Source: Pyropia yezoensis (taxonomy: Eukaryota > Rhodophyta > Bangiophyceae > Bangiales > Bangiaceae). Taken from it: DNA of 64,000 nucleotides. The stretch spans positions 31,162,894-31,226,893 of the forward strand of contig CM020618.1 in NCBI GenBank assembly GCA_009829735.1, read 5' to 3'. Under the pieces are notes generated by a model. That model did not search any database. It was given only the letters and a program-made list of their open reading frames with translations, and was not told where the DNA came from. The position numbers and the translations under genes are program-made. Positions 1 through 64,000 of this stretch are shown here, one piece after another (the first letter of the stretch is position 1; the number at the start of each line of letters is the position of its first letter).

Positions 1-713
1 AATTGAAAGTTAAGGGTTAGAAGTAGCCCCCCTAATATTAGGGTTACAATACGGCCAACCATATTGCTACACTCGGGTACCCGAGTTGCTTGGCTTCCGT
101 CGTCGATGGGACACTGCGAGACGGTACCGCCTCCCCCCCTCGCCGACTCGGTTCCGGCGTAAGTATCCGCCGGATCATGTCCGCGGAGCCCGCTCTGGGT
201 GCTCCGAGCGTAGCGCTCCGTATGGCTACGTTCCAAATCAGCCGGCGAGTCGGATCCATAACCCGCCGTGTCCGGGGGTTGTCCAGGAGTAGCAACACCG
301 GGGTCGACCCTGGTGGACTCCGAAAGTAGTCCGGCCGGTTCGAACCGTACCGGTGTGGGAGGAACACGACGGGGTACTGTCGTGTGGCTTGTTGACATCA
401 GCACAGCCATTGCGTCCTCCGTACGCTCTTCACGGGCGTCGAGTCCGGTGAACCGGGCTTTGATGCGAGCCAATGATGCCATCAGGGAGTCCCCTGGTGA
501 AGGTGGCGGCGGAGTGCGGTCGGCAGAGGACGGTTCTGGAAATCCGCCGCCCCCGGCCGTCCGTGCCGTACCAAACGTCGATCCGGCACCGGAGAGCATC
601 GGCGTCTCAATGTTGTCGATCGGGTTACCGATCCCGATTCCCGGGTTCAGCTCCAGGGTCGGCGTCGACGCCGATCCGTCATCTTGAACGTTCCCCGTCT
701 CTTGGGTAGACAT
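1..713 (-). CDS. Gag-like ORF, copy cut by the left window edge
   Basis: The start ATG is at 713. The frame stays open to base 1, with the stop expected outside the window. The sequence is identical to the consensus copy over the visible part. The LTR-derived tail begins at about base 71. Confidence 0.5.
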   Translation of the reverse strand, partial: MSTQETGNVQDDGSASTPTLELNPGIGIGNPIDNIETPMLSGAGSTFGTARTAGGGGFPEPSSADRTPPPPSPGDSLMASLARIKARFTGLDAREERTEDAMAVLMSTSHTTVPRRVPPTPVRFEPAGLLSESTRVDPGVATPGQPPDTAGYGSDSPADLERSHTERYARSTQSGLRGHDPADTYAGTESARGGGGTVSQCPIDDGSQATRVPECSNMVGRIVTLILGGLLLTLNFQ

Positions 714-1199
714 AGTCACAATCAGTCAACCGACGTAACAATCACCACGAATAATAGAGCGAGGGGGTAGATTGGGGGGAGTAACAGTAGATCACAGTCA
801 AAGGTAAAAACTCAACACAATCGATCAGGTTGCAACACCACGAGTACAAGAAAAGGACCGGATCCCTATCCGTGTGCCAGGGCCGAAGACGGCGTCACCA
901 CAAGGGTGACGGAAACCCGTCCCCTGCTGCTCCACCAATGTAGCACAATAGGTATCCGCTGCACGTCCACTCTCAGGGAACACTCACCAAGGGGGATCGG
1001 CACCAACGTCACCGGGAGGCCAAGGTTGCTGTCCTTGGAGCACAAGCCACGGGATCAAGATGGGAGCCCAAATGGGAGGGGTTTGTTGTTCTACCTTGGC
1101 CGGCGGTAGATTCGCCGCCGGCTCCCTCGTTATAAGCCCTCGGAGACACTACTAACTACCCTCCACCCCAAGATGCAAGTCCCTCTGGTCATACGTAAC

Positions 1200-1942
1200 T
1201 TATAGATACCGTGACCAGTACGAACTATCAAATTGAAAGTTAAGGGTTAGAAGTAGCCCCCCTAATATTAGGGTTACAATACGGCCAACCATATTGCTAC
1301 ACTCGGGTACCCGAGTTGCTTGGCTTCCGTCGTCGATGGGACACTGCGAGACGGTACCGCCTCCCCCCCTCGCCGACTCGGTTCCGGCGTAAGTATCCGC
1401 CGGATCATGTCCGCGGAGCCCGCTCTGGGTGCTCCGAGCGTAGCGCTCCGTATGGCTACGTTCCAAATCAGCCGGCGAGTCGGATCCATAACCCGCCGTG
1501 TCCGGGGGTTGTCCAGGAGTAGCAACACCGGGGTCGACCCTGGTGGACTCCGAAAGTAGTCCGGCCGGTTCGAACCGTACCGGTGTGGGAGGAACACGAC
1601 GGGGTACTGTCGTGTGGCTTGTTGACATCAGCACAGCCATTGCGTCCTCCGTACGCTCTTCACGGGCGTCGAGTCCGGTGAACCGGGCTTTGATGCGAGC
1701 CAATGATGCCATCAGGGAGTCCCTGGTGAAGGTGGCGGCGGAGTGCGGTCGGCAGAGGACGGTTCTGGAAATCCGCCGCCCCCGGCCGTCCGTGCCGTAC
1801 CAAACGTCGATCCGGCACCGGAGAGCATCGGCGTCTCAATGTTGTCGATCGGGTTACCGATCCCGATTCCCGGGTTCAGCTCCAGGGTCGGCGTCGACGC
1901 CGATCCGTCATCTTGAACGTTCCCCGTCTCTTGGGTAGACAT
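1200..1942 (-). pseudogene. Gag-like copy with a one-base deletion
   Basis: The C4 run found in other units (gagtcccctgg) is C3 here at about 1722-1724. This shifts the frame and splits the ORF into an N-terminal piece (1712-1942) and a downstream piece (1200-1712). The rest matches consensus. The change lies in a homopolymer, so a consensus error in the assembly is as likely as a real mutation. Confidence 0.55.
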
Positions 1943-2148
1943 AGTCACAATCAGTCAACCGACGTAACAATCACCACGAATAATAGAGCGAGGGGGTAGA
2001 TTGGGGGGAGTAACAGTAGATCACAGTCAAAGGTAAAAACTCAACACAATCGATCAGGTTGCAACACCACGAGTACAAGAAAAGGACCGGATCCCTATCC
2101 GTGTGCCAGGGCCGAAGACGGCGTCACCACAAGGGTGACGGAAACCCG

Positions 2149-2166
2149 TCCCCTGCTGCTCCACCA
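2149..2166 (-). promoter_or_regulatory. Putative retrotransposon primer-binding site (PBS), representative
   Basis: The plus strand reads TCCCCTGCTGCTCCACCA, ending in CCA one base before the LTR (spacer at 2167). On the minus strand this is TGGTGGAGCAGCAGG..., directly downstream of the LTR 3' end, where a tRNA primer anneals through its CCA tail. The final CTCCACCA equals the 3' end of many tRNA-Ala species, so an alanine tRNA primer is a reasonable guess, but only about 8-9 bases support it. The site is repeated beside every complete LTR, for example 44724-44741. Confidence 0.6.
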
Positions 2167-2167
2167 A

Positions 2168-2530
2168 TGTAGCACAATAGGTATCCGCTGCACGTCCACT
2201 CTCAGGGAACACTCACCAAGGGGGATCGGCACCAACGTCACCGGGAGGCCAAGGTTGCTGTCCTTGGAGCACAAGCCACGGGATCAAGATGGGAGCCCAA
2301 ATGGGAGGGGTTTGTTGTTCTACCTTGGCCGGCGGTAGATTCGCCGCCGGCTCCCTCGTTATAAGCCCTCGGAGACACTACTAACTACCCTCCACCCCAA
2401 GATGCAAGTCCCTCTGGTCATACGTAACTTATAGATACCGTGACCAGTACGAACTATCAAATTGAAAGTTAAGGGTTAGAAGTAGCCCCCCTAATATTAG
2501 GGTTACAATACGGCCAACCATATTGCTACA
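2168..2530 (-). mobile_element. Representative long terminal repeat (363 bp) of the array
   Basis: Read on the minus strand the segment begins TGTAGCA (ending at plus 2530) and ends TGCTACA (plus 2168). This is a perfect 7-bp inverted terminal repeat with the canonical TG...CA ends of LTRs. A primer-binding site lies one base inside. The same block recurs in every unit (full copies 361-363 bp). At 45103 the block stops exactly at TGCTACA and unrelated DNA begins, which fixes one boundary independently. The LTR contains a TTATAA box at 2359-2364, a hairpin at 2328-2351 and a telomere-like 14-bp palindrome near its outer end. The superfamily (Ty1/copia or Ty3) cannot be decided because no pol gene is present. 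Confidence 0.85.
2359..2364 (-). promoter_or_regulatory. TATA-like box in the LTR (representative)
   Basis: TTATAA lies about 170 bases inside the LTR in the minus (element) direction, a position compatible with a U3 promoter. It is followed 8 bases later by a perfect 8-bp stem hairpin (2328-2351, arms GCCGGCGG and CCGCCGGC, 8-base loop), which would straddle the expected transcription start. The hairpin stem is kept in all copies I compared; the edge LTR has one loop substitution (44912). Promoter activity is inferred from position only. Confidence 0.4.
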
Positions 2531-3172
2531 CTCGGGTACCCGAGTTGCTTGGCTTCCGTCGTCGATGGGACACTGCGAGACGGTACCGCCTCCCCCCCTC
2601 GCCGACTCGGTTCCGGCGTAAGTATCCGCCGGATCATGTCCGCGGAGCCCGCTCTGGGTGCTCCGAGCGTAGCGCTCCGTATGGCTACGTTCCAAATCAG
2701 CCGGCGAGTCGGATCCATAACCCGCCGTGTCCGGGGGTTGTCCAGGAGTAGCAACACCGGGGTCGACCCTGGTGGACTCCGAAAGTAGTCCGGCCGGTTC
2801 GAACCGTACCGGTGTGGGAGGAACACGACGGGGTACTGTCGTGTGGCTTGTTGACATCAGCACAGCCATTGCGTCCTCCGTACGCTCTTCACGGGCGTCG
2901 AGTCCGGTGAACCGGGCTTTGATGCGAGCCAATGATGCCATCAGGGAGTCCCCTGGTGAAGGTGGCGGCGGAGTGCGGTCGGCAGAGGACGGTTCTGGAA
3001 ATCCGCCGCCCCCGGCCGTCCGTGCCGTACCAAACGTCGATCCGGCACCGGAGAGCATCGGCGTCTCAATGTTGTCGATCGGGTTACCGATCCCGATTCC
3101 CGGGTTCAGCTCCAGGGTCGGCGTCGACGCCGATCCGTCATCTTGAACGTTCCCCGTCTCTTGGGTAGACAT
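2429..3172 (-). CDS. Gag-like truncated retrotransposon ORF fused to LTR, representative copy (247 aa)
   Basis: This is the only long ORF in element orientation downstream of the LTR and PBS. The ATG is at 3172; an in-frame GTG two codons upstream was not used. Residues 1-75 are Gly/Pro/Ser-rich and disordered. Residues 75-108 form a charged helix with heptad-like spacing (around SLARIKARFTGLDAREE). Residues 109-214 are Arg/Ser/Pro-rich. The last 33 residues are encoded by the downstream LTR and contain a hydrophobic stretch (VTLILGGLLLTL). There is no CCHC zinc knuckle, protease, reverse transcriptase, RNase H or integrase, so the element cannot be autonomous. Identical complete copies end (stop side) at 2429, 3659, 4887, 6117, 7347, 8577, 9807, 11037, 12267, 13497, 14727, 15957, 18416, 21219, 22449, 26557, 27786, 29016, 30246, 31476, 32705, 33935, 35165, 36395, 37625, 38855, 40084, 41314 and 42544; each starts 743 bases higher. 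Gag identity is inferred from position and composition, not from a recognised domain. Confidence 0.55.
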   Translation of the reverse strand: MSTQETGNVQDDGSASTPTLELNPGIGIGNPIDNIETPMLSGAGSTFGTARTAGGGGFPEPSSADRTPPPPSPGDSLMASLARIKARFTGLDAREERTEDAMAVLMSTSHTTVPRRVPPTPVRFEPAGLLSESTRVDPGVATPGQPPDTAGYGSDSPADLERSHTERYARSTQSGLRGHDPADTYAGTESARGGGGTVSQCPIDDGSQATRVPECSNMVGRIVTLILGGLLLTLNFQFDSSYWSRYL

Positions 3173-6100
3173 AGTCACAATCAGTCAACCGACGTAACAA
3201 TCACCACGAATAATAGAGCGAGGGGGTAGATTGGGGGGAGTAACAGTAGATCACAGTCAAAGGTAAAAACTCAACACAATCGATCAGGTTGCAACACCAC
3301 GAGTACAAGAAAAGGACCGGATCCCTATCCGTGTGCCAGGGCCGAAGACGGCGTCACCACAAGGGTGACGGAAACCCGTCCCCTGCTGCTCCACCAATGT
3401 AGCACAATAGGTATCCGCTGCACGTCCACTCTCAGGGAACACTCACCAAGGGGGATCGGCACCAACGTCACCGGGAGGCCAAGGTTGCTGTCCTTGGAGC
3501 ACAAGCCACGGGATCAAGATGGGAGCCCAAATGGGAGGGGTTTGTTGTTCTACCTTGGCCGGCGGTAGATTCGCCGCCGGCTCCCTCGTTATAAGCCCTC
3601 GGAGACACTACTAACTACCCTCCACCCCAAGATGCAAGTCCCTCTGGTCATACGTAACTTATAGATACCGTGACCAGTACGAACTATCAAATTGAAAGTT
3701 AAGGGTTAGAAGTAGCCCCCCTAATATTAGGGTTACAATACGGCCAACCATATTGCTACACTCGGGTACCCGAGTTGCTTGGCTTCCGTCGTCGATGGGA
3801 CACTGCGAGACGGTACCGCCTCCCCCCCTCGCCGACTCGGTTCCGGCGTAAGTATCCGCCGGATCATGTCCGCGGAGCCCGCTCTGGGTGCTCCGAGCGT
3901 AGCGCTCCGTATGGCTACGTTCCAAATCAGCCGGCGAGTCGGATCCATAACCCGCCGTGTCCGGGGGTTGTCCAGGAGTAGCAACACCGGGGTCGACCCT
4001 GGTGGACTCCGAAAGTAGTCCGGCCGGTTCGAACCGTACCGGTGTGGGAGGAACACGACGGGGTACTGTCGTGTGGCTTGTTGACATCAGCACAGCCATT
4101 GCGTCCTCCGTACGCTCTTCACGGGCGTCGAGTCCGGTGAACCGGGCTTTGATGCGAGCCAATGATGCCATCAGGGAGTCCCCTGGTGAAGGTGGCGGCG
4201 GAGTGCGGTCGGCAGAGGACGGTTCTGGAAATCCGCCGCCCCCGGCCGTCCGTGCCGTACCAAACGTCGATCCGGCACCGGAGAGCATCGGCGTCTCAAT
4301 GTTGTCGATCGGGTTACCGATCCCGATTCCCGGGTTCAGCTCCAGGGTCGGCGTCGACGCCGATCCGTCATCTTGAACGTTCCCCGTCTCTTGGGTAGAC
4401 ATAGTCACAATCAGTCAACCGACGTAACAATCACCACGAATAATAGAGCGAGGGGGTAGATTGGGGGAGTAACAGTAGATCACAGTCAAAGGTAAAAACT
4501 CAACACAATCGATCAGGTTGCAACACCACGAGTACAAGAAAAGGACCGGATCCCTATCCGTGTGCCAGGGCCGAAGACGGCGTCACCACAAGGGTGACGG
4601 AAACCCGTCCCCTGCTGCTCCACCAATGTAGCACAATAGGTATCCGCTGCACGTCCACTCTCAGGGAACACTCACCAAGGGGATCGGCACCAACGTCACC
4701 GGGAGGCCAAGGTTGCTGTCCTTGGAGCACAAGCCACGGGATCAAGATGGGAGCCCAAATGGGAGGGGTTTGTTGTTCTACCTTGGCCGGCGGTAGATTC
4801 GCCGCCGGCTCCCTCGTTATAAGCCCTCGGAGACACTACTAACTACCCTCCACCCCAAGATGCAAGTCCCTCTGGTCATACGTAACTTATAGATACCGTG
4901 ACCAGTACGAACTATCAAATTGAAAGTTAAGGGTTAGAAGTAGCCCCCCTAATATTAGGGTTACAATACGGCCAACCATATTGCTACACTCGGGTACCCG
5001 AGTTGCTTGGCTTCCGTCGTCGATGGGACACTGCGAGACGGTACCGCCTCCCCCCCTCGCCGACTCGGTTCCGGCGTAAGTATCCGCCGGATCATGTCCG
5101 CGGAGCCCGCTCTGGGTGCTCCGAGCGTAGCGCTCCGTATGGCTACGTTCCAAATCAGCCGGCGAGTCGGATCCATAACCCGCCGTGTCCGGGGGTTGTC
5201 CAGGAGTAGCAACACCGGGGTCGACCCTGGTGGACTCCGAAAGTAGTCCGGCCGGTTCGAACCGTACCGGTGTGGGAGGAACACGACGGGGTACTGTCGT
5301 GTGGCTTGTTGACATCAGCACAGCCATTGCGTCCTCCGTACGCTCTTCACGGGCGTCGAGTCCGGTGAACCGGGCTTTGATGCGAGCCAATGATGCCATC
5401 AGGGAGTCCCCTGGTGAAGGTGGCGGCGGAGTGCGGTCGGCAGAGGACGGTTCTGGAAATCCGCCGCCCCCGGCCGTCCGTGCCGTACCAAACGTCGATC
5501 CGGCACCGGAGAGCATCGGCGTCTCAATGTTGTCGATCGGGTTACCGATCCCGATTCCCGGGTTCAGCTCCAGGGTCGGCGTCGACGCCGATCCGTCATC
5601 TTGAACGTTCCCCGTCTCTTGGGTAGACATAGTCACAATCAGTCAACCGACGTAACAATCACCACGAATAATAGAGCGAGGGGGTAGATTGGGGGGAGTA
5701 ACAGTAGATCACAGTCAAAGGTAAAAACTCAACACAATCGATCAGGTTGCAACACCACGAGTACAAGAAAAGGACCGGATCCCTATCCGTGTGCCAGGGC
5801 CGAAGACGGCGTCACCACAAGGGTGACGGAAACCCGTCCCCTGCTGCTCCACCAATGTAGCACAATAGGTATCCGCTGCACGTCCACTCTCAGGGAACAC
5901 TCACCAAGGGGGATCGGCACCAACGTCACCGGGAGGCCAAGGTTGCTGTCCTTGGAGCACAAGCCACGGGATCAAGATGGGAGCCCAAATGGGAGGGGTT
6001 TGTTGTTCTACCTTGGCCGGCGGTAGATTCGCCGCCGGCTCCCTCGTTATAAGCCCTCGGAGACACTACTAACTACCCTCCACCCCAAGATGCAAGTCCC

Positions 6101-9100
6101 TCTGGTCATACGTAACTTATAGATACCGTGACCAGTACGAACTATCAAATTGAAAGTTAAGGGTTAGAAGTAGCCCCCCTAATATTAGGGTTACAATACG
6201 GCCAACCATATTGCTACACTCGGGTACCCGAGTTGCTTGGCTTCCGTCGTCGATGGGACACTGCGAGACGGTACCGCCTCCCCCCCTCGCCGACTCGGTT
6301 CCGGCGTAAGTATCCGCCGGATCATGTCCGCGGAGCCCGCTCTGGGTGCTCCGAGCGTAGCGCTCCGTATGGCTACGTTCCAAATCAGCCGGCGAGTCGG
6401 ATCCATAACCCGCCGTGTCCGGGGGTTGTCCAGGAGTAGCAACACCGGGGTCGACCCTGGTGGACTCCGAAAGTAGTCCGGCCGGTTCGAACCGTACCGG
6501 TGTGGGAGGAACACGACGGGGTACTGTCGTGTGGCTTGTTGACATCAGCACAGCCATTGCGTCCTCCGTACGCTCTTCACGGGCGTCGAGTCCGGTGAAC
6601 CGGGCTTTGATGCGAGCCAATGATGCCATCAGGGAGTCCCCTGGTGAAGGTGGCGGCGGAGTGCGGTCGGCAGAGGACGGTTCTGGAAATCCGCCGCCCC
6701 CGGCCGTCCGTGCCGTACCAAACGTCGATCCGGCACCGGAGAGCATCGGCGTCTCAATGTTGTCGATCGGGTTACCGATCCCGATTCCCGGGTTCAGCTC
6801 CAGGGTCGGCGTCGACGCCGATCCGTCATCTTGAACGTTCCCCGTCTCTTGGGTAGACATAGTCACAATCAGTCAACCGACGTAACAATCACCACGAATA
6901 ATAGAGCGAGGGGGTAGATTGGGGGGAGTAACAGTAGATCACAGTCAAAGGTAAAAACTCAACACAATCGATCAGGTTGCAACACCACGAGTACAAGAAA
7001 AGGACCGGATCCCTATCCGTGTGCCAGGGCCGAAGACGGCGTCACCACAAGGGTGACGGAAACCCGTCCCCTGCTGCTCCACCAATGTAGCACAATAGGT
7101 ATCCGCTGCACGTCCACTCTCAGGGAACACTCACCAAGGGGGATCGGCACCAACGTCACCGGGAGGCCAAGGTTGCTGTCCTTGGAGCACAAGCCACGGG
7201 ATCAAGATGGGAGCCCAAATGGGAGGGGTTTGTTGTTCTACCTTGGCCGGCGGTAGATTCGCCGCCGGCTCCCTCGTTATAAGCCCTCGGAGACACTACT
7301 AACTACCCTCCACCCCAAGATGCAAGTCCCTCTGGTCATACGTAACTTATAGATACCGTGACCAGTACGAACTATCAAATTGAAAGTTAAGGGTTAGAAG
7401 TAGCCCCCCTAATATTAGGGTTACAATACGGCCAACCATATTGCTACACTCGGGTACCCGAGTTGCTTGGCTTCCGTCGTCGATGGGACACTGCGAGACG
7501 GTACCGCCTCCCCCCCTCGCCGACTCGGTTCCGGCGTAAGTATCCGCCGGATCATGTCCGCGGAGCCCGCTCTGGGTGCTCCGAGCGTAGCGCTCCGTAT
7601 GGCTACGTTCCAAATCAGCCGGCGAGTCGGATCCATAACCCGCCGTGTCCGGGGGTTGTCCAGGAGTAGCAACACCGGGGTCGACCCTGGTGGACTCCGA
7701 AAGTAGTCCGGCCGGTTCGAACCGTACCGGTGTGGGAGGAACACGACGGGGTACTGTCGTGTGGCTTGTTGACATCAGCACAGCCATTGCGTCCTCCGTA
7801 CGCTCTTCACGGGCGTCGAGTCCGGTGAACCGGGCTTTGATGCGAGCCAATGATGCCATCAGGGAGTCCCCTGGTGAAGGTGGCGGCGGAGTGCGGTCGG
7901 CAGAGGACGGTTCTGGAAATCCGCCGCCCCCGGCCGTCCGTGCCGTACCAAACGTCGATCCGGCACCGGAGAGCATCGGCGTCTCAATGTTGTCGATCGG
8001 GTTACCGATCCCGATTCCCGGGTTCAGCTCCAGGGTCGGCGTCGACGCCGATCCGTCATCTTGAACGTTCCCCGTCTCTTGGGTAGACATAGTCACAATC
8101 AGTCAACCGACGTAACAATCACCACGAATAATAGAGCGAGGGGGTAGATTGGGGGGAGTAACAGTAGATCACAGTCAAAGGTAAAAACTCAACACAATCG
8201 ATCAGGTTGCAACACCACGAGTACAAGAAAAGGACCGGATCCCTATCCGTGTGCCAGGGCCGAAGACGGCGTCACCACAAGGGTGACGGAAACCCGTCCC
8301 CTGCTGCTCCACCAATGTAGCACAATAGGTATCCGCTGCACGTCCACTCTCAGGGAACACTCACCAAGGGGGATCGGCACCAACGTCACCGGGAGGCCAA
8401 GGTTGCTGTCCTTGGAGCACAAGCCACGGGATCAAGATGGGAGCCCAAATGGGAGGGGTTTGTTGTTCTACCTTGGCCGGCGGTAGATTCGCCGCCGGCT
8501 CCCTCGTTATAAGCCCTCGGAGACACTACTAACTACCCTCCACCCCAAGATGCAAGTCCCTCTGGTCATACGTAACTTATAGATACCGTGACCAGTACGA
8601 ACTATCAAATTGAAAGTTAAGGGTTAGAAGTAGCCCCCCTAATATTAGGGTTACAATACGGCCAACCATATTGCTACACTCGGGTACCCGAGTTGCTTGG
8701 CTTCCGTCGTCGATGGGACACTGCGAGACGGTACCGCCTCCCCCCCTCGCCGACTCGGTTCCGGCGTAAGTATCCGCCGGATCATGTCCGCGGAGCCCGC
8801 TCTGGGTGCTCCGAGCGTAGCGCTCCGTATGGCTACGTTCCAAATCAGCCGGCGAGTCGGATCCATAACCCGCCGTGTCCGGGGGTTGTCCAGGAGTAGC
8901 AACACCGGGGTCGACCCTGGTGGACTCCGAAAGTAGTCCGGCCGGTTCGAACCGTACCGGTGTGGGAGGAACACGACGGGGTACTGTCGTGTGGCTTGTT
9001 GACATCAGCACAGCCATTGCGTCCTCCGTACGCTCTTCACGGGCGTCGAGTCCGGTGAACCGGGCTTTGATGCGAGCCAATGATGCCATCAGGGAGTCCC

Positions 9101-12100
9101 CTGGTGAAGGTGGCGGCGGAGTGCGGTCGGCAGAGGACGGTTCTGGAAATCCGCCGCCCCCGGCCGTCCGTGCCGTACCAAACGTCGATCCGGCACCGGA
9201 GAGCATCGGCGTCTCAATGTTGTCGATCGGGTTACCGATCCCGATTCCCGGGTTCAGCTCCAGGGTCGGCGTCGACGCCGATCCGTCATCTTGAACGTTC
9301 CCCGTCTCTTGGGTAGACATAGTCACAATCAGTCAACCGACGTAACAATCACCACGAATAATAGAGCGAGGGGGTAGATTGGGGGGAGTAACAGTAGATC
9401 ACAGTCAAAGGTAAAAACTCAACACAATCGATCAGGTTGCAACACCACGAGTACAAGAAAAGGACCGGATCCCTATCCGTGTGCCAGGGCCGAAGACGGC
9501 GTCACCACAAGGGTGACGGAAACCCGTCCCCTGCTGCTCCACCAATGTAGCACAATAGGTATCCGCTGCACGTCCACTCTCAGGGAACACTCACCAAGGG
9601 GGATCGGCACCAACGTCACCGGGAGGCCAAGGTTGCTGTCCTTGGAGCACAAGCCACGGGATCAAGATGGGAGCCCAAATGGGAGGGGTTTGTTGTTCTA
9701 CCTTGGCCGGCGGTAGATTCGCCGCCGGCTCCCTCGTTATAAGCCCTCGGAGACACTACTAACTACCCTCCACCCCAAGATGCAAGTCCCTCTGGTCATA
9801 CGTAACTTATAGATACCGTGACCAGTACGAACTATCAAATTGAAAGTTAAGGGTTAGAAGTAGCCCCCCTAATATTAGGGTTACAATACGGCCAACCATA
9901 TTGCTACACTCGGGTACCCGAGTTGCTTGGCTTCCGTCGTCGATGGGACACTGCGAGACGGTACCGCCTCCCCCCCTCGCCGACTCGGTTCCGGCGTAAG
10001 TATCCGCCGGATCATGTCCGCGGAGCCCGCTCTGGGTGCTCCGAGCGTAGCGCTCCGTATGGCTACGTTCCAAATCAGCCGGCGAGTCGGATCCATAACC
10101 CGCCGTGTCCGGGGGTTGTCCAGGAGTAGCAACACCGGGGTCGACCCTGGTGGACTCCGAAAGTAGTCCGGCCGGTTCGAACCGTACCGGTGTGGGAGGA
10201 ACACGACGGGGTACTGTCGTGTGGCTTGTTGACATCAGCACAGCCATTGCGTCCTCCGTACGCTCTTCACGGGCGTCGAGTCCGGTGAACCGGGCTTTGA
10301 TGCGAGCCAATGATGCCATCAGGGAGTCCCCTGGTGAAGGTGGCGGCGGAGTGCGGTCGGCAGAGGACGGTTCTGGAAATCCGCCGCCCCCGGCCGTCCG
10401 TGCCGTACCAAACGTCGATCCGGCACCGGAGAGCATCGGCGTCTCAATGTTGTCGATCGGGTTACCGATCCCGATTCCCGGGTTCAGCTCCAGGGTCGGC
10501 GTCGACGCCGATCCGTCATCTTGAACGTTCCCCGTCTCTTGGGTAGACATAGTCACAATCAGTCAACCGACGTAACAATCACCACGAATAATAGAGCGAG
10601 GGGGTAGATTGGGGGGAGTAACAGTAGATCACAGTCAAAGGTAAAAACTCAACACAATCGATCAGGTTGCAACACCACGAGTACAAGAAAAGGACCGGAT
10701 CCCTATCCGTGTGCCAGGGCCGAAGACGGCGTCACCACAAGGGTGACGGAAACCCGTCCCCTGCTGCTCCACCAATGTAGCACAATAGGTATCCGCTGCA
10801 CGTCCACTCTCAGGGAACACTCACCAAGGGGGATCGGCACCAACGTCACCGGGAGGCCAAGGTTGCTGTCCTTGGAGCACAAGCCACGGGATCAAGATGG
10901 GAGCCCAAATGGGAGGGGTTTGTTGTTCTACCTTGGCCGGCGGTAGATTCGCCGCCGGCTCCCTCGTTATAAGCCCTCGGAGACACTACTAACTACCCTC
11001 CACCCCAAGATGCAAGTCCCTCTGGTCATACGTAACTTATAGATACCGTGACCAGTACGAACTATCAAATTGAAAGTTAAGGGTTAGAAGTAGCCCCCCT
11101 AATATTAGGGTTACAATACGGCCAACCATATTGCTACACTCGGGTACCCGAGTTGCTTGGCTTCCGTCGTCGATGGGACACTGCGAGACGGTACCGCCTC
11201 CCCCCCTCGCCGACTCGGTTCCGGCGTAAGTATCCGCCGGATCATGTCCGCGGAGCCCGCTCTGGGTGCTCCGAGCGTAGCGCTCCGTATGGCTACGTTC
11301 CAAATCAGCCGGCGAGTCGGATCCATAACCCGCCGTGTCCGGGGGTTGTCCAGGAGTAGCAACACCGGGGTCGACCCTGGTGGACTCCGAAAGTAGTCCG
11401 GCCGGTTCGAACCGTACCGGTGTGGGAGGAACACGACGGGGTACTGTCGTGTGGCTTGTTGACATCAGCACAGCCATTGCGTCCTCCGTACGCTCTTCAC
11501 GGGCGTCGAGTCCGGTGAACCGGGCTTTGATGCGAGCCAATGATGCCATCAGGGAGTCCCCTGGTGAAGGTGGCGGCGGAGTGCGGTCGGCAGAGGACGG
11601 TTCTGGAAATCCGCCGCCCCCGGCCGTCCGTGCCGTACCAAACGTCGATCCGGCACCGGAGAGCATCGGCGTCTCAATGTTGTCGATCGGGTTACCGATC
11701 CCGATTCCCGGGTTCAGCTCCAGGGTCGGCGTCGACGCCGATCCGTCATCTTGAACGTTCCCCGTCTCTTGGGTAGACATAGTCACAATCAGTCAACCGA
11801 CGTAACAATCACCACGAATAATAGAGCGAGGGGGTAGATTGGGGGGAGTAACAGTAGATCACAGTCAAAGGTAAAAACTCAACACAATCGATCAGGTTGC
11901 AACACCACGAGTACAAGAAAAGGACCGGATCCCTATCCGTGTGCCAGGGCCGAAGACGGCGTCACCACAAGGGTGACGGAAACCCGTCCCCTGCTGCTCC
12001 ACCAATGTAGCACAATAGGTATCCGCTGCACGTCCACTCTCAGGGAACACTCACCAAGGGGGATCGGCACCAACGTCACCGGGAGGCCAAGGTTGCTGTC

Positions 12101-15100
12101 CTTGGAGCACAAGCCACGGGATCAAGATGGGAGCCCAAATGGGAGGGGTTTGTTGTTCTACCTTGGCCGGCGGTAGATTCGCCGCCGGCTCCCTCGTTAT
12201 AAGCCCTCGGAGACACTACTAACTACCCTCCACCCCAAGATGCAAGTCCCTCTGGTCATACGTAACTTATAGATACCGTGACCAGTACGAACTATCAAAT
12301 TGAAAGTTAAGGGTTAGAAGTAGCCCCCCTAATATTAGGGTTACAATACGGCCAACCATATTGCTACACTCGGGTACCCGAGTTGCTTGGCTTCCGTCGT
12401 CGATGGGACACTGCGAGACGGTACCGCCTCCCCCCCTCGCCGACTCGGTTCCGGCGTAAGTATCCGCCGGATCATGTCCGCGGAGCCCGCTCTGGGTGCT
12501 CCGAGCGTAGCGCTCCGTATGGCTACGTTCCAAATCAGCCGGCGAGTCGGATCCATAACCCGCCGTGTCCGGGGGTTGTCCAGGAGTAGCAACACCGGGG
12601 TCGACCCTGGTGGACTCCGAAAGTAGTCCGGCCGGTTCGAACCGTACCGGTGTGGGAGGAACACGACGGGGTACTGTCGTGTGGCTTGTTGACATCAGCA
12701 CAGCCATTGCGTCCTCCGTACGCTCTTCACGGGCGTCGAGTCCGGTGAACCGGGCTTTGATGCGAGCCAATGATGCCATCAGGGAGTCCCCTGGTGAAGG
12801 TGGCGGCGGAGTGCGGTCGGCAGAGGACGGTTCTGGAAATCCGCCGCCCCCGGCCGTCCGTGCCGTACCAAACGTCGATCCGGCACCGGAGAGCATCGGC
12901 GTCTCAATGTTGTCGATCGGGTTACCGATCCCGATTCCCGGGTTCAGCTCCAGGGTCGGCGTCGACGCCGATCCGTCATCTTGAACGTTCCCCGTCTCTT
13001 GGGTAGACATAGTCACAATCAGTCAACCGACGTAACAATCACCACGAATAATAGAGCGAGGGGGTAGATTGGGGGGAGTAACAGTAGATCACAGTCAAAG
13101 GTAAAAACTCAACACAATCGATCAGGTTGCAACACCACGAGTACAAGAAAAGGACCGGATCCCTATCCGTGTGCCAGGGCCGAAGACGGCGTCACCACAA
13201 GGGTGACGGAAACCCGTCCCCTGCTGCTCCACCAATGTAGCACAATAGGTATCCGCTGCACGTCCACTCTCAGGGAACACTCACCAAGGGGGATCGGCAC
13301 CAACGTCACCGGGAGGCCAAGGTTGCTGTCCTTGGAGCACAAGCCACGGGATCAAGATGGGAGCCCAAATGGGAGGGGTTTGTTGTTCTACCTTGGCCGG
13401 CGGTAGATTCGCCGCCGGCTCCCTCGTTATAAGCCCTCGGAGACACTACTAACTACCCTCCACCCCAAGATGCAAGTCCCTCTGGTCATACGTAACTTAT
13501 AGATACCGTGACCAGTACGAACTATCAAATTGAAAGTTAAGGGTTAGAAGTAGCCCCCCTAATATTAGGGTTACAATACGGCCAACCATATTGCTACACT
13601 CGGGTACCCGAGTTGCTTGGCTTCCGTCGTCGATGGGACACTGCGAGACGGTACCGCCTCCCCCCCTCGCCGACTCGGTTCCGGCGTAAGTATCCGCCGG
13701 ATCATGTCCGCGGAGCCCGCTCTGGGTGCTCCGAGCGTAGCGCTCCGTATGGCTACGTTCCAAATCAGCCGGCGAGTCGGATCCATAACCCGCCGTGTCC
13801 GGGGGTTGTCCAGGAGTAGCAACACCGGGGTCGACCCTGGTGGACTCCGAAAGTAGTCCGGCCGGTTCGAACCGTACCGGTGTGGGAGGAACACGACGGG
13901 GTACTGTCGTGTGGCTTGTTGACATCAGCACAGCCATTGCGTCCTCCGTACGCTCTTCACGGGCGTCGAGTCCGGTGAACCGGGCTTTGATGCGAGCCAA
14001 TGATGCCATCAGGGAGTCCCCTGGTGAAGGTGGCGGCGGAGTGCGGTCGGCAGAGGACGGTTCTGGAAATCCGCCGCCCCCGGCCGTCCGTGCCGTACCA
14101 AACGTCGATCCGGCACCGGAGAGCATCGGCGTCTCAATGTTGTCGATCGGGTTACCGATCCCGATTCCCGGGTTCAGCTCCAGGGTCGGCGTCGACGCCG
14201 ATCCGTCATCTTGAACGTTCCCCGTCTCTTGGGTAGACATAGTCACAATCAGTCAACCGACGTAACAATCACCACGAATAATAGAGCGAGGGGGTAGATT
14301 GGGGGGAGTAACAGTAGATCACAGTCAAAGGTAAAAACTCAACACAATCGATCAGGTTGCAACACCACGAGTACAAGAAAAGGACCGGATCCCTATCCGT
14401 GTGCCAGGGCCGAAGACGGCGTCACCACAAGGGTGACGGAAACCCGTCCCCTGCTGCTCCACCAATGTAGCACAATAGGTATCCGCTGCACGTCCACTCT
14501 CAGGGAACACTCACCAAGGGGGATCGGCACCAACGTCACCGGGAGGCCAAGGTTGCTGTCCTTGGAGCACAAGCCACGGGATCAAGATGGGAGCCCAAAT
14601 GGGAGGGGTTTGTTGTTCTACCTTGGCCGGCGGTAGATTCGCCGCCGGCTCCCTCGTTATAAGCCCTCGGAGACACTACTAACTACCCTCCACCCCAAGA
14701 TGCAAGTCCCTCTGGTCATACGTAACTTATAGATACCGTGACCAGTACGAACTATCAAATTGAAAGTTAAGGGTTAGAAGTAGCCCCCCTAATATTAGGG
14801 TTACAATACGGCCAACCATATTGCTACACTCGGGTACCCGAGTTGCTTGGCTTCCGTCGTCGATGGGACACTGCGAGACGGTACCGCCTCCCCCCCTCGC
14901 CGACTCGGTTCCGGCGTAAGTATCCGCCGGATCATGTCCGCGGAGCCCGCTCTGGGTGCTCCGAGCGTAGCGCTCCGTATGGCTACGTTCCAAATCAGCC
15001 GGCGAGTCGGATCCATAACCCGCCGTGTCCGGGGGTTGTCCAGGAGTAGCAACACCGGGGTCGACCCTGGTGGACTCCGAAAGTAGTCCGGCCGGTTCGA

Positions 15101-17260
15101 ACCGTACCGGTGTGGGAGGAACACGACGGGGTACTGTCGTGTGGCTTGTTGACATCAGCACAGCCATTGCGTCCTCCGTACGCTCTTCACGGGCGTCGAG
15201 TCCGGTGAACCGGGCTTTGATGCGAGCCAATGATGCCATCAGGGAGTCCCCTGGTGAAGGTGGCGGCGGAGTGCGGTCGGCAGAGGACGGTTCTGGAAAT
15301 CCGCCGCCCCCGGCCGTCCGTGCCGTACCAAACGTCGATCCGGCACCGGAGAGCATCGGCGTCTCAATGTTGTCGATCGGGTTACCGATCCCGATTCCCG
15401 GGTTCAGCTCCAGGGTCGGCGTCGACGCCGATCCGTCATCTTGAACGTTCCCCGTCTCTTGGGTAGACATAGTCACAATCAGTCAACCGACGTAACAATC
15501 ACCACGAATAATAGAGCGAGGGGGTAGATTGGGGGGAGTAACAGTAGATCACAGTCAAAGGTAAAAACTCAACACAATCGATCAGGTTGCAACACCACGA
15601 GTACAAGAAAAGGACCGGATCCCTATCCGTGTGCCAGGGCCGAAGACGGCGTCACCACAAGGGTGACGGAAACCCGTCCCCTGCTGCTCCACCAATGTAG
15701 CACAATAGGTATCCGCTGCACGTCCACTCTCAGGGAACACTCACCAAGGGGGATCGGCACCAACGTCACCGGGAGGCCAAGGTTGCTGTCCTTGGAGCAC
15801 AAGCCACGGGATCAAGATGGGAGCCCAAATGGGAGGGGTTTGTTGTTCTACCTTGGCCGGCGGTAGATTCGCCGCCGGCTCCCTCGTTATAAGCCCTCGG
15901 AGACACTACTAACTACCCTCCACCCCAAGATGCAAGTCCCTCTGGTCATACGTAACTTATAGATACCGTGACCAGTACGAACTATCAAATTGAAAGTTAA
16001 GGGTTAGAAGTAGCCCCCCTAATATTAGGGTTACAATACGGCCAACCATATTGCTACACTCGGGTACCCGAGTTGCTTGGCTTCCGTCGTCGATGGGACA
16101 CTGCGAGACGGTACCGCCTCCCCCCCTCGCCGACTCGGTTCCGGCGTAAGTATCCGCCGGATCATGTCCGCGGAGCCCGCTCTGGGTGCTCCGAGCGTAG
16201 CGCTCCGTATGGCTACGTTCCAAATCAGCCGGCGAGTCGGATCCATAACCCGCCGTGTCCGGGGGTTGTCCAGGAGTAGCAACACCGGGGTCGACCCTGG
16301 TGGACTCCGAAAGTAGTCCGGCCGGTTCGAACCGTACCGGTGTGGGAGGAACACGACGGGGTACTGTCGTGTGGCTTGTTGACATCAGCACAGCCATTGC
16401 GTCCTCCGTACGCTCTTCACGGGCGTCGAGTCCGGTGAACCGGGCTTTGATGCGAGCCAATGATGCCATCAGGGAGTCCCCTGGTGAAGGTGGCGGCGGA
16501 GTGCGGTCGGCAGAGGACGGTTCTGGAAATCCGCCGCCCCCGGCCGTCCGTGCCGTACCAAACGTCGATCCGGCACCGGAGAGCATCGGCGTCTCAATGT
16601 TGTCGATCGGGTTACCGATCCCGATTCCCGGGTTCAGCTCCAGGGTCGGCGTCGACGCCGATCCGTCATCTTGAACGTTCCCCGTCTCTTGGGTAGACAT
16701 AGTCACAATCAGTCAACCGACGTAACAATCACCACGAATAATAGAGCGAGGGGGTAGATTGGGGGGAGTAACAGTAGATCACAGTCAAAGGTAAAAACTC
16801 AACACAATCGATCAGGTTGCAACACCACGAGTACAAGAAAAGGACCGGATCCCTATCCGTGTGCCAGGGCCGAAGACGGCGTCACCACAAGGGTGACGGA
16901 AACCCGTCCCCTGCTGCTCCACCAATGTAGCACAATAGGTATCCGCTGCACGTCCACTCTCAGGGAACACTCACCAAGGGGGATCGGCACCAACGTCACC
17001 GGGAGGCCAAGGTTGCTGTCCTTGGAGCACAAGCCACGGGATCAAGATGGGAGCCCAAATGGGAGGGGTTTGTTGTTCTACCTTGGCCGGCGGTAGATTC
17101 GCCGCCGGCTCCCTCGTTATAAGCCCTCGGAGACACTACTAACTACCCTCCACCCCAAGATGCAAGTCCCTCTGGTCATACGTAACTTATAGATACCGTG
17201 ACCAGTACGAACTATCAAATTGAAAGTTAAGGGTTAGAAGTAGCCCCCCTAATATTAGGG

Positions 17261-17929
17261 TTACAATACGGCCAACCATATTGCTACACTCGGGTACCCG
17301 AGTTGCTTGGCTTCCGTCGTCGATGGGACACTGCGAGACGGTACCGCCTCCCCCCTCGCCGACTCGGTTCCGGCGTAAGTATCCGCCGGATCATGTCCGC
17401 GGAGCCCGCTCTGGGTGCTCCGAGCGTAGCGCTCCGTATGGCTACGTTCCAAATCAGCCGGCGAGTCGGATCCATAACCCGCCGTGTCCGGGGGTTGTCC
17501 AGGAGTAGCAACACCGGGGTCGACCCTGGTGGACTCCGAAAGTAGTCCGGCCGGTTCGAACCGTACCGGTGTGGGAGGAACACGACGGGGTACTGTCGTG
17601 TGGCTTGTTGACATCAGCACAGCCATTGCGTCCTCCGTACGCTCTTCACGGGCGTCGAGTCCGGTGAACCGGGCTTTGATGCGAGCCAATGATGCCATCA
17701 GGGAGTCCCCTGGTGAAGGTGGCGGCGGAGTGCGGTCGGCAGAGGACGGTTCTGGAAATCCGCCGCCCCCGGCCGTCCGTGCCGTACCAAACGTCGATCC
17801 GGCACCGGAGAGCATCGGCGTCTCAATGTTGTCGATCGGGTTACCGATCCCGATTCCCGGGTTCAGCTCCAGGGTCGGCGTCGACGCCGATCCGTCATCT
17901 TGAACGTTCCCCGTCTCTTGGGTAGACAT
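17261..17929 (-). pseudogene. Gag-like copy with altered C-terminus
   Basis: The C7 tract near 17350 is reduced to C6. The minus-strand frame therefore leaves the normal LTR-derived tail and ends early at 17261 with a different tail of about 30 residues, giving a protein of about 222 aa. The same C6 variant occurs in the units near 23.8 kb and 24.4 kb. This is a slippage-type difference. Confidence 0.5.
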
Positions 17930-19645
17930 AGTCACAATCAGTCAACCGACGTAACAATCACCACGAATAATAGAGCGAGGGGGTAGATTGGGGGGAGTAA
18001 CAGTAGATCACAGTCAAAGGTAAAAACTCAACACAATCGATCAGGTTGCAACACCACGAGTACAAGAAAAGGACCGGATCCCTATCCGTGTGCCAGGGCC
18101 GAAGACGGCGTCACCACAAGGGTGACGGAAACCCGTCCCCTGCTGCTCCACCAATGTAGCACAATAGGTATCCGCTGCACGTCCACTCTCAGGGAACACT
18201 CACCAAGGGGGATCGGCACCAACGTCACCGGGAGGCCAAGGTTGCTGTCCTTGGAGCACAAGCCACGGGATCAAGATGGGAGCCCAAATGGGAGGGGTTT
18301 GTTGTTCTACCTTGGCCGGCGGTAGATTCGCCGCCGGCTCCCTCGTTATAAGCCCTCGGAGACACTACTAACTACCCTCCACCCCAAGATGCAAGTCCCT
18401 CTGGTCATACGTAACTTATAGATACCGTGACCAGTACGAACTATCAAATTGAAAGTTAAGGGTTAGAAGTAGCCCCCCTAATATTAGGGTTACAATACGG
18501 CCAACCATATTGCTACACTCGGGTACCCGAGTTGCTTGGCTTCCGTCGTCGATGGGACACTGCGAGACGGTACCGCCTCCCCCCCTCGCCGACTCGGTTC
18601 CGGCGTAAGTATCCGCCGGATCATGTCCGCGGAGCCCGCTCTGGGTGCTCCGAGCGTAGCGCTCCGTATGGCTACGTTCCAAATCAGCCGGCGAGTCGGA
18701 TCCATAACCCGCCGTGTCCGGGGGTTGTCCAGGAGTAGCAACACCGGGGTCGACCCTGGTGGACTCCGAAAGTAGTCCGGCCGGTTCGAACCGTACCGGT
18801 GTGGGAGGAACACGACGGGGTACTGTCGTGTGGCTTGTTGACATCAGCACAGCCATTGCGTCCTCCGTACGCTCTTCACGGGCGTCGAGTCCGGTGAACC
18901 GGGCTTTGATGCGAGCCAATGATGCCATCAGGGAGTCCCCTGGTGAAGGTGGCGGCGGAGTGCGGTCGGCAGAGGACGGTTCTGGAAATCCGCCGCCCCC
19001 GGCCGTCCGTGCCGTACCAAACGTCGATCCGGCACCGGAGAGCATCGGCGTCTCAATGTTGTCGATCGGGTTACCGATCCCGATTCCCGGGTTCAGCTCC
19101 AGGGTCGGCGTCGACGCCGATCCGTCATCTTGAACGTTCCCCGTCTCTTGGGTAGACATAGTCACAATCAGTCAACCGACGTAACAATCACCACGAATAA
19201 TAGAGCGAGGGGGTAGATTGGGGGGAGTAACAGTAGATCACAGTCAAAGGTAAAAACTCAACACAATCGATCAGGTTGCAACACCACGAGTACAAGAAAA
19301 GGACCGGATCCCTATCCGTGTGCCAGGGCCGAAGACGGCGTCACCACAAGGGTGACGGAAACCCGTCCCCTGCTGCTCCACCAATGTAGCACAATAGGTA
19401 TCCGCTGCACGTCCACTCTCAGGGAACACTCACCAAGGGGGATCGGCACCAACGTCACCGGGAGGCCAAGGTTGCTGTCCTTGGAGCACAAGCCACGGGA
19501 TCAAGATGGGAGCCCAAATGGGAGGGGTTTGTTGTTCTACCTTGGCCGGCGGTAGATTCGCCGCCGGCTCCCTCGTTATAAGCCCTCGGAGACACTACTA
19601 ACTACCCTCCACCCCAAGATGCAAGTCCCTCTGGTCATACGTAAC

Positions 19646-20732
19646 TTATAGATACCGTGACCAGTACGAACTATCAAATTGAAAGTTAAGGGTTAGAAGT
19701 AGCCCCCCTAATATTAGGGTTACAATACGGCCAACCATATTGCTACACTCGGGTACCCGAGTTGCTTGGCTTCCGTCGTCGATGGGACACTGCGAGACGG
19801 TACCGCCTCCCCCCCTCGCCGACTCGGTTCCGGCGTAAGTATCCGCCGGATCATGTCCGCGGAGCCCGCTCTGGGTGCTCCGAGCGTAGCGCTCCGTATG
19901 GCTACGTTCCAAATCAGCCGGCGAGTCGGATCCATAACCCGCCGTGTCCGGGGGTTGTCCAGGAGTAGCAACACCGGGGTCGACCCTGGTGGACTCCGAA
20001 AGTAGTCCGGCCGGTTCGAACCGTACCGGTGTGGGAGGAACACGACGGGGGTACTGTCGTGTGGCTTGTTGACATCAGCACAGCCATTGCGTCCTCCGTA
20101 CGCTCTTCACGGGCGTCGAGTCCGGTGAACCGGGCTTTGATGCGAGCCAATGATGCCATCAGGGAGTCCCCTGGTGAAGGTGGCGGCGGAGTGCGGTCGG
20201 CAGAGGACGGTTCTGGAAATCCGCCGCCCCCGGCCGTCCGTGCCGTACCAAACGTCGATCCGGCACCGGAGAGCATCGGCGTCTCAATGTTGTCGATCGG
20301 GTTACCGATCCCGATTCCCGGGTTCAGCTCCAGGGTCGGCGTCGACGCCGATCCGTCATCTTGAACGTTCCCCGTCTCTTGGGTAGACAGAGTCACTGTC
20401 GTGTGGCTAGTTGACATCAGCACAGCCATTGCGTCCTCCGTACGCTCTTCACGGGCGTCGAGTCCGGTGAACCGGGCTTTGATGCGAGCCAATGATGCCA
20501 TCAGGGAGTCCCCTGGTGAAGGTGGCGGCGGAGTGCGGTCGGCAGAGGACGGTTCTGGAAATCCGCCGCCCCCGGCCGTCCGTGCCGTACCAAACGTCGA
20601 TCCGGCACCGGAGAGCATCGGCGTCTCAATGTTGTCGATCGGGTTACCGATCCCGATTCCCGGGTTCAGCTCCAGGGTCGGCGTCGACGCCGATCCGTCA
20701 TCTTGAACGTTCCCCGTCTCTTGGGTAGACAT
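19646..20732 (-). pseudogene. Gag-like copy carrying a 342-bp internal tandem duplication
   Basis: The first part of gag (about 114 codons) is present twice in direct order, with a join near 20395. 342 is divisible by three, so the duplication itself keeps the frame. The join also carries base changes (gacagagtcactg at 20388-20400 and gtggctag at 20403-20410). Beyond the second copy an extra G (a run of five G at 20046-20050 where other units have four) shifts the frame, so the long ORF ends at 19914 with an aberrant tail. This unit is 1573 bp long instead of 1230. Confidence 0.75.
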
Positions 20733-23700
20733 AGTCACAATCAGTCAACCGACGTAACAATCACCACGAATAATAGAGCGAGGGGGTAGATTGGGGGGAG
20801 TAACAGTAGATCACAGTCAAAGGTAAAAACTCAACACAATCGATCAGGTTGCAACACCACGAGTACAAGAAAAGGACCGGATCCCTATCCGTGTGCCAGG
20901 GCCGAAGACGGCGTCACCACAAGGGTGACGGAAACCCGTCCCCTGCTGCTCCACCAATGTAGCACAATAGGTATCCGCTGCACGTCCACTCTCAGGGAAC
21001 ACTCACCAAGGGGGATCGGCACCAACGTCACCGGGAGGCCAAGGTTGCTGTCCTTGGAGCACAAGCCACGGGATCAAGATGGGAGCCCAAATGGGAGGGG
21101 TTTGTTGTTCTACCTTGGCCGGCGGTAGATTCGCCGCCGGCTCCCTCGTTATAAGCCCTCGGAGACACTACTAACTACCCTCCACCCCAAGATGCAAGTC
21201 CCTCTGGTCATACGTAACTTATAGATACCGTGACCAGTACGAACTATCAAATTGAAAGTTAAGGGTTAGAAGTAGCCCCCCTAATATTAGGGTTACAATA
21301 CGGCCAACCATATTGCTACACTCGGGTACCCGAGTTGCTTGGCTTCCGTCGTCGATGGGACACTGCGAGACGGTACCGCCTCCCCCCCTCGCCGACTCGG
21401 TTCCGGCGTAAGTATCCGCCGGATCATGTCCGCGGAGCCCGCTCTGGGTGCTCCGAGCGTAGCGCTCCGTATGGCTACGTTCCAAATCAGCCGGCGAGTC
21501 GGATCCATAACCCGCCGTGTCCGGGGGTTGTCCAGGAGTAGCAACACCGGGGTCGACCCTGGTGGACTCCGAAAGTAGTCCGGCCGGTTCGAACCGTACC
21601 GGTGTGGGAGGAACACGACGGGGTACTGTCGTGTGGCTTGTTGACATCAGCACAGCCATTGCGTCCTCCGTACGCTCTTCACGGGCGTCGAGTCCGGTGA
21701 ACCGGGCTTTGATGCGAGCCAATGATGCCATCAGGGAGTCCCCTGGTGAAGGTGGCGGCGGAGTGCGGTCGGCAGAGGACGGTTCTGGAAATCCGCCGCC
21801 CCCGGCCGTCCGTGCCGTACCAAACGTCGATCCGGCACCGGAGAGCATCGGCGTCTCAATGTTGTCGATCGGGTTACCGATCCCGATTCCCGGGTTCAGC
21901 TCCAGGGTCGGCGTCGACGCCGATCCGTCATCTTGAACGTTCCCCGTCTCTTGGGTAGACATAGTCACAATCAGTCAACCGACGTAACAATCACCACGAA
22001 TAATAGAGCGAGGGGGTAGATTGGGGGGAGTAACAGTAGATCACAGTCAAAGGTAAAAACTCAACACAATCGATCAGGTTGCAACACCACGAGTACAAGA
22101 AAAGGACCGGATCCCTATCCGTGTGCCAGGGCCGAAGACGGCGTCACCACAAGGGTGACGGAAACCCGTCCCCTGCTGCTCCACCAATGTAGCACAATAG
22201 GTATCCGCTGCACGTCCACTCTCAGGGAACACTCACCAAGGGGGATCGGCACCAACGTCACCGGGAGGCCAAGGTTGCTGTCCTTGGAGCACAAGCCACG
22301 GGATCAAGATGGGAGCCCAAATGGGAGGGGTTTGTTGTTCTACCTTGGCCGGCGGTAGATTCGCCGCCGGCTCCCTCGTTATAAGCCCTCGGAGACACTA
22401 CTAACTACCCTCCACCCCAAGATGCAAGTCCCTCTGGTCATACGTAACTTATAGATACCGTGACCAGTACGAACTATCAAATTGAAAGTTAAGGGTTAGA
22501 AGTAGCCCCCCTAATATTAGGGTTACAATACGGCCAACCATATTGCTACACTCGGGTACCCGAGTTGCTTGGCTTCCGTCGTCGATGGGACACTGCGAGA
22601 CGGTACCGCCTCCCCCCCTCGCCGACTCGGTTCCGGCGTAAGTATCCGCCGGATCATGTCCGCGGAGCCCGCTCTGGGTGCTCCGAGCGTAGCGCTCCGT
22701 ATGGCTACGTTCCAAATCAGCCGGCGAGTCGGATCCATAACCCGCCGTGTCCGGGGGTTGTCCAGGAGTAGCAACACCGGGGTCGACCCTGGTGGACTCC
22801 GAAAGTAGTCCGGCCGGTTCGAACCGTACCGGTGTGGGAGGAACACGACGGGGTACTGTCGTGTGGCTTGTTGACATCAGCACAGCCATTGCGTCCTCCG
22901 TACGCTCTTCACGGGCGTCGAGTCCGGTGAACCGGGCTTTGATGCGAGCCAATGATGCCATCAGGGAGTCCCCTGGTGAAGGTGGCGGCGGAGTGCGGTC
23001 GGCAGAGGACGGTTCTGGAAATCCGCCGCCCCCGGCCGTCCGTGCCGTACCAAACGTCGATCCGGCACCGGAGAGCATCGGCGTCTCAATGTTGTCGATC
23101 GGGTTACCGATCCCGATTCCCGGGTTCAGCTCCAGGGTCGGCGTCGACGCCGATCCGTCATCTTGAACGTTCCCCGTCTCTTGGGTAGACATAGTCACAA
23201 TCAGTCAACCGACGTAACAATCACCACGAATAATAGAGCGAGGGGGTAGATTGGGGGGAGTAACAGTAGATCACAGTCAAAGGTAAAAACTCAACACAAT
23301 CGATCAGGTTGCAACACCACGAGTACAAGAAAAGGACCGGATCCCTATCCGTGTGCCAGGGCCGAAGACGGCGTCACCACAAGGGTGACGGAAACCCGTC
23401 CCCTGCTGCTCCACCAATGTAGCACAATAGGTATCCGCTGCACGTCCACTCTCAGGGAACACTCACCAAGGGGGATCGGCACCAACGTCACCGGGAGGCC
23501 AAGGTTGCTGTCCTTGGAGCACAAGCCACGGGATCAAGATGGGAGCCCAAATGGGAGGGGTTTGTTGTTCTACCTTGGCCGGCGGTAGATTCGCCGCCGG
23601 CTCCCTCGTTATAAGCCCTCGGAGACACTACTAACTACCCTCCACCCCAAGATGCAAGTCCCTCTGGTCATACGTAACTTATAGATACCGTGACCAGTAC

Positions 23701-24210
23701 GAACTATCAAATTGAAAGTTAAGGGTTAGAAGTAGCCCCCCTAATATTAGGGTTACAATACGGCCAACCATATTGCTACACTCGGGTACCCGAGTTGCTT
23801 GGCTTCCGTCGTCGATGGGACACTGCGAGACGGTACCGCCTCCCCCCTCGCCGACTCGGTTCCGGCGTAAGTATCCGCCGGATCATGTCCGCGGAGCCCG
23901 CTCTGGGTGCTCCGAGCGTAGCGCTCCGTATGGCTACGTTCCAAATCAGCCGGCGAGTCGGATCCATAACCCGCCGTGTCCGGGGGTTGTCCAGGAGTAG
24001 CAACACCGGGGTCGACCCTGGTGGACTCCGAAAGTAGTCCGGCCGGTTCGAACCGTACCGGTGTGGGAGGAACACGACGGGGTACTGTCGTGTGGCTTGT
24101 TGACATCAGCACAGCCATTGCGTCCTCCGTACGCTCTTCACGGGCGTCGAGTCCGGTGAACCGGGCTTTGATGCGAGCCAATGATGCCATCAGGGAGATC
24201 CCCTGGTGAA

Positions 24211-24560
24211 GGTCCCTCTGGTCATACGTAACTTATAGATACCGTGACCAGTACGCTATCAAATTGAAAGTTAAGGGTTAGAAGTAGCCCCCCTAATATT
24301 AGGGTTACAATACGGCCAACCATATTGCTACACTCGGGTACCCGAGTTGCTTGGCTTCCGTCGTCGATGGGACACTGCGAGACGGTACCGCCTCCCCCCT
24401 CGCCGACTCGGTTCCGGCGTAAGTATCCGCCGGATCATGTCCGCGGAGCCCGCTCTGGGTGCTCCGAGCGTAGCGCTCCGTATGGCTACGTTCCAAATCA
24501 GCCGGCGAGTCGGATCGGAGAGCATCGGCGTCTCAATGTTGTCGATCGGGTTACCGATCA
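24211..24560 (-). repeat. Rearranged chimeric module with a truncated LTR
   Basis: Three abnormal joins are visible. At about 24211-24213 gag sequence jumps into the interior of an LTR, deleting the leader, PBS and distal LTR. At about 24516 sequence near a GGATC jumps across gag to GGAGAGCATC. At about 24559 it jumps back within gag, duplicating the segment that contains GTCGATCGGG. LTR copy 21 is therefore only about 122 bp (24211-24332). Short shared bases at the joins (GGT, GATC) suggest microhomology-mediated repair or template switching. Confidence 0.75.
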
Positions 24561-25327
24561 CGGGCGTCGAGTCCGGTGAACCGGGCTTTGATGCGAGCCA
24601 ATGATGCCATCAGGGAGTCCCCTGGTGAAGGTGGCGGCGGAGTGCGGTCGGCAGAGGACGGTTCTGGAAATCCGCCGCCCCCGGCCGTCCGTGCCGTACC
24701 AAACGTCGATCCGGCACCGGAGAGCATCGGCGTCTCAATGTTGTCGATCGGGTTACCGATCCCGATTCCCGGGTTCAGCTCCAGGGTCGGCGTCGACGCC
24801 GATCCGTCATCTTGAACGTTCCCCGTCTCTTGGGTAGACATAGTCACAATCAGTCAACCGACGTAACAATCACCACGAATAATAGAGCGAGGGGGTAGAT
24901 TGGGGGGAGTAACAGTAGATCACAGTCAAAGGTAAAAACTCAACACAATCGATCAGGTTGCAACACCACGAGTACAAGAAAAGGACCGGATCCCTATCCG
25001 TGTGCCAGGGCCGAAGACGGCGTCACCACAAGGGTGACGGAAACCCGTCCCCTGCTGCTCCACCAATGTAGCACAATAGGTATCCGCTGCACGTCCACTC
25101 TCAGGGAACACTCACCAAGGGGGATCGGCACCAACGTCACCGGGAGGCCAAGGTTGCTGTCCTTGGAGCACAAGCCACGGGATCAAGATGGGAGCCCAAA
25201 TGGGAGGGGTTTGTTGTTCTACCTTGGCCGGCGGTAGATTCGCCGCCGGCTCCCTCGTTATAAGCCCTCGGAGACACTACTAACTACCCTCCACCCCAAG
25301 ATGCAAGTCCCTCTGGTCATACGTAAC

Positions 25328-26070
25328 TTATAGATACCGTGACCAGTACGAACTATCAAATTGAAAGTTAAGGGTTAGAAGTAGCCCCCCTAATATTAGG
25401 GTTACAATACGGCCAACCATATTGCTACACTCGGGTACCCGAGTTGCTTGGCTTCCGTCGTCGATGGGACACTGCGAGACGGTACCGCCTCCCCCCCTCG
25501 CCGACTCGGTTCCGGCGTAAGTATCCGCCGGATCATGTCCGCGGAGCCCGCTCTGGGTGCTCCGAGCGTAGCGCTCCGTATGGCTACGTTCCAAATCAGC
25601 CCGGCGAGTCGGATCCATAACCCGCCGTGTCCGGGGGTTGTCCAGGAGTAGCAACACCGGGGTCGACCCTGGTGGACTCCGAAAGTAGTCCGGCCGGTTC
25701 GAACCGTACCGGTGTGGAGGAACACGACGGGGTACTGTCGTGTGGCTTGTTGACATCAGCACAGCCATTGCGTCCTCCGTACGCTCTTCACGGGCGTCGA
25801 GTCCGGTGAACCGGGCTTTGATGCGAGCCAATGATGCCATCAGGGAGTCCCCTGGTGAAGGTGGCGGCGGAGTGCGGTCGGCAGAGGACGGTTCTGGAAA
25901 TCCGCCGCCCCGGCCGTCCGTGCCGTACCAAACGTCGATCCGGCACCGGAGAGCATCGGCGTCTCAATGTTGTCGATCGGGTTACCGATCCCGATTCCCG
26001 GGTTCAGCTCCAGGGTCGGCGTCGACGCCGATCCGTCATCTTGAACGTTCCCCGTCTCTTGGGTAGACAT
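25328..26070 (-). pseudogene. Gag-like copy with three single-base indels
   Basis: Compared with consensus there is one extra C near 25599 (agcccggcg), one missing G near 25716 (gtgtggagg) and one missing C near 25912 (ccgccccgg). The minus frame is broken three times. No other unit has so many changes. It lies next to the rearranged zone. Confidence 0.6.
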
Positions 26071-29000
26071 AGTCACAATCAGTCAACCGACGTAACAATC
26101 ACCACGAATAATAGAGCGAGGGGGTAGATTGGGGGGAGTAACAGTAGATCACAGTCAAAGGTAAAAACTCAACACAATCGATCAGGTTGCAACACCACGA
26201 GTACAAGAAAAGGACCGGATCCCTATCCGTGTGCCAGGGCCGAAGACGGCGTCACCACAAGGGTGACGGAAACCCGTCCCCTGCTGCTCCACCAATGTAG
26301 CACAATAGGTATCCGCTGCACGTCCACTCTCAGGGAACACTCACCAAGGGGGATCGGCACCAACGTCACCGGGAGGCCAAGGTTGCTGTCCTTGGAGCAC
26401 AAGCCACGGGATCAAGATGGGAGCCCAAATGGGAGGGGTTTGTTGTTCTACCTTGGCCGGCGGTAGATTCGCCGCCGGCTCCCTCGTTATAAGCCCTCGG
26501 AGACACTACTAACTACCCTCCACCCCAAGATGCAAGTCCCTCTGGTCATACGTAACTTATAGATACCGTGACCAGTACGAACTATCAAATTGAAAGTTAA
26601 GGGTTAGAAGTAGCCCCCCTAATATTAGGGTTACAATACGGCCAACCATATTGCTACACTCGGGTACCCGAGTTGCTTGGCTTCCGTCGTCGATGGGACA
26701 CTGCGAGACGGTACCGCCTCCCCCCCTCGCCGACTCGGTTCCGGCGTAAGTATCCGCCGGATCATGTCCGCGGAGCCCGCTCTGGGTGCTCCGAGCGTAG
26801 CGCTCCGTATGGCTACGTTCCAAATCAGCCGGCGAGTCGGATCCATAACCCGCCGTGTCCGGGGGTTGTCCAGGAGTAGCAACACCGGGGTCGACCCTGG
26901 TGGACTCCGAAAGTAGTCCGGCCGGTTCGAACCGTACCGGTGTGGGAGGAACACGACGGGGTACTGTCGTGTGGCTTGTTGACATCAGCACAGCCATTGC
27001 GTCCTCCGTACGCTCTTCACGGGCGTCGAGTCCGGTGAACCGGGCTTTGATGCGAGCCAATGATGCCATCAGGGAGTCCCCTGGTGAAGGTGGCGGCGGA
27101 GTGCGGTCGGCAGAGGACGGTTCTGGAAATCCGCCGCCCCCGGCCGTCCGTGCCGTACCAAACGTCGATCCGGCACCGGAGAGCATCGGCGTCTCAATGT
27201 TGTCGATCGGGTTACCGATCCCGATTCCCGGGTTCAGCTCCAGGGTCGGCGTCGACGCCGATCCGTCATCTTGAACGTTCCCCGTCTCTTGGGTAGACAT
27301 AGTCACAATCAGTCAACCGACGTAACAATCACCACGAATAATAGAGCGAGGGGTAGATTGGGGGGAGTAACAGTAGATCACAGTCAAAGGTAAAAACTCA
27401 ACACAATCGATCAGGTTGCAACACCACGAGTACAAGAAAAGGACCGGATCCCTATCCGTGTGCCAGGGCCGAAGACGGCGTCACCACAAGGGTGACGGAA
27501 ACCCGTCCCCTGCTGCTCCACCAATGTAGCACAATAGGTATCCGCTGCACGTCCACTCTCAGGGAACACTCACCAAGGGGGATCGGCACCAACGTCACCG
27601 GGAGGCCAAGGTTGCTGTCCTTGGAGCACAAGCCACGGGATCAAGATGGGAGCCCAAATGGGAGGGGTTTGTTGTTCTACCTTGGCCGGCGGTAGATTCG
27701 CCGCCGGCTCCCTCGTTATAAGCCCTCGGAGACACTACTAACTACCCTCCACCCCAAGATGCAAGTCCCTCTGGTCATACGTAACTTATAGATACCGTGA
27801 CCAGTACGAACTATCAAATTGAAAGTTAAGGGTTAGAAGTAGCCCCCCTAATATTAGGGTTACAATACGGCCAACCATATTGCTACACTCGGGTACCCGA
27901 GTTGCTTGGCTTCCGTCGTCGATGGGACACTGCGAGACGGTACCGCCTCCCCCCCTCGCCGACTCGGTTCCGGCGTAAGTATCCGCCGGATCATGTCCGC
28001 GGAGCCCGCTCTGGGTGCTCCGAGCGTAGCGCTCCGTATGGCTACGTTCCAAATCAGCCGGCGAGTCGGATCCATAACCCGCCGTGTCCGGGGGTTGTCC
28101 AGGAGTAGCAACACCGGGGTCGACCCTGGTGGACTCCGAAAGTAGTCCGGCCGGTTCGAACCGTACCGGTGTGGGAGGAACACGACGGGGTACTGTCGTG
28201 TGGCTTGTTGACATCAGCACAGCCATTGCGTCCTCCGTACGCTCTTCACGGGCGTCGAGTCCGGTGAACCGGGCTTTGATGCGAGCCAATGATGCCATCA
28301 GGGAGTCCCCTGGTGAAGGTGGCGGCGGAGTGCGGTCGGCAGAGGACGGTTCTGGAAATCCGCCGCCCCCGGCCGTCCGTGCCGTACCAAACGTCGATCC
28401 GGCACCGGAGAGCATCGGCGTCTCAATGTTGTCGATCGGGTTACCGATCCCGATTCCCGGGTTCAGCTCCAGGGTCGGCGTCGACGCCGATCCGTCATCT
28501 TGAACGTTCCCCGTCTCTTGGGTAGACATAGTCACAATCAGTCAACCGACGTAACAATCACCACGAATAATAGAGCGAGGGGGTAGATTGGGGGGAGTAA
28601 CAGTAGATCACAGTCAAAGGTAAAAACTCAACACAATCGATCAGGTTGCAACACCACGAGTACAAGAAAAGGACCGGATCCCTATCCGTGTGCCAGGGCC
28701 GAAGACGGCGTCACCACAAGGGTGACGGAAACCCGTCCCCTGCTGCTCCACCAATGTAGCACAATAGGTATCCGCTGCACGTCCACTCTCAGGGAACACT
28801 CACCAAGGGGGATCGGCACCAACGTCACCGGGAGGCCAAGGTTGCTGTCCTTGGAGCACAAGCCACGGGATCAAGATGGGAGCCCAAATGGGAGGGGTTT
28901 GTTGTTCTACCTTGGCCGGCGGTAGATTCGCCGCCGGCTCCCTCGTTATAAGCCCTCGGAGACACTACTAACTACCCTCCACCCCAAGATGCAAGTCCCT

Positions 29001-32000
29001 CTGGTCATACGTAACTTATAGATACCGTGACCAGTACGAACTATCAAATTGAAAGTTAAGGGTTAGAAGTAGCCCCCCTAATATTAGGGTTACAATACGG
29101 CCAACCATATTGCTACACTCGGGTACCCGAGTTGCTTGGCTTCCGTCGTCGATGGGACACTGCGAGACGGTACCGCCTCCCCCCCTCGCCGACTCGGTTC
29201 CGGCGTAAGTATCCGCCGGATCATGTCCGCGGAGCCCGCTCTGGGTGCTCCGAGCGTAGCGCTCCGTATGGCTACGTTCCAAATCAGCCGGCGAGTCGGA
29301 TCCATAACCCGCCGTGTCCGGGGGTTGTCCAGGAGTAGCAACACCGGGGTCGACCCTGGTGGACTCCGAAAGTAGTCCGGCCGGTTCGAACCGTACCGGT
29401 GTGGGAGGAACACGACGGGGTACTGTCGTGTGGCTTGTTGACATCAGCACAGCCATTGCGTCCTCCGTACGCTCTTCACGGGCGTCGAGTCCGGTGAACC
29501 GGGCTTTGATGCGAGCCAATGATGCCATCAGGGAGTCCCCTGGTGAAGGTGGCGGCGGAGTGCGGTCGGCAGAGGACGGTTCTGGAAATCCGCCGCCCCC
29601 GGCCGTCCGTGCCGTACCAAACGTCGATCCGGCACCGGAGAGCATCGGCGTCTCAATGTTGTCGATCGGGTTACCGATCCCGATTCCCGGGTTCAGCTCC
29701 AGGGTCGGCGTCGACGCCGATCCGTCATCTTGAACGTTCCCCGTCTCTTGGGTAGACATAGTCACAATCAGTCAACCGACGTAACAATCACCACGAATAA
29801 TAGAGCGAGGGGGTAGATTGGGGGGAGTAACAGTAGATCACAGTCAAAGGTAAAAACTCAACACAATCGATCAGGTTGCAACACCACGAGTACAAGAAAA
29901 GGACCGGATCCCTATCCGTGTGCCAGGGCCGAAGACGGCGTCACCACAAGGGTGACGGAAACCCGTCCCCTGCTGCTCCACCAATGTAGCACAATAGGTA
30001 TCCGCTGCACGTCCACTCTCAGGGAACACTCACCAAGGGGGATCGGCACCAACGTCACCGGGAGGCCAAGGTTGCTGTCCTTGGAGCACAAGCCACGGGA
30101 TCAAGATGGGAGCCCAAATGGGAGGGGTTTGTTGTTCTACCTTGGCCGGCGGTAGATTCGCCGCCGGCTCCCTCGTTATAAGCCCTCGGAGACACTACTA
30201 ACTACCCTCCACCCCAAGATGCAAGTCCCTCTGGTCATACGTAACTTATAGATACCGTGACCAGTACGAACTATCAAATTGAAAGTTAAGGGTTAGAAGT
30301 AGCCCCCCTAATATTAGGGTTACAATACGGCCAACCATATTGCTACACTCGGGTACCCGAGTTGCTTGGCTTCCGTCGTCGATGGGACACTGCGAGACGG
30401 TACCGCCTCCCCCCCTCGCCGACTCGGTTCCGGCGTAAGTATCCGCCGGATCATGTCCGCGGAGCCCGCTCTGGGTGCTCCGAGCGTAGCGCTCCGTATG
30501 GCTACGTTCCAAATCAGCCGGCGAGTCGGATCCATAACCCGCCGTGTCCGGGGGTTGTCCAGGAGTAGCAACACCGGGGTCGACCCTGGTGGACTCCGAA
30601 AGTAGTCCGGCCGGTTCGAACCGTACCGGTGTGGGAGGAACACGACGGGGTACTGTCGTGTGGCTTGTTGACATCAGCACAGCCATTGCGTCCTCCGTAC
30701 GCTCTTCACGGGCGTCGAGTCCGGTGAACCGGGCTTTGATGCGAGCCAATGATGCCATCAGGGAGTCCCCTGGTGAAGGTGGCGGCGGAGTGCGGTCGGC
30801 AGAGGACGGTTCTGGAAATCCGCCGCCCCCGGCCGTCCGTGCCGTACCAAACGTCGATCCGGCACCGGAGAGCATCGGCGTCTCAATGTTGTCGATCGGG
30901 TTACCGATCCCGATTCCCGGGTTCAGCTCCAGGGTCGGCGTCGACGCCGATCCGTCATCTTGAACGTTCCCCGTCTCTTGGGTAGACATAGTCACAATCA
31001 GTCAACCGACGTAACAATCACCACGAATAATAGAGCGAGGGGGTAGATTGGGGGGAGTAACAGTAGATCACAGTCAAAGGTAAAAACTCAACACAATCGA
31101 TCAGGTTGCAACACCACGAGTACAAGAAAAGGACCGGATCCCTATCCGTGTGCCAGGGCCGAAGACGGCGTCACCACAAGGGTGACGGAAACCCGTCCCC
31201 TGCTGCTCCACCAATGTAGCACAATAGGTATCCGCTGCACGTCCACTCTCAGGGAACACTCACCAAGGGGGATCGGCACCAACGTCACCGGGAGGCCAAG
31301 GTTGCTGTCCTTGGAGCACAAGCCACGGGATCAAGATGGGAGCCCAAATGGGAGGGGTTTGTTGTTCTACCTTGGCCGGCGGTAGATTCGCCGCCGGCTC
31401 CCTCGTTATAAGCCCTCGGAGACACTACTAACTACCCTCCACCCCAAGATGCAAGTCCCTCTGGTCATACGTAACTTATAGATACCGTGACCAGTACGAA
31501 CTATCAAATTGAAAGTTAAGGGTTAGAAGTAGCCCCCCTAATATTAGGGTTACAATACGGCCAACCATATTGCTACACTCGGGTACCCGAGTTGCTTGGC
31601 TTCCGTCGTCGATGGGACACTGCGAGACGGTACCGCCTCCCCCCCTCGCCGACTCGGTTCCGGCGTAAGTATCCGCCGGATCATGTCCGCGGAGCCCGCT
31701 CTGGGTGCTCCGAGCGTAGCGCTCCGTATGGCTACGTTCCAAATCAGCCGGCGAGTCGGATCCATAACCCGCCGTGTCCGGGGGTTGTCCAGGAGTAGCA
31801 ACACCGGGGTCGACCCTGGTGGACTCCGAAAGTAGTCCGGCCGGTTCGAACCGTACCGGTGTGGGAGGAACACGACGGGGTACTGTCGTGTGGCTTGTTG
31901 ACATCAGCACAGCCATTGCGTCCTCCGTACGCTCTTCACGGGCGTCGAGTCCGGTGAACCGGGCTTTGATGCGAGCCAATGATGCCATCAGGGAGTCCCC

Positions 32001-35000
32001 TGGTGAAGGTGGCGGCGGAGTGCGGTCGGCAGAGGACGGTTCTGGAAATCCGCCGCCCCCGGCCGTCCGTGCCGTACCAAACGTCGATCCGGCACCGGAG
32101 AGCATCGGCGTCTCAATGTTGTCGATCGGGTTACCGATCCCGATTCCCGGGTTCAGCTCCAGGGTCGGCGTCGACGCCGATCCGTCATCTTGAACGTTCC
32201 CCGTCTCTTGGGTAGACATAGTCACAATCAGTCAACCGACGTAACAATCACCACGAATAATAGAGCGAGGGGGTAGATTGGGGGAGTAACAGTAGATCAC
32301 AGTCAAAGGTAAAAACTCAACACAATCGATCAGGTTGCAACACCACGAGTACAAGAAAAGGACCGGATCCCTATCCGTGTGCCAGGGCCGAAGACGGCGT
32401 CACCACAAGGGTGACGGAAACCCGTCCCCTGCTGCTCCACCAATGTAGCACAATAGGTATCCGCTGCACGTCCACTCTCAGGGAACACTCACCAAGGGGG
32501 ATCGGCACCAACGTCACCGGGAGGCCAAGGTTGCTGTCCTTGGAGCACAAGCCACGGGATCAAGATGGGAGCCCAAATGGGAGGGGTTTGTTGTTCTACC
32601 TTGGCCGGCGGTAGATTCGCCGCCGGCTCCCTCGTTATAAGCCCTCGGAGACACTACTAACTACCCTCCACCCCAAGATGCAAGTCCCTCTGGTCATACG
32701 TAACTTATAGATACCGTGACCAGTACGAACTATCAAATTGAAAGTTAAGGGTTAGAAGTAGCCCCCCTAATATTAGGGTTACAATACGGCCAACCATATT
32801 GCTACACTCGGGTACCCGAGTTGCTTGGCTTCCGTCGTCGATGGGACACTGCGAGACGGTACCGCCTCCCCCCCTCGCCGACTCGGTTCCGGCGTAAGTA
32901 TCCGCCGGATCATGTCCGCGGAGCCCGCTCTGGGTGCTCCGAGCGTAGCGCTCCGTATGGCTACGTTCCAAATCAGCCGGCGAGTCGGATCCATAACCCG
33001 CCGTGTCCGGGGGTTGTCCAGGAGTAGCAACACCGGGGTCGACCCTGGTGGACTCCGAAAGTAGTCCGGCCGGTTCGAACCGTACCGGTGTGGGAGGAAC
33101 ACGACGGGGTACTGTCGTGTGGCTTGTTGACATCAGCACAGCCATTGCGTCCTCCGTACGCTCTTCACGGGCGTCGAGTCCGGTGAACCGGGCTTTGATG
33201 CGAGCCAATGATGCCATCAGGGAGTCCCCTGGTGAAGGTGGCGGCGGAGTGCGGTCGGCAGAGGACGGTTCTGGAAATCCGCCGCCCCCGGCCGTCCGTG
33301 CCGTACCAAACGTCGATCCGGCACCGGAGAGCATCGGCGTCTCAATGTTGTCGATCGGGTTACCGATCCCGATTCCCGGGTTCAGCTCCAGGGTCGGCGT
33401 CGACGCCGATCCGTCATCTTGAACGTTCCCCGTCTCTTGGGTAGACATAGTCACAATCAGTCAACCGACGTAACAATCACCACGAATAATAGAGCGAGGG
33501 GGTAGATTGGGGGGAGTAACAGTAGATCACAGTCAAAGGTAAAAACTCAACACAATCGATCAGGTTGCAACACCACGAGTACAAGAAAAGGACCGGATCC
33601 CTATCCGTGTGCCAGGGCCGAAGACGGCGTCACCACAAGGGTGACGGAAACCCGTCCCCTGCTGCTCCACCAATGTAGCACAATAGGTATCCGCTGCACG
33701 TCCACTCTCAGGGAACACTCACCAAGGGGGATCGGCACCAACGTCACCGGGAGGCCAAGGTTGCTGTCCTTGGAGCACAAGCCACGGGATCAAGATGGGA
33801 GCCCAAATGGGAGGGGTTTGTTGTTCTACCTTGGCCGGCGGTAGATTCGCCGCCGGCTCCCTCGTTATAAGCCCTCGGAGACACTACTAACTACCCTCCA
33901 CCCCAAGATGCAAGTCCCTCTGGTCATACGTAACTTATAGATACCGTGACCAGTACGAACTATCAAATTGAAAGTTAAGGGTTAGAAGTAGCCCCCCTAA
34001 TATTAGGGTTACAATACGGCCAACCATATTGCTACACTCGGGTACCCGAGTTGCTTGGCTTCCGTCGTCGATGGGACACTGCGAGACGGTACCGCCTCCC
34101 CCCCTCGCCGACTCGGTTCCGGCGTAAGTATCCGCCGGATCATGTCCGCGGAGCCCGCTCTGGGTGCTCCGAGCGTAGCGCTCCGTATGGCTACGTTCCA
34201 AATCAGCCGGCGAGTCGGATCCATAACCCGCCGTGTCCGGGGGTTGTCCAGGAGTAGCAACACCGGGGTCGACCCTGGTGGACTCCGAAAGTAGTCCGGC
34301 CGGTTCGAACCGTACCGGTGTGGGAGGAACACGACGGGGTACTGTCGTGTGGCTTGTTGACATCAGCACAGCCATTGCGTCCTCCGTACGCTCTTCACGG
34401 GCGTCGAGTCCGGTGAACCGGGCTTTGATGCGAGCCAATGATGCCATCAGGGAGTCCCCTGGTGAAGGTGGCGGCGGAGTGCGGTCGGCAGAGGACGGTT
34501 CTGGAAATCCGCCGCCCCCGGCCGTCCGTGCCGTACCAAACGTCGATCCGGCACCGGAGAGCATCGGCGTCTCAATGTTGTCGATCGGGTTACCGATCCC
34601 GATTCCCGGGTTCAGCTCCAGGGTCGGCGTCGACGCCGATCCGTCATCTTGAACGTTCCCCGTCTCTTGGGTAGACATAGTCACAATCAGTCAACCGACG
34701 TAACAATCACCACGAATAATAGAGCGAGGGGGTAGATTGGGGGGAGTAACAGTAGATCACAGTCAAAGGTAAAAACTCAACACAATCGATCAGGTTGCAA
34801 CACCACGAGTACAAGAAAAGGACCGGATCCCTATCCGTGTGCCAGGGCCGAAGACGGCGTCACCACAAGGGTGACGGAAACCCGTCCCCTGCTGCTCCAC
34901 CAATGTAGCACAATAGGTATCCGCTGCACGTCCACTCTCAGGGAACACTCACCAAGGGGGATCGGCACCAACGTCACCGGGAGGCCAAGGTTGCTGTCCT

Positions 35001-38000
35001 TGGAGCACAAGCCACGGGATCAAGATGGGAGCCCAAATGGGAGGGGTTTGTTGTTCTACCTTGGCCGGCGGTAGATTCGCCGCCGGCTCCCTCGTTATAA
35101 GCCCTCGGAGACACTACTAACTACCCTCCACCCCAAGATGCAAGTCCCTCTGGTCATACGTAACTTATAGATACCGTGACCAGTACGAACTATCAAATTG
35201 AAAGTTAAGGGTTAGAAGTAGCCCCCCTAATATTAGGGTTACAATACGGCCAACCATATTGCTACACTCGGGTACCCGAGTTGCTTGGCTTCCGTCGTCG
35301 ATGGGACACTGCGAGACGGTACCGCCTCCCCCCCTCGCCGACTCGGTTCCGGCGTAAGTATCCGCCGGATCATGTCCGCGGAGCCCGCTCTGGGTGCTCC
35401 GAGCGTAGCGCTCCGTATGGCTACGTTCCAAATCAGCCGGCGAGTCGGATCCATAACCCGCCGTGTCCGGGGGTTGTCCAGGAGTAGCAACACCGGGGTC
35501 GACCCTGGTGGACTCCGAAAGTAGTCCGGCCGGTTCGAACCGTACCGGTGTGGGAGGAACACGACGGGGTACTGTCGTGTGGCTTGTTGACATCAGCACA
35601 GCCATTGCGTCCTCCGTACGCTCTTCACGGGCGTCGAGTCCGGTGAACCGGGCTTTGATGCGAGCCAATGATGCCATCAGGGAGTCCCCTGGTGAAGGTG
35701 GCGGCGGAGTGCGGTCGGCAGAGGACGGTTCTGGAAATCCGCCGCCCCCGGCCGTCCGTGCCGTACCAAACGTCGATCCGGCACCGGAGAGCATCGGCGT
35801 CTCAATGTTGTCGATCGGGTTACCGATCCCGATTCCCGGGTTCAGCTCCAGGGTCGGCGTCGACGCCGATCCGTCATCTTGAACGTTCCCCGTCTCTTGG
35901 GTAGACATAGTCACAATCAGTCAACCGACGTAACAATCACCACGAATAATAGAGCGAGGGGGTAGATTGGGGGGAGTAACAGTAGATCACAGTCAAAGGT
36001 AAAAACTCAACACAATCGATCAGGTTGCAACACCACGAGTACAAGAAAAGGACCGGATCCCTATCCGTGTGCCAGGGCCGAAGACGGCGTCACCACAAGG
36101 GTGACGGAAACCCGTCCCCTGCTGCTCCACCAATGTAGCACAATAGGTATCCGCTGCACGTCCACTCTCAGGGAACACTCACCAAGGGGGATCGGCACCA
36201 ACGTCACCGGGAGGCCAAGGTTGCTGTCCTTGGAGCACAAGCCACGGGATCAAGATGGGAGCCCAAATGGGAGGGGTTTGTTGTTCTACCTTGGCCGGCG
36301 GTAGATTCGCCGCCGGCTCCCTCGTTATAAGCCCTCGGAGACACTACTAACTACCCTCCACCCCAAGATGCAAGTCCCTCTGGTCATACGTAACTTATAG
36401 ATACCGTGACCAGTACGAACTATCAAATTGAAAGTTAAGGGTTAGAAGTAGCCCCCCTAATATTAGGGTTACAATACGGCCAACCATATTGCTACACTCG
36501 GGTACCCGAGTTGCTTGGCTTCCGTCGTCGATGGGACACTGCGAGACGGTACCGCCTCCCCCCCTCGCCGACTCGGTTCCGGCGTAAGTATCCGCCGGAT
36601 CATGTCCGCGGAGCCCGCTCTGGGTGCTCCGAGCGTAGCGCTCCGTATGGCTACGTTCCAAATCAGCCGGCGAGTCGGATCCATAACCCGCCGTGTCCGG
36701 GGGTTGTCCAGGAGTAGCAACACCGGGGTCGACCCTGGTGGACTCCGAAAGTAGTCCGGCCGGTTCGAACCGTACCGGTGTGGGAGGAACACGACGGGGT
36801 ACTGTCGTGTGGCTTGTTGACATCAGCACAGCCATTGCGTCCTCCGTACGCTCTTCACGGGCGTCGAGTCCGGTGAACCGGGCTTTGATGCGAGCCAATG
36901 ATGCCATCAGGGAGTCCCCTGGTGAAGGTGGCGGCGGAGTGCGGTCGGCAGAGGACGGTTCTGGAAATCCGCCGCCCCCGGCCGTCCGTGCCGTACCAAA
37001 CGTCGATCCGGCACCGGAGAGCATCGGCGTCTCAATGTTGTCGATCGGGTTACCGATCCCGATTCCCGGGTTCAGCTCCAGGGTCGGCGTCGACGCCGAT
37101 CCGTCATCTTGAACGTTCCCCGTCTCTTGGGTAGACATAGTCACAATCAGTCAACCGACGTAACAATCACCACGAATAATAGAGCGAGGGGGTAGATTGG
37201 GGGGAGTAACAGTAGATCACAGTCAAAGGTAAAAACTCAACACAATCGATCAGGTTGCAACACCACGAGTACAAGAAAAGGACCGGATCCCTATCCGTGT
37301 GCCAGGGCCGAAGACGGCGTCACCACAAGGGTGACGGAAACCCGTCCCCTGCTGCTCCACCAATGTAGCACAATAGGTATCCGCTGCACGTCCACTCTCA
37401 GGGAACACTCACCAAGGGGGATCGGCACCAACGTCACCGGGAGGCCAAGGTTGCTGTCCTTGGAGCACAAGCCACGGGATCAAGATGGGAGCCCAAATGG
37501 GAGGGGTTTGTTGTTCTACCTTGGCCGGCGGTAGATTCGCCGCCGGCTCCCTCGTTATAAGCCCTCGGAGACACTACTAACTACCCTCCACCCCAAGATG
37601 CAAGTCCCTCTGGTCATACGTAACTTATAGATACCGTGACCAGTACGAACTATCAAATTGAAAGTTAAGGGTTAGAAGTAGCCCCCCTAATATTAGGGTT
37701 ACAATACGGCCAACCATATTGCTACACTCGGGTACCCGAGTTGCTTGGCTTCCGTCGTCGATGGGACACTGCGAGACGGTACCGCCTCCCCCCCTCGCCG
37801 ACTCGGTTCCGGCGTAAGTATCCGCCGGATCATGTCCGCGGAGCCCGCTCTGGGTGCTCCGAGCGTAGCGCTCCGTATGGCTACGTTCCAAATCAGCCGG
37901 CGAGTCGGATCCATAACCCGCCGTGTCCGGGGGTTGTCCAGGAGTAGCAACACCGGGGTCGACCCTGGTGGACTCCGAAAGTAGTCCGGCCGGTTCGAAC

Positions 38001-41000
38001 CGTACCGGTGTGGGAGGAACACGACGGGGTACTGTCGTGTGGCTTGTTGACATCAGCACAGCCATTGCGTCCTCCGTACGCTCTTCACGGGCGTCGAGTC
38101 CGGTGAACCGGGCTTTGATGCGAGCCAATGATGCCATCAGGGAGTCCCCTGGTGAAGGTGGCGGCGGAGTGCGGTCGGCAGAGGACGGTTCTGGAAATCC
38201 GCCGCCCCCGGCCGTCCGTGCCGTACCAAACGTCGATCCGGCACCGGAGAGCATCGGCGTCTCAATGTTGTCGATCGGGTTACCGATCCCGATTCCCGGG
38301 TTCAGCTCCAGGGTCGGCGTCGACGCCGATCCGTCATCTTGAACGTTCCCCGTCTCTTGGGTAGACATAGTCACAATCAGTCAACCGACGTAACAATCAC
38401 CACGAATAATAGAGCGAGGGGGTAGATTGGGGGGAGTAACAGTAGATCACAGTCAAAGGTAAAAACTCAACACAATCGATCAGGTTGCAACACCACGAGT
38501 ACAAGAAAAGGACCGGATCCCTATCCGTGTGCCAGGGCCGAAGACGGCGTCACCACAAGGGTGACGGAAACCCGTCCCCTGCTGCTCCACCAATGTAGCA
38601 CAATAGGTATCCGCTGCACGTCCACTCTCAGGGAACACTCACCAAGGGGGATCGGCACCAACGTCACCGGGAGGCCAAGGTTGCTGTCCTTGGAGCACAA
38701 GCCACGGGATCAAGATGGGAGCCCAAATGGGAGGGGTTTGTTGTTCTACCTTGGCCGGCGGTAGATTCGCCGCCGGCTCCCTCGTTATAAGCCCTCGGAG
38801 ACACTACTAACTACCCTCCACCCCAAGATGCAAGTCCCTCTGGTCATACGTAACTTATAGATACCGTGACCAGTACGAACTATCAAATTGAAAGTTAAGG
38901 GTTAGAAGTAGCCCCCCTAATATTAGGGTTACAATACGGCCAACCATATTGCTACACTCGGGTACCCGAGTTGCTTGGCTTCCGTCGTCGATGGGACACT
39001 GCGAGACGGTACCGCCTCCCCCCCTCGCCGACTCGGTTCCGGCGTAAGTATCCGCCGGATCATGTCCGCGGAGCCCGCTCTGGGTGCTCCGAGCGTAGCG
39101 CTCCGTATGGCTACGTTCCAAATCAGCCGGCGAGTCGGATCCATAACCCGCCGTGTCCGGGGGTTGTCCAGGAGTAGCAACACCGGGGTCGACCCTGGTG
39201 GACTCCGAAAGTAGTCCGGCCGGTTCGAACCGTACCGGTGTGGGAGGAACACGACGGGGTACTGTCGTGTGGCTTGTTGACATCAGCACAGCCATTGCGT
39301 CCTCCGTACGCTCTTCACGGGCGTCGAGTCCGGTGAACCGGGCTTTGATGCGAGCCAATGATGCCATCAGGGAGTCCCCTGGTGAAGGTGGCGGCGGAGT
39401 GCGGTCGGCAGAGGACGGTTCTGGAAATCCGCCGCCCCCGGCCGTCCGTGCCGTACCAAACGTCGATCCGGCACCGGAGAGCATCGGCGTCTCAATGTTG
39501 TCGATCGGGTTACCGATCCCGATTCCCGGGTTCAGCTCCAGGGTCGGCGTCGACGCCGATCCGTCATCTTGAACGTTCCCCGTCTCTTGGGTAGACATAG
39601 TCACAATCAGTCAACCGACGTAACAATCACCACGAATAATAGAGCGAGGGGGTAGATTGGGGGAGTAACAGTAGATCACAGTCAAAGGTAAAAACTCAAC
39701 ACAATCGATCAGGTTGCAACACCACGAGTACAAGAAAAGGACCGGATCCCTATCCGTGTGCCAGGGCCGAAGACGGCGTCACCACAAGGGTGACGGAAAC
39801 CCGTCCCCTGCTGCTCCACCAATGTAGCACAATAGGTATCCGCTGCACGTCCACTCTCAGGGAACACTCACCAAGGGGGATCGGCACCAACGTCACCGGG
39901 AGGCCAAGGTTGCTGTCCTTGGAGCACAAGCCACGGGATCAAGATGGGAGCCCAAATGGGAGGGGTTTGTTGTTCTACCTTGGCCGGCGGTAGATTCGCC
40001 GCCGGCTCCCTCGTTATAAGCCCTCGGAGACACTACTAACTACCCTCCACCCCAAGATGCAAGTCCCTCTGGTCATACGTAACTTATAGATACCGTGACC
40101 AGTACGAACTATCAAATTGAAAGTTAAGGGTTAGAAGTAGCCCCCCTAATATTAGGGTTACAATACGGCCAACCATATTGCTACACTCGGGTACCCGAGT
40201 TGCTTGGCTTCCGTCGTCGATGGGACACTGCGAGACGGTACCGCCTCCCCCCCTCGCCGACTCGGTTCCGGCGTAAGTATCCGCCGGATCATGTCCGCGG
40301 AGCCCGCTCTGGGTGCTCCGAGCGTAGCGCTCCGTATGGCTACGTTCCAAATCAGCCGGCGAGTCGGATCCATAACCCGCCGTGTCCGGGGGTTGTCCAG
40401 GAGTAGCAACACCGGGGTCGACCCTGGTGGACTCCGAAAGTAGTCCGGCCGGTTCGAACCGTACCGGTGTGGGAGGAACACGACGGGGTACTGTCGTGTG
40501 GCTTGTTGACATCAGCACAGCCATTGCGTCCTCCGTACGCTCTTCACGGGCGTCGAGTCCGGTGAACCGGGCTTTGATGCGAGCCAATGATGCCATCAGG
40601 GAGTCCCCTGGTGAAGGTGGCGGCGGAGTGCGGTCGGCAGAGGACGGTTCTGGAAATCCGCCGCCCCCGGCCGTCCGTGCCGTACCAAACGTCGATCCGG
40701 CACCGGAGAGCATCGGCGTCTCAATGTTGTCGATCGGGTTACCGATCCCGATTCCCGGGTTCAGCTCCAGGGTCGGCGTCGACGCCGATCCGTCATCTTG
40801 AACGTTCCCCGTCTCTTGGGTAGACATAGTCACAATCAGTCAACCGACGTAACAATCACCACGAATAATAGAGCGAGGGGGTAGATTGGGGGGAGTAACA
40901 GTAGATCACAGTCAAAGGTAAAAACTCAACACAATCGATCAGGTTGCAACACCACGAGTACAAGAAAAGGACCGGATCCCTATCCGTGTGCCAGGGCCGA

Positions 41001-43836
41001 AGACGGCGTCACCACAAGGGTGACGGAAACCCGTCCCCTGCTGCTCCACCAATGTAGCACAATAGGTATCCGCTGCACGTCCACTCTCAGGGAACACTCA
41101 CCAAGGGGGATCGGCACCAACGTCACCGGGAGGCCAAGGTTGCTGTCCTTGGAGCACAAGCCACGGGATCAAGATGGGAGCCCAAATGGGAGGGGTTTGT
41201 TGTTCTACCTTGGCCGGCGGTAGATTCGCCGCCGGCTCCCTCGTTATAAGCCCTCGGAGACACTACTAACTACCCTCCACCCCAAGATGCAAGTCCCTCT
41301 GGTCATACGTAACTTATAGATACCGTGACCAGTACGAACTATCAAATTGAAAGTTAAGGGTTAGAAGTAGCCCCCCTAATATTAGGGTTACAATACGGCC
41401 AACCATATTGCTACACTCGGGTACCCGAGTTGCTTGGCTTCCGTCGTCGATGGGACACTGCGAGACGGTACCGCCTCCCCCCCTCGCCGACTCGGTTCCG
41501 GCGTAAGTATCCGCCGGATCATGTCCGCGGAGCCCGCTCTGGGTGCTCCGAGCGTAGCGCTCCGTATGGCTACGTTCCAAATCAGCCGGCGAGTCGGATC
41601 CATAACCCGCCGTGTCCGGGGGTTGTCCAGGAGTAGCAACACCGGGGTCGACCCTGGTGGACTCCGAAAGTAGTCCGGCCGGTTCGAACCGTACCGGTGT
41701 GGGAGGAACACGACGGGGTACTGTCGTGTGGCTTGTTGACATCAGCACAGCCATTGCGTCCTCCGTACGCTCTTCACGGGCGTCGAGTCCGGTGAACCGG
41801 GCTTTGATGCGAGCCAATGATGCCATCAGGGAGTCCCCTGGTGAAGGTGGCGGCGGAGTGCGGTCGGCAGAGGACGGTTCTGGAAATCCGCCGCCCCCGG
41901 CCGTCCGTGCCGTACCAAACGTCGATCCGGCACCGGAGAGCATCGGCGTCTCAATGTTGTCGATCGGGTTACCGATCCCGATTCCCGGGTTCAGCTCCAG
42001 GGTCGGCGTCGACGCCGATCCGTCATCTTGAACGTTCCCCGTCTCTTGGGTAGACATAGTCACAATCAGTCAACCGACGTAACAATCACCACGAATAATA
42101 GAGCGAGGGGGTAGATTGGGGGGAGTAACAGTAGATCACAGTCAAAGGTAAAAACTCAACACAATCGATCAGGTTGCAACACCACGAGTACAAGAAAAGG
42201 ACCGGATCCCTATCCGTGTGCCAGGGCCGAAGACGGCGTCACCACAAGGGTGACGGAAACCCGTCCCCTGCTGCTCCACCAATGTAGCACAATAGGTATC
42301 CGCTGCACGTCCACTCTCAGGGAACACTCACCAAGGGGGATCGGCACCAACGTCACCGGGAGGCCAAGGTTGCTGTCCTTGGAGCACAAGCCACGGGATC
42401 AAGATGGGAGCCCAAATGGGAGGGGTTTGTTGTTCTACCTTGGCCGGCGGTAGATTCGCCGCCGGCTCCCTCGTTATAAGCCCTCGGAGACACTACTAAC
42501 TACCCTCCACCCCAAGATGCAAGTCCCTCTGGTCATACGTAACTTATAGATACCGTGACCAGTACGAACTATCAAATTGAAAGTTAAGGGTTAGAAGTAG
42601 CCCCCCTAATATTAGGGTTACAATACGGCCAACCATATTGCTACACTCGGGTACCCGAGTTGCTTGGCTTCCGTCGTCGATGGGACACTGCGAGACGGTA
42701 CCGCCTCCCCCCCTCGCCGACTCGGTTCCGGCGTAAGTATCCGCCGGATCATGTCCGCGGAGCCCGCTCTGGGTGCTCCGAGCGTAGCGCTCCGTATGGC
42801 TACGTTCCAAATCAGCCGGCGAGTCGGATCCATAACCCGCCGTGTCCGGGGGTTGTCCAGGAGTAGCAACACCGGGGTCGACCCTGGTGGACTCCGAAAG
42901 TAGTCCGGCCGGTTCGAACCGTACCGGTGTGGGAGGAACACGACGGGGTACTGTCGTGTGGCTTGTTGACATCAGCACAGCCATTGCGTCCTCCGTACGC
43001 TCTTCACGGGCGTCGAGTCCGGTGAACCGGGCTTTGATGCGAGCCAATGATGCCATCAGGGAGTCCCCTGGTGAAGGTGGCGGCGGAGTGCGGTCGGCAG
43101 AGGACGGTTCTGGAAATCCGCCGCCCCCGGCCGTCCGTGCCGTACCAAACGTCGATCCGGCACCGGAGAGCATCGGCGTCTCAATGTTGTCGATCGGGTT
43201 ACCGATCCCGATTCCCGGGTTCAGCTCCAGGGTCGGCGTCGACGCCGATCCGTCATCTTGAACGTTCCCCGTCTCTTGGGTAGACATAGTCACAATCAGT
43301 CAACCGACGTAACAATCACCACGAATAATAGAGCGAGGGGGTAGATTGGGGGGAGTAACAGTAGATCACAGTCAAAGGTAAAAACTCAACACAATCGATC
43401 AGGTTGCAACACCACGAGTACAAGAAAAGGACCGGATCCCTATCCGTGTGCCAGGGCCGAAGACGGCGTCACCACAAGGGTGACGGAAACCCGTCCCCTG
43501 CTGCTCCACCAATGTAGCACAATAGGTATCCGCTGCACGTCCACTCTCAGGGAACACTCACCAAGGGGGATCGGCACCAACGTCACCGGGAGGCCAAGGT
43601 TGCTGTCCTTGGAGCACAAGCCACGGGATCAAGATGGGAGCCCAAATGGGAGGGGTTTGTTGTTCTACCTTGGCCGGCGGTAGATTCGCCGCCGGCTCCC
43701 TCGTTATAAGCCCTCGGAGACACTACTAACTACCCTCCACCCCAAGATGCAAGTCCCTCTGGTCATACGTAACTTATAGATACCGTGACCAGTACGAACT
43801 ATCAAATTGAAAGTTAAGGGTTAGAAGTAGCCCCCC

Positions 43837-44517
43837 TTATATTAGGGTTACAATACGGCCAACCATATTGCTACACTCGGGTACCCGAGTTGCTTGGCTT
43901 CCGTCGTCGATGGGACACTGCGAGACGGTACCGCCTCCCCCCCTCGCCGACTCGGTTCCGGCGTAAGTATCCGCCGGATCATGTCCGCGGAGCCCGCTCT
44001 GGGTGCTCCGAGCGTAGCGCTCCGTATGGCTACGTTCCAAATCAGCCGGCGAGTCGGATCCATAACCCGCCGTGTCCGGGGGTTGTCCAGGAGTAGCAAC
44101 ACCGGGGTCGACCCTGGTGGACTCCGAAAGTAGTCCGGCCGGTTCGAACCGTACCGGTGTGGGAGGAACACGACGGGGTACTGTCGTGTGGCTTGTTGAC
44201 ATCAGCACAGCCATTGCGTCCTCCGTACGCTCTTCACGGGCGTCGAGTCCGGTGAACCGGGCTTTGATGCGAGCCAATGATGCCATCAGGGAGTCCCCTG
44301 GTGAAGGTGGCGGCGGAGTGCGGTCGGCAGAGGACGGTTCTGGAAATCCGCCGCCCCCGGCCGTCCGTGCCGTACCAAACGTCGATCCGGCACCGGAGAG
44401 CATCGGCGTCTCAATGTTGTCGATCGGGTTACCGATCCCGATTCCCGGGTTCAGCTCCAGGGTCGGCGTCGACGCCGATCTGTCATCTTGAACGTTCCCC
44501 GTCTCTTGGGTAGACAT
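43837..44517 (-). pseudogene. Rightmost gag-like copy, shortened by a stop in the LTR-encoded tail
   Basis: A plus-strand A-to-T change at 43838 creates a stop two codons into the hydrophobic tail, so the protein (about 226 aa) lacks the putative membrane segment. A second substitution at 44481 changes one residue near the N-terminus. This is the unit next to the array edge, and it is the first, going rightward, with clear substitutions not tied to a rearrangement. Confidence 0.6.
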
Positions 44518-44742
44518 AGTCACAATCAGTCAACCGACGTAACAATCACCACGAATAATAGAGCGAGGGGGTAGATTGGGGGGAGTAACAGTAGATCACA
44601 GTCAAAGGTAAAAACTCAACACAATCGATCAGGTTGCAACACCACGAGTACAAGAAAAGGACCGGATCCCTATCCGTGTGCCAGGGCCGAAGACGGCGTC
44701 ACCACAAGGGTGACGGAAACCCGTCCCCTGCTGCTCCACCAA

Positions 44743-45103
44743 TGTAGCACAATAGGTATCCGCTGCACGTCCACTCTCAGGGAACACTCACCAAGGGGGA
44801 TCGGCACCAACGTCACCGGGAGGCCAAGGTTGCTGTCCTTGGAGCACAAGCCACGGGATCAAGATGGGAGCCCAAATGGGAGGGGTTTGTTGTTCTACCT
44901 TGGCCGGCGGTGGATTCGCCGCCGGCTCCCTCGTTATAAGCCCTCGGAGACACTACTAACTACCCTCCACCCCAAGATGCAAGTCCCTCTGGTCATACGT
45001 AACTTATAGATACCGTGACCAGTACGGACTCCCAAATTGAAAGATAAGGGTTAGAAGTAGCCCCCTAATATAGGGTCACAATACGGTCAACCATATTGCT
45101 ACA
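44743..45103 (-). mobile_element. Edge LTR, divergent copy flush with flanking DNA
   Basis: This 361-bp copy keeps TGTAGCA/TGCTACA ends and the adjacent PBS (44724-44741). It differs from the interior LTR consensus at 44912, 45027, 45031, 45032 and 45044, and in the last 45 bases (a lost C, a lost T, T-to-C and C-to-T). Beyond TGCTACA at 45103 the sequence is unrelated (gctgctcctgctg). This is the upstream (5') LTR of the whole chain in element orientation. A target-site duplication cannot be tested because the other edge is not in the window. Confidence 0.8.
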
Positions 45104-45482
45104 GCTGCTCCTGCTGCTCCGCCGCGTGCGCCGCCGTGGGTCGGATGTGCGCCATACGTGGGGCTGGCGGCGCAGTGTATCGCCGCGCGGGGTCCAGCGG
45201 GGGCAGCAGCAGGCCCCGACTGGCCGAGCCCGCCGAGCCGGGCGCGGCAGGGCCCTTGCCCTTGCGCGAGAGGGGGGGCTTGGATGCGGCTGCCGCCGCC
45301 GAGTCGGCCGTCGCCGGCACAGAGGATGACGTGAATGCCGCCGCCAGTGATGCGCGCGCCGCCGGGGTGACGCGTGCCTCCGCGGTCGCGCGCGCCTCCG
45401 GGGCGCGCGCAGTCGCCGCCGAGGAAGTCGGGGCGCCCGCCAACGCCGAGGAAGAATATTCGGAACCTGATTTGGCACCCAC
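45104..45482 (-). pseudogene. Ala/Ser-rich coding-like sequence interrupted by the edge LTR
   Basis: The minus frame is open from 45482 to the LTR, where the stop TAG is supplied by the LTR's own TGTAGC. The peptide is Ala/Ser/Pro-rich with a basic patch (LSRKGKGP). There is no ATG at the start of the frame, so it would have to be an inner exon. The plus strand is also open from about 45145 to 45708 with an acidic segment (AEEEYSEPDLAPTGF), so strand is uncertain. No family is recognised. Confidence 0.2.
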
Positions 45483-48400
45483 TGGGTTTCAACAATCCGT
45501 TGAACAAAAGAAAAAAACCGTGACAGGGGCCACCAGGGCAGTGTCAGGGCAGTGTTCTTTCGGTGTGATTCGTGGAACCCGCTGCGTTCTTATTACAATG
45601 CCCGAGGCACGCCAAACACAGGGGGCAGCACGAGGGCACAAACGCAGGGGGGGCCAAATCGGGAACGGAATCGCAACGTCATCGACAGGAGGAAGTCAAA
45701 CTACCTGAAGCTACCACATGTAAGGCACCACCCACACCCGGGCAGCCCTCAACGTGATGGTGAACGGTGTCAGCTGCTCGCGCAAGCCAATGAGGCTTCG
45801 GGGCGCGGGGAAGGTGACGGGCGGGGTGACGGTGATGGGGGTGGGGAAGAAGATGGGCGTGACCTCGGTGAGGGTCGAGGGGGTCGAGGGGTTCGAGGGT
45901 AAAGGAGGTCGTTGTGTCTGTGTTTGTTCCCCCCGAGGTCTCCCCGAGTGGCGCCCGCACTCACGCATTATATACCCCCGGGGGGGCACCCAGGGTGCCC
46001 CAAAGCATGCGATTGCCCGTACCGCCGGGGGGGCGGCACCAATGGGCTCAAAACAAGGCATAGGCTCTCAGAACAAGTCAAGGTGGGTGTGCGCGCCCCA
46101 AGGCGCCCCACCAGACAGCCCCAAGCGGGGGTGGGGGCGGCATGCAGCGCTCACAGCGCCGCGCGGCTGGCCTCACACACCGGTCGGCCGGAAAGGCCGC
46201 AGAGGCGTGTAAGCCAGACGCCAGTCTTCGGGTCGAAAATCTCCCGTGGGTCAGCAAATCTTGCCGTTCCCATTGGCTCGTGGGGAGATTGTTCCGGCTG
46301 GCCGATGAGTCAGAGAAGTGGCTTGTCCTGTGGTCCGTTAGTCCTCTGATCCGCGGAGAGGAAATATCCGCCCGGGGATGAGTCAGAGTACTAACGGGTA
46401 GCCGATCCGCGGCTCTCGTGCCGACCGTCCGCGACCCGTAGAATCTCGGCCGGACACCGCGGCATCTCCAGATTACCAGGGAGTTCATGCGTCTTGGAAG
46501 GAGCTGGCTGAGAAAGACAGGGAAGGAGAGGCCCCAGTCCTTATCCCCGAAGCTAGATTCTTGGGGATTTAGGGGGCATATCTTTACAGGTGACCGCTTC
46601 TGTACGACTTACCCCTGGTGGAACGACAACGTCGGGATCGGCACTCGGACGACCAATGTGGCCAGCGCATGCAGAGGCTGCGGGATTATGGATCATCATC
46701 CTCCATGGCCTTATCGTCTCCAGAGCTACCGGCCTCCGGCGATATCGCCGGCAGACGGGGTATGAGCCCCGGGGGCGGCGCAGGGCTACAACCTATACGG
46801 CCTGAAGACGCGGGCGAGACCGGCACCGGCCGCAGCCCGCCATCATCGGTGTCCATAGGCTCAGGCCCAGAGTCAATCATGGCCGGCGCGAGTAGCGCAG
46901 CTACCGACGCCCACACCTCCCCAAGTGGTGCCGCCGTGCTTGGCCCAGCTCCCCCGGGTCCGACAAGGGGATACGTGGCATAAGACTTCACCTGTTATCG
47001 GGCAACAAGAACTCAATCCATCTGAGGGATACTTCGGTAGCGGAAGTACCTCCTTGAGGGCAGTGTATCTATTTTATAAATTACGTGTAGGGGACAACTC
47101 GTTCGGGTGGCGATCACATCTCGGCTGAGGAAGGTCTTGAGTCACGCCCACCCGGTATCCGGCTAGTGGGTTTCTCTGTCCGCCCCCGTGGCCGGAAGTG
47201 GAGAGCTGTCAGGACCACGAGGGATATAGGACGGGGACGGGCTGACTAGGAGCCCCTCCCAATAAATCAACAAACCGCTGAACTTTGGTTTCCATCGTCA
47301 GTTCCGACCCTTGGTTCCAGGTGTCGCAATTCTGACCAGCCGCCAACTCCAGGAGTGACTTCCTCTGGCGAGTGTTCCCTGTGTTCGGGTCGTTAAGGTT
47401 ACAGCTGCGCCACATCGAGGGTATCCTTGATGCGGACCGACGGCGACATTGGTGGGGGTATCAGGGGGACGGTGAGCATTCTGGGGTGCTGTGAGATAGA
47501 GTACCATGGTGCAACGCTGCGCTCATTTCATCAGTATATCAGAGCTCTGCTCTCTGTTGTGTCACTGTTCCGATAGTGGAAGGGGCGGACGCAAGACATG
47601 TACGAGCTTAGAAAAGCAGTCCTCTCTCAGGCGTATAGCTCGAAGAAAGTATTGGCCGTAGCTCAAGCGCACCGCAGGGGAGGAACCTGGGTTCATCGGC
47701 ACGGGCGAGTATCACCTCTCTGAACTTCCGCTTTTATAGGCTAAAGTAGCTGCCGTGGCGCTTTTCAGCGCCATCGGCTCGCTGGTATCGCGCCACGACA
47801 CCATGGCTGGTTTGAGGAACGCGCGTAAGGGAAGTGAACGCTGTAGCTGGTCAGCGTCGAGCGTATCAAGACGAGCGTGTCATAATGGTACGGAGCGTCG
47901 TCGGTATTGCTTTCTTGATGGGCGCGCGTGCGCGCCGCCTGCGTCGTGCCGACGAGAGCGCGCCTGTTCTGCAACCGTGTGTTGTTCATGGAGAACAATT
48001 CGCATTTGGAACGGCAATTACGGAATGTGATAAACTTTAAATCATCGTACATCCTGCATTTGTACCGTCCAGTCCATGGAACACGCAACTAATGTGACGT
48101 CACAAAGTATGAAGCAGAGTTGCTTGGGACAGCCCTTAGGTAACACCCTGACCTGGTTTTCATGAATGGCCCAACCGTGCGTCCATCCTCGGTTACATGC
48201 TGACTTGCACGCCTTACCCGCCACACCCGCCTGTGGCCCAGCGTTCGCGCGGCGCAGTCATTATCCACTTAACAAGCTCTCTTGGGCACTCCGTAGCCCA
48301 CCAATAGACCCGCGACATATGTCGGCTGTTTCGTGTTCTAGCCAATGAGGTGCCTTCGGCGAATACAAGGAGCTCTCAGAGGCCATCTGACATGGTGCCA

Positions 48401-48674
48401 CCCCGGTTGAAGGGCAGGGTACTTTTTGAATGCGGCGCTTATAAGCGAACAATGACTGTACCCAGTGCGTGTCTACCGTGCAGCGGCGACGAATCAGCAG
48501 AGGCCAAGATTGATATTGTCCCGCCTTCTGTGCGGCTGCCGGGAAAAGCTGACAGAATGCAAAGGTTATGGGTTGGTTGACTCAAGAGAGTGTCCATTTC
48601 AATGAGCAACCATATGGCGGTTTTCTGAGATATGGCAGACGCACGCTTGCACGATGACGTTTGAGTGCCGCCAC
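45483..48674. other. Unassigned sequence between the array and the TIR elements
   Basis: Only short overlapping frames on both strands occur here. The most coding-like pieces are a minus frame at 46686-46991, which starts with ATG and is Gly/Pro-rich with GPEPMDTDDGG; a minus frame at 47209-47415; and a minus frame at 45711-46061 ending in a Thr/Pro-rich peptide. None has a recognisable domain and none links to another. 45840-45905 is a GGTGAGGGTCGAGG-like purine-rich run. 45967-46040 is G/C-run rich. A CRE-like TGACGTCA occurs near 48095. I see no RNA gene. Confidence 0.4.
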
Positions 48675-49136
48675 TGCTATTGCAGTTCCCCGAATTTTGT
48701 CTTATGGAGACAAGAGCAACAGCGTGACAACAAGGCCATGAGCCAACCGCGTGCTTGGAGCTCGCTGCGGACCAATAGCGTGCTTTGGGGCTTTCTTGTT
48801 GATCCGGCGATGATTGGCTGCAGTCGCGGCGGATCTGGTACCGAACGCTGGTTGGCCAGATAGCTGTTGTTTTCTCTCACGATCTCGGCGGATTTCCCTC
48901 TATCTCGGCCCGATCCACTCATGAGCACAGGAAGAGGTCGCAGCTGGTTCCTGGGATGCCTGTTCCCTCTTCGATGTGGGCAGAAATCTCGACAAAGTCT
49001 CATATCGCAGTGTTTCCACACTAACGCGGAGCACTCATTGGCCAGTAGTGCGCCATCTGAGGCATGCCATTGGCCTGTTGAGGGTCTGTTGTTGTCATTG
49101 TCGCCATGAGACAATATTCGAGGTACTGCAATAGCA
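48675..49136. mobile_element. TIR element, copy 1 (462 bp, MITE-like)
   Basis: The ends are inverted repeats: TGCTATTGCAGT at 48675 and its complement ending at 49136 match over 39 bases with 5 mismatches. The interior is similar along its whole length, in the same orientation, to the element at 49396-49863. No ORF for a transposase is present, so it would be non-autonomous. Both elements begin with TATTGC and end with GCAATA, which would fit a TA target duplication, but this is not proven. Several CCAAT/ATTGG motifs lie inside. Confidence 0.65.
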
Positions 49137-49395
49137 ATCGGCTTTGCGGGGAGGAGGTCGTCATGTCTCGGATTGAAGTGTGACTGCTGTGTCTGTCAGA
49201 CAAGGTGAGACGCGCTCCTCGCTCGATTTGGGTCGCAAGATCGGGGTTTCTGGCGCACTGAGTGGCCGAATTTCAAGTACACACTCTATCTAGTGGGCAT
49301 CTTTTGAAAACCAGTTTTGAACATGCACTGAGCACAATATTATAATTGTTCATAAGTTAATCCAATCGAGATACACATACGAAGACTGCAAATTT
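49137..49395. other. Spacer between the two TIR elements
   Basis: This 259-bp stretch has no gene. Its right half (49290-49390) is AT-rich compared with the rest of the window. Confidence 0.4.
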
Positions 49396-49863
49396 GTATT
49401 GCTGTTCTCCCAATTTAGGCCGATCCGGACAAGAACAACACTGCATGAACAACTGTGTGAGCCAATCACGTGCTGGCAGAAGAGGGCGAGCCAATCGCGT
49501 GCTCTAGGGGCCCGATCGCTGAGAGCAGATGATTGGCTGCAGCCACAGTGGGCCTCTTACCAATCGCTGATTGGTCGAAACACTGTTGTTCTCTCGGCTG
49601 AGATCGCCGAAGATTCCCCCCACATCGGCTCGTTCCGCTCCGGAGCAGTTGTCCAGCTTGTCTTGGTGTCTGTTCCACTCAGGTTCTCCCCTCCATGTGC
49701 TCGGAGTCACGGGAAAGTCGCATATCTTACTGTTTGCACAACAATGGAGGCTGATTCGGAGCTCTCATTGGTCAGAGAGGCATCCTGTGAGGCATGTCAT
49801 TGGTCAGTGGACTGTTGTTCTTGTTCTTGTCCGGATCGGCCAAAATTGGGAGAACTGCAATAC
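49396..49863. mobile_element. TIR element, copy 2 (468 bp, MITE-like)
   Basis: Terminal inverted repeats beginning GTATTGC(T/A)GTTCTCCC match over 43 bases with only 2 mismatches, better preserved than in copy 1. The interior carries repeated CCAATC(A/G)CGTGCT-type motifs and ATTGGTC motifs: two forward CCAAT sites near 49455-49500, a facing pair near 49560-49575, and ATTGG near 49535, 49770 and 49800. No transposase ORF is present. The two copies differ enough to be old relative to the array. Confidence 0.7.
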
Positions 49864-49951
49864 GTCGATCGATACTAGCTATTTTTAAACATATGGATCG
49901 GTCTTTGCCAACCTTGCGCGTGGCCCCCCTCCCGCGCGGCCCCGCCTTATT

Positions 49952-50066
49952 GTGCGTCCCGTAAAAAGTGGACGTGCACGGGTCGTGCAGTGTGGGTTTG
50001 ATTGGTCCAGTGGCCGGTATTTGACATGATCACGACACGTGCACGTCCACTTTTTACGGGACGCAC
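49952..50066. mobile_element. 115-bp snap-back element with 36-bp inverted repeats
   Basis: GTGCGTCCCGTAAAAAGTGG at 49952 has its exact complement ending at 50066. The arms match over 36 bases with one mismatch, leaving a centre of about 43 bases that contains ATTGGTCC. Such a structure folds into one long hairpin. It is too small to code. It may be a foldback MITE, or a transcribed hairpin if read from the downstream gene's promoter region. Confidence 0.65.
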
Positions 50067-50912
50067 TATAGACCGTCCCGTTGTTGCTTGTCACTTCCGA
50101 GCAGTGCACATTGAAGTTCGGTTGTTCAGCTCGTGTACCCCCCGTCGGTCCTGGGCGGCGTGGTGGTGCTCCTTTCCCACTGTCTGTGTGTGTATTGGCG
50201 GGCGGCGCGGCTACGCTTCCTATCGTTGGTTCGCGGCGGGCGCGTTTCATTCACCCCTCTCATGGGGCGTGCCGGGCTGTGGCGCTGCCCCCCCCGCTCA
50301 CGTCGGTATCTGCAGGAGCTTGCGCCGGGCTCCGATAGCAGCTGTCTGCTCGCAGACCATCTCGCACGGTAATACCATGTTCTCCTTCCTGCCGCCGTTT
50401 GGTCCGGCTTCATCTTCATTGTGGGGTCAGACGGTCACTCGCCCTCGCCCGCACATCGCTGCTTGTCGATCCCGTGCTGTGCCGCTGCCGCGCGGTGTAT
50501 TCAATGGACACACGGGCACGCTCGTCGGCCCAGGCCAGTGGTGCATGGAGCAGGCGACAGAGGCGGAGACGACCCCCAGTCATGCAACGGGTGCGTTTTG
50601 TTTCCCTTGTCGGGCACGGAGAGTCGCGGGTGCGTCGCACGGCCATCAGCTTGACAGGGTCGTATTGCTCCCTTCTCTTGGCGACGCTGAGGGGCTCGTG
50701 CACTGTGTTGCACGCACGTATGCAGGGACTCACAATTTTCTCTCGTTTCCACGTTCTCCGTGTGTTTTTCGCTCTCGTTCCCTTGGGCTGATTTTTTGTT
50801 GTTGCGCTGTCCAGGTCGACTCGGGGCTTTACATTTACTATAAGCTGCTGGCGCTCTTCGCCCCATCGTTGGTCCCCCGAACCCTGCGGAGGTCCTGGTG
50901 TGTGCTCCGCTT
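50067..50912 (+). other. 5' flank of the NTPase-nuclease gene, possible 5'UTR intron end
   Basis: A long plus frame (50002-50916) exists but has no domain, overlaps the snap-back element and is out of frame with the downstream gene, so I treat it as chance. 50735-50814 is strongly pyrimidine-rich and ends CTGTCCAG, a good 3' splice site at 50814. The downstream main frame meets TAA at 50841-50843, so any exon starting at 50815 would be untranslated leader. An upstream donor (GTAATA near 50370) is possible. Confidence 0.3.
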
Positions 50913-53309
50913 ATGAGGCGCGTCTACAACACGGAGCTTGTCAAAAAGGCGATTGCGTTTGCTTGGGCTCAACTGCGCAGTGCTTGGGAGCTTGGCCGCC
51001 CCGCCGAGGGCTCTGGCGCCTCCCAGCATCCGAACGGCGACATCCCCGACGGGGAAGGAGGCGTCTCTGCCGACCACGAGGATGACTACACCATCACCAA
51101 CGACGAGGACGACATCATCTTCGATTCCGACGGTGATGACGCGCTGTCTGTGGAAGATCTTCCTCCACCTGACGAGTCTGTCCCTCGCGTGCCATTGGTG
51201 TTCTTCCGGGGAGAGTCGGGCATTGGCAAGACGTACCTTGCTCGGGAGCTCGTGCGGCTCAAGGACAAGGTAGCCAATGGGACTGACGACGCTCAGGTGA
51301 TCCAGTTTGCGCAAGACGCTGTTGTATTCCTGCTGTGTTTCAACTCTAAGTTTGCCATTGACGATGTCGACAACGACCTGGTGTTGCTGGATGGTGGCGC
51401 CTTCTTACCACTGTACCTGCGGCTGATCTACATCGAGATGGCGGACTACAAGAAACTGTCGTGGGCAACATTTCTGTCCATGGCGGTCAAGGCGCTGGAG
51501 CAAGGTACGCTGAGTGACACGTACGTCAAGGACGAGGTGCGGTCTATGTTGAGAGCGCGACGTGGGGCGTCGGACGCGCCGCTGGTCATCATTGTCGACG
51601 AGCTCGTTTTGTGCCGTGGCTTGCCAGCTAGCAAATACGGCGCCGAGTACGCGATTGCCGACGACGCGTACCGGTCGAGCCTTTGTCGGATGGCCGATCG
51701 GTGTGGGGGAGGTGTCGTGGGCGCGACGACGGTCAGCAAGGCGTTTGTTATGGAGGAGGCTTCCCGTGTCACCCCGCGTGATGTGCTTCCTGGCGCTTTC
51801 CTTCTTCCTCTGCCCGTCCCTGTGTCGCGCGACATCCTGTTGCGGGCCGCCTTGGCTCTGTGGGAGAAGGGTTTAGTGTTTAACTCCCTGGGTGATGTGG
51901 TCCGAGTGGGTGCCGGCATTCGGCCCAAGACCGCCGAGTGGAACCTACTGCTGCGAGTTCTTGTACTCGTGACGGGCGGCCACCCACGGCTGGTGTGCAA
52001 CCTCGCCTCGTACATGTCCCAGGCCACCTTGCAGCCCAAGTCGACGATCAAGCGTCTGCTGAAGCAAGCTGGATCGTCCGTGCAGCGATCCAGGCCGGGC
52101 AGCCCGATGTTCGGGGTCTCGGCCGAGTTCACGGAGGCCATCTTGAGGGATCTGTTGTTGGGCACGCCACACGACTACTTCGCGCCTGTGATGTACCAGC
52201 AGCTGCTGCCTGACGGCAAGCTGCTGACTAAGCCCGTGCCTAGGGCAGGTGGCGCCGCCAGTGTTGGTTACGACTACGACTACATCTCCACGATCACTGC
52301 CGTTGGCCTGCTACCATACTCGGGTGACGATAACAAGGTCGTGGTCACCCTGCCGCCGAGCACTCTCTTCTCTGTGCAGATGCCCGACGACCCCGACGCT
52401 CTCCCATCCCTACGAGGCCTCGTGAGCGACATCACTCGGAGCCACGCTGCACTCCACTCAACTTCTTTTGAGACCTACATTGTCGCGTACGACCGGGCCT
52501 TGTCGCTGGCCCGCTATATGCGCCGGGAGGAGTTTAAGGCGGTGACCTTCAAGGACCTTTACCAGTCGCGGGCCAAGAAGTGCTTTGTCGGAAGCAGCGT
52601 CCTTCTTCAACAAGTGCTCGTCGATGCGTCCGTCTACCGAGAGAACGTTGAGTACGGCATCGATCTCGAGCAGGTCCTTGAGCTGGCATCTCATCCAAAG
52701 CGGCGGAGGCAAGTGCTTCATTCTCTGTACGTGCTCAAAGATGGTACCTGGGGCATTGACGCCCTCATGTTTCACGAGTGCGTCCAAGACTGCGGGCAAT
52801 ACAAGGCCGGGGACCTTATTGCCGAGGCCAGGCAGTTCAAGTACAGCCTGGACCGCTCATCAACGTGTCTGCAGAGCACCGACGTAGACGGCGGGTGGAG
52901 CAAGGTGTCCGTGGCGTTCAAGACCTCGTGGGATATTTGGCAGGACCGCATTGTGTACGTGGTTCTTGCGCGCCGCAAGGGGTCTGTGTCTGGAACGACA
53001 CCTGCGGCTCCTGCCCCTCTCGCCGAGTCTAAGGATCCCGAACAGGCGCTAGCCTCTGAGCTGGCCCCAGGTGCTGCTGACGAGCAGCAGGCGGCTGATG
53101 CGGATGAGGGGCCGCATGCCATCGTGCTTGGACGCAGCGACCTGCTTGACCTCCATGGACCAGCCTTTGGGGGCCTGATGGTATGTGCGGACTATTGGCT
53201 CAAGATCACACCCTTTCACACGTTCAAGTCCATCTTCATCACTGGCGACGTCCCCGAGGAGCCACCTGTCAGCCCACCTACGGCCGGCAGGCCTTCACGC
53301 GGGCCGTAG
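50913..53309 (+). CDS. RHS/Crinkler-type protein: P-loop NTPase plus PD-(D/E)XK-like nuclease domain (798 aa)
   Basis: Residues 1-85 hold an Asp/Glu-rich segment. A Walker A motif follows at residues 100-107 (GESGIGKT), then a conserved-looking strand with LLCFNSKF, and Walker B at 225-230 (VIIVDE). A later GHPRLVCNL segment resembles the sensor/helical part of STAND-like ATPases. Near the C-terminus D616 (in WGIDAL) followed by Q641-F642-K643 fits the D...(E/Q)xK core of the PD-(D/E)XK nuclease fold. NTPase fused to this nuclease is the known arrangement of trypanosome RHS and Crinkler (CRN) proteins, which are often tied to transposable elements or subtelomeres, or are secreted effectors. 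No signal peptide or LFLAK-type CRN header is seen. The start was taken at the first ATG after the in-frame stop at 50841. There are no obvious introns. The gene stands alone, between inverted-repeat elements and low-complexity DNA. Catalytic activity is inferred; family membership rests on motifs only. Confidence 0.65.
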   Translation: MRRVYNTELVKKAIAFAWAQLRSAWELGRPAEGSGASQHPNGDIPDGEGGVSADHEDDYTITNDEDDIIFDSDGDDALSVEDLPPPDESVPRVPLVFFRGESGIGKTYLARELVRLKDKVANGTDDAQVIQFAQDAVVFLLCFNSKFAIDDVDNDLVLLDGGAFLPLYLRLIYIEMADYKKLSWATFLSMAVKALEQGTLSDTYVKDEVRSMLRARRGASDAPLVIIVDELVLCRGLPASKYGAEYAIADDAYRSSLCRMADRCGGGVVGATTVSKAFVMEEASRVTPRDVLPGAFLLPLPVPVSRDILLRAALALWEKGLVFNSLGDVVRVGAGIRPKTAEWNLLLRVLVLVTGGHPRLVCNLASYMSQATLQPKSTIKRLLKQAGSSVQRSRPGSPMFGVSAEFTEAILRDLLLGTPHDYFAPVMYQQLLPDGKLLTKPVPRAGGAASVGYDYDYISTITAVGLLPYSGDDNKVVVTLPPSTLFSVQMPDDPDALPSLRGLVSDITRSHAALHSTSFETYIVAYDRALSLARYMRREEFKAVTFKDLYQSRAKKCFVGSSVLLQQVLVDASVYRENVEYGIDLEQVLELASHPKRRRQVLHSLYVLKDGTWGIDALMFHECVQDCGQYKAGDLIAEARQFKYSLDRSSTCLQSTDVDGGWSKVSVAFKTSWDIWQDRIVYVVLARRKGSVSGTTPAAPAPLAESKDPEQALASELAPGAADEQQAADADEGPHAIVLGRSDLLDLHGPAFGGLMVCADYWLKITPFHTFKSIFITGDVPEEPPVSPPTAGRPSRGP

Positions 53310-54100
53310 TTATGATCGTTCACTGGGCGGCCGACGCGGACTGCATGCTGGACTCCTTGCGAGGGCTCTCAGCACATACCTTGCCGGGGTGATGGAGCGG
53401 AAGGGGGCAAGTGATGGGCTCTGGTGACCGCCGCATTGGAGTACCTTGTGCTTGTAGCTGACGTTGACATGGCCGGGGTGACCACCGGCTGTAACCACCG
53501 TCGTTTGGGGCAGCCGCGTTTCGTTCCCTCTTCAACCGCTACGGTGCGTCGCAGAGGGGTGACCGTGGCGGACAGCGGTGCGCCCCCGCCGCGGACCCCG
53601 CCTGGTGGACCGTCTTTTGTTGGCTAGCGGGGGGGCGGGGAAGCCTTTATCATCGAGGCCTCGTCCAGTCAGTCTGTCTGGCAGACGGGGCGGGCGGGCG
53701 GGACGGCGGGGGGGGGAGGGGGGGCGGCGGGCTCCCCTCCCCATTCTAGACCCGCTGCCGCGGCGTGCGTGGTGGCATCCCCCCCCCCCATCGCGTTCCC
53801 CCCCATCTTCTTGGCGCCCCCTGCTCCCGCCCCTCCATTCGGGGGGGTGCCCCCGGCGAGGGCGGGCGCTGCCATGCCCGCCGCCGCGCGCGCCCCTTTA
53901 CCCTGTGGCCCTCTTTGCCCGGTCCTACATCGGCAGCGACGCGCAGTCAGGGTCGCCGCTCTCGTCAAGGACCCTTGTCGTTGCGGCACCACCGTGGACG
54001 CGGCCGCCGCAGGGCCCGTTCCCCCCCCCCCTCGCCCCCGACCCCCCAGCGAGGGCCCCCCCCCCCGCGCCGTGCCGCCACGCGTGGAGCAGCAACGACC
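53310..54100. other. GC-rich 3' flank without a recognisable gene
   Basis: After the stop of the NTPase-nuclease gene the sequence turns quickly into G- and C-run-rich DNA. Frames in all directions are Pro/Arg/Gly-rich and mutually overlapping. No polyadenylation hexamer AATAAA was seen near the stop. Confidence 0.35.
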
Positions 54101-54360
54101 ATGGCATCGACGACGGTGGCGGCGAGGGCGGCGGCCACCAGCCCGGGGGTCGATCCCGCCCCGGCGGCTCTGCTGCCTGACGTCGCCGTCGAGAACGGGC
54201 CGCTGCTTGCCGACTGGGGCCTCCACTAGCTGGGGGGTTGAGGATGGCTTGACGTCCCTGCATGTGGCAATTCAGAACGGACACATGGGGGTGGGGGCGG
54301 CGCTGCAGGTGCCAACGCCGCCACGGCCGCAGATGGCGGGCAGGGTGCACCCCCGCCCGT
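54101..54360 (+). pseudogene. Decayed or frame-broken ankyrin-repeat fragment
   Basis: An ATG in good context (accATGgca, about 54101) opens a frame reading to LLPDVAVENGPLLADWGLH and a stop at 54227-54229. In another frame 54240-54290 reads DGLTSLHVAIQNGH, a close match to the ankyrin helix consensus (DGxTPLHxAxxxGH). It then shifts again to GANAATAADGGQ, which resembles the inter-repeat GANxNAxDxDGxT loop. Two frame changes within about 100 bases mean a pseudogene, or indels in the G runs of the assembly. Only one to two repeats are visible. Confidence 0.4.
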
Positions 54361-55270
54361 GGGACCGTATTAAGAGACCACGCAGCGATAGGGCGGGTTT
54401 GCGCAGCAGGTGCGCAGGGTATGGCGGCGGGTGCACGTTGCTGTGGCCCGAGACGGCTGAGGCAGCACGCCCCAGCGGGCGCCGCGAGCGGCGGCGGCCA
54501 CTCGAGGAGCGGAGGGCCGCCGCGGCTCGGGCGGGGGTCCCCTGAGGGAGAGCCTCTCCCCTTTCCCGCCCCCCTTCCCCGGCTTATCAGCTGACGCTGC
54601 CGCGACGGCCGGATGGTGGCGGCCGCAGCGAGACGCCCGTCGGTCGCGCCGCTCGGTACGCCGCGGAGGTGAGGCCGTGGCCGCAGCGGCGGCGGACGGT
54701 TTTGCTGTGTGTCGGCGTGCGGCGGGGATGCCCGGCGGCTGGACTCGGCCGCGCTGCGGGAGCGGCGGCGGCGTGCAGGGGGGGGAGGGAGGGGGGGGCC
54801 ACCACCACCGAGCGTGAAACCGCCGCTTCGGCTGCGCCGTCGCTGTCGCCGCTCCCTGCACCGCTACGCGCACGTTTGCCACAATCGTGGACATGTCCCT
54901 TTTCCTCGTCGAGGGCACTTGCTGCTCGACGGAGCAGCGCTTTTATGTTGTTTTTACTTTTTTTTCGTACAAACCGCGCCCCTTCCGCTGAGCGTGCAAG
55001 GCCTCAGCAGCTATTTACCGCACATCGGTTGACCCCTCCCCCTTACGGCCATCCCCGCCCCCCTGCGACCAGAACTGTCCGGCGGTCCCCCGCTCCCCTG
55101 CTCCCAGCAACGTCCAAGGGTCCCCCGCCCCCCACCGCGTGCGCATTCCCACGGCCCTGCGCTGCGGCGGCGGCGACAGCAGCGCTTTGCCGTTGCGGCC
55201 GCCGGAACTGCCGCGGGGCGGCGGCAGCGCAGCGGCGGCGCCGCTGCCGCCGCCGGCCGTCGTGCCTCGG

Positions 55271-55553
55271 CTGCCGCTGCCGCTGCCGCTGCCGCTGCCG
55301 CTGCCGCTGCCGCTGCCGCTGCCGCTGCCGCTGCCGCTGCCGCTGCCGCTGCCGCTGCCGCTGCCGCTGCCGCTGCCGCTGCCGCTGCCGCTGCCGCTGC
55401 CGCTGCCGCTGCCGCTGCCGCTGCCGCTGCCGCTGCCGCTGCCGCTGCCGCTGCCGCTGCCGCTGCCGCTGCCGCTGCCGCTGCCGCTGCCGCTGCCGCT
55501 GCCGCTGCCGCTGCCGCTGCCGCTGCCGCTGCCGCTGCCGCTGCCGCTGCCGC
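55271..55553. repeat. CTGCCG hexanucleotide microsatellite (about 47 copies)
   Basis: An uninterrupted (CTGCCG)n runs for about 283 bp, followed to 55599 by CTG-rich interrupted repeats. Depending on frame it would encode Leu-Pro, Cys-Arg or Ala-only stretches on the plus strand, and Gly-Ser, Gln-Arg or Ala on the minus strand. All six frames stay open, so the long frames across it are not evidence of coding. A length divisible by three and six would leave any true frame intact. Confidence 0.9.
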
Positions 55554-55739
55554 CGCTGCTGCTGCTGCCGCTGCTGCTGCTGCTGCTGCTGCTGCCGTAG
55601 CGAGAGCTGTAGCCGCCGCCGCCGCTGCCACCGCCGCCGCCGCTGTCCCCGCCGCCGCTGTCCCCGCCGCCGCTGTCTCCACCGTTGCCGCCGTTGCCGC
55701 TGCTGCTGCCGTCTGCGGCTGCGGCCGCGGCCGCTGCCG

Positions 55740-56130
55740 CTGTCGTCGTTGCCGCCCCCGGTGGCGGGGGCCATGGCGGTGGCGACCCCCCCGGTGGTGG
55801 CGCGCCCCCCGCCGGCCGCCCCTCCACCACCCTACGCCACCGCGCCGCCTGCGCCCGTCCCGCGGTCGCCGTCGCCACCCGCGGGGTATGGACCGCCGCC
55901 GCCGGAGGGGGGGGTGGGAGGGGGGGGGTGGGGGTGGCAGCGGCGGCGGCAGCGGCGGCAGCGGCAGCGGTGGGGGGTGGTGCGGTGCCGGTACCGAGGC
56001 CGGGACCACCCCCGGGGGGGGGGGGGGTGGCCGCCGTGGGGGGGGGGGGGGGGGGGGTGGGGGGGGGGGGGGGGGGGATGCCCCCGGTCATGCCCATGGA
56101 GCACCCGTTGCCGCCCATGTTTGTACGTTG
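55740..56130 (+). other. Pro/Gly-rich coding-like segment with poly-G interruptions
   Basis: The plus strand reads PPPPYATAPPAPVPRSPSPP around 55830-55900, then changes frame at G runs. It resumes as a poly-Ala and Gly-rich stretch and MPPVMPMEHPLPPMF at about 56078-56120. The composition looks like a disordered protein region. The frame changes coincide with G tracts at 56012-56077, which are likely to be mis-sized in the assembly. A GTACGT just after MF could be a splice donor. No domain is recognised. Confidence 0.25.
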
Positions 56131-56728
56131 TTCATCGCGCCGCCTTCTTCTGTGGTATCGGTTTTGCTGGGGGAGGCGGGTGTGGGGGGTGGGGGAAGCG
56201 TGAGGGTGCGCGCGCGTGTGGGGTGCTACGGGTGCTACCGCTGCCCCTGCTCGCCGCCGTTGCGGGACTGTGCAAGGGCAGAGCGGATGGGGCTTTTGGG
56301 GGGGGGGAAAGGGTGATGGAGGTGGCCGTGCGGGGGCGTCGGCGGCAGTGGGCGGCGTGGCGATATGGGGGTGAGGAGGGTGACCGGCGGTGGCTGGCCG
56401 CCGCCCTCCCCACCGGTGGTGCCGCCGCACGCCGGCAGCCGGGGGTGGCTGCGACGGCCACCGCGGGCGGCGGGGCCCCCACGCCGATCGCTGCGGCCCG
56501 CTGTGGGCCCGCGCCCATGGGTCTCGCCGCCGCCGGCGAGGGTGGAGAGGGGGCGGCCCGGCGGGGGGGGACGGGGGGAGGGCGGGCCCCGCCTGGCTGA
56601 CGCCTGCCGCCCTGAGCGCGGCTTGTGCTCGCGTTGCTCTCGTCGAGCAGCGTCGGGAACAGCAGCGCGGGCACGTCGCTCCCCCCGGGCGGGAGCTCAG
56701 AGATGTCTGGAGGAGCGGAAGAGGATGA

Positions 56729-57475
56729 CCTTGGCACAGACGAACGGACTTCCGTAGCAGCCGCCGGGGAGGCGCTGTTAGTGGCGATCCCCGTGGCGGT
56801 GGGGGTGGCGGTGGCGCTGGTGGCGGCGGCAGTGGGGGTGGTGGCCCCGGCACGACCACCAGCCGCATTACCGGTGATGGCCACAGCGTCGGCTCGGTGC
56901 CCCGCAGCCGCTCTTTCACCAACATGGTTAGTGGCCTGTTGCCCCGTCACAAGCGGTCATCGGTGGGCGGTGCCAACGGTGCTGCTGGCGGCAAGACGTA
57001 CATTGACGACGAGGTGCCATCGCCAGCGGCGGTGGGGACTCAGCTGGGAGCGCCCGGGCCGGGGCCAGGGTCTACCAACGGCGCCGACACCGCGGCGGGG
57101 CTGCCAGTGGCGGCGGCGTCTGCGCTGGCCGCCCCGGCGGCCACCGTCACGGCGCTGCCGAGCACGCCACCGCCAATGCCGTCGGGCGCACCGCCCGCGT
57201 CCCCCGTGACGCCGCCTGCGGCGGGCTCGCCGGCGCGGGCGGCACCTGCCCCGCCAGCGGCACTGCAGCTGCTGCCGCCGGTCGGGCCTGGTGCCGTGTC
57301 GACGGCGGCGGTGCCGGCGATGGCCGCCGTACCGGTGGCATCGGTGGCCCCCGCGTCGGTGGTGCAGGCCGATGCGCCGACGGCGGGCGTTCCCCACCCA
57401 ATGACGCGTACGCGCTCCCAGGTGCCCCTGTGTACCATTTTTTGTTACCATGGCACAGGGGGCCAATGCCTGTAG
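56729..57475 (+). CDS. Partial coding-like frame of an unknown disordered Ser/Ala/Pro-rich protein
   Basis: The frame is open from the stop at 56726 to a stop ending at 57475. After a Gly run it contains a basic, phospho-site-like segment (RSRSFTNMVSGLLPRHKRSS, about 56900-56965) and GKTYIDDEVPSPAAVG, then about 130 residues of Ala/Pro/Val-rich sequence. Upstream an alternative plus frame (about 56625-56770) reads SGGAEEDDLGTDERTSV and probably belongs to the same protein, joined through a G-rich run. Downstream two other plus frames (57430-57640 and 57640-57898, then to 58173) look similar. I read 56.6-58.2 kb as one gene broken by homopolymer length errors or by unseen introns. The antisense strand is also open over parts of it, so strand is not certain. 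No function can be given. Confidence 0.3.
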   Translation, partial: PWHRRTDFRSSRRGGAVSGDPRGGGGGGGAGGGGSGGGGPGTTTSRITGDGHSVGSVPRSRSFTNMVSGLLPRHKRSSVGGANGAAGGKTYIDDEVPSPAAVGTQLGAPGPGPGSTNGADTAAGLPVAAASALAAPAATVTALPSTPPPMPSGAPPASPVTPPAAGSPARAAPAPPAALQLLPPVGPGAVSTAAVPAMAAVPVASVAPASVVQADAPTAGVPHPMTRTRSQVPLCTIFCYHGTGGQCL

Positions 57476-57739
57476 GTGTGGTGGAGGAAGCAGGGGAGCC
57501 GCCATCCTTACCACCGCGAGGGAGGGTGGGGGATGGGGAGAAAAGGATGCGGACATACGACTGGCCGCACCCCGTCAGAGGGCGGGTATTCCCCCCCCAG
57601 AGCGGCGACGCCGACCGCGCGCACCCCCGGTCACGGGCGGGCAATGACGCCACAGCCGCGCCAGCCCACCACCGCCAGTGGGAAGGAGCGGGAGTCGCCG
57701 CCAGGTGGAACCCCCCGCCCTGCAGCAGCAAGCGCTGCA

Positions 57740-57752
57740 TGCAACGGCGGCA

Positions 57753-57789
<37 letters not shown>

Positions 57790-58173
57790 CGGCAGTGGCG
57801 ACGGCGGTGGCGGCGGCGGTGGCGGTGGCGGCGGGGGCGTCGATCCCCAGCCACCGCCGCAACCGCAACTGCCACCGCCAGCACTGCCACCGCCCTGACA
57901 CCGCCACCACCTGCTGGTCTGGGGAGGCACCCGACGGGCAACTGCCCCGCGGCGACGGCGACGGTCACGGGGACCCTGACGAGCCCGGCGGTACGCGTTG
58001 AGGACGTCGGGCCGCTTGGCCTGAAAAAGGGGCACGGGAGCGCGGGGAGGAAGAGTCGCACCCCCAGCCAAAGCCAAGCTGTGGGCGGAAACCGCGCGGC
58101 CGCACCCAGCCCCACCGGGATGCGCGCCAAAACCCCAGCCACCAGCCGCAGTGGGTGCCCAAAGCAGAGCTGA
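57740..58173 (+). other. GGC-repeat and Pro-rich coding-like tail
   Basis: 57746-57840 is a GGC/GGT trinucleotide-rich run (poly-Gly in one plus frame). In another plus frame 57930-58173 reads a plausible basic tail (AVRVEDVGPLGLKKGHGSAG, then SRTPSQSQ) ending at a TGA at 58171-58173. It may be the C-terminal part of the gene described at 56729-57475. The evidence is composition only. Confidence 0.2.
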
Positions 58174-58718
58174 GACCCCCCCGCCGGCGACGACCGGCCT
58201 CCTCCGCGCGCAAGGGGGCCGACGGCGCTGCCGGGGGCGGGGGGGGCGCCGCTGCCATCCCCGCCGCCCGCGAGCGCGCCGCCGCCATCCCCGCCGCCAG
58301 TGTCCACTGCGGATACGCGGCCTGGGGACGGCCCGCGCGGGCGCCCCCGCGCCCCCCCCCCGCCCCCGCAAAACCGCACCGCCGCCGCTCACTTGTCTGG
58401 ATGACGTGGGGCGGAGGCAGCACGGCGACGGCGGCGGCGGCGGCGGTGGGGGCCCAGCCGCCGACAAGCGCGCGCTCCACACTGCTGGTGGCGCTGGCGC
58501 GCGCATCCTCCACGGGGAACCCCAGCTGGATCCGGGTGGCAGGCCGCCAGCGTCCATGGAAAGGGGCGCGGGAGGGGGGGGCGCGTGCCCTGCTCAGCAC
58601 AGCATGCTCTGGTGGGCGGGCAGGCGCCGCCGGCCCACCGCCCTGCCCGAACCGCCGGCAGTCGGTCGCCAGGCGGGGCGGGGCGCGGGCGAGCGGGGGT
58701 GGCCCGCTGGCGCGACGG

Positions 58719-58755
<37 letters not shown>

Positions 58756-59424
58756 CTGACAGGCGGTTCCCTTCGCCGCCGAGCGCTGGCGCGCGCCCCG
58801 CCCGATCGGCCCCGCCCCCCCTGTCGTGCCCAATCGTGCGGTCAGGGGGCTGTCAGGGGGGGGGGCAGCGGCCCCCCATTGGCGCGCGCCCTTCGTCGGG
58901 GGAGGGGGTGCGCGCGCCCCGCTGGCCGACACCGCCGGCCTCCCTCCCCCAATCCCACCTCGTCGGGCGCTCACCTTCCCCCCCCCCCCCCCGCCCCCCG
59001 TTGCCACCCTCCTTGCCCAAACGGCTCGGGCGGTCGGACGCACGCCGCCGCCCGGTCTGCGCAGCGGCGCTGGTGCGCGACGCGGCCGGGGTCCTCAACG
59101 TCGACGCATGCTGTGCGGCCGCGTTTCGCCGTGCCCGCGCCGCTGCCGCTGCTTGACCGTTTTGCCTTGGTCGCTGCCATTCCCCTCTTGCCATTCGCTG
59201 CCTGCCCCACCTTGAGCCTGGTCGCCGCCGGGTGCGTTCTCCCTTGCATCTGAGGTCGCGGCAAGCAGGGCGGCCTGTGTGGGTGGGGGGGGGGCGGGTG
59301 CAGGAGCTTTGCCAAAGTGCAGGCAGCTTTTCTGTGAGGGGGTGGGAGGAGGGGAAGGGTAGGGGCGGAGGCGGCCCGGTCCGTTCGGGGATCACCGGCG
59401 ACGCGCCGCGGGGTGGTGGCCACG
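58174..59424. other. Very GC-rich stretch with a 35-base G run, upstream of the CBS gene
   Basis: All six frames are open for long distances because stops are rare at this GC content; none has a recognisable domain. 58721-58755 is 35 uninterrupted G. 58979-58994 and 59285-59291 are further C and G runs. The part just before 59425 must contain the promoter and leader of the CBS gene, but no TATA box is evident. Confidence 0.35.
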
Positions 59425-61740
59425 ATGAGTGCCAGCAGCGTCGACAGTGGTGGCGGCGGCGGCGGAGGAGGAGACGGCGGCAGCGGCTGCGGCGGCGGCG
59501 GTCGTGGCGTCGGCAGCAGCGGTGGCGGCGGCTGCTGCGTTGGTAGCGGTGGCGACGGTGGCAGGCACGGGGGGGCGCCGCCGCCGAGCCCCCGGTCAGA
59601 GTGCTCCCCCCTGTCGGCTGCGGACGCGGCGGCGCTGACGGCCGTGTGGACGAGCACTTCGTGTGGGGAGCTGGTGGCGGGCCAGGTGCCCGTCGTCATC
59701 CCCTCTGACGCGACAGTCCACGACGCGTGCGAGTTGCTGGCCGCTCACTCCATCTTATCCGCCCCCGTCCGGTCGGCGGACGGCACCGGCTACGCGGGGG
59801 TATGTACGTACAGGAGCCTCGTCAAGTACGTGCTGGAGGTGTTTCCCAGCCGCGGTGCGGGCGGTCGCGAGTCCCCGCGTGGGGTTGGGGGGGGGGTGGG
59901 GGGGGTGGGCGGCGTGGGAGGGCTGGGAGGGGTGGGGGGTGGGAGCTCCCCACGCGCCTCCCCTGTGCCAGGATCGAGCCCCAGGGGTGGATCCCCGCGG
60001 GGCTCGAGCCCATTGCAGGTCCGCCGGGTGGTTCCGGCGGGCACCCGCACGCCACCGACGGGGCTCGCCCTGCCCCCGTCTGTCCTGTCGGGGGGCTCCC
60101 TGACGCCGCCGCCATCGGCAGCAGCAGCGGCGGCGACGGCGGTGACAGGCGCTGGCGCTGGCGCGGGCGTGGGCGGGTCGTCGGCGGCAGCACCGGGGGC
60201 GGCGGCGACGGCGCCGGGGTCGGCAGCGGCGGCCGATGCTGCGGCCGCCGCCGCCGGCGCGGCCCCCGCCCGCCTGTCGGCGCAGCTGCGCTCGCTTCGG
60301 CTGTCACGCGATGGGAGTGAATCGACGGGGGGGGACAGCGTCGACGGTGGCACGGCGAGTGACAGCAGCGGGGGGGCAGGGGGGCGGAGGCGATCCGCTG
60401 CGGGTGGCGGCGGCGGCGGTGGTGCTGCCGCGGCCGCTGTTCCCGCCGCGGGCTCGACCGGCACCCCTGCGGGCGGGGTGGCCGGCGGTGGGGTGGCCAC
60501 ACCCACCGCTGGTATCGCGGCGGCGGCACCCAACAGCCTCACTACCCCCCCCCCCGACGCGGCGGCGGCGGCCACCCCCCCACTGACGGGCGAGAATTTC
60601 AACCTCCGGTCGGTGCTGTTGAAGGCGCACGCGCCGGGTGTGTTAGCGGTCAAGTACGCACGGGCCAAGCGTCTGCTCTCGCTGCCGAGTGACGCGCCAC
60701 TGCTGCAGGCAGTGCGCATTTTCGCGACGGGGATTCACCGGCTGAGCGTCGTGGACTCGTCCACGGGGGAGCTTCTCGGCGTGCTGTCGCAGAGCGTGGC
60801 GGTGCGGTACCTGTGGTCCCGCGCCTCCTCGGTGAGCGCCCTCATGGACCGGCCGGTGCGGTCGCTGGGTCTGGGCGTTGAGCCCGTCGTGTCGGTGCGG
60901 GACAGCCAGACGGTGATTAGTGCGCTCGCGACGATGCACCGGGACCGACTGTCGTCGGTGGCAATCCTGGACCGGCAAGGGGGCATCCTCGGCACTCTGT
61001 CCCTGACGGATATTAAGGTAAGGTTTCGTGGCGTGCCATGCGGGGAGTGCGAGGCGCATCAGGAGATATTGCACCGGCTGTGGAGACGGGTTTTTGCGAC
61101 TAAATGCATGTGCGCGTTTGCGGGATATGAGTATGCCTGTCTGGTTTACGTTGTTCTGTTCCCCATGCTTCTTCACGTTGACTAATGCTGACGCGTCTTG
61201 TTGCTGTTGTTCTGCTGTCCCACTCGACCATTTTACACTCCTCTCATGGTGCGCCGCTCTGCTGTGCTCTGTTGCTTGGTAACACACTTTGTACTCTGGC
61301 CTGTTCCCGCGCATTTCACTGCCTCCTCTCGTCCCCTGTCCACAGTACATCTTTGCCAAACGGGAGCACTCGCTGCTGTGGACTAGCTGCATCGCGTTCG
61401 TGCGTTACGTGCGTGAGCAGGACGTTCCAGTGCCATTGCCCTCTACCACCAGCAATAGCAGCGGCAGCGGCACCCCCCCGCCCCCCCCCCGGCAGAAGAC
61501 ATGTTCCCGTATGTGTCCATCCACGCGGGGACGCCGCTACGGATTGCGTTGGAAAAGTTTGTCGCCACCCGTGTGCACCGGCTGTGGCTGCTGCAGGGCA
61601 CGCGCACGCCCACGGGGGTGCTGTCGCTGACCGACCTCCTCCGCGCCACCGTCCCCGGGGGGGGGCTGTCGCCCGCCGACCTCGCTGCGGCGACCGCGTC
61701 CAAGTCGTGCGCAGACACTGCGGGCTTCGCCGAGGACTGA
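59425..61740 (+). CDS. Four-CBS-domain protein (two Bateman modules, AMPK-gamma/SNF4-like), two inferred introns, 634 aa
   Basis: The first ATG is at 59425 (CACGATGAG). CBS motifs lie at residues about 75-138 (SDATVHDACELL...GYAGVCTYRSLVKYV), 390-463 (SLPSDAPLLQAVRIF, HRLSVVD, LLGVLSQ), 468-531 (VRDSQTVISALATM, SVAILDRQGGILGTLSLTDI) and, after the introns, about 550-610 (VSIHAGTPLRIALEKF, HRLWLL, GVLSLTDLLRAT). Residues 1-60 are Gly-rich, and 140-385 is a long Gly/Ala/Ser/Pro disordered linker between the first and second CBS motif. Exon 1 ends at 61017 (AAG|GTAAGG). Exon 2 is 61346-61412. Exon 3 is 61496-61740. CBS pairs bind adenine nucleotides in AMPK gamma subunits and regulate partners, so an energy-sensing or kinase-regulatory role is possible but not shown by sequence. 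The gene is convergent with the minus-strand coiled-coil gene. Confidence 0.7.
61018..61345 (+). other. Intron 1 of the CBS gene (328 bp, phase 0)
   Basis: The donor GTAAGG directly follows LSLTDIK and the acceptor CCTGTCCACAG lies at 61335-61345 after a pyrimidine-rich tract. Read-through gives unrelated residues and a stop at 61183-61185. Splicing continues with YIFAKREHSLLW in frame, which suits a CBS protein. Confidence 0.75.
61413..61495 (+). other. Probable intron 2 of the CBS gene (83 bp)
   Basis: Without splicing, exon 2 runs out of frame with the clear fourth CBS motif that begins near 61501. A donor GTGAGC at 61413 and a C-rich tract ending GGCAG at 61491-61495 would remove 83 bases. 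This joins a single C to AA and restores the frame (FVRYV-Q-DMFPYVS). The alternative is a one-base loss in the C10 run at 61481-61490. Confidence 0.55.
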
Positions 61741-62297
61741 GCGTTGGGGCCTATCGGGATCGGGCGTGGCAGACTCCCCGGCGCTCCTCCCCCTCCCCCC
61801 CCCCTTTCCCGCCACCGCGCGGGGGATCACCCTGGGACCTTTCTATGTGCAATCGCCTTTTTTTATGCGTGGGCCCGCCGACCGCTGTGCGGCATGGCGG
61901 TGCTACGGCAAGCTTGCATGGCGCGCTGGTGCCAGACGCCGGTTTGGCTGGCCAGTCCCCATCTTCTTCATGTAAACCCTTTTCTCTCCTTTTCTTCCGC
62001 TCTCATGAGTACTCGTGCACGGGTGGGCGCTATGCTCGAGCGCAACCTGCCATGCAGGTCATCTCCATTGAGTGGTGCCTCTCAGGGCAACGGGAGTTTT
62101 GACGGGAACAATGCGCAAACAGCCCCGGATGGGACAGTCGTCCAGACGCCGGCAAAGGGCGGGCACAAGAACTGCGCGAGAAACAGAACCAAGAATATGT
62201 CAACACGTCATACAAGTCGCAAAAACGCAGCGATGCAAACCAGATGAAACATAAAGAACGACACCGGACCAGGTACAGCTCCACACACAGGGCCGAT
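61741..62297. other. Convergent 3' intergenic region
   Basis: 557 bases lie between the stop codons of the CBS gene (plus) and the coiled-coil gene (minus). There is a C-rich run at 61785-61804 and a T run (tttttttat) at 61858-61866. No canonical AATAAA stands out and no gene is seen. Confidence 0.5.
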
Positions 62298-64000
62298 TCA
62301 GCAGATCGCGCTGCGCACGGGCCGGCTCTTCCGCCGAGAGGTGGATGGTCCGCGCTCAGCCGCCTCCGCTGCTGCCGTCGCGGCCGCCTCGGCCGCCGCC
62401 GTGGCCGCCGCCTCGGCTGCCGCGGCCGCCCGCTTGGCACGGCTGCTCGCCGCCGCCGACGGGACGGACTTGCCGCCGCCCCCGCGCCCGCCCTTGGCGA
62501 CAAACCGCCCGTTGGCAGCGCCGCCCCCACCCGCCCGGCCAGGCGGTGGCGCCGCGCCAGCCCCGCCCGCCCCGCCTGTAGGGCCACCACCGCTGCCGCC
62601 GGCAGGGCCACCACCACCGCCGCCGCCGCCGCCGGCCATACCCAAAGCGGCGGCGCCCCCTCCCCCCCCGGGGCCGACGAACCCGCCCGCTGAGCCCTGC
62701 GTTGCACGAGAGCGCGCCACTTCCTCTTCCAGCCGCACCAGTGTGGCGGTGAGAAGCCGGCACCGCCGCGCCTCCTCCGTCGCGTGCACCCCCCAGTCCG
62801 CCACCTCCGACGTGAGCATGGCGGCGAGCGAGCGCAGCTGCGACAGCTCCGTCGGCTCCTGCAGCAGCTCGTCTGCAGCCAGCTCATCATCCGCGTCCAC
62901 GGCAGCAGGCACGTTGCCATGTACATCGCTACCGTCGACGGGGCCACTGCAGCCGCCCACCGCCAGCGCATCCACGGTGGCCACATCGACGTGGCCGCGC
63001 ATGGCCGCCAGCTTGAGCCGAGCTCGGTCCAGCCGGCGGCGCGCGTCGAGCTCGTGGAAACGCGCAGCGCGGAGCTCGTCCTCTACTCCGTCGCAAGCGG
63101 CCGCCTCACGCTCGCCGGCTGCGCGAGCTGATCGAAGGGCCCCGTCGGCGCGCTCCCGCTCCGCGTCAAGGGCCGTCATCTCGGTTGCCTCGGAAATCAG
63201 GCGGGCGCGCACGTCGGACAGATCCTGCTGCCATGCGCTGCGGGCGCTGGCCACTTCGCGAGCGGCGAGGACCTCCGCCTGTCGCTCCACGTGCAGCCGT
63301 ACCGTGTCCACCTCGACGCGGGGAACTATGACGGTTCCACCGCCACTGCCACCATTCATGGGAATCCGAACCCCGGGGAGAGCGCTGGGAGTGGCCGATC
63401 GGCGACCTCGTCGCCGGCCGCGCCGACGATTTGCGCCACTATCGCTGCCGCTATCACCGCCAGAATCCTTACCGCCGCCAACGCCACCACCGCCCCTGCG
63501 CCTGCCACCTCTGTCGCTGCCACTGCCGCCGCTGCCGCGTCCGCGAGTGGTTGCCCGACCCCCTCGCACACCGCTGCCACTGCCGATGCCACGACCGTGG
63601 CCACGGCCACGGTTGCGGTAGCCGGGGCTGCCACCGTCCGAGGCACTTCCGCTGCCACCGCCGTCGCCACCACTGTCGCTGTCGGTCCGCCCACCGACCC
63701 TGGTCAATCGGCGGTCTCGGCGCGGCCGGCGAGCGCCCTGCAAGCGCTCGTCGTCAGCGCTACCGTCGATGCTATCGCTGGGTGCTCCAGAAGCATCCGC
63801 AGCGGTGGTGCCTCCACCATCAGCGCCAGGATCAAAAAAGTCCCCACCAATGGCATCGCCACCGCCGCGCACTTCCTCACCACTCTCTGCACTGTCAGGG
63901 AGCGCCAGCACCTCCGCTGCCGCGGCTGCCCGTCGCAGGCGCGCGTGGAACAGATCGGCCGCTACGTAAGCAGCTAAGCGGGCCGCCCCAGGCGGCACAG
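62298..64000 (-). CDS. RGG-box and coiled-coil protein, 5' end outside the window (at least 566 aa)
   Basis: The minus frame is open from the window edge to TGA at 62298-62300. In order it shows an Ala-rich helical start (LAAYVAADLFHARLRRAA), an acidic Gly/Ser/Asp region, and an Arg-Gly-rich box (NRGRGHGRG, VRGGR, RGRGSGG, RGGRRRGGGG; residues about 130-185). A basic RRRGRRRGRR cluster follows that could serve nuclear import. Next come two coiled-coil segments (about 230-345, with VERQAEVLAAREVASARSAW and ERERADGALRSARAAGEREA; and about 390-440, with LSQLRSLAAML and RLEEEVARSR), a Gly/Pro-rich stretch, an Ala/Glu repeat helix and a basic tail (SRRKSRPVR). RGG boxes often bind RNA; coiled coils suggest self-assembly. 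No named family is recognised. The plus strand is open over part of it but gives only Pro/Ser/Ala runs. Confidence 0.55.
   Translation of the reverse strand, partial: VPPGAARLAAYVAADLFHARLRRAAAAAEVLALPDSAESGEEVRGGGDAIGGDFFDPGADGGGTTAADASGAPSDSIDGSADDERLQGARRPRRDRRLTRVGGRTDSDSGGDGGGSGSASDGGSPGYRNRGRGHGRGIGSGSGVRGGRATTRGRGSGGSGSDRGGRRRGGGGVGGGKDSGGDSGSDSGANRRRGRRRGRRSATPSALPGVRIPMNGGSGGGTVIVPRVEVDTVRLHVERQAEVLAAREVASARSAWQQDLSDVRARLISEATEMTALDAERERADGALRSARAAGEREAAACDGVEDELRAARFHELDARRRLDRARLKLAAMRGHVDVATVDALAVGGCSGPVDGSDVHGNVPAAVDADDELAADELLQEPTELSQLRSLAAMLTSEVADWGVHATEEARRCRLLTATLVRLEEEVARSRATQGSAGGFVGPGGGGGAAALGMAGGGGGGGGGPAGGSGGGPTGGAGGAGAAPPPGRAGGGGAANGRFVAKGGRGGGGKSVPSAAASSRAKRAAAAAEAAATAAAEAAATAAAEAAERGPSTSRRKSRPVRSAIC

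Follow-up and report, generated by a model that had tools for sequence, protein, structure and literature searches.

The DNA analysed here, a window of 64,000 bp (C1:31162894-31226893), belongs to contig C1 (43.59 Mb) of the Pyropia yezoensis assembly GCA_009829735.1, which comprises 107.5 Mb in 11 contigs, the large ones measuring 43.59, 34.33 and 29.39 Mb. Its positions 1..45103 (minus strand) are occupied by a tandem array whose right end is window position 45103 and which continues 3,982 bp leftwards beyond the window to C1:31158912. The whole array thus spans C1:31158912-31207996, that is 49,085 bp in this assembly; its existence there is confirmed, and chance plays no part in it. It consists of 40 internal fragments (three of them odd) corresponding to the front part of a Ty3/gypsy gag gene, mostly 867 bp long and separated by single 363-bp LTRs, so that a typical unit of 363 + 867 bp measures 1230 bp and reads on the minus strand. 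One shared LTR, TGTAGC...GCTACA in element direction, lies at 939..1301 (minus strand) and is followed by an internal fragment at 1302..2167 (minus strand) with the primer-binding region, which we assign by its place, and the first ~214 gag codons. The fragment is cut at about element position 1229, where the next LTR adjoins directly. This particular fragment, which we used as the query unit, measures 866 bp owing to a one-base deletion that shifts the frame. In another unit the gag-like ORF (2429..3178, minus strand) is 249 aa long as listed and extends into the LTR. The unit contains a single site each for BspQI and BssSI.

A preliminary description made from the window had recognized a module of one LTR plus truncated gag, joined head to tail through single shared LTRs and nearly free of substitutions, and each of these points was borne out. 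It had counted about 37 units; in the window we found 37 LTR-motif copies at a spacing of 1228-1230 bp (exceptions: 1573, 552 and 1097 bp). The junction GCTACA|CTCGG is present 40 times in the array, the first CTCGG of the window being at 72..76. The subtelomeric position that had been considered is not supported, as the array sits at 31.2 of 43.6 Mb on C1. To its right, at ~6 and 14 kb, we found ORFs with matches to an AAA domain (below the Pfam cut-off) and a CBS domain, and scans of the window with Rfam and for tRNAs gave no matches.

By comparing the units with each other, we observed a very high uniformity. Among the 40 complete array LTRs, 36 are identical, and one further LTR is cut down to its last 123 bp within an odd unit. 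Out of 39 units with both edges, 29 measure 1230 bp and 27 are letter-for-letter identical. Across the 36 normal-length units (44,272 bases) we saw two substitutions, or ~4.5e-5 per base, compared with 15/363 and 18/361 differing sites within the LTR pairs of the two parental copies described below; all other differences in these units are one-base indels, mostly at short homopolymers. The three odd units (3/39; units 20, 23 and 24) lie in mid-array: one with a 342-bp internal duplication (19748..21320, minus strand) and two in a row with deletions (23781-24332 and 24333-25429; together 23781..25429, minus strand). The two units after this pair, up to ~27887, carry one-base indels, several of them at positions also hit in an unanchored contig of array units (array 2, see below). 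This mid-array stretch is probably poorly assembled. Moreover, since polishing of near-identical units may mask true differences, the real array may be less uniform than the assembled one.

The LTR/primer-site motif has 1019 matches in the genome within two mismatches, array included, hence LTR-type elements with these ends form a large family, as the preliminary description would have it. The dispersed copy L016 has matches to reverse transcriptase, RNase H and integrase, which is the domain order of Ty3/gypsy elements, and we classify the parent family accordingly. Insertions of this family are flanked by 5-bp target site duplications (TSDs) at the inner copy, the outer copy and the nest on C2 (all described below); L016 itself has no matching TSD. 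No Pfam match at E 0.01 was obtained for the ORF of the unit, nor for a gag ORF of 729 aa from a dispersed copy. A purine run, AAGGGGGGG, was seen ahead of the 3' LTR in a dispersed copy, and no polypurine tract precedes the LTR of the unit, which is therefore not a complete mobile element.

TR-GAG elements are defined by a complete gag ORF between LTRs, a primer-binding site and a polypurine tract, and dispersed copies with TSDs; in the unit, gag is cut at codon ~214, so that no complete gag ORF lies between the LTRs. TRIMs are short non-coding mobile elements with short terminal repeats, and here the LTR measures 363 bp, the insert is gag-coding and no dispersed copy was found. Dispersal was examined in two ways. 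In a DNA similarity search, which scored 37 of 1897 candidates and did not list the array, the best dispersed relatives were ~94% identical; closer dispersed copies may therefore exist. A better test for dispersed unit copies is the pattern of the junction itself (20 bases, at most two mismatches), which gave 49 matches in the genome: 40 in the array, 8 on one unanchored contig and 1 on C3. We took the latter (C3:13824434) as a chance match, as family similarity was absent from the 20 kb fetched around it. Within these two mismatches the junction is thus absent from dispersed elements; a dispersed unit copy of higher divergence would escape this pattern. There is hence one anchored array locus, the second contig of array units being unanchored. 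With tandem monomers of LTR plus internal sequence, all from one family and sharing their LTRs, the array corresponds to a retrotransposon-derived tandem repeat of the CRM1TR kind. It differs from the tandem LTR-retrotransposon structure (PMC11899658) by the presence of an inner TSD, CTCGG, and by a unit without domain match.

The source of the unit lies to the left of the window, where a reading of the window alone had to miss it. In element direction, the array is followed by an inner copy of the element (C1:31159274 to 31148532), the remainder of an outer copy, a ~3.4-kb stretch, and the 3' end of the outer copy with its LTR. The 5' LTR of the inner copy is the last LTR of the array and its 3' LTR is at C1:31148532-31148895. 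The outer remainder starts at element position 1223 (C1:31148535 to 31143137) and the outer 3' LTR is at C1:31139048-31139410. The ~3.4-kb stretch is found in both the inner and the outer copy and is absent from the query copy L016. At the other end, the terminal LTR of the array (44743..45103, minus strand) is the 5' LTR of the outer element. Both insertions have kept their TSDs. The plus strand reads CTCGG immediately ahead of the inner 3' LTR (C1:31148527-31148531) and again immediately behind the LTR at each junction of the array, and GCTGC frames the outer copy (C1:31139043-31139047 and window 45104..45108). The chance of two such 5-bp matches is ~1e-6. Also, all eight dispersed copies that we compared, chosen as best hits of the DNA search, are uninterrupted at the insertion place. 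The two intact TSDs together with the order of the elements show that the gag gene of one copy received another copy in the same orientation. The LTR-gag'-LTR unit is hence one half of this self-insertion.

We then compared the array with its parents and found limits of sequence exchange at both ends. On the inner side, 35 of the 39 other complete array LTRs have exactly the sequence of the inner copy's 5' LTR, although 15/363 sites differ between the two LTRs of that copy. In the adjoining 266 bp of internal sequence there is a single difference from the array; divergence then sets in sharply, the subsequent ~600 bp containing the remaining 98 differing columns (including gaps and overhang). 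On the outer side, the terminal LTR has one difference from the array LTR in columns 1-284 and diverges in columns 285-364, with 10 substitutions in a four-way alignment, or 6 substitutions and 2 one-base indels when the same end is aligned pairwise. Of the LTRs aligned, the inner 3' LTR is the closest to the array LTR in these columns, with 4 substitutions compared with 10 for the outer 3' LTR; the two LTRs of the outer copy differ there by 9. This points to an inner-copy origin of the array LTR end, on few informative sites and with a terminal LTR distance that depends on the alignment. The array gag differs from the inner gag at 92/865 sites and would derive from the outer copy, of whose corresponding gag part no other piece survives. 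Units that combine an inner LTR end with an outer gag are what exchange between the outer and inner LTR/gag repeats predicts, and the limits of exchange at both array ends indicate homologous recombination.

Taking these observations together, we propose that the array arose from a self-insertion nest followed by recombinational expansion of a 1230-bp repeat, to which we give a probability of roughly 0.87. An outer copy of this large Ty3/gypsy family occupied the site first. Its gag was then interrupted near element position 1229 by an inner copy of like orientation, with duplication of CTCGG, and the resulting layout, LTR(outer)-gag'(outer)-LTR(inner)-gag(inner), was a direct repeat of ~1230 bp. 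The repeat copies would then have undergone homologous recombination, through unequal sister exchange or break repair and possibly via an excised 1230-bp circle, giving a unit in which the inner LTR end is combined with gag of the outer copy; its amplification to ~40 copies would be very recent. The nest with its TSDs and junctions, the limits of exchange and the uniformity are read from the sequence itself, and the route of recombination, its recency and the true number of units are inferred. We propose no host function for the array, which would be a by-product with the behaviour of a newborn satellite, in support of the earlier view of a retroelement turned into a satellite-like array.

Three other origins of the unit were considered. 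The unit has an LTR, a primer-binding region and part of gag, and tandem TRIMs are known (PMC6934838), hence it could be a non-autonomous mobile element of the TR-GAG type made tandem through LTR-LTR exchange, as the preliminary description had contemplated. We regard this as very improbable, given the missing polypurine tract before the unit LTR and a junction that is undispersed within two mismatches and fully accounted for by the nested TSDs. Alternatively, an internal deletion in a single element could have joined gag to the LTR, according to the LTR-UTR~LTR model (Sharma et al. 2013), and the monomer layout indeed matches that of CRM1TR/CRM4TR (PMC3648361). However, the supposedly deleted remainder survives next door, past a second copy of the element, and opens with the same CTCGG (plus strand) as the array junctions, while the break falls exactly at the LTR end; this route is scarcely credible here. 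Equally negligible is an array built during reverse transcription, by template switching or as tandem cDNA, and inserted as one piece. For complex LTR insertions, template switching is a proposed source (PMC1950507), and rice tandems are proposed to stem from a single tandem insertion (PMC11899658). Against such an event stand the inner TSD and the outer remainder found past the inner 3' LTR, and the resemblance among the array units far exceeds that between the two LTRs of each parent.

Two further alternatives bear on the length and the growth of the array and are compatible with an origin by self-insertion. The length could be a product of the assembly, the true array having few units or many more than 40. 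The assembly was built from PacBio RSII reads with HGAP, PBJelly gap closing and Quiver, and was also scaffolded with BioNano and Hi-C (PMC7423979); the odd, indel-rich units in mid-array, the unanchored 10,463-bp contig of array units between N runs at C1:1.50 Mb, and loci appearing twice within the same C1 zone all favour this possibility. Against it, no N occurs from ~C1:31092894 to the end of the window, and the outer ends have different flanks with a matching TSD. We thus consider a wrong length a serious possibility, though not the probable case. As a sub-route of the self-insertion origin, amplification could have occurred in one step, through an excised 1230-bp circle that was rolling-circle copied and reinserted by homology. 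The 27 identical units out of 39 are as expected from one recent burst. Stepwise exchange with homogenisation predicts the same, and polishing may conceal unit differences, so that exchange and rolling-circle copying cannot be told apart on the present sequence; we hold the one-step route to be rather unlikely.

To find other nests of the family, we surveyed the ~100 of the 1019 motif matches that were listed, all exact and all in C1:0-11.4 Mb. Besides array 2, two further cases of same-strand spacings below 3 kb were present among these listed matches. The first, at C1:0.83 Mb, consists of two consecutive 2.03-kb units whose gag is truncated near position 2027; a similar place at C1:1.58 Mb aligns with it over 5,193 bases at best, with 0 mismatches and 16 gaps. 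The second is a single 1.64-kb unit at C1:1.30 Mb with gag cut at 1646, a place also present twice on C1 (best alignment 3,001 bases, 0 mismatches, 1 gap). Each pair looks like one place assembled twice. A candidate counterpart of the one-unit locus, an inner 3' LTR adjoined by gag sequence that starts at position 1640, was found at C1:1790257 on the other strand; 124-492 kb separate the two edges, and redundant contigs occur in this zone. Two patterns failed to reveal the inner 3' edge of the two-unit locus, their three matches, at 2-3 mismatches, being elsewhere. A pattern match with two mismatches lies at C3:10157472, and a 5.4-kb spacing was seen at C1:10.09 Mb, where the fetched piece contains 500 N. 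The one-unit and the two-unit locus look like further self-insertions, neither of them fully joined up.

Array 2 (C1:1497573-1508035, 10,463 bp) was not accepted as a real second locus. It contains 8 junctions with the 20-base pattern and 9 with a shorter motif, is bordered by runs of N (500 to its left, 10,464 or more to its right), and has many one-base indels. Being full of such indels and placed between N runs, it is in our judgement a stray piece of the 40-unit array. In addition, a 10,825-bp copy at C2:22042971-22053795, flanked on either side by CCCGT, sits in opposite orientation at gag position 1646 of another copy. The one-unit locus has its gag cut at this very position; the C2 insertion is independent of it and, because of its opposite orientation, left no direct repeat. 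Tentatively, then, the family may repeatedly hit particular positions of its own gag, same-orientation hits acting as satellite seeds and the one-, two- and forty-unit loci representing stages of such "self-seeding"; we would not yet bet on this idea.

Among the literature matches listed, no paper dealt with this array, and several known systems resemble it in part. In maize CRM1TR/CRM4TR (PMC3648361), the monomer likewise consists of the LTR and the 5' untranslated part of one Ty3/gypsy element, with the internal part joined directly to the next LTR and an expansion by recombination being proposed. Its authors name nested insertions as one possible start, and their figure shows deletions within one element. 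The start is left open there, whereas in Pyropia the inner copy, the outer remainder and both TSDs persist. Plant tandem LTR-retrotransposons (PMC11899658), mostly gypsy, also have internal regions alternating with shared LTRs, an LTR at both ends and a short outer TSD; those selected in that study have conserved protein domains, unlike the Pyropia unit with its gag fragment only. The rice locus dissected there was argued not to be a nest because, among other reasons, additional TSDs are missing, whereas the Pyropia array has an inner TSD.

The bivalve TRIM TDR58_I57 (PMC6934838) has shared terminal repeats and a comparable copy number. With its 58 terminal repeats and 57 inner domains, the length of our array, initially described as unusual, is so only in relative terms. 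The bivalve repeat is itself dispersed and mobile, in contrast to the Pyropia unit, which was not found dispersed. The Ogre-derived satellites of Lathyrus (PMC7004042) are also retroelement-born arrays that reach satellite length, but they arise from short tandem repeats in the 3' UTR and not, as here, from a self-insertion.

The Pyropia locus therefore stands apart by the still-visible start of an LTR-derived tandem repeat. The first step from a dispersed element to a tandem repeat is usually obscured once the array dominates. With its readable nest, TSDs and limits of exchange, this locus offers a worked example, from a red alga, of the nested-insertion start suggested for the maize repeats (PMC3648361). 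Strains of this cultivated species could reveal growth and shrinkage of the array, and the locus illustrates how a mobile element becomes satellite-like DNA.

Between pol and the 3' LTR, the inner and outer copies of the Ty3/gypsy element carry a 3.4-kb stretch that is absent from the dispersed copy L016. By examining this stretch in L018, we found two long ORFs that read antisense to the element (L018:6693-7850 and L018:7643-9013), for both of which a Pfam search returned no match.

The same family is nested elsewhere. At C2:22042971-22053795 (edges in L037 and L038), one copy has inserted into the gag of a second, at position 1646 and with the reverse orientation, and is flanked by a 5-bp TSD, CCCGT; position 1646 is also where gag is cut in the 1.64-kb one-unit locus on C1. 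More pieces of the family, running in the other direction, were found less than 100 kb left of the window, at C1:31080972-31121852 (in L021 and L025). Near the start of C1, the places at 0.83 and 1.30 Mb each occur a second time in the assembly, at 1.58 and 1.67 Mb respectively (L032-L035). Since gaps are the sole differences in the best alignments of each pair, false duplication is probable there.

Right of the array lie three MITE-like inverted-repeat elements: two of about 460 bp (window 48675-49136 and 49396-49863), with related terminal inverted repeats of 43-47 bp, and a near-palindrome of about 120 bp (49948-50070). At 55270-55742, the hexamer GCTGCC is repeated in tandem about 79 times. 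Judging from Pfam matches of two ORFs, one to an AAA domain with a score below Pfam's cut-off (50898-53309) and one to a CBS domain (59413-61185), host genes are probably located about 6-14 kb away from the array.

Finally, with the outer copy removed (L019 about 5911-6154 joined to window 45104 onward), its insertion site is crossed by open frames on both strands, which could arise by chance in G+C-rich DNA, and the left side matches a C2H2 zinc finger. Together, these sequence features suggest that the outer copy may have struck a gene.
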